Shown here piece by piece: positions 1 through 64,000 of a DNA stretch of 64,000 nucleotides. The stretch's first letter is position 1. The number at the start of each line of letters is the position of its first letter. The stretch spans positions 372,001 through 436,000 of the forward strand of contig NZ_JOJE01000005.1 of NCBI RefSeq assembly GCF_000720255.1, read 5' to 3'. The translations under genes were made by a program, and so were the position numbers. Origin of the DNA: Streptomyces griseus subsp. griseus. GTDB taxonomy: Bacteria > Actinomycetota > Actinomycetes > Streptomycetales > Streptomycetaceae. The notes below the pieces were generated by a model, which saw only the letters and a program-made list of their open reading frames with translations, was not told the DNA's origin and did no database searches.

Positions 1-1529
1 GAACGTCCGCAGTCACGGCAGTACACGGCGGGCAGGAAGAGGTTCGCCGACTGCCCCTCGGTGGCTGTGGTGACGGGCGCGGTGCGCGCCGCCGCCTCCT
101 CGGAGGTCTCGGGCGCGCCAGCCGTGTCCCACTGGAACTCGGCCTTGGGCCAGGGCAGCACGCCCCGCACGAGACGGGACACCGACCGGGCCCACTGGTG
201 AACCTCGACCTGCACGAAGGGACGCGGCTCCTCGGTCGTCGACCCCGGGTGACGGGCCACCGAGAGCAGCGCGACGAAGCGGGCGAGCGCCTTCGCCGCC
301 ACCTCGGGGCGCAGGGTGATGGTGCGGCCCCACGCCTGGGCACCGCGGCGCCACATCAGGTCGAGTACCTCGGGCATGGAACGCACCTGCCCGTCGAGGG
401 CGTGCAGCACGGCGGCGGTCAGCGGATGCCGCATCAGCACCCGGCCGAGCGCGAACGGATCGGTGTCGCGGCTCCCGGTGACGACCTCGGCGAGAGCGGC
501 GAACTCCTCCTCGCCGAGCGTGGGGTCGGGCAGGGCCGCCAGCTCGTCGGGGGTCGGCACGGGCAGGATCGGATCGAAGTCGTCGCTGGGCACGAACTCG
601 TCCACGGTCAGGCGCTGTTCGCCGACGATGGCATCGGCGGTGAACTCGGTGCCGAACACCTGGGTCGCCACGTCGAGCAACTGCCGCGCTCCGTCGGCGT
701 CCGTCCCGGAGGCGAGGGTCGCGGACGTGGCGACCGGGCAGATACGGCCGAGCGGACGCCCCGTCTCCGAGGCCCCGACTGCGGAGGCGAGCCGGCGCAG
801 GAGCATCGCCACGTCGGTGCCCTGCGCACCGTCGTAGGTGTGGAACTCGTCAACGACGACGTACCGGATGTCGGACCCCGCCCACATCGCGGCGTCGTCG
901 GCACGCTGGAGCAGCAGGTCCAGCATCTTGTAGTTGGTGATCAGGATGTCCGGCGGCGTGACCTGCATGTCGTACCGGTCGGTGTACACGTGGCTGTACC
1001 GGGTCGCTGCGCGCTCACCGATGTAGAGCCCTGCCCGGACCCTGTTCAGCTCCGGGTGGTCGATGAGAAGCCCGTTGATGCGCTGCGCCTGGTCGGTGGC
1101 GAGGGCGTTCATGGGGTACAGGAACACGGCCTTGACACCGGCGTGGCCGGCCGCCCTCTCGCGGGCGCAGTGGTCGAGTACCGGGTAGAGGAAGGACTCC
1201 GTCTTACCGGATCCGGTACCAGTGGTGACGAGGGTCGGCCGGGGGGTCCGCCCGCCTGCGGACGACAGCCGATCGAAGGCCACGGCCTGGTGGGCGTACG
1301 GCGTCCAGCCGTCCGTGCGTCGCCAGTCGAGGTACGTCTCCCACGACGGGTCCGCCGGGACGAAGGGCGTGCGCAGGCGGAGGAACGGCCCCCTGAACAT
1401 GCCGGAGTTGTCGTCCCCGAGGAACCTGTGCAGCGCCTTCCGTGCACCCTCGTCGGTCAGCGCGTAGGTAGTGGAGAGGTACTGAAGCAGGCTCTCCTTC
1501 AACCCCTCCGCTTCGAGCGTCGGCCTCAC
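1..1529 (-). CDS. drmA: DEAD/DEAH-box helicase, DISARM DrmA-like (partial, runs off left edge)
   Basis: No stop is reached before base 1, so only the first 509 codons are present. The GTG start at 1529 overlaps the TGA of the methyltransferase gene by 4 nt (GTGA), indicating translational coupling. The protein opens MRPTLEAEGLKESLLQYLST. A Walker A motif (TTGTGSGKTES) lies near residue 105, followed by an LYPMNALATDQ helicase motif, LITNYKMLDLLL, and a DEFH-type Walker B within VVVDEFHTYDGAQGTD. The last visible residues, VYCRDCGR, look like part of a Cys cluster. In class 1 DISARM the SNF2 helicase and methylase genes are followed by drmA, and the order here agrees. The visible half contains the first RecA-like ATPase domain. 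It could be another large helicase of the DUF1998-associated group; the DrmA assignment rests on motifs plus gene order. Confidence 0.8.
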   Translation of the reverse strand, partial: MRPTLEAEGLKESLLQYLSTTYALTDEGARKALHRFLGDDNSGMFRGPFLRLRTPFVPADPSWETYLDWRRTDGWTPYAHQAVAFDRLSSAGGRTPRPTLVTTGTGSGKTESFLYPVLDHCARERAAGHAGVKAVFLYPMNALATDQAQRINGLLIDHPELNRVRAGLYIGERAATRYSHVYTDRYDMQVTPPDILITNYKMLDLLLQRADDAAMWAGSDIRYVVVDEFHTYDGAQGTDVAMLLRRLASAVGASETGRPLGRICPVATSATLASGTDADGARQLLDVATQVFGTEFTADAIVGEQRLTVDEFVPSDDFDPILPVPTPDELAALPDPTLGEEEFAALAEVVTGSRDTDPFALGRVLMRHPLTAAVLHALDGQVRSMPEVLDLMWRRGAQAWGRTITLRPEVAAKALARFVALLSVARHPGSTTEEPRPFVQVEVHQWARSVSRLVRGVLPWPKAEFQWDTAGAPETSEEAAARTAPVTTATEGQSANLFLPAVYCRDCGR

Positions 1530-4500
1530 CGCTTCGGCACCTCCTGCTTGACCGGGTCCCACTCGCCTGCGGCCACGGCGTCATCCAGCCGCTTCTGGAA
1601 GTAGGCGTGAGCTTCGCGCATTTCGGTCTCGCGGTTGGCTTTGTAGAAGGGGGCGGTGTAGCCGTCGGGGGTGGGGGTTTGGGGGGCGGGGTTGTTCTCC
1701 GGGTCGGCCTGGTGGGCTTTGAAGGCGGGGTCGGCCATGTAGGCCTCGAACTGCTTCCAGGTTTCCTTGGTCTGGCGCTGGCCGATAGTGCGGGCGTAGC
1801 TGGCCAGCTTCCAGCCTTCGGCATCGAACCAGCTTGCGGCCTCGTATTTCTGGAGGACGGGGAAACGGCCTCGGTAGGCGGCGATCAAGGCGTCGGCATC
1901 CATGCCGAGCCAGACGGCCACCAAGGCGTCGATCTCGACGAGGGCAGCACGGCGGGCATACTCGGTGCGGAGAGGGGTGTCGCGCTGCCAGGTCGGGGTC
2001 ACGGCATGGAGTTCCGTCCTCATGGAAGGCCATGTGAGAGCCCAGGGCTCACAGACCGACCAGGTGGGGTCGTGAAGCTCCTGCCAGAGGTCGGCGTAAG
2101 CGGTAGTGAGGCAGTTGAGGCGGAGAGTTCGGAGGAGGAGGGCCGACGTGAGCGGGTGCTTGGGGTCCGAGGTTGGGGCTGGCATCGCCCGAGCGCTGCG
2201 ACCGAGTAGGTCACTGCGCCCCGTGATACGGAGGTAGTAGTCAGTCGGCAGAGATGACCAGAAACCAGCTACAAGTGCCGAATGGTGATCATTAGCCATG
2301 GCCAACGAGTTCACTACGTGGACATGCGCAGTACCGGGTGGAATCAATGCGGCAAAAAGCGCTCGCTCCGTATTTGGAGCAATCATTCTCCGCCATGCAA
2401 CTCGATAAAATGCCGTATACCGTCGCCGCGCTCGTTGCACAAGGAGCGCATCCACCTTGGCAGGATCAGCCTCCTCCAGGACTACGTGCTCATTCGCCGC
2501 CACCTGAGCACGAGCACGTTCTACAGCTTTGTCGCTCGCGCGGAGCCGTTCGAGTGCCTGGTAATCGATCCATCGATCCTGATCTTTGAGGTACTCCTGA
2601 GTGCGGCCGGCCACCCGCACATACTCCGTGTCCGGGACGAAGTCCGAAGGGAGAGAGACAAGGTCGGCACCGTAGGGTGCGTTGGAGTTGGCGTCGTGCC
2701 GCTTAAACACCGGTGTGGCGACGCTGATCTGCGTGCCCTTGAGGATTACGTGACGCCAACGGTCAGGCTCGTACTCCCTGCCGGTCGCCGGGTCCCGACG
2801 ATTGTAGTCGATCAGGCGATCCTTCTTTGCTCCGCTCTCTTCGAACCCCCGGGTGATCTGCGGCTTGAAAGCTTCCAAGCGCAGTGGATAGTCCGCCAGG
2901 GCTTCAATGGCGGATGTCTCTGCCGTGCTCACGGGAAACAGCAGACGAGCTTCCTCAACTGGCCCAGTATCGCCGAGCAGCCGCCTCCAAATCGCGAGTA
3001 GCTCACTATTGATGCGCACGACTCGCGTCCGGTGTGGACGTTCATCGAACTCTGCGTTCTGGTAACGGATACCAGGAACCTCCCCCGAACCATCGTGATC
3101 CGCCGACAAGCGTAGAGAATCGGCCGAGACCAGCCAAGAGAGGTGATCGAAGTCAATCTCCTGGGGGTGACCGTAGATATTCACACCAAAGTGCGTGGCG
3201 TGCCCAACGGGGAGAGGGAAGAACCGCTGACCCGAGTTCACGAAGTCCCCATGGATTCGCAGCCTGCGATACGCTGCTCCGCGAAGCGCTCCCTCCTTGT
3301 CCCCAGTGAAGTGCGTGCCGGAATGGAGGAATCCGGTCGTCCCCAGGGCCGAAGCGTGGTCCCACACCTGACACATGAAGGCCCGATACAGATCGGGCTG
3401 GGTTCCCTCCAACAAGGGGTAGACCTGCGGTGCACTAAAGAGTGCGACCTGACCGACGTTGTCGGTAAGTTCTTCCAGCACGTACGCCGCAGCTGCGGAG
3501 GCGTTGAGCACCTCCTCACGGCGTTTGACCTTGGCGACAGTGGAAGCCCGCTCCTCCAGCTCGAACCAAGGCTCTCGCTCCGCAAGCACCGAAGCCTCGT
3601 CCCACCGGGGCCGCACCCAAGGCGGGTTCCCCATCTGAAGGTCGAACCCACCGTCCTCCGCAAAGGCGAGCGCGAATTCCAACTCCCAATGCAGGAAGCC
3701 CTGCTCCTCCGCGATCTCCCTCACAACCCCCATCCAGGGGTACCGCCCCTCCGGATCGGTGCGGTCCATCCACATCTCGTCCAGGAGCAGCTTCTCGTAC
3801 TCCCCCAAGTCCTGGAGGGTGTCAAGGTCAGATCCAATGCTGCCCTCGGGAACCGGGCCCACTCCGAGCATGGACTCCAGGAAGTCCAGCCAGTCGTTCA
3901 GGTCCTTGAGCGGGATGACGGGGCGGCGGCGCTTCGGAGCCGAACCGGTCGGCTTCTTGCGCTGCTTCGGTACGCCGCCGGCCTTCTGCACCTCGTAGAA
4001 GTACTCCCCCTCCGCCTCCATGTCCGCGTCGTCGAGGGAGGGCTGGTCACCGTCCATCTGGAAGAGCAGGCCCGCCTGAGCGAACCGGGGCACGGGCCCG
4101 CTCGCCGCAGGAGCAGACGCAGGTGTAGGCACGCTCCTCAGCCGCGCCTCCTCCGGGGCCGCCTGGGGTGTCTGCGGCTCCCCGAACCCGCCCAGCAGCT
4201 CCTCAACGTCGATCGACTCCGCCGCGTACTCGCCGTCCGTACCATCCAGCAGACCGGCCTTGTCCACAGGCCAGAACCACAGCGCGCACCAGGCGTCCAT
4301 CACCTGCTTCAGCCGCCAGTACGGCGTGTCCACGGCGTTGAAGAGGTCCGCGTAGACCTTCTCCTTCGACAGCCGCGTCCCACCGACACCGTTCTCGGCC
4401 CGACGCAGGAACCCGAACTCCTCGTCCTGCGGGTCGGCTTCCCAGACGTCGATGCTGCGGGCGATCTCCCGCTCGGACAGCTCCATCCGCTTGACGACGA

Positions 4501-7159
4501 GCTTCCACAGGAACTCCGCGCGCCGCGACGCGTCCCGCAGCCGCGTGTACTGGGAGGCAGCCTCGTCACCGGTCTTCCGGTCGATCCTCGGCGTACCGGC
4601 CTGCGTGTACTTCCGCTCCGGCTTCTGGAGAATGCCCTTCTTCCACTCCTTCAGCTGCTCGACGCCGTCCCCGGCCAGCTGCCCCAGCAGCTTCTTCGCG
4701 TCACCGCCCGCCCGCGTCACCGCGGCCCAGCCCGGCGTCGGCAGCAGGAACTGGTGCACCGCACCGTCCGGCAGCGGCAGTTCCTGTCCGCCTGCCTCGT
4801 TGTCGCGGAACGGCAGCCGCGTCGGCGCCTGGGTGCCGTTGTCCTTCAGCCACCCGGGCTTGCCCTTCTGCGGCGAGACATCCTCCCCCGCGTACACCGC
4901 GCGCCGCCCGCCAATCAGCGAGTTGCCGCGCCGCAGGTGCAGCCCGAACCACGGCGCCCGCATCCCGGGATGCATGGTGTTGAGCCACAGCGAGACCTCC
5001 GCCAGCTCCACACCCGTCCGGTTCAGGTCGACACCGTACGCGTTGTGCAGGGCGACGTACGCCTTGACCTTCTGCTTCTCCGTCAGCGCCTGCGCGGTCG
5101 GGATCGAGCGGCCCAACTCGTCCTGCCGTCGCCGCAGATACTCCTCGGCGACCTGGTTGATCGCCTCGTTGAGGAACGCCCCGGAGCCGAGCGCCGGCTC
5201 GCAGATGCGGTACTTCAGCAGCTCCGAAGCCCGCGTCTTGACGACGTTACCCGCCTCGTCCTTATCCTGGTCGAGGCGGTGCTTCAGGGCCAGTTCGACG
5301 GTGACCTTCGTCAGCGACTCGGGGGTGTAGTAGGAGGCGGAGGTCTCCCGGTCACGTCCGGCGAGGCGGTACACGAACGTCCCCGCCGGGTACTTCTTCG
5401 GGCCACGCAGGCCCTTCTCCTCGCGGTCCCGCTCGTCGTACTCGACCCAGGTCTTCTCGTCGTACTCCTTGAGCCGGTGGGCTGGGACGAGCCACGACCC
5501 CTTCTCCGGGTCACCGCCCTTCGCGACCTCACTCAGCTCCTCCTCGGCGATGATGCCGGTATACGACATCAGGCCCTCGTAGACCGCACCGAGCTGGTTG
5601 ATGCCGAGGTTGCGGTACGAGATGAAGCCGCCACGCTCACCGCGCCGCTTGGCCTTCTTCATGGTCAGCAGTCGCAGCACCTCGTGCAGGGCGCTGTTAC
5701 GCAGACGCAGATCGAGCCATGCCGGGCCCTCAGGGCTGTCCTCGTCACGGCGCGGATCACGGATGCCGCGGCCGATGAGCTGGACCGCCCCCGGCTCGAA
5801 GAGTTCACTCCGCAGCGGTTCGAAGCGCAGCCCGCGCCCCTCGCTGCGCTGCTTGGCCTTCTTCTTGCGGGTCTCGGCGTCGTCGCCGTCCTGTTCGTCC
5901 CACGGTTCGGTGCCGTACTCGCGGTGCCCGTAGTTGACCTTGTTGAAGAGGAGGTCGAGGGAGTCGTGCAGGTGGGTGCCGTTGCGGGCGGTCTCGTCCG
6001 TGAGCTGGGCGTCCCGCTCGACGATCTCCCGGAGCCGCGCCACCGAGTAGCCGGCCTCGTACGTGCCGTCGTCGGCGGGGAGGATGCCCAGTTCGGGGCG
6101 GGCCTCCGCGTAAAGGAGGAAAAGGATGCGGTAGAGGTAGCGCAGCGCCTCGCGGGTCAGTTGCCGGGCGAAGGGCTCCCCCGGCTTCTCGAGGTCGCGA
6201 GGTTCGAGACCGGCTTCCTCCAGCCGGTCAAGGACCTCGTTGGCGATGATCTCGACGGACTTCTGGAGTCCCTGGCGCAGCTCGCCGGAGACCCCGACCG
6301 CGTTGTCACGGGACGCCTTGACCAGGGCGTCGATGGCGGGGCCCTTGCCGTCCTCGGCCGGCACGAGCGCGTCGTGGCTGAACAGACCGGCGATGGTGGC
6401 GAGTTCGCCGGTCTGACGCCGGTCGTAGCGCTCCAGGGCGGCATCGACGTTGGCGGCGAGGTAGCGTCCCTCGCCCCATGCCTGCCGGTCGGCGAGGACG
6501 ATCACGCCGCCGCAGAGCAGCAGGACAAAGCGGGGGGCGCTGCCTCCCTCGCCGCCCAATTCGCTCTGGAACAGCCAGGTGGCGAGCGCGTGGCCCGACT
6601 CGTAGGTCTCGCCGTTGCCCACCGTCCGCAGCGGGTGGAGCAGACGGCCGTAGCCCTCGGCGTCCAGGGCGGTGTCGTTGCTCGCGGACCAGCCGCAGTC
6701 GACGGCGACGATGCCGTCACCGTGCCAGGCGACCTTGACCATGTGGTCGCGTCCGGCACGGTGGACGGTCAGTTCGAGCGGACCGTCCGCGGCGTCGGCA
6801 CCCGGGTAGCCGAGGGCGGCGAGCACCTTTCGGTGCCAGGCGGCGACGCGCCCGCACCACTCCTCGTCCTCGTAGGTGTTGAGGCGCTCCTCGAAGCCCT
6901 CCTTGTCGGGGTGCTCGTCGTCCTCCGCGTCCGCCTTGGCCTGCTCGGCGAAGAACCCCCGGAACTTCTCGTCGAGGTAGACGGAGCGCAGGCCGCGCAG
7001 GGCTACGCGCGGTGTGGTGCGTTTGTCGTTCTCGTCGGACTCGCGGTCCGTCCAGGCCGCGAACACGCCCTTCTTGAGGCCGTCGGCGAGCTGCTCGGCG
7101 AAGTAGTGCGCGGACAGGTACTCGCCGCGGTTGGAGAAGGAGTCGAAGTCGGTGCTCAT
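1526..7159 (-). CDS. drmMI: Very large N6-adenine DNA methyltransferase, DISARM DrmMI-like
   Basis: This 1877-residue protein is a class I SAM-dependent DNA methyltransferase of the Eco57I/N6-adenine type. The SAM-binding motif PALGSGAFLNEA lies near residue 652 and the catalytic NPPW motif (QMGNPPWVRP) near residue 1178, a long separation filled by charged sequence. The C-terminal third resembles the target-recognition part of Eco57I/TaqI-like enzymes (for example SLPTDYYLRITGR). Its ATG overlaps the TGA of the SNF2-helicase gene (ATGA), and its own TGA overlaps the GTG of the next helicase. In class 1 DISARM this methylase marks host DNA while the helicases act on unmodified phage DNA. Base composition drops sharply inside the gene: I counted about 52% G+C over 2281-2400 against roughly 70% around it. 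It is longer than a typical Type I HsdM or PglX protein. A stand-alone type IIG-like enzyme is the main alternative. Confidence 0.8.
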   Translation of the reverse strand: MSTDFDSFSNRGEYLSAHYFAEQLADGLKKGVFAAWTDRESDENDKRTTPRVALRGLRSVYLDEKFRGFFAEQAKADAEDDEHPDKEGFEERLNTYEDEEWCGRVAAWHRKVLAALGYPGADAADGPLELTVHRAGRDHMVKVAWHGDGIVAVDCGWSASNDTALDAEGYGRLLHPLRTVGNGETYESGHALATWLFQSELGGEGGSAPRFVLLLCGGVIVLADRQAWGEGRYLAANVDAALERYDRRQTGELATIAGLFSHDALVPAEDGKGPAIDALVKASRDNAVGVSGELRQGLQKSVEIIANEVLDRLEEAGLEPRDLEKPGEPFARQLTREALRYLYRILFLLYAEARPELGILPADDGTYEAGYSVARLREIVERDAQLTDETARNGTHLHDSLDLLFNKVNYGHREYGTEPWDEQDGDDAETRKKKAKQRSEGRGLRFEPLRSELFEPGAVQLIGRGIRDPRRDEDSPEGPAWLDLRLRNSALHEVLRLLTMKKAKRRGERGGFISYRNLGINQLGAVYEGLMSYTGIIAEEELSEVAKGGDPEKGSWLVPAHRLKEYDEKTWVEYDERDREEKGLRGPKKYPAGTFVYRLAGRDRETSASYYTPESLTKVTVELALKHRLDQDKDEAGNVVKTRASELLKYRICEPALGSGAFLNEAINQVAEEYLRRRQDELGRSIPTAQALTEKQKVKAYVALHNAYGVDLNRTGVELAEVSLWLNTMHPGMRAPWFGLHLRRGNSLIGGRRAVYAGEDVSPQKGKPGWLKDNGTQAPTRLPFRDNEAGGQELPLPDGAVHQFLLPTPGWAAVTRAGGDAKKLLGQLAGDGVEQLKEWKKGILQKPERKYTQAGTPRIDRKTGDEAASQYTRLRDASRRAEFLWKLVVKRMELSEREIARSIDVWEADPQDEEFGFLRRAENGVGGTRLSKEKVYADLFNAVDTPYWRLKQVMDAWCALWFWPVDKAGLLDGTDGEYAAESIDVEELLGGFGEPQTPQAAPEEARLRSVPTPASAPAASGPVPRFAQAGLLFQMDGDQPSLDDADMEAEGEYFYEVQKAGGVPKQRKKPTGSAPKRRRPVIPLKDLNDWLDFLESMLGVGPVPEGSIGSDLDTLQDLGEYEKLLLDEMWMDRTDPEGRYPWMGVVREIAEEQGFLHWELEFALAFAEDGGFDLQMGNPPWVRPRWDEASVLAEREPWFELEERASTVAKVKRREEVLNASAAAAYVLEELTDNVGQVALFSAPQVYPLLEGTQPDLYRAFMCQVWDHASALGTTGFLHSGTHFTGDKEGALRGAAYRRLRIHGDFVNSGQRFFPLPVGHATHFGVNIYGHPQEIDFDHLSWLVSADSLRLSADHDGSGEVPGIRYQNAEFDERPHRTRVVRINSELLAIWRRLLGDTGPVEEARLLFPVSTAETSAIEALADYPLRLEAFKPQITRGFEESGAKKDRLIDYNRRDPATGREYEPDRWRHVILKGTQISVATPVFKRHDANSNAPYGADLVSLPSDFVPDTEYVRVAGRTQEYLKDQDRWIDYQALERLRASDKAVERARAQVAANEHVVLEEADPAKVDALLVQRARRRYTAFYRVAWRRMIAPNTERALFAALIPPGTAHVHVVNSLAMANDHHSALVAGFWSSLPTDYYLRITGRSDLLGRSARAMPAPTSDPKHPLTSALLLRTLRLNCLTTAYADLWQELHDPTWSVCEPWALTWPSMRTELHAVTPTWQRDTPLRTEYARRAALVEIDALVAVWLGMDADALIAAYRGRFPVLQKYEAASWFDAEGWKLASYARTIGQRQTKETWKQFEAYMADPAFKAHQADPENNPAPQTPTPDGYTAPFYKANRETEMREAHAYFQKRLDDAVAAGEWDPVKQEVPKR

Positions 7160-10100
7160 CGGGCGCTCGTCTCTCCGGCGTCAGTCAGGTCGGTCGCGGC
7201 GGAACCGGTGGTGGGCGGTGCGGGGGTGGCGGCGAGCGGTTCGAGGACGGCGAGGAGCCGCAGCAGTGGGGCGCCCGAGGTGCGCAGGGAGCGGATCAGC
7301 GTCCGGCGCCGTTCGGCCGTGAGGTTCACGTCGTTCTTCTTCTTCTGGGAGCGGCGGGCCTCCGCGGTGAACAGCGCGGCCTGCTTCCACTCGGTGACGC
7401 GCTTCTCGAACGGTGCGAGCACGGCCTCGATCTGCTGCGCGTACTCGGCTTCGCGCCCCTCCACGAAGCGCCGCGCCTCGGCGACCGCGGACGGCACCCA
7501 GCGCTGGAGCGCGTCCTTGTTCACCGGAGCCTTACGCCCCGGCATGCTCGGGCCGACCCGGCAGGCGGCGAGGAAGGCGTTGTCCAGGCGGTAGGTGCGG
7601 GGGGCGTCGGGCAGGCCGGTGACGGCCATCCACTCGACGACGGTGGGACGTCCGGCCTTGTTCGAGTAGATGCCCTGGAGGAGGTAGACCGGGCCGTCGA
7701 GCGCGGCGGGCAGCTCCGGATCGATGGCGGCCGCCTTGCCGCGGTCCGGGTCGAAGGCGAGCACGAACGCCTCGTCGTGGCGGAGCGCGGCGAGCGCCTT
7801 GTCGGTGACCCAGTCCAGGACGGGGTGCACGTCGGAGACGTAACTGACGTTCGGCCACTGGCTGTCGGACTCCTCGCGGGCCACCTTCAGGCGCTTGCCG
7901 GCGAGGCCCTTGTCGAACGTGAGGCGGATGCGTGCCTCCTTGTTCGCCGTGGGGAGGATCTCCTGCTCGGTCAGATAGGACTTGGGCAGGGCCTTCAGAC
8001 GGTGGAGGAGGTCCGGCGGCGGCTGGAAGGCGAGGGTGCCGTCCCCTTCGCGCCGGAGCTTGAGGGCGTTTTCGGGGCTGTTGGGGTGGCAGACCTGGCG
8101 GAGGGCCTCGTCGAAGTAGTCGGCGGTGGCGGTGCCGCTGCCGACCGTGCCGAACAGGCCGGGCACGGTGGCGCGCGGCACGTCGTCCGTCGGCTTCTTC
8201 GCTCCGACGTTGCCCATCGCCCTGGCCAGCATGGCCTTCACTCCGCCGCCCGACGTCGACGACGACTGCTCGATCGACTCCTCGACGGTGCGTCCGGCGA
8301 TGAGGTCGCGGGTGAGCCGGTCCTCCTCCTCCTTCGCCTTGTAGATCCCGGTGACCGCCTCCGCCGTGCCTTCGATGCGGTGGGCCTCCTCCTCGCGGGC
8401 GAGCAGCTTCGCGCCGACGAGGCGGTCGTCGAGCGGCAGGGGCTCACCGGTCGCGTCGTCGGTGCGCCACTCCACGCCGCTGGTGAGCACCAGGGCCCGG
8501 AACCGGGGGTTCTTCTTCTGCCCGTAGCGGTCGATACGGCCGTTGCGCTGCTCGATGCGGATCAGCGACCAGGGAAGGTCGTAGTGGACCAGCTCGTGGC
8601 ACTGCTGGTGCAGGTTGACGCCCTCGGAGGCCACGTCGCCGGTGAACAGGAGCCGGACGGGCTTCGTGGCCAGGCCGAACTCCTCGACGATGCGCTGCTG
8701 CTCCTGCTCGCCGGTGGCGTCGCCGTGCATGACCTCGACGACCCCGCCGTACGCCTTCCAGGGCTTGGATTCCTTCTCGCCCTGGTCCGACTGCTTCACC
8801 CGCGGGAATCCGAGCCGGGCCGGGACGGTTTCGGCCAGCCATTTCAGGGTGGGGATGCGCTCGGAGAAGACCACGACACGGGTGTCCGAACCGGGGCCGA
8901 CACCGATGTCCTTCAGGACCTCGACCAGGGCGTCGAGCTTGGAGGAGTCGTCGTCGCCGAGGTCGTCGGCGAGGCGGGCCAGGTCGACGATCGCCTTCCG
9001 CTCGATCTGCCGCGCCGCCTCCAGCTGGGCAGGGTCCTGGCCCTTGCGGCCCTTCAGGGGCTTCTCGAGGGTCTTGGTCCGGGCGGCGACGGAGACCTGG
9101 AAGGCGCGGTGGGAGGAGAGGAACGCCTTCAGCAGGTTGTAGGCGACCATCGAGTCCACGCACACGGAGGAGGCCGCCGGGTCGCGCGGGATCCACCGCG
9201 CGGCGAGCTCCGCCAGGACCGCCTCTTCCTTCTCGGTCGCCTTGGCGAACACCGGCTTGGACGGACCACGGTCCGCCCATTCGCCCTTGAGGGAGTCGCG
9301 GACCTCGCGATCCGTCTTGGTGCGGCGGATGTACAGGTGCTTGAGGTCGTTCACGTCGTACGACGACGAGTCGGCGATCGCCGCGTCGTCCAGCATGCCG
9401 ATCAGTTCGGCGAACGACTCGCCGTCCCCGTTGTGGGGGGTGGCGGAGGCCAGCACGAAGGCGTCGCTGCGGCGGGCGAGGAGACGGGCCAGGCCGTTGT
9501 TCTTCGTGCCCCGGTTGACCAGGTTGTGCGACTCGTCGATGACGACGGCGTCCCACTCGGTGTTCTCCAGGTGGTGGGCGTAGACGTCGCTCTTGAGGGT
9601 GTCCACGGAGATGATCGCCCGCTTGAAGTAGGCGAACGGGTTCCGGCCGGCCGGGATGTCCTGCTGGATGCGCTGGATGCCGGTGGAGTCGAGGCGGACG
9701 AGCGGGATGGAGAAGCGGGTCCACAGCTCGCGCTGGAACTGCTCCAGGACGTGCGCCGGAGTGACCACGAGGATGCGTTCGCCTCGGCCCCGGCGGATCA
9801 GTTCGGCGAGGAGGATGCCGATCTCCAGGGTCTTGCCGAGACCCACCACGTCCGCGATGAGCACGCGCGGCTGGGGGTTGTCCTTGGACAGGGCCAGCTC
9901 GGCGGGGCGGAGCTGGTGCGTCTGCTGGTCCATCAGGAAGTTGCCGACCAGCGCGAGTCCGTGCTCGGTCTGCGGCAGCGCGGTCTTACGGATGACGGCC
10001 TCCAGGTAGAGGCGCGCCTTGCGGTGGTTCGGCGAGGCGTCGGGAACCAGACGGGTCTTGTCGGGGTCGATCGGCTCGATGTGGTCCAGCTTCTCGTAGA

Positions 10101-10410
10101 AGACGGCGTCCATGCCGCGCACCAGGGAGGAGACTCCGGTGACCTCGACCATCCAGCCGTCGTACCTGGTGTCGGCGACCTTTTTGACCAGCCACTGCTC
10201 GTTGCGCACCACGACCTGGGACCCGGGGGCGAACCTGGGACGGCGCGAGCGCGGCCCGACAACGGAGGGGGCGTCCGGTGCGGTCTGCTCTGGAACCGAC
10301 GAGCCGTCCACCGAATCGAAGGTCCCCTGGCCCGCCACCGTCGTGCTGTCGCCCGCCCCCGCACCGCTCACAAAACGCTCCGTTCCCTCGTCGTCCTTGA
10401 CGTCCCGCAT
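7156..10410 (-). CDS. drmD: SNF2-family helicase, DISARM DrmD-like
   Basis: A 1084-residue SNF2/Rad54-like ATPase. After about 80 low-complexity residues come Walker A in ADVVGLGKTLEIGI (about residue 190), VTPAHVLEQFQRELW (motif Ia), the DEAH-box variant VIDESHNL, SATPHNGD (motif III), then the second RecA domain with VVVFSERIPTL, FTGDVASEGVNLHQQ (motif V) and QRNGRIDRYGQ (motif VI). All ATPase motifs look intact. The downstream methyltransferase overlaps it by 4 nt; the kinase gene lies 97 nt upstream. DrmD is the SNF2-like helicase that marks class 1 DISARM, and it normally precedes drmMI and drmA, as here. A general Swi2/Snf2 helicase of a restriction system is the alternative, but the IPAGRNPFAYFKRAIISVDT stretch is like DrmD proteins I know. 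Confidence 0.82.
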   Translation of the reverse strand: MRDVKDDEGTERFVSGAGAGDSTTVAGQGTFDSVDGSSVPEQTAPDAPSVVGPRSRRPRFAPGSQVVVRNEQWLVKKVADTRYDGWMVEVTGVSSLVRGMDAVFYEKLDHIEPIDPDKTRLVPDASPNHRKARLYLEAVIRKTALPQTEHGLALVGNFLMDQQTHQLRPAELALSKDNPQPRVLIADVVGLGKTLEIGILLAELIRRGRGERILVVTPAHVLEQFQRELWTRFSIPLVRLDSTGIQRIQQDIPAGRNPFAYFKRAIISVDTLKSDVYAHHLENTEWDAVVIDESHNLVNRGTKNNGLARLLARRSDAFVLASATPHNGDGESFAELIGMLDDAAIADSSSYDVNDLKHLYIRRTKTDREVRDSLKGEWADRGPSKPVFAKATEKEEAVLAELAARWIPRDPAASSVCVDSMVAYNLLKAFLSSHRAFQVSVAARTKTLEKPLKGRKGQDPAQLEAARQIERKAIVDLARLADDLGDDDSSKLDALVEVLKDIGVGPGSDTRVVVFSERIPTLKWLAETVPARLGFPRVKQSDQGEKESKPWKAYGGVVEVMHGDATGEQEQQRIVEEFGLATKPVRLLFTGDVASEGVNLHQQCHELVHYDLPWSLIRIEQRNGRIDRYGQKKNPRFRALVLTSGVEWRTDDATGEPLPLDDRLVGAKLLAREEEAHRIEGTAEAVTGIYKAKEEEDRLTRDLIAGRTVEESIEQSSSTSGGGVKAMLARAMGNVGAKKPTDDVPRATVPGLFGTVGSGTATADYFDEALRQVCHPNSPENALKLRREGDGTLAFQPPPDLLHRLKALPKSYLTEQEILPTANKEARIRLTFDKGLAGKRLKVAREESDSQWPNVSYVSDVHPVLDWVTDKALAALRHDEAFVLAFDPDRGKAAAIDPELPAALDGPVYLLQGIYSNKAGRPTVVEWMAVTGLPDAPRTYRLDNAFLAACRVGPSMPGRKAPVNKDALQRWVPSAVAEARRFVEGREAEYAQQIEAVLAPFEKRVTEWKQAALFTAEARRSQKKKNDVNLTAERRRTLIRSLRTSGAPLLRLLAVLEPLAATPAPPTTGSAATDLTDAGETSAR

Positions 10411-10507
10411 ACCGTTCTCACTGCCGCTTTCCGGTGTTCTCGCCCGCTGCCGGCACTGACGCGCCGCCTCGGCACTCGTGGGAATCGCCCTGCCCGCTCA
10501 CCGCATG

Positions 10508-11749
10508 TCACAGGGCCGGTTGCATCGCGTACCGGGCTCTCAGTTCCTCGGCCACCTTCTGCGATGCCGGTTTCCGGCCGGGTCTGCGGGGCGGATCGGC
10601 AGGCGCCCGCTCGGTAGGGCGGGAGGAGGCGTCCCCGCGATCCGTACTGTCGTCCGACGGTACGACCGCGGCCCCGGTGTGGCTCTCGTCCACCCCTGAC
10701 GCACCGGAGGACTCGGGTTCCGCTCCGTCCTCGACGGGGTCGGGGCGGGCAGGGCGGTCCAGCGGACTGTCGACACCATCCTCGTCCACGACCTGCGTGT
10801 GCACGTCGGGCGCATCGCCGTACTGGACCGCGATGCGCTCCCACACCGATGGCGAGGGCCCGGTGCGCCCCTCCCCTCCGGGGAAGGGAGCAGCTACGTC
10901 GATCAGTGCGTACCGCGCCTCGACAGGGGTGAGTCCCGCGTCCTTCATCAGCGCCACGCACCGGTCCGTGACCTCCGCGAGGGCGGGCCGCTCCTCCGGG
11001 GCGTGGGCGAGCATCGCCGTGACCAACGGGACGAGCGCCTCGGGCAGTCCCGAGAGGTCCGGTGGCTGGGTCTCGTCGGTCACCTGGGCGACGATCGCCG
11101 GCCAGCCCCGGCCGTCGTACGGGTAGTGGCCGGTGGCGGCGTACAGCAGGACCGTGCCCAGGCCGTACACATCGGCCGGGGTCTTCACCCGGGAACGGCC
11201 GAGGGCCTGCTCCGGCGGCATGCAGCGAACCGTGCCGATGATCATGCCGTCGTGCGTGAGAGTGTCCTTGCCCGCGTCCAGGAACGCGCCCAGCCCGAAG
11301 TCGATCAGGATCGGACCGTACTCGCCGAGCATGACGTTCTGCGGCTTGAGATCGCGGTGCAGGAGGTCGACGGCGTGCACCGCCCCCAGGCCTTCGGCGA
11401 GGAGCGCGCCGAGACTGGCAACCAGCGGCACCGGGAGGGTACCGGCGCTGTCCACCTGCTCCTGGACGGTCCGGCCTGGCACGTACTCGACAGCCATCCA
11501 CGGTTCGTCGGCATAGGGATCGGCGTCGAGGAAACGGGCCACCCGGTTGGTTCCGACGACCGTCCGGGCGATCAACGCCTCTCTCTCGAAGCGCGCCCGA
11601 GTCGCCTGATCGAGCCGGTCGTTCCTGATCACCTTCACCGCGACCGGGTCGCCGCCGGGCGAGTAGGCCAGATAGACCTGTCCCATGCCCCCCGCGCCCA
11701 GTTCGCGCTCAACCGTGTACCGGCCGATCTGCGCGGGCACCTCAGTCAT
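10508..11749 (-). CDS. Serine/threonine protein kinase, soluble, in defence operon
   Basis: A 413-residue Hanks-type kinase. The start is taken at ATG 11749, giving MTEVPAQIGRYTVEREL; an in-frame ATG at 11794 is possible. The kinase domain fills residues 8-270: glycine loop GAGGMGQVY, catalytic Lys in VAVKVIRND, HRDLKPQNVM, DFGLG and the PPEQ form of the APE motif, so it should be active. The remaining 140 residues are acidic, Ser/Pro-rich and end in a basic helix (RPGRKPASQKVAEELRARY). No membrane helix or PASTA domain is visible, unlike housekeeping PknB, which suggests a cytoplasmic role. It sits directly upstream of drmD on the same strand. A kinase also occurs in the Pgl phage-growth-limitation system of Streptomyces (PglW), so a regulatory or effector role in defence is plausible but inferred. 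Confidence 0.85.
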   Translation of the reverse strand: MTEVPAQIGRYTVERELGAGGMGQVYLAYSPGGDPVAVKVIRNDRLDQATRARFEREALIARTVVGTNRVARFLDADPYADEPWMAVEYVPGRTVQEQVDSAGTLPVPLVASLGALLAEGLGAVHAVDLLHRDLKPQNVMLGEYGPILIDFGLGAFLDAGKDTLTHDGMIIGTVRCMPPEQALGRSRVKTPADVYGLGTVLLYAATGHYPYDGRGWPAIVAQVTDETQPPDLSGLPEALVPLVTAMLAHAPEERPALAEVTDRCVALMKDAGLTPVEARYALIDVAAPFPGGEGRTGPSPSVWERIAVQYGDAPDVHTQVVDEDGVDSPLDRPARPDPVEDGAEPESSGASGVDESHTGAAVVPSDDSTDRGDASSRPTERAPADPPRRPGRKPASQKVAEELRARYAMQPAL

Positions 11750-11811
11750 CTCTGCCGCGTCACCCTCTCGTGCCCACCTGTCCAGGCACGTCACACTTTC
11801 ACCGAAGGATC

Positions 11812-11840
11812 ACCTTATCGCTGCGGCCGAATGCCGTCAT
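11812..11840 (-). promoter_or_regulatory. Predicted promoter for kinase-drmD-drmMI-drmA
   Basis: On the minus strand, a -35 ATGACG (11835-11840) and a -10 TAAGGT (11812-11817) are separated by 17 bp. Transcription would start near 11804, about 55 nt before the kinase ATG. This falls in the only substantial gap (11750-11910) between the CBS gene and the kinase gene, so the DISARM-like part could be transcribed independently of the upstream accessory genes. Confidence 0.45.
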
Positions 11841-11910
11841 CGGGTTCACGGCCTCTGACATCGGCGAACGCGGGGCCGGGCCATAAGTGACGCCCGCTTT
11901 CGACCCCTGC

Positions 11911-12951
11911 TCACCGTACGCAGTCCCGAAGCTGCCGGGCGAACGAGGTCAGGTCCCTCATGTCCTCCGGCGGCAGCGGATCGTCGTCGAAATGAGCGAT
12001 CCGGTTCCTGATGGCCTGCACCCGCTGGAGATGGTGGACGAACTGGCCGCGGTCCAGTGCGGGACGGCCCAGCGCGACCCAGTTGGCGTCGGCACGCTGA
12101 GCCAGTGCGGTCCTTCTCTGCGCGCCGTCCAGGAGCATGACGTAGTCGCCGAACATCAGGTCTTCCACCTTGCCGGTGCGTTGCTCCGGCTTACGGTTGG
12201 TCGCCTGCACGGCGATGACCGCTTCCGCGTCCAGACGGGCGCCCAGCCAGCGGCGGAGCAGCGACTCGATCTCGCCGAGAAGGAAGAACGGCCGGGCGGT
12301 GTTCTGGAACCGGCGGACGATCTCCTGGTACGTGACGATGCCGGATATTCGGCCGTCCTGTCCCCGTACCAGCACGTAGCCCTGATCCACGAGCATGGGC
12401 AGGCAGCTGAACAGGTCCTCCCTGCTGTCGAACACCGGCAGGGACTCCTGCTGCATGGCGTTCTCCAGAGTCGTCTCCCAGCCGTTCTCATACATGAGGG
12501 CGATCGACTTCCAGGTGACCACTCCGTGGAGCTCGGTCATGTTGCTGACCACGGGGATCTGGTTGTAGCCCTCATAGCGCATGAGATAGGTGGCCTGGCT
12601 CAGCTCGGCACCAGGGGGGACGCACTCCAGGCCGACCACGGCGGAGGGCAGTTCCCCCAGCAGCAGGCGCTGAGGCAGCGCGCCCGGCGGCAGCGGATCG
12701 GCCGGCACGGCGGGATCTTCCTCGGGTGCCACAGCCGTGGTGGCCGCGACCGGCACGAGCCGCACCCGGGCGAGGGTCGGGCAGGTGGAGAAGTCGGGAA
12801 GCGTCGTCAGTCCGGCAGCTGCCAGTGACTCGTTCATTTCCCGGATGATGCCGGTCTGCCGCACCCGCACGTCGTACAGGGCCAGCAGTTCGGACAGCGC
12901 GAGTTCGGCCCCCTTGAGGGCGATCAGCTCCGCCGTCGTCGGTTTCTTCAT
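11911..12951 (-). CDS. CBS-domain protein with C-terminal HEPN-like (RNRIAH) domain
   Basis: A 346-residue protein with three parts. The N-terminal region (1-100) is helical then proline/alanine-rich. Residues about 105-225 form a CBS-type pair (GYNQIPVVSNMTELHGVVTW; QGYVLVRGQDGRISGIVTY), which in this superfamily binds adenosine nucleotides. The C-terminal 120 residues contain EDLMFGDYVMLL and end in IRNRIAHFDDDPL, an R-N-x3-H pattern typical of HEPN ribonuclease domains, similar to Swt1-like HEPN proteins. Its ATG overlaps the stop of the DUF262 gene (TGATG), so the two are translationally coupled. A nucleotide-sensing RNase or toxin activated during infection is an inference. The alternative is a non-catalytic HEPN scaffold. 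Confidence 0.7.
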   Translation of the reverse strand: MKKPTTAELIALKGAELALSELLALYDVRVRQTGIIREMNESLAAAGLTTLPDFSTCPTLARVRLVPVAATTAVAPEEDPAVPADPLPPGALPQRLLLGELPSAVVGLECVPPGAELSQATYLMRYEGYNQIPVVSNMTELHGVVTWKSIALMYENGWETTLENAMQQESLPVFDSREDLFSCLPMLVDQGYVLVRGQDGRISGIVTYQEIVRRFQNTARPFFLLGEIESLLRRWLGARLDAEAVIAVQATNRKPEQRTGKVEDLMFGDYVMLLDGAQRRTALAQRADANWVALGRPALDRGQFVHHLQRVQAIRNRIAHFDDDPLPPEDMRDLTSFARQLRDCVR

Positions 12952-14777
12952 CAGCGCTCCCCCTCCTCGTCAGCAGTGCCGCGGACGACCGTGGTGCGCT
13001 TGCCCATGGCATGGAAGACCAGGTCCTCCAGCGCAGAGGCGCGCGCCTCGAAGAACGCGACGTAGTCGTTGGCCCGCAGCGCCTTGGCGTCGATGAGATG
13101 GGTGGAGATCACGTCGTCGAACCACTCGGAGCGCATGTCGGCCGCCGCCGCAAGGGGCTCCAAGTACGCGGCCGGGGCACCGCTGAGGGCCTGGGCCGCC
13201 CGAAGGGACAACGGTGTTTTGTTGATGATGGAGCTGGCCGGGTAACGCTCGTCGAGATTTCGGCGCACCCAGTTCTTCGGGAAGACCTGGTGCACGTCGA
13301 CGCCGTACTCCACCAGTCGGCCCGGAGCCATCGGGCTCTCGGTGTAGTGCCAGTCCACAGCACCCTGACGGATCAGGAGCGCGAAGATGCCCTTGTACGC
13401 GGCGCTGTTGCGGGTCTTGAGGGTGAACAGGCGCTGGGGGTCGAAGAGGGAGTCTGCGATCGTGTCGGGGACTTCGCCGTCGTCACGGATCCACGCGATC
13501 AGTTGCTCCACATCACGGGTGAAACGGGTCTCCGTAGAGCCGCCGTACATCTCCCCGAGGACGCCGCACCAGTACCACTGCGTGATCTTCTGAATCGCGC
13601 CCGGGTTGTCGAGTTCTTCACCGAGGATCGCCCGGACCGCGGCCAATGGAACCACCTGCGTCCGGTACGGCAGGTCCGCCGCCTGGACGATGCACTGTGT
13701 GAACAGAAACTCCCCGACCCATTCGAAGGCGTCTCGAAGACGGGGGGCCAGCTCCTGGAAGTCCTCCAATGGGAGCTCCAGCAGATCCCGCCGCTTGCAG
13801 GAGACGCCCACCGTGGCATCGAGCAGCTTGCGGTTCCATGTCCTCACCAGGGCCACTGCCTGGAGAAAGTCGCTGTTGGTCAGACCGTCGTCGAGATCCA
13901 CCTCCAGGCGGCCGAGCACGGTGTACCGCTCCGCCACATATTCCTTGATCGAACGCCAGACGGAGGGCAGGTCGTAGTAGTCGCCCGTGCGACTCGTGTA
14001 CTCACGATCCCCGGCATAGGTGGCGGTCAGCAATTCGAAGACGTTGAGCGGGACGCCTCCCGTGTTGACTCGTTCGAAGACAGCACAGACGGCGTCCATG
14101 GACGTCGACGAGGACAGATTGATCATGGGCACTTGGAACGACCTGACGGGGTGCAGCACCTCGTCCTCGAACTTGATCCACAGATCGAAGTTCTGCGCCT
14201 CGTCCGCCCTCTCGTACTCGCGACGCCATGCGTTGACCCTCTGGGTGTCGAAGACGATCCTCAGGGGGAACAGTCCCGCGGCGCACTCACCCGCGGTGTC
14301 GCTGAGGTCGTGCACGACCTTCCGCCCGAAATCCCTGCGCAGGATGCGGTCCTCCGGCACAGAGACGATCGCCTCGTCGCGGTCGGACGGTGAACCGGTC
14401 GCCTTCGCTATGTCGACGTAGTACCAGCGGCGGACCGACTTACCCCGAGTGTCCACGGTCCGAACCGGTGCGTCGGCCACGTACAGAGCTTGGAAGAGCG
14501 ATGTCAGACGCTGCTGGCCGTCCAGCAGCAGGAGACTGGGATCCCGCTCGGCGACCGACTCCGCACCCGTGAGGGGCCTGGTACGGAAGCGGGAGGCGCC
14601 ACCGGTCTCCAGCGTCATCGTGACACCCAGGGGGTAGTCGAGCGTCACGGTCGCGATGATGGCCCGAATGCGGTCGTCGTCCCACTTCCAGTCCCTCTGG
14701 AAGTCGGGAAGTTGAAGCCGTCCCGAAGCGACGTCACCGAGAAGCGTCTTGAGATTTGCACTGTCCAGCCCTGCCAC
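12951..14777 (-). CDS. DUF262 domain protein with degenerate C-terminal HNH (DUF1524-like) region
   Basis: A 608-residue DUF262 protein. I chose GTG 14777 because translation from there (MAGLDSANLKTLLGDVASGR) begins where DUF262 families begin; the frame stays open to 15050 but the extra residues look non-coding. The DUF262 signatures are LQLPDFQRDWKWDDDRIR near residue 21 and LLLDGQQRLTSLFQAL near residue 78. This ParB-like fold hydrolyses nucleotides in GmrSD-type restriction. Near residue 495 comes VDVHQVFPKNW followed by SIINKTPLSLR, the layout of the DUF1524/HNH nuclease, but Q stands where a second His is usual. DUF262-DUF1524 proteins typically cut modified phage DNA. The stop overlaps the CBS gene; the upstream GHKL gene ends 208 nt before the start. 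Confidence 0.82.
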   Translation of the reverse strand: MAGLDSANLKTLLGDVASGRLQLPDFQRDWKWDDDRIRAIIATVTLDYPLGVTMTLETGGASRFRTRPLTGAESVAERDPSLLLLDGQQRLTSLFQALYVADAPVRTVDTRGKSVRRWYYVDIAKATGSPSDRDEAIVSVPEDRILRRDFGRKVVHDLSDTAGECAAGLFPLRIVFDTQRVNAWRREYERADEAQNFDLWIKFEDEVLHPVRSFQVPMINLSSSTSMDAVCAVFERVNTGGVPLNVFELLTATYAGDREYTSRTGDYYDLPSVWRSIKEYVAERYTVLGRLEVDLDDGLTNSDFLQAVALVRTWNRKLLDATVGVSCKRRDLLELPLEDFQELAPRLRDAFEWVGEFLFTQCIVQAADLPYRTQVVPLAAVRAILGEELDNPGAIQKITQWYWCGVLGEMYGGSTETRFTRDVEQLIAWIRDDGEVPDTIADSLFDPQRLFTLKTRNSAAYKGIFALLIRQGAVDWHYTESPMAPGRLVEYGVDVHQVFPKNWVRRNLDERYPASSIINKTPLSLRAAQALSGAPAAYLEPLAAAADMRSEWFDDVISTHLIDAKALRANDYVAFFEARASALEDLVFHAMGKRTTVVRGTADEEGER

Positions 14778-14816
14778 GTGCCCCGTTCCCCACCCTCGTG
14801 TCTTCGTGGACAAGGC

Positions 14817-14845
14817 ATTGCACCAAGGGAATCTTGCGCCGTCAA
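14817..14845 (-). promoter_or_regulatory. Possible promoter for DUF262-CBS pair
   Basis: Minus strand TTGACG (14840-14845) and TGCAAT (14817-14822) are separated by 17 bp, placing a start near 14810, about 33 nt before the GTG at 14777. The -35 is good and the -10 is poor. It lies in the 208-bp gap behind the GHKL gene. Confidence 0.3.
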
Positions 14846-14985
14846 CATCACTTGACGCAGCGTCACATGCTTGCAGGGCGGGCTGTGAGCCGCCGTCACC
14901 GAGCTCCGGCATCGGGATGCGTGGAGACGGCAGCTTCGCCTGGTCGTTCGTCGGCCGGTTGAGCCTTTCCGGTGCCGTCCGCGCG

Positions 14986-17900
14986 CTACCCCCTCCCCAA
15001 CGGCGAGCACTGATAGCGCACCCCCCGGCTGACCATCCTGAAGCGGTCACGCCCCTGGGCCGAGAACGGGTTCGGCAGGTCGAAGACGCGGCGCTGCTCC
15101 GGGACGAGGGCAGAGGTGATCAACAGGATGCGGTAGCGGTTGCCCCGGGCGTGGCGGCGGGCCGCTTCCACCTCGGACGGTCCGAGTTCGAACTCCACCC
15201 GCTCGGCACACGGGTCGCTGAGTGCCTTCACCTCGTACAGCCGGGTGGTGTCACGCCAGGTGACCTCGAAGTCGTAGCCCAGGGAATCGGACGCCTCGTC
15301 GTCTCCGTTGACGACGGCCGCATAGCCCGAGGTCCACCGCACATCGGGGTAGTGGCGCTGGAGCCAGGCGCGCGCGGCCACCTCCCCGACGAGACCGATG
15401 GCGGACCGCTGGTCCTCGGTAGTCCGCTTCGCCTTCGCGACGACGATGCGCGGCTTGACGGAGGATCCGCCCCCGCTGCGTGGCCGGGGCACGTCGACCA
15501 CGGTGTCCAGGCGCACCCTGCCCGACTGGGCGAGGAAAGCCTCGTCGATGGTTCTCGATGCGATGTCCGCGATGGTGGAGAGCTGGTCGCTTCCGACCCT
15601 GACCTCGGCGTCCCCGATGGTGATCGTGCGTGGAGCGACGATCGTGGAGACACCGGAATCCCGGGCCCGTGCCTCCGTCTGCGCGAGATCCTTGTCGGTG
15701 AGGCCCAGCGCCGCTGGGTCCGCGGCGTGCGGCATCCCGGCGGGCCACCCCACGGCTCGTCCCACCGCGTCGAGCAGATGGCTCTCGCTCAGCGGCAGCA
15801 GGTCACCCAGCCCGGTACCGTCGATGTAACTCCTGCATTCCATCAGCACCGCCCCGTGCCACCCCGCAGGCACCTGGATGCCGTGACGGCGGCACCAGGC
15901 GGTCACCAGTGGGGGCAGCACCGGCACGAGCGCGTCCAGTGCGGCCGTGTTGCGTGCCCGGAGCCGGTCGAGGGGCTCGAGTTCGGTGGGCCGCTCGAGG
16001 TCGTCGTCAGCTCCGTGCGATCGGAGCCATTCCCGCGCCCTGTCGCGCATCGCCTCCTCCGGCGGGGTGATGAACCGGGGAAGCCAGTCCGGGTCCGGCT
16101 GGAGGTCGTGGAGACCGCGGGCCGCGGCGTAGCCGGAGATGTCCTCATCCTGCTGCGCGGCGACGGCGTATCGCTCGCGGAGCCGGTCCAGAAGGATTCC
16201 GAAGCGAGCGCGTACGAAGTCGCCGAAGGCCTGTTCGTGGCGGTCCGGGTAGTACTCCGGGGAGTACCCGAGGGCGACCAGTGCGGTGTTGAACTGCTGC
16301 AAGTCGAGTCCCAGTTCGTCCCTGAGCTCCGCCGGCCTCGTGCAGGAGCGGGCCAGGGCGACCAGCTCCGCCGACGGCAGCGGCAGACCGGGCGCGAGCC
16401 GGTCGATGATCCCGACGAGTTCCCGTTCGCCGGCCGCACGACCGAGAAGGCGGGCGGCCTCCTCGTTCCAGGCGTCGGCAGCCAGGCACGCCAGCACGGG
16501 GCGGAGCAGTCTCACCGTGTCCTGCACGTCACCCGTGAGGTTGCGCCGGATCTCGGCGACCCTGGCCTGGGTCGTGTCCAGTGCGGCGGCGAGGACGCCG
16601 TCGTCGACGAGCGTCGGGCTGCTGCCGCCGAAGCTCCGCTCGAGTTTGACGAGGACCAGTTCCAGCGCGTCCTGCAACCACGGCCTGCCCAGCAGTTGTG
16701 CGACGGCAGGTGTCGCCGCCTGCAGTTCGTCCCACCCCTCGTCGCTTCTCCAGACGACCACCGTGGGGTACTCGTCGTCCGGCAACGGCAGGGCGCGCGT
16801 CGACGACGGCGGTTCGGCCGGCGTCCCGGAGACGGTGATCTCCACGTCTTCGGCGTGTACGACGCGCAGGCCGCGGAGCCGTTCGAGCGCGGCCCGGACA
16901 CCGCGCTCGCTGCGGCGCACGAATGCCCCGGACTTGAGTTCCATGGCGAGGGCGACCACGGTGACCAGCCACTCCCGTTCCCGGATGAACACCGCCGCCT
17001 GACTCGACGGCGTGATGGGGGCGCCGTCGCGATGACGTACCTGCACGTTCGTGGTCGACGTGCGCTGTACCCTCAGCCCGTTCGCCTCTGCCAGGCGGAC
17101 GACGGCGTCACCGGACTCCGCCGGGGCGACGAGGACGGGATGCCCCGCCGGCTCGATGAGCGCCTCCTTCAGGGGATCCGCCTCGTCGCAGACGATGACT
17201 GGTGCTTCGTCTGCTTCGTCGGCCGACGGGGTGAAGGTGCCGAGCACGTGGGTGCGGCTGACCACCAGGCGGACCTCTTCGCTCGGCGCCCAGGGCCACT
17301 GGCCCGTCCGTACGATGTTCGACCAGGCCCGTTCGTAGTGCCGTTTGAAGGACACGCTGAGGTACTCGGGCACCTCGCCCTTGTCTAGCACGTCAGCGAG
17401 CTGACTCACCGCCGCCCCTGCGTGCAGCGGATCTTCCCACCTGCGCAGGCCGAGCCGGAGCATCCGCTCGACGACATTCCTGTCGGTGAGCATGCGGCGC
17501 GTCGACAGGGGGAGCGCAGGGACGAAGGCCGGGAGTTCCCCGTCGGTACTGAACCAGGCCCGCCGGGGTGCGACGAAGGAGGGACCATCCGGCTCCTCCA
17601 CGGGCAGCCAGGCCATGCCGCGGAGGTAGGAGGCCAGAGGAGTGGGCCAGGTGTGCGCGTCCTTGAAGGAGTAGGTGGGCCTGTGCACGGTGACGGTGAA
17701 GACCTCCTCGCCCCAGGTACGCAGCCCGTGCATCAACAGCTCGGCGAACTCGCGCCGGGCGGCAGGGCCGAGCCCGGCCACTTCGGTCGCTCCCGCCAGG
17801 TGGGCAGGCGGGTGTGTGAACTCGTAGGGCGTGTAGGGGTGCTGGAATCGGGTCCAGTCGCTCCTGACATCGGCGCACCAGGCATCGGTGAGCGCGTCCC

Positions 17901-20277
17901 CCAGCCCGAAGCCCGTGGCCAGTCCCGTGAGGCGCAGTTCGTGTCCCTGGCGGGCTCCCAGTCGCTCCCCGACGGTTTCCGGCCGCAGGCCGTCGCACAC
18001 ACCGAGGGATTGCAGGAACTCGGTGTAGGCCGCCCGGTCCCGTACCGGCGCGGGCCAGTCGTCGGGTCCGCTGATCCACTGGTCCCGCTGCGCGGCCAGG
18101 GCCGGGATCCCGGATCCTCCCTCGGCGAGGAACCGCTCCAGCCGCCGCGCTCCCTCGGTGCCCCATGCGGGTGAGAAGGAGCAGCGTGCGGCTCTGCCCC
18201 ACCGGCCGGTGTCGGCCAGTGGCAGCCGGAAGGGAATACGGGCCAGCCGTCGGCGCTGGGCCTGGGTGAGCAGCGGGTACTGCCGGAACGCGAAGGTGAG
18301 GGCGTCGCGGCCGAGCGCCTCCGAGGGGTGGCCGCAGAGCAGGTCTTCCAGTGCGTCGAAGACCCGGTCGAGTTGGTACGGGCGCACCAGTTCGTTGCGC
18401 TCGAGGAACCCGCGCCCAACGCCGTCCCAGGCGATCGCCGGGTGGGTGAAGGAGATACGGCGCCGGAGTGCCTTGAGATCACCCGGGACCCGGGTGGCGG
18501 TCTCACCGTCCGCCATGTCGTCGGGCTCGGGGTGGAAGAAGACGGTCGCGTCCTGCCTGCCGGCATCGGTCCGGCCGCCGAGGGCGCTTCTCAGCCGCAT
18601 GTCCTGGTCGAGGATGATGCGTCGGCCTCGCAGCACCCCTTGGTCCCGGGCGAACGCATGGGACAGGTCGCTGTAGAAGTCCGCCCATACCTGCCCTTCC
18701 GGTTCCGTACCGCCGAGCAGAGACCGGGCCACGGCTTCTGCCCACCCAGCGGCCAGGAGCGCCGGCGGACGGAAGGGCCTGGAGATGACGGCTCTGCACA
18801 GCTTGTCCAGACGCGCGTGGCGGACAGGGCCGACAGACGGGGTCAGCAGGTCGGCTCCGGCCGCCGTGAGTGCCTCGGTGGTGAGTACGCGCCAGGAGCG
18901 CTTGCCGTCGGGCCATCCGTAGGAGTCCTGCAACGAGCCCCACCTCTCCCTGCCGTGCAGGGGCACGATCGGTTCAGCGGCGAGCCTCCCGTCAAGGGCC
19001 GCGTCCAACCGGTCCGGTACGTCCCAGCACATGAGGTCAAGCACCAGGTCCGCGGCGAGAAGGTGCGGGGTCTCCGAACGAATGCGCCTGCTCAGTTCCA
19101 CCGTCAGCAGGGCGAGTTGGTCGAGGAGGAAAGCGTTCAGGGCGACCGTCTCGCTGATGTCGAGGCGAGCCAGCTTGGTGAAGAACGGTGCATGGGCATG
19201 GCCAGGGAACGGGGCGTGGACGCCCTCGGCCATCGGCAGGAAGGTGTACATGCGGCCGTTGGGGAGCGGTACGTCGAGGCGCAGCGCGACCGCCACCGAT
19301 GCCTCGGCGTCCCAGTTCTCCCATGCGGCGTCGATCTCACGCGCCTGAACGCTGCGGCTGATCGCTCCGCCCAGGGCCTCGGGAGCGAGGGTGCGACGCG
19401 CCAGCAGGTAGCGGCCCGCCTCGGCGAGGTCGACCTCCCGTACCCAGTCGTCCTCGCCCGCGGTGACCAGGTCCGATGTGCGCTCGGTACGCGAGAGAAC
19501 CTGCCGGAAGACAGTGTCGGAGCCGTCGCGCACCTCGACGAGGAGTTCGGCCACCCGGTCGAGGAAGAGCAGGAGCGGCGCCTCACCGTTCACCACGTCC
19601 TCCGTCTGTGCCACGGCGAGTCCCCAGGCGTGCTGGTCGCGCAACGGCAGCCGTACGACCGTGGAGTACCCGTCCTCGGCGAGTTCCTTGAGGAGGGGAT
19701 CGGTGACGTCGGCCGGTACCGGCAGCGCCAGCGGGGAGATGTCCTCGATCACCCGGGTGGCGAGCGCCGGGTCTTCCACCAGGGAACGCACATCCTCCGG
19801 TCTGGCGAAGCGGAAGCAGTAGCCGTCGAATACCTGGGAGTCGGAGGAGGACTTCGAGTAGATCTCCGGCCAGTCCGTCACTTGCAGCACACTGCGGAAG
19901 CCGAGGCCCTTGTTTCCGATGCCCTCACCGGCCGCCTTGCTCGACAGAGCCAGCTCAGTGATGGCGCGGAAGTTCTCCTCGGCGAACACCGTCCCCTCGT
20001 TGGCGACGTAGAGAACGCCGCCGTCCTCCCGGATTACCGCCAAGACAGCGATCCTTCCCGGGTCCGCCTGACCGAGTGCGTCGTGGCCGTTCTGGACCAG
20101 TTCGAGGATCGTGCGGCCCTCGTACTCCTGGGCGGTGTCCTCGCTCACGGACTTCAGGCTCTCGGCGAACCGCCATGTTTCGCCCGCGTCCCTGTAGATC
20201 TCGACTCGCCGCCGGGTCAGGTCGAGTACGGCCGACCGGAATCCATCGCACCCCTCGGCATCCCGCTTCGATGTCAT
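14986..20277 (-). CDS. Sacsin-like GHKL ATPase fused to DUF3883 (PD-(D/E)XK-like) domain
   Basis: A 1763-residue protein. The ATG at 20277 is preceded by GAGGGGGAA at good spacing; the frame is open further upstream without a better site. The N-terminus is a GHKL (Hsp90/histidine-kinase-like) ATP-binding domain: N-box ILELVQNGHDAL near residue 57, then VANEGTVF and GIGNKGLGFRSVL near residue 118. A long middle region (about 250-1600) has no motif I can name. The C-terminal 120 residues are DUF3883: GLVGEVAARAWL, then GYDFEVTWRD and LYEVKAL, giving the D...E-x-K arrangement of PD-(D/E)XK nucleases. Such ATPase-nuclease fusions occur in prokaryotic defence islands. It is the first gene of the same-strand series leading into the DISARM-like genes. 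DNA cleavage controlled by ATP binding is inferred from the domains. Confidence 0.8.
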   Translation of the reverse strand: MTSKRDAEGCDGFRSAVLDLTRRRVEIYRDAGETWRFAESLKSVSEDTAQEYEGRTILELVQNGHDALGQADPGRIAVLAVIREDGGVLYVANEGTVFAEENFRAITELALSSKAAGEGIGNKGLGFRSVLQVTDWPEIYSKSSSDSQVFDGYCFRFARPEDVRSLVEDPALATRVIEDISPLALPVPADVTDPLLKELAEDGYSTVVRLPLRDQHAWGLAVAQTEDVVNGEAPLLLFLDRVAELLVEVRDGSDTVFRQVLSRTERTSDLVTAGEDDWVREVDLAEAGRYLLARRTLAPEALGGAISRSVQAREIDAAWENWDAEASVAVALRLDVPLPNGRMYTFLPMAEGVHAPFPGHAHAPFFTKLARLDISETVALNAFLLDQLALLTVELSRRIRSETPHLLAADLVLDLMCWDVPDRLDAALDGRLAAEPIVPLHGRERWGSLQDSYGWPDGKRSWRVLTTEALTAAGADLLTPSVGPVRHARLDKLCRAVISRPFRPPALLAAGWAEAVARSLLGGTEPEGQVWADFYSDLSHAFARDQGVLRGRRIILDQDMRLRSALGGRTDAGRQDATVFFHPEPDDMADGETATRVPGDLKALRRRISFTHPAIAWDGVGRGFLERNELVRPYQLDRVFDALEDLLCGHPSEALGRDALTFAFRQYPLLTQAQRRRLARIPFRLPLADTGRWGRAARCSFSPAWGTEGARRLERFLAEGGSGIPALAAQRDQWISGPDDWPAPVRDRAAYTEFLQSLGVCDGLRPETVGERLGARQGHELRLTGLATGFGLGDALTDAWCADVRSDWTRFQHPYTPYEFTHPPAHLAGATEVAGLGPAARREFAELLMHGLRTWGEEVFTVTVHRPTYSFKDAHTWPTPLASYLRGMAWLPVEEPDGPSFVAPRRAWFSTDGELPAFVPALPLSTRRMLTDRNVVERMLRLGLRRWEDPLHAGAAVSQLADVLDKGEVPEYLSVSFKRHYERAWSNIVRTGQWPWAPSEEVRLVVSRTHVLGTFTPSADEADEAPVIVCDEADPLKEALIEPAGHPVLVAPAESGDAVVRLAEANGLRVQRTSTTNVQVRHRDGAPITPSSQAAVFIREREWLVTVVALAMELKSGAFVRRSERGVRAALERLRGLRVVHAEDVEITVSGTPAEPPSSTRALPLPDDEYPTVVVWRSDEGWDELQAATPAVAQLLGRPWLQDALELVLVKLERSFGGSSPTLVDDGVLAAALDTTQARVAEIRRNLTGDVQDTVRLLRPVLACLAADAWNEEAARLLGRAAGERELVGIIDRLAPGLPLPSAELVALARSCTRPAELRDELGLDLQQFNTALVALGYSPEYYPDRHEQAFGDFVRARFGILLDRLRERYAVAAQQDEDISGYAAARGLHDLQPDPDWLPRFITPPEEAMRDRAREWLRSHGADDDLERPTELEPLDRLRARNTAALDALVPVLPPLVTAWCRRHGIQVPAGWHGAVLMECRSYIDGTGLGDLLPLSESHLLDAVGRAVGWPAGMPHAADPAALGLTDKDLAQTEARARDSGVSTIVAPRTITIGDAEVRVGSDQLSTIADIASRTIDEAFLAQSGRVRLDTVVDVPRPRSGGGSSVKPRIVVAKAKRTTEDQRSAIGLVGEVAARAWLQRHYPDVRWTSGYAAVVNGDDEASDSLGYDFEVTWRDTTRLYEVKALSDPCAERVEFELGPSEVEAARRHARGNRYRILLITSALVPEQRRVFDLPNPFSAQGRDRFRMVSRGVRYQCSPLGRG

Positions 20278-20311
20278 GGCTGTTCCCCCTCGTTCGTGCA
20301 CAGCCCTGCGC

Positions 20312-20332
20312 CTGCCAGAAGCCTCCTGGCAG
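20312..20332. promoter_or_regulatory. Inverted repeat in leader of GHKL gene
   Basis: CTGCCAG and CTGGCAG form a perfect 7-bp inverted repeat with a 7-nt loop, 35 nt upstream of the GHKL-DUF3883 start. It may be an operator or a leader hairpin for the first gene of the island. No clear -35/-10 pair was found nearby. Confidence 0.3.
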
Positions 20333-20639
20333 TGACATCCAACCGAATGCGGGGGCATGATTCCTGGTGAATTCCGCATCGAGTTGCACACAGCTACCCG
20401 GCCGCTCTCGCTGCTCCACTCGCATTCAAGCGCGCTGCTTCATCGCCCTCGCCGAGGCCACCGACCGCAGGCGAACGCCTTCCCTCAGCGTGCGGCTCCT
20501 GCGACCGGCTGCAGCGGACACAGGCCGTTCGCTGTGAGGCATCGGAATGCGCCTCCGACGTCCTGTGGAATCGCGCCACCCGGCGCCTGCCGCCGAAGGC
20601 ACAGTGTCGGCGGGACACCGCCTGGTCGCCACTGCCCGC

Positions 20640-20865
20640 AAACGTCGGGTCGTCGGGATGACGGCCATGCCGAGGGCAGAAGCGGTCGGCCTGGTGACCT
20701 CGCACGCTCCCGCCAGGGCACCTGCCGCCCGAGCCCACGGTCGAGTGGAGCATAAGCCGACCGCCAACCACCCGGCTCCGCGGCCGCGTCATCCTCACTG
20801 GGCGCGGCCCGTTCGAGGAGCGCGCGTTGCCGTTCATCCAGGGCGGACCACCGATGCACGAACAT
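20640..20865 (-). pseudogene. Decayed N-terminal fragment of Streptomyces HTH-like regulatory/plasmid family
   Basis: Reading the minus strand from ATG 20865 gives MFVHRWSALDERQRALLERA and WRSAYAPLDRGL, which resembles the N-terminus of a Streptomyces family of roughly 250 residues (LTERQRALL...SAYALRDRGLV...EVTDAGRFYLEHG.HP). The homology then continues in other frames: a CEVT piece, then DRFCPRHGRHPDD. At least two frameshifts therefore separate the pieces, and the rest of the gene is absent. It lies immediately behind the first defence gene, so it probably marks an old recombination boundary. Family identity is from memory and moderately certain. Confidence 0.5.
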
Positions 20866-21265
20866 CAGTCCACACCGCGCCCGTACACCCTGCGCCAGCC
20901 GAGAGAGCGCCTACGGGCAATCGGAGTCCCCTGGGACTTTTCTGGGACTTCCGGCGACACCAACGGGTACGAGCGTGAAACAGCCGAAAGGCCATTCGCG
21001 CAGGTCAGCGACCGCAGGTCACTCATCGCGGCAGGTCACCGCGTTCGCTGGTCTCTTCCGGGACATCTGAGCCGCCGATACCGTCGCACCCGCCGCTTGG
21101 GGCGCCGACCACAGTCGAAGCTGGCCACACGCAGCGGTGAGATCGTCGGGTTTATCGGTGAGCTGACCACCTCGGCACCCCCGACGGCCGCCCGCGTTGT
21201 GCCGGGCGCAGCCGGGTGAACAGGGGCCCCTGCCCCCGGCAGGAGGTCCGGTCCGGGCAGGGTGA
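20866..21265. other. Stretch without recognisable gene
   Basis: No reading frame here shows recognisable protein features. A near-duplicated GGGACTTTTC/GGGACTTCC segment occurs at 20934-20952 and short GCAGGTCA-type repeats around 20999-21040. No integrase, tRNA or clear attachment site is visible, although this is the right-hand flank of the defence island. Confidence 0.4.
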
Positions 21266-21300
21266 TGCCGCCGCACCTCCCGGCCGGGGGTGCGGCGGCA
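21266..21300 (-). terminator. Strong hairpin terminator after DUF6299 gene
   Basis: TGCCGCCGCACC (21266-21277) pairs perfectly with GGTGCGGCGGCA (21289-21300) around an 11-nt loop. It begins 8 nt beyond the stop of the minus-strand gene at 21309. No U-run is present, as is usual in Streptomyces. Confidence 0.7.
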
Positions 21301-21308
21301 CATGTGCG

Positions 21309-21911
<603 letters not shown>

Positions 21912-21962
21912 TCACGCTTGGCGCCCGGCCGTTCCGGGGGCTTCGCGAAGGGGGGATGGTCT

Positions 21963-21998
21963 GTTCACAGGGATCGCTCAGGGTTCGTTCACAGGGAT
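21963..21998. promoter_or_regulatory. 12-bp direct repeat upstream of DUF5999 gene
   Basis: GTTCACAGGGAT occurs at 21963-21974 and again at 21987-21998, a 24-bp period, 39 nt before the DUF5999 start. The exact repetition and location suggest a regulator binding region. The sequence GTGATCATCAC at 21839-21849 is a separate odd-centred inverted repeat near the opposite gene. Confidence 0.4.
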
Positions 21999-22036
21999 AC
22001 GGACATCTACGGCCTTCCCCGACGTGGAGGTACGCC

Positions 22037-22231
22037 ATGTGTTCTCACCAGCCTTCGTGCCCCTCGGCCGACACCCACGCGCCGCACGTCGTCGCCGGCC
22101 ACCCCGAGCAGGGGTGGAGCCTGCTGTGCGACGGCACCATCGCCTTCGACGACACCGGTGAGCTGCTGCCCGACGGCCGCGTCGTCGCACCGCACCGGGC
22201 GCCGGGCGAGCAGCTGGCCGCCGCGGCTTGA
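22037..22231 (+). CDS. DUF5999 family small protein
   Basis: A 64-residue protein starting at ATG 22037 behind GTGGAGGT. It begins MCSHQPSCPSADTHAPHVVA and carries the family core HPEQGWSLLCDG followed by DTGELLPDGR and VAPHR. The three Cys (positions 2, 8 and in LLC) may bind metal or redox partners. DUF5999 proteins are short, widespread in Streptomyces and of unknown function. It is monocistronic and converges with the RidA gene; the paired GGGGAGT (22242-22248) and ACTCCCC (22268-22274) could act as a shared terminator. Confidence 0.85.
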   Translation: MCSHQPSCPSADTHAPHVVAGHPEQGWSLLCDGTIAFDDTGELLPDGRVVAPHRAPGEQLAAAA

Positions 22232-22265
22232 GTCACGGTGCGGGGAGTACACCGGCAGCGGTCGG

Positions 22266-22667
22266 TCACTCCCCCAGCACCGCGAAACCGTCCAGCTCGA
22301 CGAGCGCCTGCTCGTCCCACAGGCGCACGATCCCGACGACCGCCATCGCCGGGTAGTCCCGACCCGCCAGCCTCCGCCAGATACCGCCCAGTCGAGGGGC
22401 GTGGGCGCGGTACGCGGCGACGTCCGTGGTGTAGACGGTGACCCGGGCCAGGTCGGACGCCGTGCCACCGGCCGCCGTCAGTGCGGTCAGCAGGTTGATG
22501 AGGGCCCGTTCGAACTGCTCCGGCAGTGTCTCCCCGACCACCTTGCCGTCGCCGTCGAGCGCGGTCTGGCCGGCCAGGAAGACCACACGGGAGCCGGTGG
22601 CGACGACCGCGTGGGAGAAGCCGGTGGGCGGCGACAGCTCCGGTGGGTTGACCCGTTCGGCGGTCAC
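22266..22667 (-). CDS. RidA family enamine/imine deaminase
   Basis: A 133-residue Rid/YjgF/L-PSP family protein. The GTG at 22667 overlaps the TGA of the acyl-CoA dehydrogenase (GTGA), so the pair is one transcript. Family landmarks are FSHAVVATGSRVVFLAGQT near residue 17, the DLARVTVYTTD stretch, and the C-terminal VRLWDEQALVELDGFAVL; the usual catalytic Arg region reads VVGIVRL. RidA proteins hydrolyse reactive enamines or imines to ketones and ammonia. In this cluster it could remove the amino group after 2-aminobenzoyl-CoA is dearomatised, a role proposed from context. Confidence 0.85.
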   Translation of the reverse strand: MTAERVNPPELSPPTGFSHAVVATGSRVVFLAGQTALDGDGKVVGETLPEQFERALINLLTALTAAGGTASDLARVTVYTTDVAAYRAHAPRLGGIWRRLAGRDYPAMAVVGIVRLWDEQALVELDGFAVLGE

Positions 22668-23839
22668 AGGGCGGCCTCCCACTCCTTGTACAGCTCCTTC
22701 GCGATGATGCCCCGCTGCACCTCGCTCGCCCCCTCGTAGATGCGGGGCGCCCGTACCTCCCGGTACAGGTGCTCCAGGAGGTGGCCGCGGTGCAGCGCCC
22801 GCGCGCCGTGGAGCTGCACGGCCGTGTCGACGACGTACTGCGCGGTCTCGGTGGCGAGGAGCTTCGCCATCGCGGCGCGCCGGGGCACGTCCGGGGCGCC
22901 CGTGTCGTACGCCGTGGCCGCCGCGTACACCATCAGCCGGGCCGCCTCCGTCCGCAGGGCCATCTCGGCGACCTGGTGGGCGACCGTCTGGAGGTCCCGC
23001 AGCTTGCCGTCGAAGGCGTCGCGCCGGGCGGTGTGGGCGAGGGTCGCGTCCAGGGCCGCCTGTGCCATGCCGACGGCGAAGGCGCCGACGCTGGGCCGGA
23101 AGAGGTTGAGGGTCCCCATGGCGACCCGGAAGCCACGGTCGACCTCGCCCAGCACGTCGTCCGTCGTGACCGGCACGGCGTCGAAGTCCAGGGCGCCGAT
23201 CGGGTGCGGGGAGAGCATGTCGAGGCTGGTTCCGGTGAGGCCGGGGCGGTCGGCGGGGACCAGGAAGGCGGTGACACCCCGGGCGCCGACACCGGGGGTG
23301 GTGCGCGCGAAGACGGTGTAGAAGTCCGCCTCGGGGGCGTTGGAGATCCAGCGCTTCTCCCCGCTCAACCGCCAACGCCGTTGCCCGTCGGGTTCGGCGA
23401 GGGTGGATGTGCTGTGGCGGTCCGAGCTGTCCGCCCGCTCCGCCCGCAGGCCCAGCGCGGCCGCGTCCGAGCCCGCCCCCGGCTCGCTCAGGGCGAACGC
23501 GGCCACGGCGGTGCCGTCGTGGACGCGGGGGAGCCAGCGTTCGCGCTGGGCCGGGGTGCCATGGGCATGGACGGGGTGGGCGCCGAGGCCCTGGAGGGCG
23601 AGGGCGGTCTCGGCCTCGGTGCAGGCGTGCGCGAGGGACTCGCGCATCAGACAGAGGTCGACGGCGCCCGAGGTGAAGACGCGGGACAGCAGGCCGAGGC
23701 GGCCGAGTTCGGCGGCGAGCGCGCGGTTGACGCGGCCGGGCTCCCCCTTCTCCGCGAGCGGGCGCAGCCGTTCCGCCGCCAGCGCGCGCAGCCGCGCGCC
23801 CCAGGCGATCCGTTCCGGTTCGAGCGAGAATGCGGGCAT
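22664..23839 (-). CDS. Acyl-CoA dehydrogenase
   Basis: A 391-residue FAD enzyme of the acyl-CoA dehydrogenase family, oxidising a CoA thioester to its 2,3-enoyl form. Visible landmarks are FALSEPGAGSDAAAL (flavin/substrate binding), the WRLSGEKRWISNAPEAD segment, RRDAFDGKLRDLQTVAHQVA, ATETAQYVVDTAVQLHGARAL and the C-terminal REVRAPRIYEGASEVQRGI. The usual catalytic Glu is provided by YEGASE. Length is normal. It leads a transcript with RidA and lies divergent from the aryl-CoA ligase gene across a 126-bp control region. A step in ring-cleavage-product oxidation of the anthranilate pathway is likely. Confidence 0.9.
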   Translation of the reverse strand: MPAFSLEPERIAWGARLRALAAERLRPLAEKGEPGRVNRALAAELGRLGLLSRVFTSGAVDLCLMRESLAHACTEAETALALQGLGAHPVHAHGTPAQRERWLPRVHDGTAVAAFALSEPGAGSDAAALGLRAERADSSDRHSTSTLAEPDGQRRWRLSGEKRWISNAPEADFYTVFARTTPGVGARGVTAFLVPADRPGLTGTSLDMLSPHPIGALDFDAVPVTTDDVLGEVDRGFRVAMGTLNLFRPSVGAFAVGMAQAALDATLAHTARRDAFDGKLRDLQTVAHQVAEMALRTEAARLMVYAAATAYDTGAPDVPRRAAMAKLLATETAQYVVDTAVQLHGARALHRGHLLEHLYREVRAPRIYEGASEVQRGIIAKELYKEWEAAL

Positions 23840-23882
23840 CGCCGGTCCTCTCTCCCCGCAGCCGTACGACGGCCACCCCTCG

Positions 23883-23926
23883 ACCTTATCGCGCCCCGTT
23901 GACTGTCGTCACCAACGCGATACGCT
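23883..23926. promoter_or_regulatory. Divergent promoters with probable PaaX operator
   Basis: TGACTGTCGTCA at 23900-23911 recurs exactly at 29688-29699 before the enoyl-CoA hydratase. On the minus strand GTGACG (23907-23912), 18 bp, TAAGGT (23883-23888) forms the acyl-CoA dehydrogenase promoter. On the plus strand TTGACT (23899-23904), 16 bp, TACGCT (23921-23926) forms the ligase promoter. The shared 12-mer overlaps both -35 elements, so a repressor bound there would block both. Confidence 0.6.
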
Positions 23927-23965
23927 CCTTGCGCGAGCCCACCACCACACAGGGGGCGAACCGCC

Positions 23966-25579
23966 ATGAATGTCTCGGCCCACGTCGACACCTTCGCGCG
24001 CGACCACCTCCCGCCACCCGAGCAGTGGCCCGAGCTCCGCTTCGACCTGCCGGAGCTGCGCTACCCCGAACGCCTCAACTGCGCCGCCGAGTTGCTCGAC
24101 CAGCAGACCGACCCCGAGCGGGTGGCCTTCCGCACCGCCGCCACGACCTGGACGTACGGGCAGCTGCGTGCCCGCGTCGACCGGCTCGCGCACGTCCTCA
24201 CCGCGGACCTGGGCGTCGTACCCGGCAACCGGGTGCTGCTGCGCGGCCCCACCTCCCCCTGGCTGGCCACCTGCTGGCTGGCGGTGCTGAAGGCGGGCGC
24301 GGTGGCCGTCACCGTACTGGCCCAGCAGCGCCCGCAGGAGCTGACCACGATGTGCGAGATCGCGCGGGTGCGGCACGCGCTGTGCGACATCCGGGCCGTC
24401 GACGACCTCGCCAAGGCGGAGATACCCGGTCTGCGGATCACGCCGTACGGCGGTGACGCCCCGGACGACCTGCTGAAGCGTCCGGCGCCCGGGACGCCGT
24501 ACCCGGCCGTGGACACCGCCGCCGACGACGTGGCGCTGATCGCGTTCACTTCGGGGACCACCGGGCGTCCGAAGGGGTGCGTGCACTTCCACCGGGACGT
24601 GCTGGCGACAGCGGACACCTTCTCGCGGCACGTGCTGCGGCCGCGCCCCGACGACGTGTTCGCGGGCAGTCCCCCGCTCGGCTTCACCTTCGGACTCGGC
24701 GGGCTGGTCGTCTTCCCGCTGCGGGCCGGCGCCAGTGCGCTGCTGCTCGAAGAGGCGGGGCCGCGGCAGTTGCTGCCCGCGGTCGCCGCGCACCGCGTCT
24801 CCGTGCTGTTCACCGCCCCCACCGCCTACCGGGCGATGCTCGACCAGCTCGACGCGCACGACGTGTCGTCCCTGCGGCGCTGTGTCTCGGCCGGCGAGAA
24901 CCTGCCCGCCGCCACCTGGCGGGCCTGGCGGGAGCGGACCGGGGTGCGGATCATCAACGGCATCGGGGCCACCGAGCTGCTGCACATCTTCATCTCCGCC
25001 GCCGACGAGCACATCAGACCCGGCACGACCGGGGTGCCCGTACCGGGGTGGCACGCGCGCGTGGTCGACGAGGAGGGGCGGGAGCGGCCGGACGGCGAGC
25101 CGGGGCTGCTCGCCGTGCGCGGGCCGGTCGGGTGCCGCTATCTCGCCGACCCCCGCCAGGGCGAGTACGTGCGCGGCGGCTGGAACATCACCGGCGACAC
25201 CTACGTCCGCGAGGAAGACGGCTACTTCCGCTACGTCGCCCGCGCCGACGACATGATCATCTCCGCCGGATACAACATCGCCGGACCCGAGGTCGAGGAG
25301 GCGCTGCTGCGTCATCCGGACGTGATCGAGGCGGCGGTGGTCGGGCGGCCCGACGAGGCACGCGGGCACGCGGTGGTGGCGTTCGCCGTCCTGCGGGAGG
25401 GCGCGGCCCGGGACACGGAGGCGCTGCGGGCCTTCGTCAAGGGTGAGCTGGCGCCGTACAAGTGCCCGCGCGAGATCGTCTTCCTGGACGCGCTGCCGCG
25501 CACGGCGACCGGGAAGCTCCAGCGCTTCCGTCTGCGGACCGGAGAGACTCCTTCGGTCCCCTCCACGGACCGAAGGTGA
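23966..25579 (+). CDS. AMP-dependent aryl-CoA ligase, probable 2-aminobenzoate-CoA ligase
   Basis: A 537-residue member of the ANL superfamily that activates a carboxylic acid with ATP and CoA. The phosphate-binding loop is FTSGTTGRPKGCVHF (about residue 194), followed by NGIGATELLHIF, GWNITGDTYVREEDGYFRYV and the hinge RADDMIISAGYNI; the catalytic Lys is in RTATGKLQRF near the C-terminus. The N-terminus (DHLPPPEQWPELRFDLPEL) resembles benzoate- and 2-aminobenzoate-CoA ligases. ATG 23966 has AGGGGGCG upstream. Followed by a paaX-type gene and near the salicylyl/anthraniloyl-CoA hydroxylase, it most likely makes 2-aminobenzoyl-CoA. Salicylate or benzoate are alternative substrates. Confidence 0.85.
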   Translation: MNVSAHVDTFARDHLPPPEQWPELRFDLPELRYPERLNCAAELLDQQTDPERVAFRTAATTWTYGQLRARVDRLAHVLTADLGVVPGNRVLLRGPTSPWLATCWLAVLKAGAVAVTVLAQQRPQELTTMCEIARVRHALCDIRAVDDLAKAEIPGLRITPYGGDAPDDLLKRPAPGTPYPAVDTAADDVALIAFTSGTTGRPKGCVHFHRDVLATADTFSRHVLRPRPDDVFAGSPPLGFTFGLGGLVVFPLRAGASALLLEEAGPRQLLPAVAAHRVSVLFTAPTAYRAMLDQLDAHDVSSLRRCVSAGENLPAATWRAWRERTGVRIINGIGATELLHIFISAADEHIRPGTTGVPVPGWHARVVDEEGRERPDGEPGLLAVRGPVGCRYLADPRQGEYVRGGWNITGDTYVREEDGYFRYVARADDMIISAGYNIAGPEVEEALLRHPDVIEAAVVGRPDEARGHAVVAFAVLREGAARDTEALRAFVKGELAPYKCPREIVFLDALPRTATGKLQRFRLRTGETPSVPSTDRR

Positions 25580-25600
25580 CCAGCGGTGATGTCGACGACT

Positions 25601-25616
25601 TAAGATGATCAACGTG
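25601..25616 (+). promoter_or_regulatory. Predicted leaderless start of paaX-like gene
   Basis: The -10 element TAAGAT (25601-25606) lies 7 nt before GTG 25614, the spacing typical of leaderless actinobacterial mRNAs. A weak GTGACC lies about 19 bp upstream of it. No Shine-Dalgarno sequence precedes either ATG 25605 or GTG 25614. Confidence 0.45.
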
Positions 25617-26417
25617 TCCGACCAGCATGCTCCACGGTCTCTGATCGTCACGCTCTACGGCGCGTACGGCCGCTTCATGCCCGGCCCGGTGCCGGTCGCC
25701 GAGCTGATCCGGCTGCTCGCGGCGGTCGGCGTGGACGCGCCCTCCGTACGCTCCTCGGTGTCCCGGCTGAAACGGCGCGGTCTGCTGCTGCCGGCCCGCA
25801 CCGCGCGGGGCGCCGCCGGGTACGAACTGTCCCAGGAGGCGCGGCAGATGCTCGACGACGGGGACCGGCGCATCTACGCCACCGCCCCGTCGGAGGACGA
25901 GGGCTGGGTGCTGGCGGTGTTCTCGGTACCGGAGTCGGAGCGGCAGAAGCGGCACGTGCTGCGCTCGCGTCTGGCCGGACTCGGCTTCGGCACGGCGGCG
26001 CCCGGCGTGTGGATCGCCCCGGCGCGGCTGTACGAGGAGACGCGTCACACGCTCCGGCGGCTGAGCCTCGACCCGTACGTCGACCTGTTCCGCGGCGAGC
26101 ACCTGGGCTTCGCGCCGACCGCCGAGGCGGTCGCCCGCTGGTGGGACCTGGCGGCGATCGCCAAGGAGCACGAGGCGTTCCTCGACCGCCACGCGCCCGT
26201 GCTGCACGCCTGGGAGCGGCGGCCGGACACCCCGCCCGAGGAGGCGTACCACGACTACCTCCTCGCCCTGGACACCTGGCGCCACCTCCCCTACGCCGAC
26301 CCCGGCCTGCCCGCCCGGCTGCTCCCCGCGAACTGGCCGGGCGTGCGTTCGGCCACCGTGTTCCTGGCGCTGCACGAACGGCTCAGGGACGCGGGCGCGG
26401 TGTTCGTGGAGGGGTGA
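25614..26417 (+). CDS. PaaX family transcriptional regulator
   Basis: A 267-residue PaaX-type repressor. GTG 25614 is chosen because it gives MSDQHAPRSLIVTLYGAYGR, the family's usual beginning; ATG 25605 would add three residues and would sit in the -10 element. The winged-helix part covers residues 1-90 (VAELIRLLAAVGVDAPSVRS, SRLKRRGLLLP), and the C-terminal PaaX domain includes WVLAVFSVPESERQKRH and FGTAAPGVWIAP. PaaX proteins repress phenylacetate and other aryl-CoA pathways and are released by the aryl-CoA thioester. It lies 34 nt behind the ligase gene and probably controls the whole cluster through the 12-bp site found twice. Confidence 0.9.
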   Translation: MSDQHAPRSLIVTLYGAYGRFMPGPVPVAELIRLLAAVGVDAPSVRSSVSRLKRRGLLLPARTARGAAGYELSQEARQMLDDGDRRIYATAPSEDEGWVLAVFSVPESERQKRHVLRSRLAGLGFGTAAPGVWIAPARLYEETRHTLRRLSLDPYVDLFRGEHLGFAPTAEAVARWWDLAAIAKEHEAFLDRHAPVLHAWERRPDTPPEEAYHDYLLALDTWRHLPYADPGLPARLLPANWPGVRSATVFLALHERLRDAGAVFVEG

Positions 26418-26435
26418 CCTGGGCCGGCCCAGCCA

Positions 26436-28787
26436 TCAACTCCCCAGTTGCAGACGAGGTTTGGGGGCGTCCGTCCGCCCGGTCTGCGGACGTCTGCTGC
26501 CCGCCCGGTACGGCGCCGGCCAGACGACGCCCGGCCCCTCGTAGCCCTGCTCGGCGGCCGCGTGCAGGGTCCAGTGCGGGTCGTAGAGGTGGGGACGGGC
26601 GAGCGCGCACAGATCCGTACGCCCGGCCAGGATCAGGGAGTTGACGTCGTCCCAGGAGGAGATCGCGCCGACCGCGATCACCGGGACGCCGGCCTCGTGG
26701 CGGATACGGTCGGCGAACGGCGCCTGGTACGACCGCCCGTACTCCGGCCGTTCCTCCGCCACCACCTGCCCGCTCGACACGTCGATCGCGTCGGCGCCGT
26801 GCGCGGCGAAGGCGCGGGCGATCGCGACGGCCTCGTCGGCGGTGGTGCCGCCCTCGGCCCAGTCGGTGGCGGAGACGCGCACGGTCAGCGGGCGCTCCTC
26901 GGGCCACACCGCGCGTACGGAGTCGAAGACCTCCAGCGGGAAGCGCAGCCGTTTCTCCAGCGTGCCGCCGTAGGCGTCGGTGCGCAGGTTGGTCAGCGGG
27001 GAAAGGAATCCGGACAGCAAATAGCCATGAGCGCAGTGCAGTTCGAGCAGATCGAACCCGGCCCGCGCCGCCCGCCAGGCGGCAGATGTGAACTGCTCGC
27101 GCATATCGGTGAGTTGGGCCCGGGGAAGTTGGCGGGGGATCTGACTGCCCGGCTTGTACGGCAGCGGGGAGGCCGCCACCAGCGGCCAGTTGCCCTCGAC
27201 GAGCGGCTCGTCGATGCCCTCCCACATCGGCTTCGTCGAGCCCTTGCGGCCGGAGTGGCCGAGCTGCACGCCGATCGCGGTACCCGGAGCCTGGGCGTGC
27301 ACGAAGCGGATGATCCGCCGCCACGCCTCGGCCTGACGCCCGGTGTAGAGGCCGGCGCAGCCGGGGGTGATGCGGCCCTGCTCGCTCACGCACACCATCT
27401 CGGTCATCACCAGACCGGCGCCGCCGAGCGCGCGGGCGCCGAGGTGCACGAGGTGGAAGTCGCCGGGGACACCGTCGGTGGCGGAGTACATGTCCATGGG
27501 CGAGACGACGACCCGGTTGCGCAGGGTCAGTCCGCGCAGCCGGAACGGGGTGAACATCGGGGGTGTGCCGGGCGGGCAGCCGAAGGAGCGCTCCACGGCG
27601 GTGGTGAAGCGGGCGTCGCGCAGCCGGAGGTTGTCGTGGGTGACGCGGCGGCTGCGGGTGAGCAGGTTGAAAGCGAACTGGCGGGGCGGCTGGCGCAGGT
27701 AGAGGCCGACGTTCTCGAACCACTCCAGGCTGGCGCGGGCGGCGCGTTGGGTGGAGGCGACGACCGGTTTGCGTTCCGCCTCGTAGGCCGTCAACGCCTC
27801 GGCCAGGGTGGGCTGTTCCTTCAGGCAGGCGGCCAGCGCGAGGGCGTCCTCGACGGCGAGTTTGGTGCCGGAGCCGATGGAGAAGTGGGCGGTGTGGGCG
27901 GCGTCGCCGAGGAGGACGACGTTGCCGTGCGACCAGCGTTCGTTGACGACCGTGCGGAAGGTGGTCCACGCGGAGTTGTTGGACTTCAGGGGGCGACCGC
28001 CGAGGGCGTCGGTGAAGATCTTGGCGCAGCGCTCGACGGACTCGCGCTCGTCCATGGCGTCGAAGCCGGCCGCGCGCCACACCTCCTCGCGCATCTCCAC
28101 GATCACTGTGGAGGCGTCGGCCGAGTAGGGGTAGCCGTGCAACTGCATCACGCCGTGCTCGGTCTCGGCGATCTCGAAGCGGAAGGCGTCGAAGGCGAAG
28201 TCGGCGGCGAGCCAGATGTAGCGGCAGCGGTGGGGACTGATCTGGGGCTTGAAGACGTCGGCGAAGGCTTCGCGAGTGGAGCTGTGGACGCCGTCCGCGG
28301 CGATGACGAGGTCGTACGTCTCCGCCAGCCAGGCCGGGTAGGGCGCCTCCGTGGAGAAGCGCAGGTCGACGCCGAGGGAGCGGCAGCGGGTGTGGAGGAT
28401 CTCCAGGAGGCGCTGCCTGCCGAGGGCCGCGAAGCGGTGTCCTCCGGAGGTGTGGCGGGTGTTGCGGTGGGTGATGTGGATGTCGTCCCAGCGGACGAAG
28501 TCGTTTTGGAGTGCCTGGTAGACGACTGGGTCGGCGTGTTCGATGCCGCCGAGGGTTTCGTCGGAGAGGACCACCCCGAAGCCGAAGGTGGTGTCAGGGG
28601 GGTTGCGTTCCCAGACGGTGATCTCGCGGGTGGGGTCGAGGCGTTTGAGGAGGGCGGCGGTGTAGAGGCCGCCGGGGCCGCCGCCGATGATCGCTATGCG
28701 GTGGGGGTGGCTGGTCGTCTCCGGCGACTGCGGGTTCGACGTGGCTGGTCGCGCAGTTCCCCGCGCCCCTCTGGTGGGCGCAGTCAC
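26436..28787 (-). CDS. Anthraniloyl-CoA monooxygenase / salicylyl-CoA 5-hydroxylase-type flavin fusion
   Basis: A 783-residue two-domain flavoenzyme. GTG 28787 overlaps the hydratase stop (GTGA) and has GGAGGGG 4 nt upstream. The N-terminal half is a FAD monooxygenase: RIAIIGGGPGGLYTAALL near residue 32 and the second FAD motif NVVLLGDAAHTAHFSIGSG. The C-terminal half is an old-yellow-enzyme reductase: RNRVVVSPMDMYSA, LGHSGRKG, FDLLELHCAHGYLLSGFLSP and GGTLEKRLRFPLEV. This fusion is the architecture of 2-aminobenzoyl-CoA monooxygenase/reductase, which hydroxylates then reduces the ring without cleaving it. Residues about 6-16 derive from a dispersed Streptomyces repeat. Salicylyl-CoA is the alternative substrate, but RidA nearby favours the amino compound. 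Confidence 0.88.
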   Translation of the reverse strand: MTAPTRGARGTARPATSNPQSPETTSHPHRIAIIGGGPGGLYTAALLKRLDPTREITVWERNPPDTTFGFGVVLSDETLGGIEHADPVVYQALQNDFVRWDDIHITHRNTRHTSGGHRFAALGRQRLLEILHTRCRSLGVDLRFSTEAPYPAWLAETYDLVIAADGVHSSTREAFADVFKPQISPHRCRYIWLAADFAFDAFRFEIAETEHGVMQLHGYPYSADASTVIVEMREEVWRAAGFDAMDERESVERCAKIFTDALGGRPLKSNNSAWTTFRTVVNERWSHGNVVLLGDAAHTAHFSIGSGTKLAVEDALALAACLKEQPTLAEALTAYEAERKPVVASTQRAARASLEWFENVGLYLRQPPRQFAFNLLTRSRRVTHDNLRLRDARFTTAVERSFGCPPGTPPMFTPFRLRGLTLRNRVVVSPMDMYSATDGVPGDFHLVHLGARALGGAGLVMTEMVCVSEQGRITPGCAGLYTGRQAEAWRRIIRFVHAQAPGTAIGVQLGHSGRKGSTKPMWEGIDEPLVEGNWPLVAASPLPYKPGSQIPRQLPRAQLTDMREQFTSAAWRAARAGFDLLELHCAHGYLLSGFLSPLTNLRTDAYGGTLEKRLRFPLEVFDSVRAVWPEERPLTVRVSATDWAEGGTTADEAVAIARAFAAHGADAIDVSSGQVVAEERPEYGRSYQAPFADRIRHEAGVPVIAVGAISSWDDVNSLILAGRTDLCALARPHLYDPHWTLHAAAEQGYEGPGVVWPAPYRAGSRRPQTGRTDAPKPRLQLGS
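28741..28770. repeat. Dispersed Streptomyces GC-rich repeat inside the monooxygenase 5' end
   Basis: The segment containing TGGTCGCGCAGTTCCCCGCG is a very common intergenic repeat in Streptomyces genomes, as I recall it. Here it is translated, encoding part of an extra N-terminal tail (TRGARGTARPATS) before the conserved flavoprotein start. Confidence 0.55.
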
Positions 28788-29611
28788 CGTCCCCTCCATT
28801 TGGGAGGGCGCTTCTCGGTGAACGCCGCGTGGAACTCCGCGTAGTCCTCGCCGTTCATCAGGAGGGCCTGGGTCGCGGCGTCGAGTTCGACCGCCGCTGC
28901 CAGGGGCATGTCCTGTTCGGCGGTCAGGAGGGCCTTTGTCTGGGCGTAGGCCAGGGCGGGGCCGTCCGCGAGGCGGCGTGCCAGACGGTGTGCGGCCTCG
29001 TCGGCCTGACCCTCCTCCGTCAGTTCGCTGATCAGGCCGATGCGCTCGGCCTCGGGGGCCCGTACCGGCTCGCCCAGCATGAGGAGCCGGGTCGCGTGGC
29101 CCAGGCCGACCACGCGGGGCAGGAGGTAGGCCGCGCCCATGTCGCCGCCGGAGAGGCCGACGCGGGTGAAGAGGAAGGCGAAGCGGGCGGTGGGGTCGGC
29201 GACGCGGAAGTCGGCGGCCAGGGCGAGGACGGCCCCCGCCCCGGCCGCGACCCCGTGCACGGCCGCGATCACCGGGAACGGGCACTCCCGTACGGCCCGC
29301 ACGACGTGCCCGGTCATCCGGTTGAAGTCGAGGAGCTCGGCGGTGTCGAGGGACAGGGTCGCGCCGATGATCTCGTCGACGTCGCCGCCGGAACAGAAGC
29401 CGCGCCCCTCGCCGGCCAGCACCAGGGCGCGCACCGACCGTTCGCGGGACAGCTCGGCGAGCAGGTCGCGCAGGTCGGCGTAGGCGCCGAAGGTGAGCGC
29501 GTTGAGCTTCTCGGGGCGGGCCAGGGTGACGGTCGCGACGCCGTCGGCGTGCTCGACCCGCAGATGGTGCCAGTCGGAGGTACGGGGGGCTGAGCCGGCG
29601 AAGGGACTCAT
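28784..29611 (-). CDS. Enoyl-CoA hydratase/isomerase family protein
   Basis: A 275-residue crotonase-fold enzyme. ATG 29611 has AGGAGG 11 nt upstream. It shows VATVTLARPEKLNALTFGAY (CoA-binding strand), the oxyanion loop region GEGRGFCSGGDVDEI, HGVAAGAGAVLALAADFRVA and the typical FLFTRVGLSGGDMGAAYLLP segment. The catalytic Glu positions are partly replaced (GGDMGAAYLL), so exact chemistry is uncertain. The stop overlaps the flavoprotein start, giving a two-gene transcript controlled by the PaaX-like site upstream. It probably hydrates or hydrolyses the ring after dearomatisation of 2-aminobenzoyl-CoA. Confidence 0.88.
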   Translation of the reverse strand: MSPFAGSAPRTSDWHHLRVEHADGVATVTLARPEKLNALTFGAYADLRDLLAELSRERSVRALVLAGEGRGFCSGGDVDEIIGATLSLDTAELLDFNRMTGHVVRAVRECPFPVIAAVHGVAAGAGAVLALAADFRVADPTARFAFLFTRVGLSGGDMGAAYLLPRVVGLGHATRLLMLGEPVRAPEAERIGLISELTEEGQADEAAHRLARRLADGPALAYAQTKALLTAEQDMPLAAAVELDAATQALLMNGEDYAEFHAAFTEKRPPKWRGR

Positions 29612-29670
29612 GACGTGGCGGCCTCCTCGGACGGTGGCGCGGGCACTGCCTCACGGAGCTCTACCCCATG

Positions 29671-29700
29671 AAGTTATCACCCATATGTGACTGTCGTCAG
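29671..29700 (-). promoter_or_regulatory. Promoter of hydratase-monooxygenase pair with probable PaaX operator
   Basis: Minus strand CTGACG (29695-29700), 18 bp, TAACTT (29671-29676), the same geometry as the acyl-CoA dehydrogenase promoter. TGACTGTCGTCA (29688-29699) is identical to the site at 23900-23911, and both are followed on the plus strand by a CGCGATA string. Confidence 0.6.
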
Positions 29701-29907
29701 GAGTGCGCGATAGCGCCTGTGATGATGTGGCCGAACCCCGTCAGATCGTCGACAGGGAGGTAACAGCGGGCGCAGCCGGGCGCGGCGGATCGTCGGCGTG
29801 GGTAAGCCGCCGGTACCGGGGGCGAGAATCCCGGGACGACGCCCGTCGAGTCGGTCGGACACCGGCGCCGTACCATTCATAAAGTTGAAAGCAGGACAGC
29901 CTGCGCC

Positions 29908-30360
29908 ATGAACGGACCCGCCTTGCAAGAACGCCCCTCCGCCCCCGCCTCCTGGCGGATCGCGCTGCCCCACTCCGCCGCGGCGGTCCCGGTGGCGCGC
30001 GCCCTGGTCCGTACGGCGCTGGCGGAGCTGGAGCACGCGGCCGACAGCGACACCGCGGAACTGCTCACCGCGGAGCTGGTGGCGAACGCCGTGGAGCACA
30101 CGGCCGGCCGGTCCCCCATAGAGCTCGTGGTCGAGCTGCTGCCGACCGGCTGCCAGGTCGAGGTACACGACCCGGACCCGGCGCCGCCCGGCGATCTCAC
30201 CCGCCCGCACGGCGGACCGCCCGACCCGTGGCAGGAGCACGGGCGCGGTCTGCTGCTGATCCGCGCCCTGAGCTCGTCCTGCGGCCATCGGCCCACGGAG
30301 ACGGGCAAGGCGGTGTGGTTCCGGCTGCCGGTGGTGCCGCACCAGCGGCGGCCCTCGTAG
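29908..30360 (+). CDS. ATP-binding anti-sigma-like protein (RsbW/HATPase family)
   Basis: A 150-residue single-domain GHKL ATPase like the many Streptomyces RsbW/SpoIIAB relatives. It shows ELLTAELVANAVEHTAGRS (N-box), VEVHDPDPAPP (G1) and EHGRGLLLIRALSSSCGHRP (G2). Such proteins bind or phosphorylate anti-sigma antagonists or act in conservon-type signalling. There is no receiver or membrane domain and no adjacent sigma or STAS gene, so the partner is unknown. The ATG lies behind AGGACAG. It is monocistronic and converges with arcB. Confidence 0.85.
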   Translation: MNGPALQERPSAPASWRIALPHSAAAVPVARALVRTALAELEHAADSDTAELLTAELVANAVEHTAGRSPIELVVELLPTGCQVEVHDPDPAPPGDLTRPHGGPPDPWQEHGRGLLLIRALSSSCGHRPTETGKAVWFRLPVVPHQRRPS

Positions 30361-30376
30361 GACGCCCGGTTTCGGC

Positions 30377-31384
30377 TCAGGCCAGGGTCGCGACCAGGAC
30401 CGCCTTGATGGTGTGCAGGCGGTTCTCGGCCTCGTCGAAGACGACGGAGTGCGCCGACTCGAACACCTCGTCGGTCACCTCCAGGGAGTCCAGGCCGTAG
30501 GTCTCGTGGATCTCCAGGCCGACCTTGGTGCCGAGGTCGTGGAAGGCCGGCAGGCAGTGCAGGAACTTGACGTCGGGGTTGCCGGTGGCGCGCAGGACGT
30601 CCATGGTCACGGCGTACGGCGCGAGGGCGCCGATGCGCTCGGCCCAGACCTCCTTGGGCTCACCCATGGAGACCCAGACGTCGGTGGCGACGAAGTCGGC
30701 GCCCAGGACACCCTCGGTGACGTCCTCGGTGAGGGTGATACGGGCGCCGCTGCCCTCGGCCAGCTTGCGGGCGTCGGCGACGACGTCCTCGGCGGGCCAG
30801 TACTCCCGGGGGGCGACGATGCGCACGTCCATGCCGAGCAGGGCGCCGGTGACCAGGTAGGAGTTGCCCATGTTGAAGCGGGCGTCGCCGAGGTAGGCGA
30901 ACGCGATCTCCGTGAGCGGCCTGGCACAGTGCTCGGTCATCGTGAGCACGTCGGCGAGCATCTGGGTGGGGTGCCAGTCGTCGGTGAGGCCGTTGTAGAC
31001 GGGCACGCCCGCGAAGGCGGCGAGCTCCTCGACCTTGGCCTGGCTGTCACCGCGGTACTCGATCCCGTCGTACATCCGGCCGAGCACCCGCGCGGTGTCC
31101 TTCACTGACTCCTTGTGGCCGATCTGTGAGCCCACGGGGTCGAGGTAGGTCGTCGAGGCGCCCTGGTCGGCGGCCGCGACCTCGAAGGCGCAGCGGGTGC
31201 GCGTCGAGGTCTTCTCGAAGATCAGCGCGAGGTTCTTCCCCCGCAGGTACCGCGTCTCCGTCCCGGCCTTCTTGGCGGCCTTCAGCTCGGCGGCCAGCTC
31301 GACCAGACCGCGGAACTCCTCCGCGGAGAAGTCGAGCTCCTTGAGGAAGTGGCGGCCGGCGAGGGCGGTCGGGACTGTCGCCAT
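30377..31384 (-). CDS. arcB: Ornithine carbamoyltransferase
   Basis: A 335-residue enzyme converting ornithine plus carbamoyl phosphate to and from citrulline. ATG 31384 ([20 protein letters not shown]) has GGAG 6 nt upstream. Landmarks are the carbamoyl phosphate loop [44 protein letters not shown], and the ornithine-binding HCLPAFHD with a nearby Cys. Lying 93 nt behind the arginine deiminase gene on the same strand, it is assigned to the catabolic deiminase pathway rather than biosynthesis (argF), though sequence alone does not separate them. No carbamate kinase gene is present in the window. Confidence 0.92.
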
Positions 31385-31426
31385 GGGGCGCTCCAGGGTC
31401 ACGGGGGCGAGGAAAGACCTTGGAAG

Positions 31427-31445
31427 TCTATACGATGCTCAGCAT
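31427..31445 (-). promoter_or_regulatory. Palindromic operator and -10 element upstream of arcB
   Basis: ATGCTCAGCAT (31435-31445) is a perfect 5+1+5 palindrome within AT-rich sequence, adjoining a good minus-strand -10, TATAGA (31427-31432). It could be an arginine-repressor (ARG-box-like) site or an oxygen/energy regulator site; no known consensus is matched exactly. It implies arcB can be transcribed separately from arcA. Confidence 0.45.
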
Positions 31446-31477
31446 TTATATACAGAACCATTCGCGTGCGGGGTCGG

Positions 31478-32701
31478 CTACACCGGATCCCGCACCACCG
31501 GGCAGCTCATGCAGCGCGGCCCGCCCCTCCCCCGCCCCAGCTCGCTGCCGGGGATCTCGATCACCTCGATGCCCTGTTTGCGCAGATGGGTGTTGGTCGT
31601 GGAGTTGCGCTCGTAGGCGACGACGACGCCCGGCTCCACCGCGAGGACGTTGCAGCCGTCGTCCCACTGCTCACGCTCGGCCGCGTGCACGTCCTGGGTC
31701 GCGGTCAGCACCCGGATCTCGCTCAGCCCGAGGGCGGCGGCGATCGCCCGGTGCATGTGCTCCGGCGGGTGGTCGGTGACCTTCAGCTCCTTGTCGCCGA
31801 CGCCCGGCTCGATGGTGTACGAGCGGAGCATGCCGAGCCCGGCGTACTGGGTGAAGGTGTCGCCGTCGACCATCGTCATCACCGTGTCGAGGTGCATGAA
31901 GGCACGGGCCTTCGGCATGTCCAGCGCCACGATCGTCCGCGCCGAGCCGGCCGCGAACAGCTTGTGGGCGAGCATCTCCACCGCCTGGGGCGTGGTGCGC
32001 TCGCTCATGCCGATCAGCACGACTCCGTTGCCGATCACCAGCACGTCCCCGCCCTCGATGGTCGACGGGTAGTCGGCCTGCCCCTGGGACCAGACGCGGA
32101 ACGTTTCCGCACGGAACACCGGGTGATACCGGTAGATCGCCTCGAAGTGCACGGTCTCCCGTTGCCGGGCCGGCCAGCGCATGGCGTTGATCGAGACGCC
32201 GTCGTAGATCCAGGCGGAGGTGTCCCGGGTGAAGAGGTGGTTGGGCAGGGGGGCGAGCAGGAAGTCGTCGAGCTCCATCACGTGGAAGCGCACGGAGGTC
32301 GGCTCCGCGTGCTCGTCCAGGAACTCCCGCTTGGTCATCCCGCCCACGAGGGAGTCGGCCAGCTCGCGCGCGGGCAGGTTCTCGAAGGCGGCTCTGAGGT
32401 GGTCGGTGGCGAGCGGTCCGTACTCCTTCTCGTCGAAGATCCGGTCCAGGACGAGCGATCTGGCCTCGGGGATCTCCAGGGTGTCGGCGAGCAGGTCGCC
32501 GAAGAGGTGGACGTCCACTCCGCGGTCGCGGAGCACGTCGGCGAACCCGTCGTGCTCGGCGCGCGCCCGGCGCACCCACAGCACGTCGTCGAAGAGCAGG
32601 GAGTTCTTGTTGCTGGGGGTGAGCCTCTTGAGCTCGAGATCCGGCCGGTGCAGGATGACGCGGCGCAGCCGCCCGGCCTCGGAGTCGACATGGAATCCCA
32701 T
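31478..32701 (-). CDS. arcA: Arginine deiminase
   Basis: A 407-residue enzyme hydrolysing arginine to citrulline and ammonia. ATG 32701 ([20 protein letters not shown]) has TGGAGG just upstream. The guanidinium-modifying fold is evident: [25 protein letters not shown], the catalytic His/Asp stretch [14 protein letters not shown], and the nucleophilic Cys in [10 protein letters not shown] at the C-terminus. It is followed by arcB, giving the first two steps of the arginine deiminase route, which can yield ATP and ammonia under energy or acid stress. The usual antiporter and carbamate kinase are not adjacent. Confidence 0.95.
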
Positions 32702-32808
32702 GCCTCCATCCTGACCAACGGGGCGCCGGTTCACCCCCTGCCCGGAGGATTCCGGACGGCTTGTTTTCATCCCGATGACGAGAAGCGGACGGCGGCGCCC
32801 GCGCCGCC

Positions 32809-32876
32809 GGGGGCGGACGTCGGCCGGGGGCGGACGTCGGCCGGGGGCGGACGTCGGCCGGGGGCGGGCGTCGGCC
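32809..32876. repeat. Four tandem 17-bp repeats
   Basis: The unit GGGGGCGGACGTCGGCC occurs three times exactly and a fourth time with one change (GGGCGT for GGACGT), head to tail. It sits between arcA and the stop of the RNA-repair gene, outside any likely coding region. Each unit contains the palindrome GACGTC, so it may be a binding array or a replication-slippage product. Confidence 0.75.
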
Positions 32877-32907
32877 GGCATCCGCCCCCGGCGGCGATCT
32901 CACCCGC

Positions 32908-35451
32908 TCACAACCGCGGGTCCACCGGCTCCGACTCCAGGGCCAGCACCCCGAACACCGCCTCGTGCACCCGCCACAGCGGTTCACCCTCGGCCAGGCG
33001 GTCCAGGGCCTCCAGGCCGAGCGCGTACTCGCGGATCGCGAGGGAGCGCTTGTGGTTCAGGAAGCGCTGGCGCAGGCGGGCCAGGTTGTCGGGGCGGGTG
33101 TACTCGGGACCGTAGATGATCCGCAGGTACTCCCGGCCCCGGCACTTGATGCCGGGCTGCACCAGTCGGCCCTGCTCACTGCGGACCAGCGCGCCGATCG
33201 GCTTGACGACCATGCCCTCGCCGCCGCGGCCGGTCATCTCCAGCCACCAGTCGACACCCGCCCGCACCGACTCCGGGTCACCGGTGTCGACGTACAGGCG
33301 CCGGGTGGTCTGGAGCAAACCACTCGCGTCGTGCTCCACCAGCCGGTCGAGCAGGGCCAGCTGCTCGTCGTGCGGCAGAGCGGCGAGGCTGCGGCCCTGG
33401 ACGGCGAGGACCTGGAACGGGGCCAGGCGGACGCCGTCCAGGCCGTCGGTGGCCCAGCAGTAGCGCCGGTACGCCTCCGTGAAGGCGGCCGCGTCCGACG
33501 CCCGGTCGCGCTGGCGCGCCAGCAGGTCGGTCACCTCGACACCGCGGGCCGCCGCCCCCTCCAGCGCGGCCAGCGCACCCGGGAACACCGCCCCGGACGC
33601 GGCGCCCACCGCCGCGTACTGCGAGCGCAGCAGCCCGGACGCCTTCAGCGACCACGGCATCAGCTCGGCGTCGAGCAGCAGCCAGTCCGTGTCGAGCTCG
33701 TCCCACAGGCCCGCCTCGCCGACGGCCGTCCGCACCCGGCCGAGGATCAGCTCCGTGACCGCCTCGTCGTCGAAGAACGGCCGGCCGGTACGGGTGTAGA
33801 GGGACCCCGTGGGGCCACTCTCCACGCCGAAATGCTTGCGCGCCGCCTCCGCGTCACGGCAGACCAGGGCGACCGCCCGCGAGCCCATGTGCTTCTCCTC
33901 GCACACGACCCGCTCGACGCCGTCCTCCTTGTACTGGGCGAACGCCTCCTCAGGGTGCTCCAGGTAGCCGTCGACGCGTGAGGTGGCGGTCGGGGCCATG
34001 GTCGGCGGGAGGTACGGCAGCAGCCGCGGGTCCACCGCGAAACGGCTCATGACCTCGAGCGCCGCGGCCGCGTTCTCCTCCCGGACCGACACCCGGCCGG
34101 CGTGCCGGGTCTCCACGACCCGACGGCCGTGCACGTCCGCCAGGTCCAGCGGCCGCCCGTCGTGCCCGCCGGGCGCCTCGGCCTTCAACGGCTTCGCCGG
34201 CTCGTACCACACCTGCTCGGCCGGTACGTCGACGAGCTCCCGCTCCGGCCAGCGCAGCGCGGTCAGCTTGCCGCCGAAGACGGCGCCGGTGTCCAGGCAG
34301 ATGGTGTTGTTGAGCCAGGAGGCCTCCGGGACCGGGGTGTGGCCGTAGACCACGGCCGCCCGGCCGCGGTAGTCCTCCGCCCACGGGTAGCGCACCGGCA
34401 GCCCGAACTCGTCGGTCTCGCCGGTGGTGTCGCCGTACAGGGCGTGCGAGCGGACCCGGCCCGAGGTGCGGCCGTGGTACTTCTCCGGCAGACCGGCGTG
34501 GCAGACGACGAGCCTGCCGCCGTCGAGGACGTAGTGGCTGACCAGACCGTCGATGAACTCCCGGACCTGCTTCTTGAACTCCTCGCTCTCGTCCTCCATC
34601 TGCTCGATGGTCTCGGCGAGGCCGTGGGTGTGCTGGACCTTGCGGCCCTTCAGGTAACGCCCGTACTTGTTCTCGTGGTTGCCGGGCACACAGAGCGCGT
34701 TGCCCGAACCGACCATGGCCATCACACGGCGCAGTACGGCGGGGCTGTCCGGGCCGCGGTCGACGAGGTCGCCGACGAAGACCGCCGTCCGGCCGTCCGG
34801 GTGGACGCCGTCGACATAGCCCAGCTTGCCGAGCAGCGACTCCAGTTCGGAGGCGCAGCCGTGGATGTCGCCGATGATGTCGAAGGGGCCGGTGAGGTGG
34901 GTCAGGTCGTTGAAGCGCTTCTCGGTGACGACGGTGGCGTTCTCGACGTCCTCCACCCCGCGCAGCACGTGCACCTTGCGGAAGCCCTCACGCTCCAGGT
35001 GCCGCAGGGAGCGGCGGAGTTCGCGGGTGTGGCGCTGGATGACCCGGCGGGGCATGTCGGCCCGGTCGGTGCGGGCCGCGTTGCGCTCGGCGCACACCTC
35101 CTCCGGCACGTCGAGCACGATGGCGATGGGCAGCACGTCGTACTGCTTGGCCAGGTCGACCAGCTGACGGCGGGAGTCCTGCTGCACGCTGGTCGCGTCG
35201 ACGACCGTGCGCCGGCCGGCCGCGAGGCGCTTGCCCGCGATGTAGTGCAGGACGTCGAAGGCGTCCTTGGTCGCGCTCTGGTCGTTCTCGTCGTCGGAGA
35301 CGAGGCCCCGGCAGAAGTCGGAGGAGATGATCTCGGTGGGCTTGAAGTGCCGGTGCGCGAAGGTGGACTTGCCGGAGCCGGACGCGCCGATCAGTACGAC
35401 GAGGGAGAGGTCGGTGACGGGCAGGACCCGTCCGTTCGTTGCCTCGGTCAT
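32908..35451 (-). CDS. pnkp: Polynucleotide kinase-phosphatase-adenylyltransferase Pnkp (RNA repair)
   Basis: An 847-residue three-domain RNA end-healing enzyme, close in size to Clostridium thermocellum Pnkp. The kinase domain has LIGASGSGKSTFAHRHF near residue 20 and phosphorylates 5'-OH ends. The central metallophosphoesterase has DIIGDIHGCASELESLL, FVGDLVDRGPDSP and GNHENKYGRYLKG and removes 2',3'-cyclic phosphate or 3'-phosphate. The C-terminal ligase-like adenylyltransferase has the nucleotidyl-Lys motif CEEKHMGSRAV (KxxG). The ATG overlaps the hen1 stop (ATGA). With Hen1 it repairs RNA cut by ribotoxins and protects the mended end by 2'-O-methylation. All catalytic motifs look intact. 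Confidence 0.95.
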   Translation of the reverse strand: MTEATNGRVLPVTDLSLVVLIGASGSGKSTFAHRHFKPTEIISSDFCRGLVSDDENDQSATKDAFDVLHYIAGKRLAAGRRTVVDATSVQQDSRRQLVDLAKQYDVLPIAIVLDVPEEVCAERNAARTDRADMPRRVIQRHTRELRRSLRHLEREGFRKVHVLRGVEDVENATVVTEKRFNDLTHLTGPFDIIGDIHGCASELESLLGKLGYVDGVHPDGRTAVFVGDLVDRGPDSPAVLRRVMAMVGSGNALCVPGNHENKYGRYLKGRKVQHTHGLAETIEQMEDESEEFKKQVREFIDGLVSHYVLDGGRLVVCHAGLPEKYHGRTSGRVRSHALYGDTTGETDEFGLPVRYPWAEDYRGRAAVVYGHTPVPEASWLNNTICLDTGAVFGGKLTALRWPERELVDVPAEQVWYEPAKPLKAEAPGGHDGRPLDLADVHGRRVVETRHAGRVSVREENAAAALEVMSRFAVDPRLLPYLPPTMAPTATSRVDGYLEHPEEAFAQYKEDGVERVVCEEKHMGSRAVALVCRDAEAARKHFGVESGPTGSLYTRTGRPFFDDEAVTELILGRVRTAVGEAGLWDELDTDWLLLDAELMPWSLKASGLLRSQYAAVGAASGAVFPGALAALEGAAARGVEVTDLLARQRDRASDAAAFTEAYRRYCWATDGLDGVRLAPFQVLAVQGRSLAALPHDEQLALLDRLVEHDASGLLQTTRRLYVDTGDPESVRAGVDWWLEMTGRGGEGMVVKPIGALVRSEQGRLVQPGIKCRGREYLRIIYGPEYTRPDNLARLRQRFLNHKRSLAIREYALGLEALDRLAEGEPLWRVHEAVFGVLALESEPVDPRL

Positions 35452-36917
35452 GCGGCCTTCGCCTCCTTCTCGTTCAGGTCCTTCATCACGAACACGGCCA
35501 TCTGGGTGGGCGGCCCCACCTCGGGGTCGTCCGGTCCGACCGGTACGAACTCCACGCCGTACCCGTGCCGTTCGGCCACCGTCTCCGCCCAGGCGCGGAA
35601 CTCCTCGCGCGTCCACTCGAAGCGGTGGTCGCCGTGCCGGACGTGCCCGGCCGGGAGACTCTCCCAGCGGACGTTGTACTCGACGTTCGGGGTGGTCACC
35701 AGCACCGTGCGCGGGCGGGCGGAGCCGAACACCGCGTACTCCAGGGCGGGCAGCCGGGGCAGGTCGAGGTGTTCGACGACCTCGCTGAGCACGGCGGCGT
35801 CGTAGCCCTTGAGCCGGTTGTCGGTGTAGGCGAGCGAGCCCTGCATGAGCTTCACGCGCGACGCCTGCCGCTCGCCCATCCGGTCCAGCTTGAGGCGCCG
35901 GGAGGCGATGGTCAGGGCCCGCATCGACACGTCCACGCCGACGATCTCGGTGAACCGGACGTCTTTGAGCAGCGCCTGCACCAACTGGCCCTGCCCGCAG
36001 CCCAGGTCGAGCACCCGGCTCGCGCCGGACGCGTGCAGCGCGGTGAGGATCGCGTCCCGGCGCTGTTCGGCGAGCGGGGTCGGCTTCTCCTCGGTCTCCG
36101 CCTCGGCCTCGACCGCGTTGTCGATCTCCTCGACCTCGCTGTCGTCCGCCTCCGCGAGCCGCACCAGCTCCAGTCGCTCCATGGCCTGCCGGGTCAGCGA
36201 CCAACGGCGGGACAGATAGCGGCTGGTGATCAGCTTCTGCTCCGGGTGGGCGGGCAGCCAGCCCTCACCGGCGCGCAGCAGCTTGTCGACCTCGTCGGGG
36301 GCGACCCAGTAGTGCTTGGCGTCGTCCAGGACCGGGAGCAGGACGTAGAGGTGACGCAGGGCCTCGGCGAGGGTTCGCTGCGAGGACTCCAGGACGAGGC
36401 GTACGTACCGCGAGTCGCCCCACTCCGGGAACTGGCTGTCCAGCGCCACCGGTTCGACGGTGACCGCCCAGCCGAGCGGCTCGAAGAGCTTGCGTACGAG
36501 GTCGGGGCCGCCCCGGGCCGGCAGCGCGGGCACCTCGACGCGCAGCGGCAGCGGCTGCTCGGCGCGCTCGGGACGGGCGTTGCACACGCCCCGCATCGCG
36601 CTGGAGAACACGCTGCTCAGCGCGACGGCGAGCAGCGAGGAGGCGGCGTACGGACGGTCGTTGACGTACTGCGCGAGCGCCGCGTCCGGTGCGCCGCCAC
36701 GGCCCTTGCCCTTGCCGCGCCGGACCAGTGCCACCGCGTCCACCTCCAGCAGCAGCGCCGCCGTGCAGCGCTCGGCATCCGCCTCGGGGTAGAGGACGTG
36801 CGCCTTGCCGTAGGACGTGGAGAACGCCTGCGCCTTGTCCGGATGCTTGTGCAGCAGGAAGCCGAGGTCGGTGGCGGGGCGTTCGGGGGTGCCGGTGGTA
36901 CTGATGGTCAGGAACAT
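35448..36917 (-). CDS. hen1: 3'-terminal RNA ribose 2'-O-methyltransferase Hen1
   Basis: A 489-residue partner of Pnkp. The N-terminal half (1-250) is the Hen1 domain that activates Pnkp ligation; the C-terminal half is the methyltransferase with SAM motif RVLDLGCGQGQLVQALL, IVGVDVSMRALTIA, and the metal-binding set SEVVEHLDLPRL followed by GHVRHGDHRFEW. It methylates the terminal 2'-OH of the broken RNA before sealing. ATG 36917 has GAGAGG 8 nt upstream. It is co-transcribed with pnkp with a 4-nt overlap, as in other bacteria with this cassette. Confidence 0.95.
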   Translation of the reverse strand: MFLTISTTGTPERPATDLGFLLHKHPDKAQAFSTSYGKAHVLYPEADAERCTAALLLEVDAVALVRRGKGKGRGGAPDAALAQYVNDRPYAASSLLAVALSSVFSSAMRGVCNARPERAEQPLPLRVEVPALPARGGPDLVRKLFEPLGWAVTVEPVALDSQFPEWGDSRYVRLVLESSQRTLAEALRHLYVLLPVLDDAKHYWVAPDEVDKLLRAGEGWLPAHPEQKLITSRYLSRRWSLTRQAMERLELVRLAEADDSEVEEIDNAVEAEAETEEKPTPLAEQRRDAILTALHASGASRVLDLGCGQGQLVQALLKDVRFTEIVGVDVSMRALTIASRRLKLDRMGERQASRVKLMQGSLAYTDNRLKGYDAAVLSEVVEHLDLPRLPALEYAVFGSARPRTVLVTTPNVEYNVRWESLPAGHVRHGDHRFEWTREEFRAWAETVAERHGYGVEFVPVGPDDPEVGPPTQMAVFVMKDLNEKEAKAA

Positions 36918-36978
36918 GCGGAGGGCCTCTCCGGCGGGTCGGTGTGGTGGACGGGTGCTCGGGTGCCGTGCGCGCGAA

Positions 36979-37006
36979 AGCCCCCAGGACGGTGATCCTG
37001 GGGGCT
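36979..37006 (-). terminator. Hairpin terminator after lipoprotein gene
   Basis: AGCCCCCAGGA (36979-36989) and TCCTGGGGGCT (36996-37006) form a perfect 11-bp stem with a 6-nt loop. It lies between the DUF4232 gene and hen1, both minus strand, so it probably ends the former and insulates the RNA-repair operon. Confidence 0.7.
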
Positions 37007-37058
37007 CGGCAGGACGACCGTCCTACGATCGCACACCCCGGCCGACCGGTGCGTTCGT

Positions 37059-37967
37059 TTATTCGACCTGCTGGGGCGGCTGTTCGTCCACGGTCTGCCA
37101 GGGGCCGACGCCCAGCTTTCCGGTGGTGCCGAGATCGAGGTGCGGGGTCACCGTGACGGGTGTGGCACCCGGCTTCGCCACGACACGGACGTAGGGGGCG
37201 TTGACCGGGGTGCCGAACTGGGTGGTGTTACGCCATTGGATGACGGACCGGGCGCGTTCACCGGGCTTGAGGGTCAGGGGCTGGGGCGGGCGGTCCATGT
37301 CGTCGGAGCTGGAGATCCCGCCACTGCCGTGGAGGATCTTCACGCCGTCGACCTGCCGGTGGGCCTCGTCGAGGAGGGTCAGCTCGGGGTAGCCCTCGAT
37401 CTTGTACGCGCCGGTTCCGCAGTTCTCCACCCAGAGCCCCACGACCCTCAGCCCCATGGCCGCGTCCCCCTGATCGGCCGTCACACGGATCCCCGAGGAC
37501 GGGCACGCGCCGGGGGCGGCGGGCGCCTCGTCGGCGGGGACGCTGGTGACCTCCAGGACCTTCACCCGGGTCACGGCGGGTGCCGCCGCCGGCAACTCCC
37601 CCATCGTGAGACTCCGGGTCACGGTCCGGCCCGGTCCGACGTTCCGCACGGTCTCCCGCTGGTTGCTCACCGCCCCGCCGTCGGCCGAGAGGAAGCTGAA
37701 CACGATCGTGTAAGTCAGCGCCTGCGTGCCGTCGTTGGTGACCTCGTAAGTGGCGGAGAGCTCGGAGGCGGCACGGGCCGGGGAGGGGACACTCATCGCG
37801 GTGATCCGCACGCCGTTCTTGCCCGGGTCGGAGACGGGGGTCTGCCCGTCGGCCGTGCCACGACCGCCGCTCGCGGCCGTTTGCGAACCGGCGCTCTCGG
37901 ATCCGCAGCCGGCGACCAGCAGGACGGCGGCGGCGAGGACGGGAAGCAGGGGGGTGACTCTTCGCAT
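37059..37967 (-). CDS. DUF4232 domain lipoprotein
   Basis: A 302-residue exported lipoprotein: signal MRRVTPLLPVLAAAVLLVAGC with lipobox VAGC, so Cys21 is lipidated. Residues about 50-140 look like a beta-sandwich (SATYEVTNDGTQALTYTIVF). From about residue 155 the DUF4232 domain follows (ACPSSGIRVTADQGDAAMGL, VENCGTGAYKIEGYPELTLL), with paired Cys likely disulfide-bonded. DUF4232 proteins are surface-anchored in actinomycetes and of unknown function. It is monocistronic. Confidence 0.88.
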   Translation of the reverse strand: MRRVTPLLPVLAAAVLLVAGCGSESAGSQTAASGGRGTADGQTPVSDPGKNGVRITAMSVPSPARAASELSATYEVTNDGTQALTYTIVFSFLSADGGAVSNQRETVRNVGPGRTVTRSLTMGELPAAAPAVTRVKVLEVTSVPADEAPAAPGACPSSGIRVTADQGDAAMGLRVVGLWVENCGTGAYKIEGYPELTLLDEAHRQVDGVKILHGSGGISSSDDMDRPPQPLTLKPGERARSVIQWRNTTQFGTPVNAPYVRVVAKPGATPVTVTPHLDLGTTGKLGVGPWQTVDEQPPQQVE

Positions 37968-38097
37968 CCGGCCACCTCATCAGCGCGGGACCGCTCCCAC
38001 TGTGGTGGAGGCCATAGTTCCGGTCACAGGCCTGTCACAGTGGTGGCGCCCCGGCCGCCGACCGGCAGGCGACCGGGGTCTTGCGGGCGTCTCGCCG

Positions 38098-39030
38098 TTA
38101 CGACAGCTGCGACTGGACCTGGGCGGAGATCAGCTCCAGGTGGTCGAGGTCGTCCAGGTCGAGGATCTGGAGGTACATCCGCCGGGAGCCGGCCTCCGCG
38201 TACCGGCCGATCTTCTCGACGACCTCGGCGGGGGTGCCGGCCAGGCCGTTGGCCTTCAGTTCGTCGACCTCGCGGCCGATGGCGGCGGCGCGGCGGGCGA
38301 CCTCCTGGTCGTCCTTGCCGACGCAGACCACGAGAGCGTTGGAGTAGACGAGCTCGTCCGCGCTGCGGCCGATCTCCTCGGCGGCCGCCCGCACCCGGCC
38401 GAACTGGCGCTCGCTGTCCTCGACGGAGCCGAAGGGCAGGTTGAACTCGTCGGCGTAGCGGGCGGCGAGCCGCGGGGTGCGGGTCGCGCCGTGGCCGCCG
38501 ATCAGGACCGGGATCTTCGCCTGCGCGGGCTTGGGCAGCGCGGGCGAGTCCTTCAGGTCGTAGTACGTGCCGTGGAAGTCGAAGGTCTTGCCGGCCTCGG
38601 TCTTCCACAGTCCCGTGACGATCGCCAGCTGCTCTTCGAGGCGGGCGAACTTCTCCTTGGGGAACGGTATGCCGTACGCGGTGTGCTCCTCCTCGTACCA
38701 GCCCGCGCCCAGACCGAGTTCGACCCGGCCGCCGGACATCTGGTCGACCCCGGCGACCTGGATGGCGAGCACGCCGGGCAGCCGGAAGGTGGCCGCGGTC
38801 ATCAGCGTGCCGAGCCGGATGCGCCGGGTGTCGCGGGCGAGGCCGGCCAGGGTGATCCAGGCGTCGGTGGGACCGGGGAGGCCGTCGACCGACCCCATCT
38901 TCAGATAGTGATCCGACCGGAAAAATGCGTCGAAGCCGAGGTCCTCGGTGGCCTTGGCCACGGCGAGCAACGTCTCGTACGTGGCCCCCTGCTGGGGCTC
39001 GGTGAAGATGCGGAGATCCATGTCTTCCAT
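38098..39030 (-). CDS. LLM-class F420-dependent oxidoreductase
   Basis: A 310-residue luciferase-like TIM-barrel enzyme expected to use the deazaflavin F420. ATG 39030 (MEDMDLRIFTEP) has GGAG 6 nt upstream; ATG 39021 is an alternative. Family features are DLGFDAFFRSDHYLKMG, RIRLGTLMTAATFRLPGVLA, ELGLGAGWYEEEHTAYGIPF and VLIGGHGATRTPRLAARYAD. Streptomyces encodes many such enzymes acting on varied substrates; none can be named here. It stands alone, with no pathway genes beside it. Confidence 0.9.
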   Translation of the reverse strand: MEDMDLRIFTEPQQGATYETLLAVAKATEDLGFDAFFRSDHYLKMGSVDGLPGPTDAWITLAGLARDTRRIRLGTLMTAATFRLPGVLAIQVAGVDQMSGGRVELGLGAGWYEEEHTAYGIPFPKEKFARLEEQLAIVTGLWKTEAGKTFDFHGTYYDLKDSPALPKPAQAKIPVLIGGHGATRTPRLAARYADEFNLPFGSVEDSERQFGRVRAAAEEIGRSADELVYSNALVVCVGKDDQEVARRAAAIGREVDELKANGLAGTPAEVVEKIGRYAEAGSRRMYLQILDLDDLDHLELISAQVQSQLS

Positions 39031-39261
39031 CCTGCACTCCGTCTCTCCCGTCAGCCTCACCGGTCCCCCTCGCCCCCCAGCGCTCCACGGCCGGGTGAAA
39101 AGCGTCAACCGGGCACACGGGCGCTGCCCGGGGCCGGTGACCGGGTCCTGCGGTGATCGTTGGTCGGGCGGTGCCGGACCGCCCGGCGCCCGTCCCCGGC
39201 AGGTCAGCGCCGGGGCGTCACCCGATCGGCCTCCCCGGGGGCCAGGCCGAGGAGGCCGCTC

Positions 39262-39423
39262 ATGTCGGAAGAGACCGTGCCGGAGCAGGGCGGGGGCCCG
39301 GTGGGGCAGCCCAAGGGGCTGCTGCGGCAGATGGAGGAGCTGATGGCGGCCCTGAACGCGGACCTGTCGGCACTGGACACGGATCTGCAGTCGGCCGGAG
39401 GGCCGGCCGACGGCCGCGAGTAG
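39262..39423 (+). CDS. Small acidic hypothetical protein
   Basis: A 53-residue protein starting at ATG 39262 with GAGGAGG about 8 nt upstream. The sequence begins MSEETVPEQGGGPVGQPKGL and continues with an amphipathic helix (LLRQMEELMAALNADLSALD). No family is recognised. The good ribosome site, sensible codon usage and helical pattern argue that it is real. It lies between two minus-strand genes. Confidence 0.55.
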   Translation: MSEETVPEQGGGPVGQPKGLLRQMEELMAALNADLSALDTDLQSAGGPADGRE

Positions 39424-39499
39424 CAATCAGCCCCTCCGGTGCCGGAGGAGCGGGGTCCAGGGAGCCGGAGCCCCCTGTGCCGGCCGGCCCTGCCCGGCC

Positions 39500-39961
39500 T
39501 CACCGCTCCGGCAGCACCTGGTCCCGGTCCGCCAGCTTCCGCAGCATCTCCAGGACCCGGTCCCGCGACTCGTCCGCCGCGTCGATCGCCTCCATGCACT
39601 GCCAGTACGTACGCTCGTCGTCCGCCGCGCTGGCGACTCCGACGAGGGCGATGCCGACTTCGCCGAGGAGGCCCCCCAGGTCGAGGAGAGCTTGGCGGGC
39701 GTCGTCCAGGGCGGTGAGCTGGGCGGCGCGTAAGTCCCCGGGGTCGAGGGCCGGTGCGTCCAGCACACCGCAGCCTCTGCCCGCCAGTTCGGTCAGCCCC
39801 AGGGCCTCGCCGCGCAGTTCGGGTGGTCCGGAGACCGCCAGCCGACTGCCTATCGCCTGCGCCAGGGCCTGGGCCTGCCACACCTCCGTAAGGATCTCCG
39901 GTACGTCGCCGCCGCCCGAGAGAGCGCGCCTGCTCGTAAGGATGAGCCGCACAGCGTCCAT
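39500..39961 (-). CDS. DUF6099 family protein
   Basis: A 153-residue, mostly alpha-helical protein beginning MDAVRLILTSRRALSGGGDV, with LAQAIGSRLAVSGPPELRGEAL and a conserved tryptophan segment ERTYWQCMEAIDAADESRDR. It matches the DUF6099 family of Streptomyces hypotheticals as I recall it. There are no catalytic motifs, signal peptide or membrane helix. It is monocistronic. Confidence 0.7.
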   Translation of the reverse strand: MDAVRLILTSRRALSGGGDVPEILTEVWQAQALAQAIGSRLAVSGPPELRGEALGLTELAGRGCGVLDAPALDPGDLRAAQLTALDDARQALLDLGGLLGEVGIALVGVASAADDERTYWQCMEAIDAADESRDRVLEMLRKLADRDQVLPER

Positions 39962-40155
39962 GCGCTGCCCCCGTCCGTCCCGACGTGCTCTCGCACGTCC
40001 ACCCGACTCCCTTGTCCACTACCCAGAGTGAAGGCATGTGGGGCGAAAAGCCAGAGGAAGACGGAAATCTGCGGACAACAAATCGGTTTCGGACGGCAAG
40101 TCGGACACGGAGCGTGATAGTGGATGATGCGGCTCCGTCTTCTCGCCGCCGGGCA

Positions 40156-40482
40156 TCACGGCGCCGGGAACCTCCGCTCGTTGCGGTCGATCTTCGCGTC
40201 CAGCGCCGCCAGCGGATCAATGCCGAGCACCTCGCACAGTTGCAGCAGATAGGCGAGTACGTCGGCGACCTCGTCGGTGACCCGGTGGGCGGTCCCGGGG
40301 TCGTCCATGACGCGGGCCGACTCCTCGGGTGTCAGCCACTGGAAGATCTCGACCAGCTCGGACGCCTCGACGCTGAGCGCTGCGACGAGGTTCTTGGGGG
40401 TGTGGTACGGCCGCCAGTTCCGGGCGGCCGCGAACTCGGCCAGCCTGCGCTGCAGCTTCGCCACGTCGAGGTGTTCTGTCAC
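40156..40482 (-). CDS. MazG-like nucleotide pyrophosphohydrolase
   Basis: A 108-residue all-alpha NTP pyrophosphatase of the MazG superfamily. The metal-binding pattern is visible as VEASELVEIFQW (ExxE) and RVTDEVADVLAYLLQL (ExxD). These enzymes hydrolyse non-canonical or excess NTPs to NMP and pyrophosphate. The GTG at 40482 overlaps the stop of the upstream ATPase gene (GTGA), so both are made from one message. Housekeeping cleansing is the default role; MazG homologues are also linked to (p)ppGpp and phage responses. Confidence 0.88.
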   Translation of the reverse strand: MTEHLDVAKLQRRLAEFAAARNWRPYHTPKNLVAALSVEASELVEIFQWLTPEESARVMDDPGTAHRVTDEVADVLAYLLQLCEVLGIDPLAALDAKIDRNERRFPAP

Positions 40483-41753
40483 GGGTCCAGGTGTACCACC
40501 GTGACCCCGCGCGCCCCGATGGCCCAGGAGGCGTCGCTCACCGCGCCGACGAGGCGGACGTGGCCGCGCTCGCACATCCGGGCCGCGAGCCGGAGCAGTT
40601 CGTCACGCTGGCGCGGGTCAAGGCTGCGGTCGAGGCCGTCGGCGAGCACGGTGAGCGTCTGCAGGGCGGCCGGCACCTCGCCGGCCGGGTCGACCTCGAG
40701 CACCCCCGGTCCGGTGAGCAGCACCAGCGCGAGGGCGACGTAGCGCAGTTCGCCGTCGCCGAGCCGCCCGAGGGCCGTGCCTGTGCCGTGGCCCCGGTCG
40801 AGCAGCGCGCGGACCCTTCCGTCCCCGAGGGGTTCGGCGCGTACGTCGACGACCGGTCCGGTGCATCCGGCCCGTACGGCGGCGACCAGCTGGGCGTGCC
40901 GCCGGCCGCACTCGGCGCGGGTGCGCCACAGCACGTCGGCGAGGTTGTCGCAGCCGCCGAGCAGGCGACCGGTGCCGGTGGGGACGGGGAAGCGCATGCG
41001 GCCGGGACGTGGGTCGCAGGCGAAGACGGAGCGCAGGGCGACGACCATCTGTTCGGCGGCGGCGAGGACGCGGCGCTGACCTCGGGTGCGGCCGGCCACC
41101 CGGAGCGGCAGCAGCGCGGTGCCGAGCCGGTCGTCGGGCAGGGACGCGCGGGTCATCGGCGACGGACCGCCCGTGTGCCAGGCGGCCTCGACGGAACGCC
41201 GGGCCGGGTCGCGCAGGGCCGTCTCCAGCAGGACGACGCCGTCGGCCGTCAACCGCTCTCCGACGAGGCGCAGTTGGGGCTCGGCCTGGACGGCCACGTC
41301 CAGTCGGACGGGTCCCTCGGGACCGTCGGCCGTGCAGCCGATCCGGAAGCCGCGGCGGCGCTGGCCGTCCGGCCGGGCGCCGTCGGGCACACACGCGGCC
41401 GCGTCCGGGAACGCCTCCCCCAGCGCGGCCCCGCCGCCCAGCCGCGCCAACGCCGCGTAGGCCCGCAGCGCGCTCGTCTTCCCACTGCCGCTGCGCCCGG
41501 CGAACAGCGTGAGCGGCCCCAGCGGAAAGTCGGCCCGCCGATGCCCGGCGAACGCGGACAGCCGCAACTCGGTGAGGTGGGGACGGCCGGGGAGCCGCGC
41601 GGCGGGCGCCTCGGAGGCCTCGGAGGCCGCGGAAGCCTCGGAGGCCGCGGAAGCCTCGGAAGCCGCGGAAGCCGCGGAAGCCTCGGAAGCCGCGGAGGCC
41701 GCGGAGGCCTCGGACGAGGGCGATGGACGCGCGGGCGTGGACGGCGAAGCCAT
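40479..41753 (-). CDS. AAA-family (SMC/RecF-like) ATPase
   Basis: A 424-residue P-loop ATPase. The start at ATG 41753 is uncertain because no good ribosome site precedes it. Residues 13-55 are a low-complexity Ala/Ser/Glu tract encoded by a 9-bp-type repeat. Then HLTELRLSAFAGHRRADFPL and LTLFAGRSGSGKTSALRAYA (Walker A) mark an ABC/RecF-type N-terminus; the signature-like LGRLGDGELRYVALALVLL and Walker B region LEVDPAGE occur late. It lacks a long coiled coil, and the Walker B Asp-Glu pair is unusual. It resembles OLD/AbiEii-type single-domain ATPases. Coupled to the MazG gene downstream. Confidence 0.75.
   Translation of the reverse strand: MASPSTPARPSPSSEASAASAASEASAASAASEASAASEASAASEASEAPAARLPGRPHLTELRLSAFAGHRRADFPLGPLTLFAGRSGSGKTSALRAYAALARLGGGAALGEAFPDAAACVPDGARPDGQRRRGFRIGCTADGPEGPVRLDVAVQAEPQLRLVGERLTADGVVLLETALRDPARRSVEAAWHTGGPSPMTRASLPDDRLGTALLPLRVAGRTRGQRRVLAAAEQMVVALRSVFACDPRPGRMRFPVPTGTGRLLGGCDNLADVLWRTRAECGRRHAQLVAAVRAGCTGPVVDVRAEPLGDGRVRALLDRGHGTGTALGRLGDGELRYVALALVLLTGPGVLEVDPAGEVPAALQTLTVLADGLDRSLDPRQRDELLRLAARMCERGHVRLVGAVSDASWAIGARGVTVVHLDP
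41609..41712. repeat. Tandem 9-bp-type coding repeat in ATPase N-terminus
   Basis: Alternating GCCTCGGAG/GCCGCGGAA units encode SEA/SAA-type residues on the minus strand. The near-perfect units suggest slippage and probable length variation among strains. Confidence 0.7.
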
Positions 41754-41847
41754 GACCGGACCGTAGGCCTCCACAACGAGGCCGAACCGTTCCACCAGTC
41801 CACGGTTCCTACGAACGGGCGACAACGGGTGTTGCCGAACTCCCGGT

Positions 41848-41916
41848 CGACGGGGGTTCGGCAACCCGGCCGACGGGGGTTCGGCAACCCGGCCGACGGG
41901 GGTTCGGCAACCCGGC
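41848..41916. repeat. Three tandem 23-bp repeats capable of hairpins
   Basis: A 23-bp unit containing GGGGGTTCGGCAACCCGG is repeated three times head to tail. The preceding GTTGCCGAAC (41831-41840) is the inverse of GTTCGGCAAC inside each unit, so alternative stems can form. It lies between the sepF-like gene and the ATPase gene, both minus strand, and may serve as a terminator. Confidence 0.7.
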
Positions 41917-41948
41917 CGACCGGGGCTCTCCGCCCCGGCACGCAGGTC

Positions 41949-42338
41949 TCAGACCCCCGGGAGTCCCGCTCCCTCCATCAGGCCGCTGACCTCCGTGCCG
42001 GGTGGGGTCAGGAGGAACACGTTGCGGTCGACCCGGTGCATGCCGCTGGCCAGGCCGAAGACGACTCCGGTGCTGAAGTCGAGGACGCGTTTGGCGACCT
42101 CGGTCTCGGCGCCGGTCAGGTCGAGGAGGACCGGGATGCCGGCCATGAGCGTCTCGGCGACGTCGCGGGCGTCCGCGAAGACGTTCACGCGGAGGACGAC
42201 GAAGCGACGGCGGGTCTCCGTCTCGGCCTCCGGAAGGGCTCGGTGGCCGACGGCGGACGGCCAGGCGTCCCGGCCCCGCAACGGCACGACCTGGGCGAGC
42301 CCTTCCCACTGCTCATCGGTGACGTCGTAGCGGTTCAC
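41949..42338 (-). CDS. SepF-family cell-division protein paralogue
   Basis: A 129-residue protein with a single SepF (DUF552) domain: RRFVVLRVNVFADARDVAET, GIPVLLDLTGAETEVAKRVL, DFSTGVVFGLASGMHRVDRN and VFLLTPPG. GTG 42338 has GGGGGAG 5 nt upstream. Canonical SepF links FtsZ to the membrane through an N-terminal amphipathic helix; this short protein instead begins MNRYDVTDEQWEGLAQVVPL, so membrane binding is doubtful. Streptomyces carry two or three SepF paralogues, and this looks like a short accessory one rather than the copy in the division cluster. Confidence 0.82.
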   Translation of the reverse strand: MNRYDVTDEQWEGLAQVVPLRGRDAWPSAVGHRALPEAETETRRRFVVLRVNVFADARDVAETLMAGIPVLLDLTGAETEVAKRVLDFSTGVVFGLASGMHRVDRNVFLLTPPGTEVSGLMEGAGLPGV

Positions 42339-42509
42339 CGGCTCCCCCCGAACTGACTCGCCTTCATTGCCTGCACCAGCCAATTCTTACGCCAAGTCAC
42401 CCGTTCGGCCCAACAGCGACACGGTGCGCGACCGTCACAGAGGTCGCAGGGGGATGGCGTAGAGCCGCGCCTTACCGCCCTGACACCGGACTCTTCACCA
42501 CCGGTGGCG

Positions 42510-43125
42510 GCCCGTTCACCGGCGCGACTGGCTGGTCAGGATCTACGCCGCGCGGCGCGGGGAACTGGGGCGGCGGGTGGCCGGACTGGTGCTGCTGCGG
42601 TTCGTCGGGGTCGCGGCCGTCGTATGGCTGCTGATCGACGCGTACTTCGTCGTGCGTGAGCCGGCGACCTGGGCGGACCGGTCCCCGCCGCCGTCCGGCC
42701 CGTCCGGCCCGTCCGGCCGCGGCGCCGCTCGTGCTGTCCCCGGCGCTGGTGAGCGCGGCGGTCGCGGTGGCGGGGTCGCCGCCGCTGCGCATGCCGGTGG
42801 TGTCGGCGGCCGTCGATCGGAACCGGACCGGGCCGGCCTTCGTCTCCCGGCTGGCGCTGCGGGTCACAACACCGGGGGGCGTGCGCTCGCGCCGCACTTC
42901 ACCCTCGCCACCGGGCAGGACATGAATCCGTACTGGTCGGTCGCCGAGGGTCCCGCCACGCTCGCCGCCCACACGACGGCCCACTATGAACTACGGCCGC
43001 CCGCGGGGAGGTTCGGGGCTGCCCGGGCCGGGGTGCGGATCAGGTTGCGGGCCTTCACCGCCTCCCCGCAGACGCTGTCGAGCGTGGACGTGCGCGCGGT
43101 GCCGGAACCCCCGGAGGGACGGTGC
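42510..43125 (+). pseudogene. Decayed integral-membrane protein gene
   Basis: Protein-like sequence continues over several frames. RDWLVRIYAARRGELGRRVA and LVLLRFVGVAAVVWLLIDAY (a membrane helix) are in one frame, LSPALVSAAVAVAGSPPLRM and NRTGPAFVSRLALRV in another, and HFTLATGQDMNPYWSVAEGP to LRAFTASPQTLSSVDVRAVP back in the first. No start with a ribosome site is evident, so the gene appears 5'-truncated with at least two frameshifts. The parent family is not recognised. Confidence 0.5.
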
Positions 43126-43126
43126 G

Positions 43127-43642
43127 TCAGGCCGGGGTGCGGGTGAAGCGGAGCTTGGTGGTGACCGCGGTCAGGCCCTTGATCATGCCCAATTGGTTCC
43201 AGCCGAGGCCGAACTCGGAGCGGTCCACGGTGAATTCCGCGTCCAGCGTGAGCGCGTCGGCGTCCGCCTGCGTCAGGCGCGCGACGAGGGTCTGCGGTCG
43301 GCTGATGCCGCGCACGGTCAGCTGGCCGACGACCTGCACGGTGGAGTCCTGGCGGAGTTCGGCGCCGCGGACCACGAAGGTGATCTCGGGGTGGTTGTCG
43401 GTGTCGAAGAAGTCCTTGGACCTGAGGTGCGTGTCGCGCTTGGCGTTCTTGGTGTCGAGGAAGGCGGCGTCCAGGGTCAGGGTGCCGACGGCGGAACCGT
43501 CGGGGCCGACCTCGCCCTGGCCGGCGACCCCGGCGAAGGCGCCCTTCACGGTGACCAGGCCCCACATCGTCTTGTGCTGGAGGGCGACGGTGGAGGCGGT
43601 CGCATCGAGCTGCCACAGCCCGGTTTCCACGGCGACGGTCAT
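43127..43642 (-). CDS. YceI family lipid-binding-like protein
   Basis: A 171-residue YceI-fold protein (lipocalin-like barrel binding polyisoprenoids). ATG 43642 has GGAGAAGG upstream. It begins MTVAVETGLWQLDATASTVA and shows TLDAAFLDTKNAKRDTHLRS, FFDTDNHPEITF, QLTVRGISRPQTL and FGLGWNQLGMIKGLTAVTTK. No signal peptide is present, so it is cytoplasmic, as in most Streptomyces relatives. It is divergent from a MarR-type regulator that probably controls it. Confidence 0.9.
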   Translation of the reverse strand: MTVAVETGLWQLDATASTVALQHKTMWGLVTVKGAFAGVAGQGEVGPDGSAVGTLTLDAAFLDTKNAKRDTHLRSKDFFDTDNHPEITFVVRGAELRQDSTVQVVGQLTVRGISRPQTLVARLTQADADALTLDAEFTVDRSEFGLGWNQLGMIKGLTAVTTKLRFTRTPA

Positions 43643-43661
43643 GATCCTTCTCCTGCCGAAA

Positions 43662-43756
43662 TAGTTCAACTAGATAGTTCAAATTTGGATGAGGTTGATG
43701 ACGGGCAGACTAGCCAGTTATCCAAAACTGAACAACCCTTGTCATGCAAATTTGGA
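43662..43756. promoter_or_regulatory. Repeat-rich operator between YceI and MarR genes
   Basis: TAGTTCAA occurs at 43662-43669 and 43675-43682, and CAAATTTGGA at 43680-43689 and 43747-43756, in an otherwise AT-richer gap. These are likely binding sites of the divergently encoded MarR protein. Confidence 0.5.
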
Positions 43757-43776
43757 CAACGGATACACTCGAAACC

Positions 43777-44304
43777 ATGGCAGACCTCGATGAGCACCAC
43801 GCCGACCTGCCCGGATGCCCCTCGGCGCAGAACGTCGGACTACTCCCGCCCGAACTGCGCGCGTGGATGCTCATGCTCGCGATGACCGGGGCGGTGGAGC
43901 AGCGGCTGGGCTCCGTCGTGAAGGAGAGGCTCGACGTCTCGCACGACGAGTTCCTGATCCTGTGCCTGCTGGCGGAGCAGCCCGCGGAGAGCCACAGCCT
44001 GCGCATGACCCGCATCGCCGAGCTCCTGGGCCGCCCCAAGACCCGCCTCACCTACCAGATCGCCTGCCTCCAGCACGCCGGCCTCGTCACCCGCAGGTCC
44101 GTGTGCGGCGACAAGCGCGGCGTCGAGGTGGCCCTCACCGACAAGGCCCGCCGCCTCCTGGAGGAGGCCTCCGGGCCCCTCGCCGAGACGGTCACCCAGG
44201 CGCTGGAGAGGTTCACGGGCCCGGCCCAACGAGAGGCGGTGTCGGCACTGCTGCCGGACCTGGACGGCTGCGCCGCTCCCACCCCGCCGACTCCGGAACG
44301 CTGA
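43777..44304 (+). CDS. MarR family transcriptional regulator, probably leaderless
   Basis: A 175-residue winged-helix regulator: MADLDEHHADLPGCPSAQNV, LDVSHDEFLILCLLAEQP, MTRIAELLGRPKTRLTYQIA (recognition helix), LQHAGLVTRRSVCGDKRGVE and VALTDKARRLLEEA (wing). ATG 43777 is preferred because the -10 TACACT (43764-43769) ends 7 nt before it and no ribosome site is present, implying a leaderless mRNA. ATG 43744 would add 11 residues but lies upstream of that -10. It probably represses itself and the YceI gene; its Cys residues could sense oxidants. Confidence 0.9.
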   Translation: MADLDEHHADLPGCPSAQNVGLLPPELRAWMLMLAMTGAVEQRLGSVVKERLDVSHDEFLILCLLAEQPAESHSLRMTRIAELLGRPKTRLTYQIACLQHAGLVTRRSVCGDKRGVEVALTDKARRLLEEASGPLAETVTQALERFTGPAQREAVSALLPDLDGCAAPTPPTPER

Positions 44305-44344
44305 GGCTCGCAGGCGGCTGCGGAGGCGAGGGCAACCGGGTGGG

Positions 44345-45055
44345 TCAGGCGGCTGCCGTTGCCTCCGGGGGTGCGGTGGGGTTCGTCTCCGCCTCCGTCA
44401 GCAGGTGGGTCAGGGTTGCTCGGGCGCGGGCCACTCGGGAGCGGACCGTGCCGACGGGGCAGCCTCCGGCCTCGGCGGCCTCGGCGTACGGCATGCCGAG
44501 CAACTGGGTCATGACGAAGGCCTCGCGGCGGTCCTCGGGCAACGCGGCGAGCAGGTCGAGCAGTACCACCCCGTCGTCGAACCCCGGCAGCCCGCTCGGC
44601 TGGGCCCGCTCGACCGCCGCCTGCCAGTCCGGCACGTCGGCGGGGCGGGGCCGGGCAGCGGCGTACCGGTAGCTGTCGATCACCGCCCGGCGGGCGATGG
44701 AGAGCAGCCAGGAGCGGGCCGAGGAACGGCCCTCGAAGCGGTGCAGGCTGCCCAGTGCCCGCAGGAACGTGTCCTGGGCCAGGTCGTCCACCGCCTCCGG
44801 GTCGGCGCACAGATGCGCGACGTAGCGCAGCACGTCCCGATGCAGCGCCCGCACGAAGTGTTCGCCGGCGGCACGGTCGCCGCCCCGTGCGGCAAGGGCC
44901 CAGGCGGTTATCGAGGCATCCCGCGCGCTGACCTCGGCAGCTGGGCCCCTCCCAACCCGCCCTGTCGTCCCGACAACCCCTGTCGGCTCCACGCTTTCGG
45001 CGCTTTCCGGCTTTCCGGACTTCTCTCGGGCAGCGGGCAGGACGGTAGTCGTCAC
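44345..45055 (-). CDS. ECF-type RNA polymerase sigma factor
   Basis: A 236-residue sigma-70 family protein with region 2 (HRDVLRYVAHLCADPEAVDD, LAQDTFLRALGSLHRFEGRS, ARSWLLSIARRAVIDSYRY) and region 4 (LLDLLAALPEDRREAFVMTQ, LLGMPYAEAAEAGGCPVGTV, RSRVARARATL). GTG 45055 has GAGAAGGA upstream. The first 45 residues are a non-conserved extension. The gene for a Met/His-rich membrane protein lies 158 nt upstream on the same strand; no zinc-finger anti-sigma gene is adjacent. Confidence 0.92.
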   Translation of the reverse strand: MTTTVLPAAREKSGKPESAESVEPTGVVGTTGRVGRGPAAEVSARDASITAWALAARGGDRAAGEHFVRALHRDVLRYVAHLCADPEAVDDLAQDTFLRALGSLHRFEGRSSARSWLLSIARRAVIDSYRYAAARPRPADVPDWQAAVERAQPSGLPGFDDGVVLLDLLAALPEDRREAFVMTQLLGMPYAEAAEAGGCPVGTVRSRVARARATLTHLLTEAETNPTAPPEATAAA

Positions 45056-45213
45056 CGGATGTCCTTCTCGGGTCGTCCCGGACCCCGGCCGGTCGGCGTG
45101 AAGGGCGCGACGGTGCGTGGTCCGGTGAGTGGGAGGCGGCCGTACGACGTCGTGGTGGGCGTACGGCCGGGACCCGAGGCCGCACAGGGGCGGTCTCGGG
45201 GCGCGAGCTGTCG

Positions 45214-45951
45214 TCAGGCGACAGCGCCTCCCACCGGGGGACCCCGGGAGATGATCGAGTGGACGAGGAGAAGCAGCCGCGGGGCGCGCGCGGAGCGGCG
45301 TCGGCGGGCCGGCGGGCGGGGGCGGTGCGTCGGCTCGGGCAGCGCGAGCAGCAGTCGTAGCGGCGCGGCGAGCCGTCCGGCGACCGCCCGCAGGATGCGG
45401 AACGCGGCCCGCTCCCCGCACGCCAGCCACAGTCCGCACAGCAGCGCGGCCAGCAGGTGCGCGCCGAGCATGCCGAGGGAGGAGGAGCCCTCGCCCAGCC
45501 TGGCCATGACGCCCAAGGGGTCCATGAAGTCCAGGGAGTCCAGCGATCCCGGGGAGTGCAGGGGGGTCATGTGGCCCATTTGGCCCATCGGTTCCGTGTA
45601 CGCCATGGGCCCCACGTCTGTCTGCCCCGGGTGGGACATGGCCCCCATGTGCGCCATGTGCGCCATGTCCAGGGAACCCGTCCGCACCGCGCCCGTGCCG
45701 GGCTGGGCCAGGGAGAAGCCCGTGTGCAGGGCCGTCTGGGCGGCGACCACGGCCGAGACGATCAGCGGCAGCCCGCGTTCCCGCCCGGCCAGGCCCCATC
45801 CCACCGCACCGGTCGCGCCGAGCCCGGCGGCCAGTGTCCACCAGGGGACGTGGACGCCGGACATCATGACGTGCCCCAGGGCGGCGAGCAGCACACAGAC
45901 AGCCGCGAACACCGCGGCCCGTAGTGTGCGTGCGCCCCACCCTGTCGTCAT
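45214..45951 (-). CDS. Met/His-rich integral membrane protein
   Basis: A 245-residue protein with about four membrane helices: AVFAAVCVLLAALGHVMMSG near residue 13, WWTLAAGLGATGAVGWGLAG, LIVSAVVAAQTALHTGF, and a later one around LGAHLLAALLCGLWLACG. Between helices 3 and 4 lies a loop rich in Met and His (DMAHMAHMGAMSHPG, GPMAYTEPMGQMGHM) typical of copper-binding segments. The C-terminus is basic. No named family is recognised. It lies upstream of the ECF sigma gene, so metal or redox sensing connected to that sigma factor is a possible role. Confidence 0.7.
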   Translation of the reverse strand: MTTGWGARTLRAAVFAAVCVLLAALGHVMMSGVHVPWWTLAAGLGATGAVGWGLAGRERGLPLIVSAVVAAQTALHTGFSLAQPGTGAVRTGSLDMAHMAHMGAMSHPGQTDVGPMAYTEPMGQMGHMTPLHSPGSLDSLDFMDPLGVMARLGEGSSSLGMLGAHLLAALLCGLWLACGERAAFRILRAVAGRLAAPLRLLLALPEPTHRPRPPARRRRSARAPRLLLLVHSIISRGPPVGGAVA

Positions 45952-46105
45952 CGCGCCTCATCCTCGCATCCGGGCGTCGATCCATGTCTGAGTACGGAAT
46001 TCACGCCCGCTGTTCTCAGCGCGATGTCAGGCGTCCGCACATCGCTGAGCGCGCGGGCGTCGGGTTCGACTCGTCCTGCAACCACTTCGCGTCGAAGACG
46101 GCGCT

Positions 46106-46297
46106 GTGCCCGACCACGACCACCACCACGACCGGGACCACGGCCACAGCCACGACCACGACCACAGCCACGGCCACAGCCACGGCCACGACCACGGCCA
46201 CAGCCACGACCACGGCCACAGCCACAGCCACAGCCACAGCCACGGCCACGGCTCGTTTCCCGACACGCCATTAGACTTAAATCGTTCGTTCTCTTGA
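46106..46297 (+). CDS. Histidine-rich microprotein candidate upstream of furA
   Basis: A 63-residue frame from GTG 46106 contains 23 His, mostly in DH/GH/SH dipeptides (MPDHDHHHDRDHGHSHDHDH at the start), then SFPDTPLDLNRSFS. Such tracts bind Zn, Ni or Cu in metallochaperones and cation transporters. The frame is open from an upstream TGA near 46040, the ribosome site is weak (GAAGACGG), and the DNA is a six-base-type repeat, so it could be non-coding low complexity. It ends inside the furA operator region, which makes a metal-buffering role an attractive idea. Confidence 0.4.
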   Translation: MPDHDHHHDRDHGHSHDHDHSHGHSHGHDHGHSHDHGHSHSHSHSHGHGSFPDTPLDLNRSFS

Positions 46298-46305
46298 ATC
46301 GTTCG
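46276..46305 (+). promoter_or_regulatory. FurA autoregulatory operator (direct repeats)
   Basis: CTTAAATCGTTCG (46276-46288) and CTTGAATCGTTCG (46293-46305) are 13-bp direct repeats 17 bp apart, just upstream of furA. In other Streptomyces the FurA/FurS protein binds an AT-rich site here to repress itself and the catalase-peroxidase. Confidence 0.6.
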
Positions 46306-46330
46306 TGTTTAAGGAGGTAGATTCGGCGCC

Positions 46331-46768
46331 ATGACTTCACCCCAGCCACCAACCACCGCCGAGGAGCTGCGTGGTGCCGGCCTGCGGGTGACGGCAGCCC
46401 GGGTCGCGCTGCTCGAGACCGTCCGGGCGGGTGACCACCTCGGTGTCGAGGCGGTCGCCGCCGGTGTGCGCGACCGTGTGGGCCACATCTCCCTGCAAGC
46501 CGTGTACGAGGCGCTGCACGCGCTCACCACGGCGGGACTCGTGCGCCGTATAGAACCGCCCGGCAGCCCTGCCCTGTTCGAGGGCCGGGTCGGGGACAAC
46601 CATCACCACCTCGTGTGCCGTTCGTGCGGCTCCGTCGCCGACGTCGACTGCGCGGTCGGCCACGCGCCCTGCCTGACCGCCTCCGACGACCGCGGCTTCG
46701 CTATCGACGAGGCCGAGGTCATCTACTGGGGCCTGTGCCCCGACTGTTCCACCGCCCGCAGTTCCTGA
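46331..46768 (+). CDS. furA: Fur family redox/metal regulator of catalase-peroxidase
   Basis: A 145-residue Fur-family repressor. It begins MTSPQPPTTAEELRGAGLRV, with winged-helix DRVGHISLQAVYEALHALTT and GLVRRIEP, then the metal sites GDNHHHLVCRSCGSVADVDC and YWGLCPDCS (two CxxC pairs for structural zinc). AAGGAGG at 46311 lies 13 nt before ATG 46331, a long spacing. It precedes katG by 54 nt on the same strand, the conserved furA-catC/cpeB arrangement of Streptomyces, where the protein releases the operator on peroxide or metal change. Confidence 0.92.
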   Translation: MTSPQPPTTAEELRGAGLRVTAARVALLETVRAGDHLGVEAVAAGVRDRVGHISLQAVYEALHALTTAGLVRRIEPPGSPALFEGRVGDNHHHLVCRSCGSVADVDCAVGHAPCLTASDDRGFAIDEAEVIYWGLCPDCSTARSS

Positions 46769-46789
46769 GCACCGCGATCCATCCAGTGA

Positions 46790-49042
<2,253 letters not shown>

Positions 49043-49064
49043 TCCAGGTCGGCTGATTGCGTCG

Positions 49065-49104
49065 ACGCCCCGGCCGTCCGGCTTCCACCGGACGACCGGG
49101 GCGT
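49065..49104 (+). terminator. katG terminator hairpin
   Basis: A long inverted repeat: ACGCCCCGG...CGTCCGG pairs with CCGGACG...CCGGGGCGT around a CTTCCA-type loop, with one bulged base. It starts 23 nt after the katG stop. Confidence 0.8.
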
Positions 49105-49107
49105 TGT

Positions 49108-49823
49108 GCTGCGGATCTCCCGGCCGGGTCGGATCGTCACACGGCAGGTGGCGTCGCCGCGTCCCGTCGCGGTGGTGATCGGGTCGAGCTTCAACTGGAA
49201 GGCGTAGTGCCGGACGTAGCGGTCGGGGTGGTTGTACGACTGGAAGGACGACCAATTCGAATCGGCGAGCCGGCGAATCGAAGTGGCGTACGTACCGGTC
49301 CTGGTAGTTGAACGACCGGAGCCGGTTGACCGCCGTGCTGGGCCGGCGGGCCAGGACGCGGCTCTCCTCGGCGGCCGTCAGGTTGAGGATCGCGCCGTGG
49401 CGCTCGGTGGTCCCGCCCATGGCGTAGACGCCCGACGCCGGGAGCCGGTAGCCGGTAGCCGGTACTCGGCCGAGCTGGACGGATCGGTCGTCAGGACCGG
49501 CATGTAGCCCCTTCCCGGCGGCGTACCGGTCCAGGCGGAATTTCATCCACATCGGCCCCTCCACCTGCGAGCCGGTGAGGCCGATGCCGTCTGGCCGTCG
49601 TCGGAGGCCCGGACGTGGTGGTACGCGCCGACTCCCGGCGGCTCCTCGACGATCTGCGTGTCGATGATGCCCTGGGGCCGGGGCGGTCGAGGTAGGGCTG
49701 CGGGGTGGTGACGGCGCGGAAGTCGGTGGTGCGGGCGTAGTCGATGCGGTGCTTCAGTACGCCGTTCAGGGGCGCGTTCGTCGCCCGGTGCAGGACGTGG
49801 TCGGGCCGCCGACCCGAGCCGGC
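49108..49823 (-). pseudogene. Remnant of GH43 glycosidase with AbfB (CBM42) domain
   Basis: The minus strand carries ordered pieces of an extracellular arabinofuranosidase-type enzyme in shifting frames: LKHRIDYARTTDFRAVTTPQ, PQGIIDTQIVEE and YHHVRASDDGQ, LTGSQVEGPMWMKF, GYMPVLTTDPSSSAEYRLPA, YAMGGTTERHGAILNLTAAE, then two AbfB repeats, LRSFNYQDRYVRHF and SSFQSYNHPDRYVRHYAFQL. At least four frameshifts or small deletions separate them, and the N-terminal catalytic part is missing. The remnant abuts a truncated histidine-kinase gene on the other strand, so a rearrangement joined two broken genes. Confidence 0.75.
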
Positions 49824-49825
49824 TG

Positions 49826-50458
49826 ATGACCCACTTCATCGGGGAGGGGGGCCACACCCTCGCCGTCATCGTCGGCCTCGCCGACGGTGCCGCCGCCCTG
49901 TCCGAGACCAAGCCCCAGCACGGCACGAACACGCTGCGCATCATCGCCGACAGCGGCCGCGACGCCCTCGGCGAGCTGCGCCGGCTGCTCGCCGTCATCG
50001 GGGCCGAGGCCGAGGACACCCCGCGCGGCGACGCCCCGCTCGCCCCGCAGCCGGGACTCGCCGACCTCGACTCCCTGCTGGAACGGTTCCGGGCGGCCGG
50101 CCCGACCGCCACCCTGGACACCCAGGGCGACCTGACCGGGCTCTCCCGGGGCCTCCAACTCGCCGTCTACCGCATCGTGCAGGAAGCCCTCACCAACACC
50201 CTCAAGCACGCGGCTCTCGACACCACCGTCACCATCACCCTCACCACTGACGCCGAGGCCGTACGCGTCACTGTCGACGACACCGGTCCGCCCCGCGGCA
50301 CGCGTGCCCGCGGCACCGGCAAGGGTCTCGTCGGCATGCGCGAACGCGCCGCCCTCTACCAGGGCGAGGTCACCTCCGGCCCCAACCCGCGCGGCGGCTG
50401 GAGCGTCCGCGCACGTCTCGTCCCCGTCCCCACCACGCACCCGGAGAACCCGGCATGA
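49826..50458 (+). pseudogene. 5'-truncated NarL-type histidine kinase
   Basis: The 210-residue frame contains the end of a HisKA_3 dimerisation helix (GHTLAVIVGLADGAAALS) and a full ATPase domain: YRIVQEALTNTLKHAALDTT (N-box), VTVDDTGPPRG (G1) and GTGKGLVGMRERAALY (G2). The sensor region and the phospho-acceptor His segment (normally near E(I/L)HDVV) are absent; the frame begins with a stray ATG immediately after a TGA, where the glycosidase remnant starts on the other strand. The stop overlaps the response-regulator start (ATGA), an original operon feature. It is probably non-functional as a kinase. Confidence 0.7.
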
Positions 50459-50635
50459 CCACCGTCCTCATCGTCGACGACCAGGCTTTGCAACGCCTCG
50501 GCTTCCGCATGCTGCTGGAGGCCCAGCCCGACATGACCTTCGCCGGGGAGGCCACCAACGGCAGCGAAGCGGTCCGTATGGCCGCCGATCTGCGCCCGGA
50601 CGTGGTCCTGATGGACGTACGGATGCCCGGCAGCC
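50455..50635 (+). pseudogene. Response regulator truncated after receiver domain
   Basis: Starts MTTVLIVDDQALQRLGFRML with the acidic pocket (VDDQ) and phospho-acceptor Asp in PDVVLMDVRMPG, then homology stops abruptly at about residue 60. The rest of the receiver and the whole LuxR-type DNA-binding domain are gone. The frame then runs on through unrelated sequence, including the antisense of the next sigma gene, which is an artefact of high G+C. Confidence 0.75.
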
Positions 50636-50743
50636 TTCGGCCCCTCCGGACAGGGACTCACCAGCACGGTCCTGCACGACGTCGACGGCCCGGTCGGCCA
50701 CGCCCAGCAGATCCTCACGGTCCGCCCGCTGCCGGGCGCGTGA
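50636..50743 (+). pseudogene. C-terminal fragment of an unidentified protein
   Basis: In a different frame, AFGPSGQGLTSTVLHDVDGP continues VGHAQQILTVRPLPGA and a TGA at 50741-50743. It reads like the last 36 residues of a folded protein, perhaps a TesB-like thioesterase, spliced onto the broken response regulator. The identity is a guess. Confidence 0.4.
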
Positions 50744-50787
50744 GGACGGCGCTCACCTCGAGCGGCGAGCACGGGCGGAGCAGCGGT

Positions 50788-51630
50788 TCACTGGACGCTG
50801 AGCATGCCTTCGCGCAGGCGGGTCAGAAGGCGTGTGATCAGGCGGGACACGTGCATCTGGGAGACACCGAGGCGTTCGCCGATCTGGGCCTGGGTGAGTT
50901 CCTCGACGAACCGCCAATGAATGATCTTGCGGTCCCGTTCGTCGAGCTCGGCGAGCAGCGGTGCGAGGGCATGGAAATCCTCGACCAGGCCGAGGGCCGC
51001 GTCCTCGTCACCGATGAAGTCCTGCAGCACGGCCTCGCCGTCCTCGCTGCCACCTATGGCGGCGTCCAGCGAGGCGGACGTGTAGCCGTTGGAGGCGAGC
51101 CTGGCCTCGACGACCTCGTCCTCGGGCAGGCTCATCAGCTCGGCGAGTTCCCTGGTGGTCGGTGTCCGGCCCAGTCGGCTGCGCAGTTCCTCGGTGGCGC
51201 GGGCCAGTTGGACCCGGGCCTCCTGCAGCCGCCGGGGCACGTGCACGGCCCAGGACGTGTCACGGAAGAACCGCTTGATCTCACCCACGATGTAGGGGAC
51301 GGCGAAGGAGGTGAACTCCACCTCGCGGGACAACTCGAAGCGGTCGATCGCCTTGATGAGGCCGATCATGCCGACCTGGACGATGTCCTCCATCTCCTCC
51401 GGCCCACGGCTGCGGAACCGGCCGGCCGCGTAGCGCACCAGGGACATGTTCATCTCGATCAGCGTGTTCCGGGCACTCTGGTACTCGCGCGTGCCCTCCT
51501 CCAGCACCGCCAGCTGATCGAAGAACAGCTTCGACAACTCCCGCGCGTCCTTGGGAGCGACCCGGGAGGGCTCAGCGATCTCCGGTACGTCCACCGTCTG
51601 CCCAGCAGTCTGCATCGTCGCCGTCGCCAT
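50788..51630 (-). CDS. SigB/SigF-type alternative sigma factor
   Basis: A 280-residue group 3 sigma factor: region 2 (MNMSLVRYAAGRFRSRGPEE, DIVQVGMIGLIKAIDRFELS, EFTSFAVPYIVGEIKRFFRD), region 3 (VHVPRRLQEARVQLARATEE, LGRTPTTRELAELMSLPEDE) and region 4 (LLAELDERDRKIIHWRFVEE, TQAQIGERLGVSQMHVSRLI). It belongs to the stress/development family (SigB, F, G, H and others) controlled by anti-sigma kinases. No anti-sigma gene is adjacent. ATG 51630 has GGAGGGA upstream. Confidence 0.92.
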   Translation of the reverse strand: MATATMQTAGQTVDVPEIAEPSRVAPKDARELSKLFFDQLAVLEEGTREYQSARNTLIEMNMSLVRYAAGRFRSRGPEEMEDIVQVGMIGLIKAIDRFELSREVEFTSFAVPYIVGEIKRFFRDTSWAVHVPRRLQEARVQLARATEELRSRLGRTPTTRELAELMSLPEDEVVEARLASNGYTSASLDAAIGGSEDGEAVLQDFIGDEDAALGLVEDFHALAPLLAELDERDRKIIHWRFVEELTQAQIGERLGVSQMHVSRLITRLLTRLREGMLSVQ

Positions 51631-51876
51631 GACGCGTCCCTCCCCATTGATCAGCCTGGTCCCGGTCGGTTCGCACCGACGTCCGCCCGCCTACCCCGAG
51701 CCGAGGCACGCATGCCTGGGCTTCCGAAGTCTTCTTGGCGGCATCGGAGCGTGCGGCCGTCACCGGGGTGCGGCTTCGACGCCGGGAGTGAGGCGGTGGG
51801 TGCCGGGCATCTGCTTTCTCGGGCTCGTCCGGCGGCCCGCAACGATCTGTCCTCTTGGTTCAACGGGAGATACGGC

Positions 51877-53085
51877 GTGATCCTCGACGGCGAACCCGCG
51901 CCCGCTGCTCGTGGTGTAGCACCCGACACGGATGCCCGCAAGCAACTCCTGCGCCGCCGCCTCGAGCGGCTGATAGGCGTGGCAGCCACCGAAGGCAATG
52001 AACTCGCGCCCCTGCGCAACGGCGACGAGATCTTCCCCGCGATGCTCGGCGTGATCCGTTCCGCCCAGCACACCATCGACATGATGACGTTCGTCTACTG
52101 GCGCGGTCAGATCGCCCGCGACTTCGCCGCCGCTCTCGCCGACCGGGCCCGCGCGGGGGTGCGGGTACGGCTGCTGCTCGACGGATTCGGCGCCAAGCGG
52201 ATCGAACAGCGACTGCTGGACCTCATGGACGTCGCAGGTGTGCAAGTGGCCTGGTTCCGCAAGCCTGTCTGGCTGTCGCCGCTCAAACAGAACCACCGCT
52301 GCCACCGCAAGGCTCTCATCGTCGACGAGCACATCGCGTTCACCGGCGGCGTCGGCATCGCGGAGGAATGGTGCGGCAACGCCCGGAACCCCGGCGAGTG
52401 GCGAGACACCCACGTCCAGGTGCGAGGCCCGGCCGTGGACGGCATCGCCGCCGCGTTCGCGCAGAACTGGGCCGAGTGCCACGACGAACTCTTCGACCAC
52501 CGCGACCGCTTCACCGAGCACCACCAGACCGGCTCGTCCATTGTTCAGGTGGTGCGGGGCTCCGCCAGCATCGGCTGGCAGGACATGCAGACCCTCGTCC
52601 GGGTCATGCTCACCTCCGCCGAGAAGCGCTTCCGCCTCGCCACCGCCTACTTCGCACCCGACGCCTACTTCGTCGACCTGCTGTGCCGGACCGCCCGCCG
52701 CGGCGTGCGGGTCGAGATCCTGCTCCCGGGCCCCCATACCGACCAACGTGCCTGCCGGCTCGCCGGCCAGCAGCACTACACACGGCTGCTCGAAGCAGGG
52801 GTCCACATCCGGCAGTACCAGCCGACGATGATGCACGCCAAGATCATCACAGTGGACTCGGTCGCCGCCCTCATCGGATCCAGCAACTTCAACCGCAGAT
52901 CCATGGACCACGACGAAGAGGTCATGCTCGCCGTCCTCGACGAGACGTTCACCGCCGCGCTCGACCGCGACTACGACGCGGACCTGGAACACAGCGTCGA
53001 GATCGGCCTAGGCCGGTGGAGACGCCGAGCGCTGCTCCAGCGCACCAAGGAAGCGGCGGTGACCCCGTTCCGGCGCTTCCTGTGA
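51877..53085 (+). CDS. Cardiolipin synthase-like phospholipase D family protein
   Basis: A 402-residue protein with two HKD motifs: CHRKALIVDEHIAFTGGVGI (about residue 147) and MHAKIITVDSVAALIGSSNF (about residue 320), the paired active site of phosphatidyltransferases. GTG 51877 has GGGAG upstream and is chosen because homologous sequence starts soon after (RRRLERLIGVAATEGNEL). There are no N-terminal membrane helices, unlike classical Cls, so it may be a peripheral cardiolipin synthase or other PLD. It is divergent from the SigB-type sigma gene, with a 246-bp gap between. Confidence 0.88.
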   Translation: MILDGEPAPAARGVAPDTDARKQLLRRRLERLIGVAATEGNELAPLRNGDEIFPAMLGVIRSAQHTIDMMTFVYWRGQIARDFAAALADRARAGVRVRLLLDGFGAKRIEQRLLDLMDVAGVQVAWFRKPVWLSPLKQNHRCHRKALIVDEHIAFTGGVGIAEEWCGNARNPGEWRDTHVQVRGPAVDGIAAAFAQNWAECHDELFDHRDRFTEHHQTGSSIVQVVRGSASIGWQDMQTLVRVMLTSAEKRFRLATAYFAPDAYFVDLLCRTARRGVRVEILLPGPHTDQRACRLAGQQHYTRLLEAGVHIRQYQPTMMHAKIITVDSVAALIGSSNFNRRSMDHDEEVMLAVLDETFTAALDRDYDADLEHSVEIGLGRWRRRALLQRTKEAAVTPFRRFL

Positions 53086-53232
53086 GCGCACGTCCGTCCC
53101 TGTCGGCGAGCCGCAGGCACTGCTCTGGCTCCAGCGCGGCCTCGTCGCCGCAAGTCGTCCGCCGCGAAGGAGCGGTGCATTGTCCCGGCGACCCGCAGAA
53201 ACGGCTCGGACGGCGGCCGGCACGCCGATTCC

Positions 53233-53248
53233 CATGCCGTACGGCATG
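53233..53248. repeat. Perfect 16-bp palindrome
   Basis: CATGCCGTACGGCATG lies between the convergent PLD and LysR genes, 148 nt after the first and 43 nt before the second. It may be part of a bidirectional terminator or a protein site. Confidence 0.4.
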
Positions 53249-53291
53249 ACAGTGGGGTCGAACGGGAGATCACCGACCCGCCAGACACGCC

Positions 53292-54149
53292 CTAAACCCT
53301 GTGCTCCACCGCTTCCTGAGCCATCTCCACGAACCGCCCCACCTTCGGATGCCCCCCGTGCTCCGGGTACACCAATTGCAATGGCACCATCGGGGCGTCC
53401 GGGATCTCCAAGAACGAGACAAACGTATGAATATGCTGGCGGCCCACGAACTCCGGTACGACCCCGAGCCCCTTGTTCGCCGCCACCGCCTCCAGCCATT
53501 CATCGAAGTTGCGGCACACCACCGCCACATCAGGCCGTCGGCCCGCCGGCCAGTCGTCCAGATTCGTCGTCCCGCTCACCTCGTTCAGGACCAGATGGTG
53601 GTCGGCGATCTCCTGCCAACTCATCTCCTCCCGCCCGGCAAGCTCCGAACGCGTCGATACGGCCACGATCCTGCGCTCGTGTAACAACGTCGTCGACTGC
53701 ATGCCCGGCGGCGCCGCTACGCGCCCGCGCAGCACCGCGACGTCGGCATACCCCCGGTCCACACCGCCGAGCTTCGCGTCATGGCGTTGCACGCTGACCG
53801 ACAGGCCCGTCTCCGCCTCGAAGCGCGCGATCGCCACCTGAGGCCAAGGGGACGGGAAACCCCATGCGAAGCCCACCCGGAACGCCTCGTCCTCCTCTTC
53901 GGGCCACAGCACCGCCTCCAACCTCGGCATGAGGACGCTCAACTGTTCGTAGAGCGCCTCACCGTCCGAGGTGAGCGTCACCTGTCGCGTCGTTCGTTCG
54001 AGCAGGCGTCTGCCCAGCCCGTCTTCCAGACGTCGCATGGTGCGACTCAGCGTCGGCTGGGACACGTCCATTCGCTTTGCCGCACGGGTGAAGTGCCTTT
54101 CCTCTGCCACCGCCAGGAACCCGCGCAGATGGTGCAGCTCGATACCCAT
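53292..54149 (-). CDS. LysR family transcriptional regulator
   Basis: A 285-residue LysR protein: helix-turn-helix in GIELHHLRGFLAVAEERHFT and RAAKRMDVSQPTLSRTMRRL, then a periplasmic-binding-type effector domain (VGFAWGFPSPWPQVAIARFE to FVGRQHIHTFVSFLE). ATG 54149 is taken; ATG 54161 is an alternative. No strong ribosome site precedes either. It follows the cupin-exporter genes on the same strand and probably controls them or the whole unknown cluster. Confidence 0.9.
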   Translation of the reverse strand: MGIELHHLRGFLAVAEERHFTRAAKRMDVSQPTLSRTMRRLEDGLGRRLLERTTRQVTLTSDGEALYEQLSVLMPRLEAVLWPEEEDEAFRVGFAWGFPSPWPQVAIARFEAETGLSVSVQRHDAKLGGVDRGYADVAVLRGRVAAPPGMQSTTLLHERRIVAVSTRSELAGREEMSWQEIADHHLVLNEVSGTTNLDDWPAGRRPDVAVVCRNFDEWLEAVAANKGLGVVPEFVGRQHIHTFVSFLEIPDAPMVPLQLVYPEHGGHPKVGRFVEMAQEAVEHRV

Positions 54150-54364
54150 ATCCGACACCATATGAGCAGGCGTCAAAGAACCGGCCCCACTCGGAAGGCG
54201 CGGCGGACTTCCTTCGGACCTTGTTCACTTCCCTTCAACCATCCCCACACGACCGGCAGTTGACTGCCTTCGGCGACACTCATGACATGAATCCCGACAG
54301 GGTCTCCCTCACCCCCTGACGTTGCTCAGATCACAGTCAAACCGCCACCTCGACCCGGACAGGA

Positions 54365-54383
54365 CCCGGACATCGAGTCCGGG
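54365..54383 (-). terminator. Short hairpin after cupin gene
   Basis: CCCGGAC (54365-54371) and GTCCGGG (54377-54383) pair around a 5-nt loop, 32 nt beyond the stop of the minus-strand cupin gene. It is a modest candidate terminator separating it from lysR. Confidence 0.4.
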
Positions 54384-54414
54384 CCCCCCGACGTACGCGT
54401 ATCGCGTTTCGGGC

Positions 54415-54789
54415 TCAGCCCTGGTACTCCTCCTGCGTGACATGCTCCTTCCACTGCGTCGGGCCGTCGGTGACAGCGATGTGCGTCATGAAGGTCCCCG
54501 GACCGGCACCGTGCCAGTGCTCCTCGCCCGGGTGGCAGACGACTGTGTCCCCGGCCCGGATCTCCTGCACCTCGCCGCTGCGGAAGCCCAGGAGCCCCAC
54601 GCCCTCGGTGACGTGCAGGACCTGGCCGGCCGGGTGGCGGTGCCAGGCACTGCGCGAACCGGGAGTGAAGAGGACGTTGCGCACTTCGGTGTTGGCGGTC
54701 GCGCCGATGCGCGGCCACAGCCAGACATCGCCGTGGAACCGGTCCTCGGGCCCCTGGATCGCGTCGCCCGGGTGACGGATGACATCCAT
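54415..54789 (-). CDS. Cupin domain protein
   Basis: A 124-residue single-domain cupin, with RSAWHRHPAGQVLHVTEGVG (motif 1, HxH) and AGDTVVCHPGEEHWHGAGPG (motif 2 His), giving a likely metal site. It begins MDVIRHPGDAIQGPEDRFHG, a type common next to LysR regulators and often annotated with dehydrogenases or quinone-related stress. Exact reaction unknown. ATG 54789 has GAGGAG upstream. The DHA2 exporter gene lies just upstream. Confidence 0.85.
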   Translation of the reverse strand: MDVIRHPGDAIQGPEDRFHGDVWLWPRIGATANTEVRNVLFTPGSRSAWHRHPAGQVLHVTEGVGLLGFRSGEVQEIRAGDTVVCHPGEEHWHGAGPGTFMTHIAVTDGPTQWKEHVTQEEYQG

Positions 54790-54883
54790 GATGTGTACTC
54801 CTCAGTTCGTGTTCGGTGTCATGTGAGAGCTCCGATGAGCCCCATTGGTGTGTTCGTTGCTGCCGGGGAGGCGAGAGCCGGTC

Positions 54884-56335
54884 CTACGACGTCACGGTCT
54901 TCGCGCCCTCCCCCGCCCTCCCGGCGATCAGCATCAGCGCCGCGGCGGCGACCGACACGGCCGCGAGCAGCGCGTTCGTCGTGCTGAACGCCTCCGGCGC
55001 CGTGCCGGTGCCTTCGGCCAAGGCGAGGTAGACCGTGCCGAAGACCGCCACGCCCATCGTTCCGCCGACCTGGAGCGTCGTGTTGAACAAGCCACTTACG
55101 TCGGGCGCGTACTCCGCCTCGACAGACTCCGTCAGATGCGCCAGCGTCCCGCTGAACGCCGCGCCGTAGCCGATGCCACCGATCCCCAGGAGCACCACCA
55201 GCCACGCCGCGGTCTGCAAGCCTGCCGCCACCCCGGCGAAGGCCACCGCCATCAGCAGGGCGCCCACCGGGGCCGCCAGGCGGCGCGTGCGCGCGCCCGC
55301 CCGCCCCAGGATCGGGCCCACCAGGGCGAACGTAGCCACCCACGCGATGGGCAAGAGCCCTGCGTACACCGCGCTTTTGCCCAGGCCCTGCTGGAGGTAG
55401 AGCGCGAGGACGAAGAGGAGGGCGAAATAGCCCGCGCGGGTGGCCGCCTGAGACACCAGCGCCAGGGCCACGTGGCGGCGAGCGAGCAGCGCCACGTTCA
55501 TCAGCGGCTCGCCTCCGCGCCGCGCGATGTCCCGCTCGACCTTCGCGAACAGCGCGAACGTCGGCAGCGAAACGGCGAGCGACGCCCAGGCCCACCACGG
55601 CCAGCCCGCGTCCTGCCCCAGCACCAGTGGCGCAACGAGCAGGAACAAGGCCGTGGACAGCAGGCCCACGCCCCTCAGGTCCAGCTTCTTGCCGCCGAGA
55701 TCCTCGTCGGCCGGCAGGAACACGTACGACGCGATGAGCAGGGCGATCCCGATCGGCACATTGACGAGGAAGATCGGACGCCATCCTGTCCCCAGGATGT
55801 CCGCCGAGACCAGGACCCCACCGAGTGCCTGCCCGATGACTGAACTCGCGCCCAGGACAGCGGTGTACGCGCCGAGTGCGCGGCGTCGCGCCGCCCCCTC
55901 GAAGTTGACCTGAATGCCCGTCAGGACCTGTGAGACCATCAGCGCCGCGCCCCCGCCCTGGATCACCCGCGCCGCCACCAGCGTGACGCCGTTCGGCGCG
56001 AGGCCGCAGGCCAGCGAGGAGAGGGTGAACACCGTGAGGCCCGCGATGTACGTTCGGCGCCGGCCGCGGATCTCACCGAGACGGGCTCCGGTGATCAGCA
56101 GCATCGCGTACGCGAGGGTGTACCCGGAGACAATGAGCTCCAGCTCGCCGCTCGAGGCGTGCAGGCGGTCTCGGATCGAGGGGATCGCCACGTTCACCAC
56201 GGCGATGTCCACGTTCCCGAGGAACATGCCGCCGAGCAGGGAAGCGAGCACCCAGCCCGCACGCCGCCCGGGCTGTCGGGGGCCTTGTGACCCCGTGGTG
56301 GTCGCCTTCGACCGATTCTCCAAAGTGATCTTCAC
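54884..56335 (-). CDS. MFS transporter, DHA2 (14-helix) drug-exporter type
   Basis: A 483-residue integral membrane antiporter. GTG 56335 gives MKITLENRSKATTTGSQGPR before the first helix; the frame is open further upstream, into the VOC gene. Motif A-like LGEIRGRRRTYIAGLTVFTL, the DHA2 motif region MFLGNVDIAVVNVAIPSIRD, motif C-like GGVLVSADILGTGWRPIFLV, and about 14 hydrophobic segments are present. It probably exports the product or toxic intermediate of the surrounding cluster. Confidence 0.88.
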   Translation of the reverse strand: MKITLENRSKATTTGSQGPRQPGRRAGWVLASLLGGMFLGNVDIAVVNVAIPSIRDRLHASSGELELIVSGYTLAYAMLLITGARLGEIRGRRRTYIAGLTVFTLSSLACGLAPNGVTLVAARVIQGGGAALMVSQVLTGIQVNFEGAARRRALGAYTAVLGASSVIGQALGGVLVSADILGTGWRPIFLVNVPIGIALLIASYVFLPADEDLGGKKLDLRGVGLLSTALFLLVAPLVLGQDAGWPWWAWASLAVSLPTFALFAKVERDIARRGGEPLMNVALLARRHVALALVSQAATRAGYFALLFVLALYLQQGLGKSAVYAGLLPIAWVATFALVGPILGRAGARTRRLAAPVGALLMAVAFAGVAAGLQTAAWLVVLLGIGGIGYGAAFSGTLAHLTESVEAEYAPDVSGLFNTTLQVGGTMGVAVFGTVYLALAEGTGTAPEAFSTTNALLAAVSVAAAALMLIAGRAGEGAKTVTS

Positions 56336-56406
56336 GGATTTCTTCTTCGCCTGGGGCTGGTAGGTACTGTCGCGACGCGGTCCGGCGGCGCCCGACCGAG
56401 CGTGCT

Positions 56407-56808
56407 CTACACCGCATCCCTCTGCACCAGCTGGAACTGGATGCCCCGGGAAGTGGTGGGCTGTGTCCACGCGTTGAGGTTCGGGCCGACCGGAACCGGC
56501 TCGCTCGTGGTCAGGTCGACGCCCAGCCCCTGAATCGCCCGCATGATCGAGGGCACGTCATCGACCTCGACGCCGATGTGCTCCATGCGGGCCTGATTGC
56601 CCTCACCCAGACGGCGCTCGCGTGCCTCGGGCGTGGTGGGCTCGATGAGCTCGATGCGGCCGTCGCCACAGTGGTAGAACGCGATCTTCACGTTCCGCTC
56701 CGGGACCTCCTGGGCACGCTCGAGGACCATCCCCAGGCTCTCCAGGAACGCCCGCGCCTCGGCGAGGTCGTCGACCACCACTCCGATGTGATCGATGCGC
56801 TTGAACAT
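56407..56808 (-). CDS. VOC/glyoxalase family protein, methylmalonyl-CoA epimerase-like
   Basis: A 133-residue protein. ATG 56808 lies 7 nt after AGGAGG; an upstream ATG at 56814 is too close to that site. It has two beta-alpha-beta-beta-beta units: MFKRIDHIGVVVDDLAEARA with the first metal His, CGDGRIELIEPTTPEAR (Glu), MEHIGVEVDDVPSIMRAI (second His) and RGIQFQLVQRD (Glu/Gln). The second acidic ligand appears to be Gln, which may change chemistry. Similar to methylmalonyl-CoA epimerase and lactoylglutathione lyase families; substrate unknown. Confidence 0.85.
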   Translation of the reverse strand: MFKRIDHIGVVVDDLAEARAFLESLGMVLERAQEVPERNVKIAFYHCGDGRIELIEPTTPEARERRLGEGNQARMEHIGVEVDDVPSIMRAIQGLGVDLTTSEPVPVGPNLNAWTQPTTSRGIQFQLVQRDAV

Positions 56809-56842
56809 CTTCATTCCTCCTTCGAACAATCGATTTCGCGTA

Positions 56843-57385
56843 CTAAGCACCGCTGACCAGCGGGTGGGGGGAGAGCGGTGGGGACGCGGCTGCGCCCTCC
56901 GTGTCGCTCCGGCCGACCACGACCCCTTCCCGGGAGAACTTGTTGTGCAGGGAAGCCTGTTGGGGCAGGTTCGACATGTTCAGAAGGAGAAGGTCCCCCT
57001 CCGTGCCCCGGTTCTCGAAGTGGTGCGCCCACCAGGCTGGGATCAACAGCACGTCGCCGCCGCTCAGTTCGACGGTCTCCTCCGTCTCGTCCAGGACGAG
57101 TACCCCCGACCCGGACCGCACGAAGTACAGGTGCCACCAGGAATGGGCGTGCGGGGTCGTGCGCTCGCCGGGGCGTACCGACTGGAACGTCATCGACGTG
57201 CCCGGCACGATCTCGTGGCCGCCGTCGGGTCCGGCCAGCGTCAGCGTGCCGTACTCCGAGTGCTCGGCCGCCTCCAGCTCCCCGGCCAGGGTCTCCCAGG
57301 GCCAGATCACGGGCGCCGGGGTCTCCTGGATGTGGCGCTTGCGGAACTCAAGGTACGGAAACTGACGTCCGGTCTGTACCGGCAT
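56843..57385 (-). CDS. Cupin domain protein, gentisate-dioxygenase-like
   Basis: A 180-residue protein. ATG 57385 has GGGAGGC upstream and overlaps the end of the FAD gene by 38 nt. The single cupin includes TPHAHSWWHLYFVRSGSGVL (HxH...E-type motif 1) and GGDVLLIPAWWAHHFENRGT (motif 2 His). The aromatic-rich N-terminus (RHIQETPAPVIWPWETLAGE) is like gentisate 1,2-dioxygenase relatives. It may bind Fe(II) and oxidise a small ligand; the pathway is unknown. Confidence 0.8.
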   Translation of the reverse strand: MPVQTGRQFPYLEFRKRHIQETPAPVIWPWETLAGELEAAEHSEYGTLTLAGPDGGHEIVPGTSMTFQSVRPGERTTPHAHSWWHLYFVRSGSGVLVLDETEETVELSGGDVLLIPAWWAHHFENRGTEGDLLLLNMSNLPQQASLHNKFSREGVVVGRSDTEGAAASPPLSPHPLVSGA

Positions 57386-59240
57386 GCTCTGCCTCCCGGG
57401 CGGAGTCGTAGGTGTGGGTGAGGGTGCTCGCACCCGCCGTCCGGGGGCGGCGGTGCGCGTCCGTGACCATGTCGCGGACCGCGGCGTCGGCGTCGCGGAT
57501 GAACTGCGAGGCGATGCCGTGCCGGGGCAGCGCATGGGTGTAGAACCTGGGGCCCTCGACGAGATAGCCCACGGCCCAGGCGCCGCGCAGCGGCGTGCCC
57601 TGCGCCGTGAACGGACGGCCCCGCTCGTCGATGTCGAGCCCGCCGGGCGCGAAGTCGCCGTTGCGGTACGGGCGGACGAGCCCGCGCGCGAGCAGTGCGG
57701 AGGTCAGCGGCGAGCGGTCGCGCTCGGGGTGGAACGCGTCGAGCCGGGCGACGACCAGCGCGTCGGCGTGCCGGGCCTCGGTACCGCCCGGATAGTCGGT
57801 GCGCACCGTGTACCGGCCCTGCTCCCGATCCCGTACGAGCCGTCCGCCGGGGCCGCCGGCCAGGTCGACCACCCCGGCCCGCAGCAGGGCGAGCAGCTGG
57901 TGGTTGCGGTGGCGGGGCGGCCCGAAGGAGACCCGGTTCATCACCGGGACGTACACCGTGTTGAAGACGCGGTGCGACGCAGGTGTCAGGCCGCCGAACT
58001 CGACCGCTTCACGCAGTGCGGCCCGGGTGTCTCGGATGACGTCGGTGGCGGCCTTCACCGGGCTGGTCAGATTGCCGCGTTCGGCGTGCGCCAAGTCGTT
58101 GGAGACATGGTCGGTGAAGAAGCGCCGGAAGGCGGCCTGATCGGCGAACTCCTCTCCGGCCAGCGGGTCGAGGAGCTTCCCGACGATCCGCCGCTCGTCC
58201 TCTGACGGCTCGTACCCCTCGGGCGGCACGGGCCGGCCCTGCTGCGCTTCGCGGTACGCGTAGCCCATCTCCTTCACCAGCAGCGGCAGGACGTCCTCAA
58301 CGAAGTCGAGCCTGCCGTCCGGGCGGACGCGGCGCAGTGCGCGCACCGCCTCCGGGGTGAAGAAGCGGGCCGGGTGACCGCCTGTGACGCCCTTCTGGTT
58401 GACGCCGCGCGCGCTGAACGGCAGGCACTGCCGGGAGAACAACAGGATGCGCGGCTCGCGCCCGGAGGGGCGGTACTCGGTGTCGGGGCCGGCGCCGTGG
58501 AAGGTGCCGCCGCGCCCGGCGGTGAGTTCGGAGATCACGTCGTGGGCCGTCAGGCCGAACCCCTGCACCGCGACAGTGGATCCGGGCGCGATGCGCTGGA
58601 GCAGGTCGACCGGGTAGGGCGTGGAGAAGTACGCCAGGTGCGGATTGCGGTCCGCGTACTCACGGGCGAACTCCCCATGGGCCCGGTCCTCCTCGGTGGG
58701 GACGCGCTCGCAGTGACCGGTGGTCAGGAACAGGTAGTCGACGGTGACGGTGAAGCCGCGGGCGAGGCGCACGGCATAACGGTCGCTGCCGACGGGTTCG
58801 ACGTCCACGGCGCGGTCGCGGTGCTGGACGACCCGTACGGTGTCGGGCAGCGAGCGGAGTGTGCGGTCGAAGACCCAGCTCAGGTAGGAGCCGAGCAACC
58901 GCCTGGGCAGATAGGCGTGTTCGCCGACCGGTGCTCCGCTGTCGTCGCCGGTCGGGTGGTACGTGGTGTCGAAGGCGCGGTAGCCGACGGAGGCCGCCCA
59001 TTCGGTGAACGACGGTCCGCTCCCCTCGGCGAACATCGACACCTGGCTGGCGACGGTGTTGGTGAGCAGATGTGCGGGCTGGCGCGCGGGGTGCGCGCCC
59101 TGGCCGCCCTCGCCCGGGTCGATCAGGTGGACGTCCAGCGTGTGTCCGTCGGGCAGCTCACCGGCCAGTTCGCCGATCTTCTGCAGCACGCTCAGGCCGC
59201 GCGGTCCCACGCCCACGACCGCGACGCGCAGCGCGGTCAT
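57348..59240 (-). CDS. FAD/NAD(P)-binding protein (paralogue A)
   Basis: A 630-residue flavoprotein of the FAD-NAD(P)-binding family. The FAD Rossmann motif is RVAVVGVGPRGLSVLQKI at the start, then HLLTNTVASQVSMFAEGSG, DYLFLTTGHCERVPTEED, and a second nucleotide-binding region VAVQGFGLTAHDVISELTAG. It resembles amine N-oxygenase-like or oxidase-type proteins without a defined reaction. The ATG overlaps the metallo-hydrolase stop (ATGA). A diverged paralogue is encoded at 61854-63770 on the other side of the aminomutase gene. Confidence 0.85.
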   Translation of the reverse strand: MTALRVAVVGVGPRGLSVLQKIGELAGELPDGHTLDVHLIDPGEGGQGAHPARQPAHLLTNTVASQVSMFAEGSGPSFTEWAASVGYRAFDTTYHPTGDDSGAPVGEHAYLPRRLLGSYLSWVFDRTLRSLPDTVRVVQHRDRAVDVEPVGSDRYAVRLARGFTVTVDYLFLTTGHCERVPTEEDRAHGEFAREYADRNPHLAYFSTPYPVDLLQRIAPGSTVAVQGFGLTAHDVISELTAGRGGTFHGAGPDTEYRPSGREPRILLFSRQCLPFSARGVNQKGVTGGHPARFFTPEAVRALRRVRPDGRLDFVEDVLPLLVKEMGYAYREAQQGRPVPPEGYEPSEDERRIVGKLLDPLAGEEFADQAAFRRFFTDHVSNDLAHAERGNLTSPVKAATDVIRDTRAALREAVEFGGLTPASHRVFNTVYVPVMNRVSFGPPRHRNHQLLALLRAGVVDLAGGPGGRLVRDREQGRYTVRTDYPGGTEARHADALVVARLDAFHPERDRSPLTSALLARGLVRPYRNGDFAPGGLDIDERGRPFTAQGTPLRGAWAVGYLVEGPRFYTHALPRHGIASQFIRDADAAVRDMVTDAHRRPRTAGASTLTHTYDSAREAEHAGTDRTSVSVP

Positions 59241-60094
59241 CGCGCGGCCCCGCCGGTCCTGGCGGCGGCCGACAGACCGTCGACCGCGGGCTCGTGCAGG
59301 CATGCCCAGTCGGGTGCGCCGGGCATGGGCGGGAAACGCAGGGCCACTTGAGGGTCGTGGCCGGGAATGACGTGGTCGTCCCCGTCTGCCAGCGCCTCGA
59401 TGGTGTCGTACCCCTCCAGCATCGGAGTGAGACCCTCCAGAATCGGGAACGGGCTGCGCAGGCGGATGTTGGCCCACAGGTGGGCGGCGTCACCGGCGAG
59501 CACCACCCAGCCGCGCGCGGTGGGCACCCGCACCACCTGCGAGCCCGGGGTGTGGCCGGGCACCGGGTGCACGGTGACGCCGGGAATGATCTCCGCCGCG
59601 CCCCGGTGCAGCACCAGCTGGTCCTCGAAGAGGGCTTGGACCGCGGTCTTCACGTTGACCGGCTCGAACGGCCTGCGCACCACGTGGTGGCGCATCGAGG
59701 GCCCGGTGCAGAACCTCAGCTCCTCCTCCTGGAGGTGGATCCGGGCGTGCGGGAATCGATCGAGGTTGCCCGCGTGGTCGTAGTGCAGGTGCGTGACGAC
59801 CAGGTCGCGCACGTCCTCGGCGGCTACGCCGAGGTCGCTCAGCGCCTCCACCGGGTCGCGGAACAGGGTGCGCCCGCGTCGTCGTGCCATGTCCTCGGGG
59901 AATCCGGTGTCGACGAGCAGAAAGTGCCGGTCGTCGCGGACCACCCAGAGGTAGTAGTCGTTGGGCATCTCGGAGCCCGGGGTGAACTGGCCTTCGTCCA
60001 GGAGGAAGTTGTCGCGCGCGGGGCGCCCGAGGTGGGTGCCGAAGCGCAGCGCGAGTACCTCGTACTGCGGGGTGTCCCCGGCCACGGCGCTCAC
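59237..60094 (-). CDS. Metallo-beta-lactamase fold hydrolase, N-acyl-homoserine-lactonase-like
   Basis: A 285-residue protein. GTG 60094 overlaps the aminomutase stop (GTGA). The zinc motif is VVTHLHYDHAGNLDRF (HxHxDH), with PVPGHTPGSQVVRV (third His), LAGDAAHLWANIRL (bridging Asp) and HVIPGHDPQVALRF (last His). The overall arrangement is like AiiA/AttM lactonases. In this operon it may hydrolyse a lactone or thioester intermediate rather than quench signals, an inference from context. Confidence 0.88.
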   Translation of the reverse strand: MSAVAGDTPQYEVLALRFGTHLGRPARDNFLLDEGQFTPGSEMPNDYYLWVVRDDRHFLLVDTGFPEDMARRRGRTLFRDPVEALSDLGVAAEDVRDLVVTHLHYDHAGNLDRFPHARIHLQEEELRFCTGPSMRHHVVRRPFEPVNVKTAVQALFEDQLVLHRGAAEIIPGVTVHPVPGHTPGSQVVRVPTARGWVVLAGDAAHLWANIRLRSPFPILEGLTPMLEGYDTIEALADGDDHVIPGHDPQVALRFPPMPGAPDWACLHEPAVDGLSAAARTGGAAR

Positions 60095-61449
60095 GCCCCC
60101 ACCAGGTCGAGCCGGCGGCCCTGGGCCGGGACCGTCGCGGTCTCCTCCTCGAAGGGGAACCTCTGATCGCCGAAGGCGGGCACCAGCTGGTCGAACCAGG
60201 TGACCTCGGGGTCGAACCTGGCGTAGAACGGCTGGCGCACCAGGTGGCCGCGCCGGGCCTGCAGGAGTTGCAGGGCGAAGACCTTCTCGCCCCTGATCGT
60301 GGGCGTGCCGTCGACCATGACCTTGCCGGGGAAGGCGCTCATCGACGGGCCGCGCACGGTCCGTGCCAGGCCGGAGACGCTCGCGTAGGCGGCGCGGAAG
60401 ATGTCGTACGCCTCGGTCAGCGGCAGCTCGAAGTACGCGCGGGCGCCGGTGTCGCGCTCGACGAACATGTAGTAGGGGATGGCCCCCAGGCGTACGCCCT
60501 CGGTCCACAGCTCGTGCCAGGCGGCCGGGTCGTCGTTGATGTGGCGCAGCACGGGTGACTGCATGCGCACCACAGCGCCGGTGCCGTTGATGCGGCGCAG
60601 GGCGTCGTGGGCGACGGCGGGGCGCAACTCGGCCGGGTGGTTGTAGTGCCCCATCAGGGCGAGGTGCTTGCCCGCGCCGACGACCCGCTCGAACAGGCGC
60701 AGCAGGTCGTCGGCGTCGACGTCGCTGACGAAGCGCTGCGGCCAGTAGCCGACTGCCTTGGTCCCGATCCTGATGTTCCGCACGTGCGCCAAGTCGGGGG
60801 CCAGGAGCGGTTCGAGGTAGCGCTCGAGGGTGGCGGTGCGCATGATCAGGGGGTCGCCGCCGGTGATCAACACGTCGGTGACCTCGGGGTGGCGGCGCAG
60901 GTAGGCGCACAGTCCCTCGGCGTCCTTGGCGGCGAAGCGCAGGTCCTCCTCGCCGACGAACTGGGGCCAGCGGAAGCAGAACGTGCAGTAGGCGTGGCAG
61001 GTCTGACCGGCGCTGGGGAAGAAGAGGACGGTCTCCCGGTACTTGTGCTGGATGCCGGGCACCACCTCACCGTCCAGCTGCGGCACGTTGTCCGTGAGCT
61101 GACCGGCGGGGTGCGGGTTCATCCGGGTCCGGGCCGCGTGGATCTCCTTGGCGAGCCGCTGCTTGTCGCCGGAACGCACCAGATCGCGCAGGGTCGCGTA
61201 GTCGTCCGGGTCGAGCATCGACTCGTGCGGGAAGTTGAGGCGGTAGATGGGGTCGTCGGGTATCCGGTCCCAGTCGATGAGTTCGTCGAGCACGTACTGG
61301 TTGGTGCGGAACGGCAGGACGTGGGACACGACCTCCACGGCCTCGCGCAGCTCGGGCGGAATGCGCTCCCACTGGGGCGCGCGCTTGATGGAGGAGCGGT
61401 TGTAGGGCTTGTACTTCGCTTGGCTTCCGGCGTGGCTGGACATTTCCAT
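60091..61449 (-). CDS. KamA family radical SAM aminomutase
   Basis: A 452-residue relative of lysine 2,3-aminomutase. The radical SAM cluster motif is AGQTCHAYCTFCFRWPQF (CxxxCxxC, about residue 145), followed by DVLITGGDPLIM and IGTKAVGYWPQRF. The PLP-lysine region reads RGPSMSAFPGKVMVDG, where lysine enzymes have an Asp-Ala-Pro-Gly-rich loop, so the substrate is probably not lysine. Such enzymes move an amino group from the alpha to the beta carbon. It heads a minus-strand operon (aminomutase, lactonase-like, flavoprotein, cupin, VOC, exporter). Confidence 0.9.
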   Translation of the reverse strand: MEMSSHAGSQAKYKPYNRSSIKRAPQWERIPPELREAVEVVSHVLPFRTNQYVLDELIDWDRIPDDPIYRLNFPHESMLDPDDYATLRDLVRSGDKQRLAKEIHAARTRMNPHPAGQLTDNVPQLDGEVVPGIQHKYRETVLFFPSAGQTCHAYCTFCFRWPQFVGEEDLRFAAKDAEGLCAYLRRHPEVTDVLITGGDPLIMRTATLERYLEPLLAPDLAHVRNIRIGTKAVGYWPQRFVSDVDADDLLRLFERVVGAGKHLALMGHYNHPAELRPAVAHDALRRINGTGAVVRMQSPVLRHINDDPAAWHELWTEGVRLGAIPYYMFVERDTGARAYFELPLTEAYDIFRAAYASVSGLARTVRGPSMSAFPGKVMVDGTPTIRGEKVFALQLLQARRGHLVRQPFYARFDPEVTWFDQLVPAFGDQRFPFEEETATVPAQGRRLDLVGA

Positions 61450-61778
61450 GGCGAATCTCCGTCATAGGGCTGGAAGAGGCTGGGAGGGCATTGCGGGGAA
61501 CGGCGGCGCCAAGGGCGGATGCGGGGGCTCCCGCGCTTCTCTGCTTCCCCGCACCCGCCTGGTCTGGGGGTTTCCAGACATATGGCGCCGTTCGTTCGCC
61601 GCACCGGAAACGTAGCCCGGGAGAATCGGACGGGGGAAATAGCTTCCGGCGCACATTGATTCGCGTATCGCATGAATCTCTTCAATGAAGGCGGCGCATC
61701 AATCGCTTGTAGCGTGCATCAATGGCTTGGTCGAGGCTTTGGAACGGTGCTTAGGATCGGGCACCGTCCGGTAGCCGG
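61450..61778. promoter_or_regulatory. Divergent control region with 20-bp-spaced direct repeat
   Basis: GCATCAATCGCTTG (61696-61709) and GCATCAATGGCTTG (61716-61729) are near-identical repeats exactly 20 bp apart (two helical turns), followed by a candidate plus-strand -10 TAGGAT (61752-61757). Related ATTGATTCG and TTCAATGAAG strings occur nearby. It separates the aminomutase operon (minus) from paralogue B (plus) and is the likely operator region for a cluster regulator. No gene is seen in it. Confidence 0.5.
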
Positions 61779-61853
61779 GTGACGGTACCGGCCGCGTCTC
61801 ATGTCACGGCACCCGCGCGACACGGCGCGGAACAGAAAGCGGGGGATCGTCCG

Positions 61854-63770
61854 TTGAACGGTCGGCTCAAGGTCGGCATCGTGGGAATGGGCCCGCGCGG
61901 ACTCAGTGTCCTGGAACGCCTGTGCGCCAACGCGGCGGCGGACCCCGCCCGCGGCGCGGTGACCGTCCACGTCGTCGATCCCTCACCGGCGGGTGCTGGC
62001 CGCGTGTGGCGCACGGACCAGTCCGCGTCCCTGCTGATGAACACGGTGGCGGAGCAGATCACGGTCTTCACCGACGCCGGGGTCAGCTGTGCGGGCCCGG
62101 TGGTACCCGGACCCGATCTGTACGCGTGGGCGGCGTCGCTCGCCGCGGACCCCGGCGACCATCCGCCGGGCGTCCTCTCACAGGCGCGGGAGCTGCGACC
62201 CGACTCGTACCCCTCGCGCGCGCTGTACGGCCACTATCTGCGCTGGGCCTTCCAACGGGTCGTGCGCACCGCGCCCGCCCGACTGACGGTCCGCGTGCAC
62301 CGTGACACCGCCACCGCCCTGGACGCCGGGCCCGGCCACGACGTGCTGCGGCTGGCGAGCGGTACTCGCTTACGGCTGGACGCGGTGGTCCTGGCGCAGG
62401 GGCACGTGCCCGGAGCCCGGGCGCGCCAGGGCCCCGGGCCGCGGCATGTCCCGCCCGGCAACCCCGCCGACGCCGGTCTCGGCGCGATCACCCCGGGCGA
62501 ACCGGTGGCGTTGCGCGGCCTCGGGCTGGCGTTCTTCGACTACCTGGCCCTGTTCACGCGCGGGCGCGGCGGTCGCTTCGAGGAGCGGCCGGACGGCCTG
62601 CTCACCTACCGGCCCTCCGGTCGCGAGCCACGCCTGTACGCGGGGTCCCGGCGCGGGCTGCCGTACCAGGCGCGCGGCGAGAACCAGAAGGGCCCGGGCG
62701 AGCGCCACCGGCCCGTGCTCCTCACGCCGCGCACCATCGACACGCTGCGGGCCCGCGCCGCCGACGGGGGCGTCCGCTTCCGCAGGGACATCTGGCCGCT
62801 GATCGCCCGTGAGGTCGAACTCGTCTACTACAGGGCCCTGTTACGGCGTCGCGGCGCCACGGAGGAGTCCTTCGCCGCGTTCCTCCACCGCTATCTGGCG
62901 GCGCCTGCCGGAGGAGCGGCCCAGCAGCGACTGCTGGGCATGCACGGCATCACGGCCGGGGACCGCTGGGACTGGGACTCGCTCACCACCCCGTACCCCG
63001 ACGAAGCCCTGCGCGGGCGAGCCGAGTTCACCGCATGGCTGACCTCGCACCTGGAACGCGATGCCGCGCTGGCGCGCGGTGGAAACGTGGACGAACCCGT
63101 CAAGGCGGCTCTCGACGCGCTGCGCGACCTACGCAACGAGATTCGCCAGGTCGTCGATCACGCGGGGCTCACCGGCGCCTCCTACCGTGACGAACTCACC
63201 GACTGGTACACGCCGTTGAACGCCTCCCTGTCCATCGGCCCGCCCGGACGCCGGATAGCGGAGATGGCCGCGCTGGTCCGCGCGGGCATCCTCACCCCGC
63301 TGGGCCCGGCCATGCGGGTGACCACGACGGCGACGGGATGGGCGGTGTCCTCGGCGGTGGTCCCGGGCGGGCCCGTGGCCGTCACCACGCTCATCGAGGC
63401 GCGGATCCAGGACACGGACGTGCGCACGACATCCGACCCGCTGCTGCGCCACCTCCTCGACACGGGCCAGGCGTTCCCGTACCGCATCCCCGACCCGGAC
63501 GGCGGCCACCACGAGACGGGCGCCCTCGCCGTGACCCGCAGGCCCGCCCGCGTCCTGCACGGGGGCGGGTGCCCCTACCCCGGCCGCTTCGCGCTGGGCG
63601 TCCCGACGGAAGGCGTGCACTGGGCGACGGCGACGGGCATACGGCCCGGCGTGGACTCGGTGACGCTGGGAGACGCGGACGCCATCGCGCGAGCGGTTCT
63701 CGCTCTGGGCGTGACGCTCCCCACGGTCTCAGGACCGCCCACCGCCGCCGTCCCGGCGGGCGCCCGGTGA
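61854..63770 (+). CDS. FAD/NAD(P)-binding protein (paralogue B)
   Basis: A 638-residue flavoprotein. TTG 61854 has GGGGGA 8 nt upstream and gives MNGRLKVGIVGMGPRGLSVL; GTG 61779 is an upstream alternative (663 residues) without a ribosome site. It shares with paralogue A the FAD motif, ASLLMNTVAEQITVF, GREPRLYAGSRRGLPYQARGE and the overall length, but is well diverged. The stop overlaps the following transporter start (GTGA). Two related flavoproteins flanking an aminomutase suggest successive oxidations of related substrates. Confidence 0.82.
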   Translation: MNGRLKVGIVGMGPRGLSVLERLCANAAADPARGAVTVHVVDPSPAGAGRVWRTDQSASLLMNTVAEQITVFTDAGVSCAGPVVPGPDLYAWAASLAADPGDHPPGVLSQARELRPDSYPSRALYGHYLRWAFQRVVRTAPARLTVRVHRDTATALDAGPGHDVLRLASGTRLRLDAVVLAQGHVPGARARQGPGPRHVPPGNPADAGLGAITPGEPVALRGLGLAFFDYLALFTRGRGGRFEERPDGLLTYRPSGREPRLYAGSRRGLPYQARGENQKGPGERHRPVLLTPRTIDTLRARAADGGVRFRRDIWPLIAREVELVYYRALLRRRGATEESFAAFLHRYLAAPAGGAAQQRLLGMHGITAGDRWDWDSLTTPYPDEALRGRAEFTAWLTSHLERDAALARGGNVDEPVKAALDALRDLRNEIRQVVDHAGLTGASYRDELTDWYTPLNASLSIGPPGRRIAEMAALVRAGILTPLGPAMRVTTTATGWAVSSAVVPGGPVAVTTLIEARIQDTDVRTTSDPLLRHLLDTGQAFPYRIPDPDGGHHETGALAVTRRPARVLHGGGCPYPGRFALGVPTEGVHWATATGIRPGVDSVTLGDADAIARAVLALGVTLPTVSGPPTAAVPAGAR

Positions 63771-64000
63771 ACGCGCCGGGCACGCTGCCCCGTGCGCGCT
63801 CCACGCCCCGCCCCGCCACCGACGGGTCACAGGGCAGCGGCCTGTCCACCGCGTTGACCGTGGCGGCCGTCACCGTTCTGACCTCACTGCCGGTGTTCCT
63901 GCCGGGCGCGGCCAACGGTCTCATCTCCGCCGAGTACGGCTGGAGTTCGACACGCATGGGCGCCGTGCTCGCGGTGTACTGGCTGGCCTCGCTGGCCGGT
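63767..64000 (+). CDS. MFS transporter (partial, cut by right edge)
   Basis: The first 78 codons are present, from GTG 63767 overlapping the upstream stop. After a polar N-terminus (MNAPGTLPRARSTPRPATDG) come the first hydrophobic segment (ALTVAAVTVLTSLPVFLPGA), AEYGWSSTRMGAVLAVYWLA and the beginning of helix 2. This resembles MFS exporters or permeases. Direction and substrate unknown. Confidence 0.75.
   Translation, partial: MNAPGTLPRARSTPRPATDGSQGSGLSTALTVAAVTVLTSLPVFLPGAANGLISAEYGWSSTRMGAVLAVYWLASLAG

Follow-up and report, generated by a model that had tools for sequence, protein, structure and literature searches.

A Hanks-type kinase as the probable partner of an actinomycete branch of ARMADA type II in a composite Streptomyces defence island

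A Streptomyces defence island is here read as four parts lying side by side: Tiamat, a DUF262/CBS-HEPN module, a five-gene armK-armA-armB-armC-armD cluster, and a type II Wadjet, with ARMADA defence licensed by phosphorylation as its probable mechanism, a reading held with moderate confidence. The first gene of the arm cluster encodes a Hanks-type serine/threonine kinase, here named ArmK, which by sequence is a partner of one ArmA clade. The island was found in the window, a 64,000-nucleotide stretch of Streptomyces griseus subsp. griseus (contig NZ_JOJE01000005.1, positions 372,001 to 436,000), and in its left flank.

On the minus strand, in the order of transcription, the window carries the genes for Tiamat, the DUF262 protein, the CBS-HEPN protein, the kinase, a SNF2 helicase, an N6-adenine methylase and, cut by the window's left edge, a large helicase (Table 1). 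The first-pass annotation had placed seven minus-strand genes here, and all were recovered at their positions with the expected families (SNF2, PglX-like methylase, DEAD helicase, Hanks-type kinase, CBS, GmrSD_N and GHKL). An apparent overlap of the DUF262 and GHKL genes proved to be an artefact of the ORF start, as most homologues start at the position of the window's GTG 14777, leaving ~208 bp between this start and the Tiamat stop at 14986. In the left flank armC is followed, via a 4-base ATGA overlap, by armD, encoding a UvrD/GajB-like helicase with a putative RelE/ParE-like N-terminus, after which come the genes of a type II Wadjet, JetA-D (JetABCD).

Table 1. Genes and other features of the island within the window.
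Feature	Position	Strand	Remarks
ArmC, 5' part, YprA/DruE-like helicase (DEAD-Helicase_C-MZB)	1..1562	-	whole gene 2283 aa, ~5.3 kb beyond the window's left end
ArmB, PglX/type IIG-like N6-adenine methylase, 1877 aa	1526..7159	-	NPPW and GSG motifs
ArmA, BrxHII/RapA-like SNF2 helicase, 1084 aa	7156..10410	-	family models and motifs
ArmK, Hanks-type Ser/Thr kinase	10508..11794	-	kinase domain and C-terminal tail joined by a variable linker
CBS-pair protein with C-terminal HEPN-like helical domain	11911..12951	-	RNRIAH at residues 315-320
GmrSD_N (DUF262) protein, BrxU-like fold	12951..14777	-	DGQQR kept; stop/start overlap with the CBS-HEPN gene
Tiamat (TmtA) homologue, sacsin/GHKL-like N-terminus	14986..20277	-	1763 aa counted from Met39 of the listed ORF
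~150 bp element close to the island's right end	20917..21070	.	also present in three related islands

The right boundary of the island is put near 20.4-21.1 kb, because apparently ordinary metabolic genes (ORFs read by eye, without family search) seem to occupy ~22.3 to 30.5 kb. No tRNA was found in the whole window, and no Rfam match in positions 1-30000. In Streptomyces sp. MA5143a, positions 3609-20447 of the window are matched at 92.7 percent DNA identity. Copies of the ~150 bp element, at 82-87 percent identity, were located at L253:2165-2485, L254:2064-2211, L172:7110-7263 and L157:16611-16691, the last being just 81 bp; in the four islands that unite the DUF262/CBS-HEPN pair with kinase-ARMADA, it sits ~6-12 kb outside the DUF262 gene, and is perhaps an attachment or mobilisation site.

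ARMADA type II, as set out in the available text of its description, consists of ArmA (BrxHII-like), ArmB (PglX-like), ArmC (YprA-like) and ArmD (RelE-GajB-like) in strict order, and protects Escherichia coli by a direct, non-abortive route for which each of the four genes is required (Bell et al. 2025, PMC12458937). The core of the island is assigned to this type by gene order and domains: all four arm genes are present in order, and their Walker, DExH/DEAQ, NPPW and SAM-site motifs are akin to those reported as mutated in that text. ArmA matches BrxHI/BrxHII and DrmD models, ArmB type IIG and DrmMI models, and ArmD GajB and UvrD models; the best models for ArmC are those of Druantia DruE, its domains are DEAD, Helicase_C and MZB (PF09369), and it has the Walker A motif GTGSGKT and DEFH. 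This agrees with the third gene of type II, a YprA-like helicase closest to DruE into which OB-CON-DUF1998 is fused. A RelE-like part of ArmD is weakly suggested by matches of its N-terminal 105 aa to ParE_like (0.013) and ParE_toxin (0.024, residues 9-91 on 5-89 of 89), neither of which reaches the curated cut-off of Pfam. The difference from the described type II systems is that, throughout the ArmA branch to which the island belongs, the first gene encodes a Hanks-type kinase.

The same genes had previously been taken for an extended class 1 DISARM, with a trio of drmD-, drmMI- and drmA-like genes at its core. DISARM requires a separate drmB and drmC. The first two assignments have some basis, as the PADLOC DrmD and DrmMI models score on ArmA and ArmB, and in these two genes the island does resemble class 1 DISARM; the third gene is DruE/YprA-like rather than DrmA, runs on past the window to 2283 aa, and has DUF1998/MZB fused into the helicase. 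Left of base 1 neither drmB nor drmC adjoins, the sequence there holding the rest of the YprA-like armC, the UvrD gene armD with its putative RelE/ParE-like N-terminus and then JetABCD; the first-pass annotation had itself named the absence of drmB and drmC from this side as grounds for refutation. PADLOC gave no DrmB match for ArmC or ArmD among the matches listed (best 25 of 35 and best 25 of 38), and no DrmC, a PLD nuclease, among the matches listed. On this gene content class 1 DISARM was rejected, and a class 1 DISARM with accessory genes is now hardly credible.

The link between the kinase and ARMADA was established by surveying ArmA loci. In 246 genomes of the genus, with three candidates scored per genome and a strong ArmA defined as one above 560 bits, 42 loci were obtained; a same-strand kinase lies directly upstream of ArmA in all 41 that could be viewed, the 42nd beginning at a contig edge. 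Wider sampling found ArmA in 8 of 396 genomes of a phylum sample, 42 of 394 of a class sample and 32 plasmid records (7 viewed), while phage records gave no ArmA match at E 1e-30. Four genomes (G057, G169, G757 and G912) have two ARMADA II loci each, as judged by ArmA matches. A tree of 91 ArmA sequences was built, with the weak or cut L168-L171 dropped; 88 had enough upstream DNA to be scored (L183, L245 and L252 were not assessable), a kinase being scored as present when a profile built from the window's kinase hit it on the same strand and at most 2 kb upstream of ArmA. By this definition the kinase is directly upstream in all 65 assessable members of one clade (SH-aLRT 99) and in none of the 23 outside it, with the limit that very different kinases could escape a profile grown from this one. 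In L240, scored as lacking a kinase, two kinase matches on the opposite strand lie 1-2 kb upstream.

Mapped on the tree, kinase presence takes one change of state, against a mean of 20.4 for shuffled labels. The tree shows one gain of the kinase in this ArmA clade and no loss within the sample, and because of that single gain the 65 kinase loci are not 65 independent events. They span the genus and two further host families (f89 and f90), and in f90 nine loci have the kinase and six do not, its presence tracking the ArmA clade and not the host. ArmA and kinase distances correlate at 0.918, the largest of 999 permutations reaching 0.186 in a test that ignores relatedness. By ORF calls the spacing from kinase to ArmA is -45 to 251 bp, with two mis-called starts left out, a range at which co-transcription is uncertain. 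The kinase lies outside the ARMADA core, because E. coli ARMADA II works without one, according to the available text (PMC12458937), and 23 of the 88 assessable ArmA loci lack one. Within the kinase-bearing clade, one sub-branch has GmrSD_N (DUF262) genes inserted between armB and armC (L135:14474-16923 and L144:13508-15037); the insertion in L135 also holds an AAA_21/DUF3696 ATPase gene.

Defence genes cluster in any case, and the island could be a hotspot in which unrelated systems, the kinase included, are merely stacked. For two of its parts stacking is clear. The GHKL protein matches the PADLOC TmtA profile over nearly its full length, with no difference seen (E 0, 1792 bits, residues 45-1796 on profile positions 11-1779 of 1782), and is identified by this match as Tiamat, a separate system present in two of the four genomes with the union and without a match beside the union in the other two (G105 and A1277). 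It had first been labelled a GHKL-DUF3883 protein, of which the GHKL part and the 1763 aa stand, and the DUF3883 part has no Pfam backing, Pfam giving SACS only. No Tiamat match was found in three sets of viewed loci (40, 38 and 12, the window itself lying outside these), and among the 65 kinase loci only the window has it; one inseparable system including Tiamat was rejected, Tiamat being missing beside most relatives viewed. Wadjet, the other clearly stacked system, has its genes at L003:106-8600, to the left of the window, and Wadjet-like genes adjoin several other kinase-ARMADA loci on either side (L115, L118, L124, L151, L153, L168 and L169), which suggests a recurrent shared hotspot. For the kinase, stacking is improbable: among assessable loci every member of the one ArmA clade has it and none beyond that clade was found to, and with 36 kinase matches in the window's own 9.9 Mb genome, a same-strand kinase within 2 kb upstream would by arithmetic be expected by chance in only ~0.4 percent of cases.

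The reading of the kinase as a partner of ARMADA extends to its sequence. HRDxKxxN is kept in all 65 clade kinases and DFG in 64, the exception being L223. After a variable linker, the C-terminus carries AxxLRxxY in 47 of 65 or, in the relaxed form [AV]xx[LIMV]RxxY, in 60 of 65; the strict motif occurs in none of 25 complete kinase paralogues from the window's own genome. In ArmK, whose likely start is Met16 near 11749, the tail reads VAEELRARYA within 10511-10555. We infer from this conservation that the tail may be a docking peptide. The remaining five kinases (L152-L155 and L161) have a different tail, and the three of them in the tree (L152, L153 and L155) group with a genome paralogue; a swap of the kinase is possible, given that grouping and an AU test that did not reject a single clade of separate kinases (p 0.15).

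A second association of kinase and ARMADA came from three of the 12 weak ArmA matches in the genus survey that were viewed (L168, L169 and L170). L170 encodes a 2151-aa protein with a kinase domain ahead of a YprA helicase (Pkinase-DEAD-Helicase_C-MZB by Pfam), followed by BrxHII- and PglX-like genes, which is the type I order; the same fusion and order were detected by tblastn on a plasmid of Streptomyces sp. BHT-5-2, in a record unannotated there. Among 7958 homologues, the best 120 all carry the fusion by Pfam lists, as judged by eye, the top ranks favouring fusions because the query region included the kinase; all 120 keep HRDxK..N, DFG and DExH, and none shows the strict Walker A pattern in the stretch scanned. 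Across 199 genomes of the genus, 29 match rows from 28 genomes span kinase and helicase, and seven cover the helicase part only. By coordinates, the fusion lies ~6 kb upstream of a weak ArmA match in G116, G143, G158 and G181, as does a kinase-less YprA match in G022 and G156, and on a Nocardioides plasmid the type I order occurs with no kinase annotated. One genome, G105, has both kinase-ARMADA II and a kinase-YprA fusion. In L169 (5373-7819) and L168 (6410-8296), two adjacent kinases lie upstream of a distant BrxHII-like helicase, the second in L169 having a weak TPR match. That separate, fused and L168/L169 kinases form one clade was rejected by an AU test (p 8.6e-6), and with it a single origin for all ARMADA kinases; as the fused kinase of type I-order systems is separately derived, kinases entered ARMADA at least twice.

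That a kinase is the first gene of a whole branch suggests an ARMADA defence that may be switched by phosphorylation. In the mechanism proposed, ArmB would mark host DNA by methylation, and unmarked phage DNA would be attacked by ArmA, ArmC and ArmD. ArmK would be anchored to an ARMADA subunit by its C-terminal tail and, on infection, would phosphorylate at least one of ArmA-D, licensing the attack, or might instead restrain it in uninfected hyphae. The DUF262 protein could sense nucleotide or DNA state, and the CBS-HEPN protein could read an adenosyl ligand and act as a back-up RNase, bringing a growth stop should ARMADA fail. The model for such gating is Pgl (BREX type 2), in which, according to the available text of PMC4365076, an essential Hanks-type kinase likewise accompanies a PglX-type methylase in Streptomyces, resistance depends on PglW acting as a kinase, and PglW is proposed to signal to PglX. 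By analogy, an ARMADA complex guided by methylation may be gated by ArmK in the way proposed for PglW. The two differ in that PglW is a large NERD-kinase protein, whereas ArmK is a small kinase with a tail; neither PglZ nor PglY was among the matches listed for 13 scanned proteins (12 genes), and no PglW was in the best 25 of 33 matches to the kinase.

The main rival to a switch acting on the ARMADA proteins is a kinase that regulates transcription of the operon or its response to stress, as CapK/CapS does. According to the available text of PMC13373217, a kinase whose gene lies upstream of an immune operon can act by phosphorylating a repressor, and in an annotated locus on one Streptomyces plasmid (L178:5749-7455) the kinase gene is directly preceded by genes for an HTH regulator, a DUF397 protein and an ATP-binding protein, a possible regulatory link. 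No such regulator adjoins the kinase in L179, also annotated, however, and CapK, unlike the Hanks-type ArmK, is a GHKL kinase that has CapS next to it. In type I-order ARMADA, moreover, the kinase, derived separately, forms one protein with the helicase, a point in favour of a role at the protein level. An operon regulator is regarded as unlikely, and a kinase acting on ARMADA proteins is preferred.

The two genes upstream of armK have a history of their own. DUF262 and CBS-HEPN genes are adjacent in all 62 named loci and in 20 of 20 loci; 56 of the 62 have no other island gene, four match one or two others weakly or in part, and two have the kinase and ArmA. These counts, together with the absence of the pair from 62 of the 65 kinase-ARMADA loci, show a two-gene module in its own right, usually found alone and a candidate defence module. 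The DUF262 protein resembles the BrxU/GmrSD type IV enzymes in having GmrSD_N with DGQQR and in its best fold match, BrxU (7p9k, E 3.9e-8, TM ~0.4). It differs from them in its CBS-HEPN partner and in the C-terminal HxxFP motif, consulted as a sign of an active HNH nuclease, the His of which, present in the window protein, is Arg in the family consensus and most relatives. One ARMADA locus without a kinase also has a DUF262 relative (44 percent), oriented divergently from ArmA (L232:13269-14990).

The HEPN label of the CBS protein is partly borne out. Its C-terminal domain has helices over residues 220-345, with R315, N316, H320 and F321 invariant in 20 rows (RNxxxHF), in agreement with an R-x4-6-H pattern, and Pfam gave weak matches to HEPN_Swt1 in 12 of 20 members and HEPN_Apea in 8 of 20 (best E 0.002). 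Fold searches listed matches to the CBS pair, with no HEPN structure among them, so the label lacks a solved-structure match. The tied top structural matches of the CBS pair include SAM- or MTA-bound structures; the ligand is a guess, because AMP-bound matches tie with these and Foldseek puts others first. The protein had no match in phage records, and for distant CBS proteins, encoded on one Rhizobium and one Halobaculum plasmid, no DUF262 gene is annotated alongside.

The first-pass annotation had proposed that the genes form either one composite system or a DISARM stacked with a second system that shares a kinase. Recurrence is beyond chance: DUF262-CBS and kinase-ArmA occur in the same order in all assessable loci. 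The strongest form of the composite reading, in which DUF262, CBS-HEPN, armK and armABCD (seven genes) are one inseparable system, draws on a union of the pair with kinase-ARMADA on one strand in four genomes, which is monophyletic in both the ArmA and CBS-HEPN trees and under purifying selection (dN/dS 0.08-0.33), with 65-93 percent identity of CBS-HEPN. A fifth locus, L230 in host family f90, has both genes divergent from the kinase, and in L247, L156 and L157 a CBS-HEPN relative is beside the kinase without a DUF262 match. The relatives in these last four loci have RN-x3-HF, and none was found in the 23 kinase-less loci; CBS-HEPN relatives thus adjoin the kinase on at least four branches. 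The idea that the pair was united with kinase-ARMADA only once was dropped on account of L230 and of the lone relatives in the other three. Weighed against the many pairs without another island gene and the many kinase-ARMADA loci without the pair, inseparability has only a small chance of being right. What holds of the composite is a kinase fixed in this ARMADA branch, CBS-HEPN relatives recurring beside it and one union kept in four genomes; what fails is that the pair is mostly alone and Tiamat separate. A broader scheme is put forward tentatively: actinomycete ARMADA would have come under kinase control at least twice independently, through a separate kinase tethered by its tail in one type II branch and through a kinase fused to the YprA helicase in type I-order systems, and acquired a CBS-HEPN guard, with or without DUF262, on several branches. 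The CBS pair of this guard would read SAM or a related adenosyl ligand, so that a phage disabling methylation by destruction of SAM would trigger growth arrest by the RNase.

No description of an ARMADA kinase was found in the open-access literature covered, which leaves priority unproven; the word 'kinase' is absent from the main text of the ARMADA paper as available (PMC12458937), and the available text of a 2026 BREX survey mentions kinases in PglW and DndF (PMC12839542). The vague 'extended DISARM' is replaced by three testable statements: that a large actinomycete branch of ARMADA has its own kinase; that type I-order ARMADA often has a kinase fused to its helicase; and that DUF262 and CBS-HEPN may together make up a two-gene defence module, one that recurs beside kinase-ARMADA. 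Taken with PglW in Pgl, the kinase suggests that actinomycetes have repeatedly placed PglX-type methylation defence under kinase control, and the role of such kinases becomes testable in a second system, simpler than Pgl.
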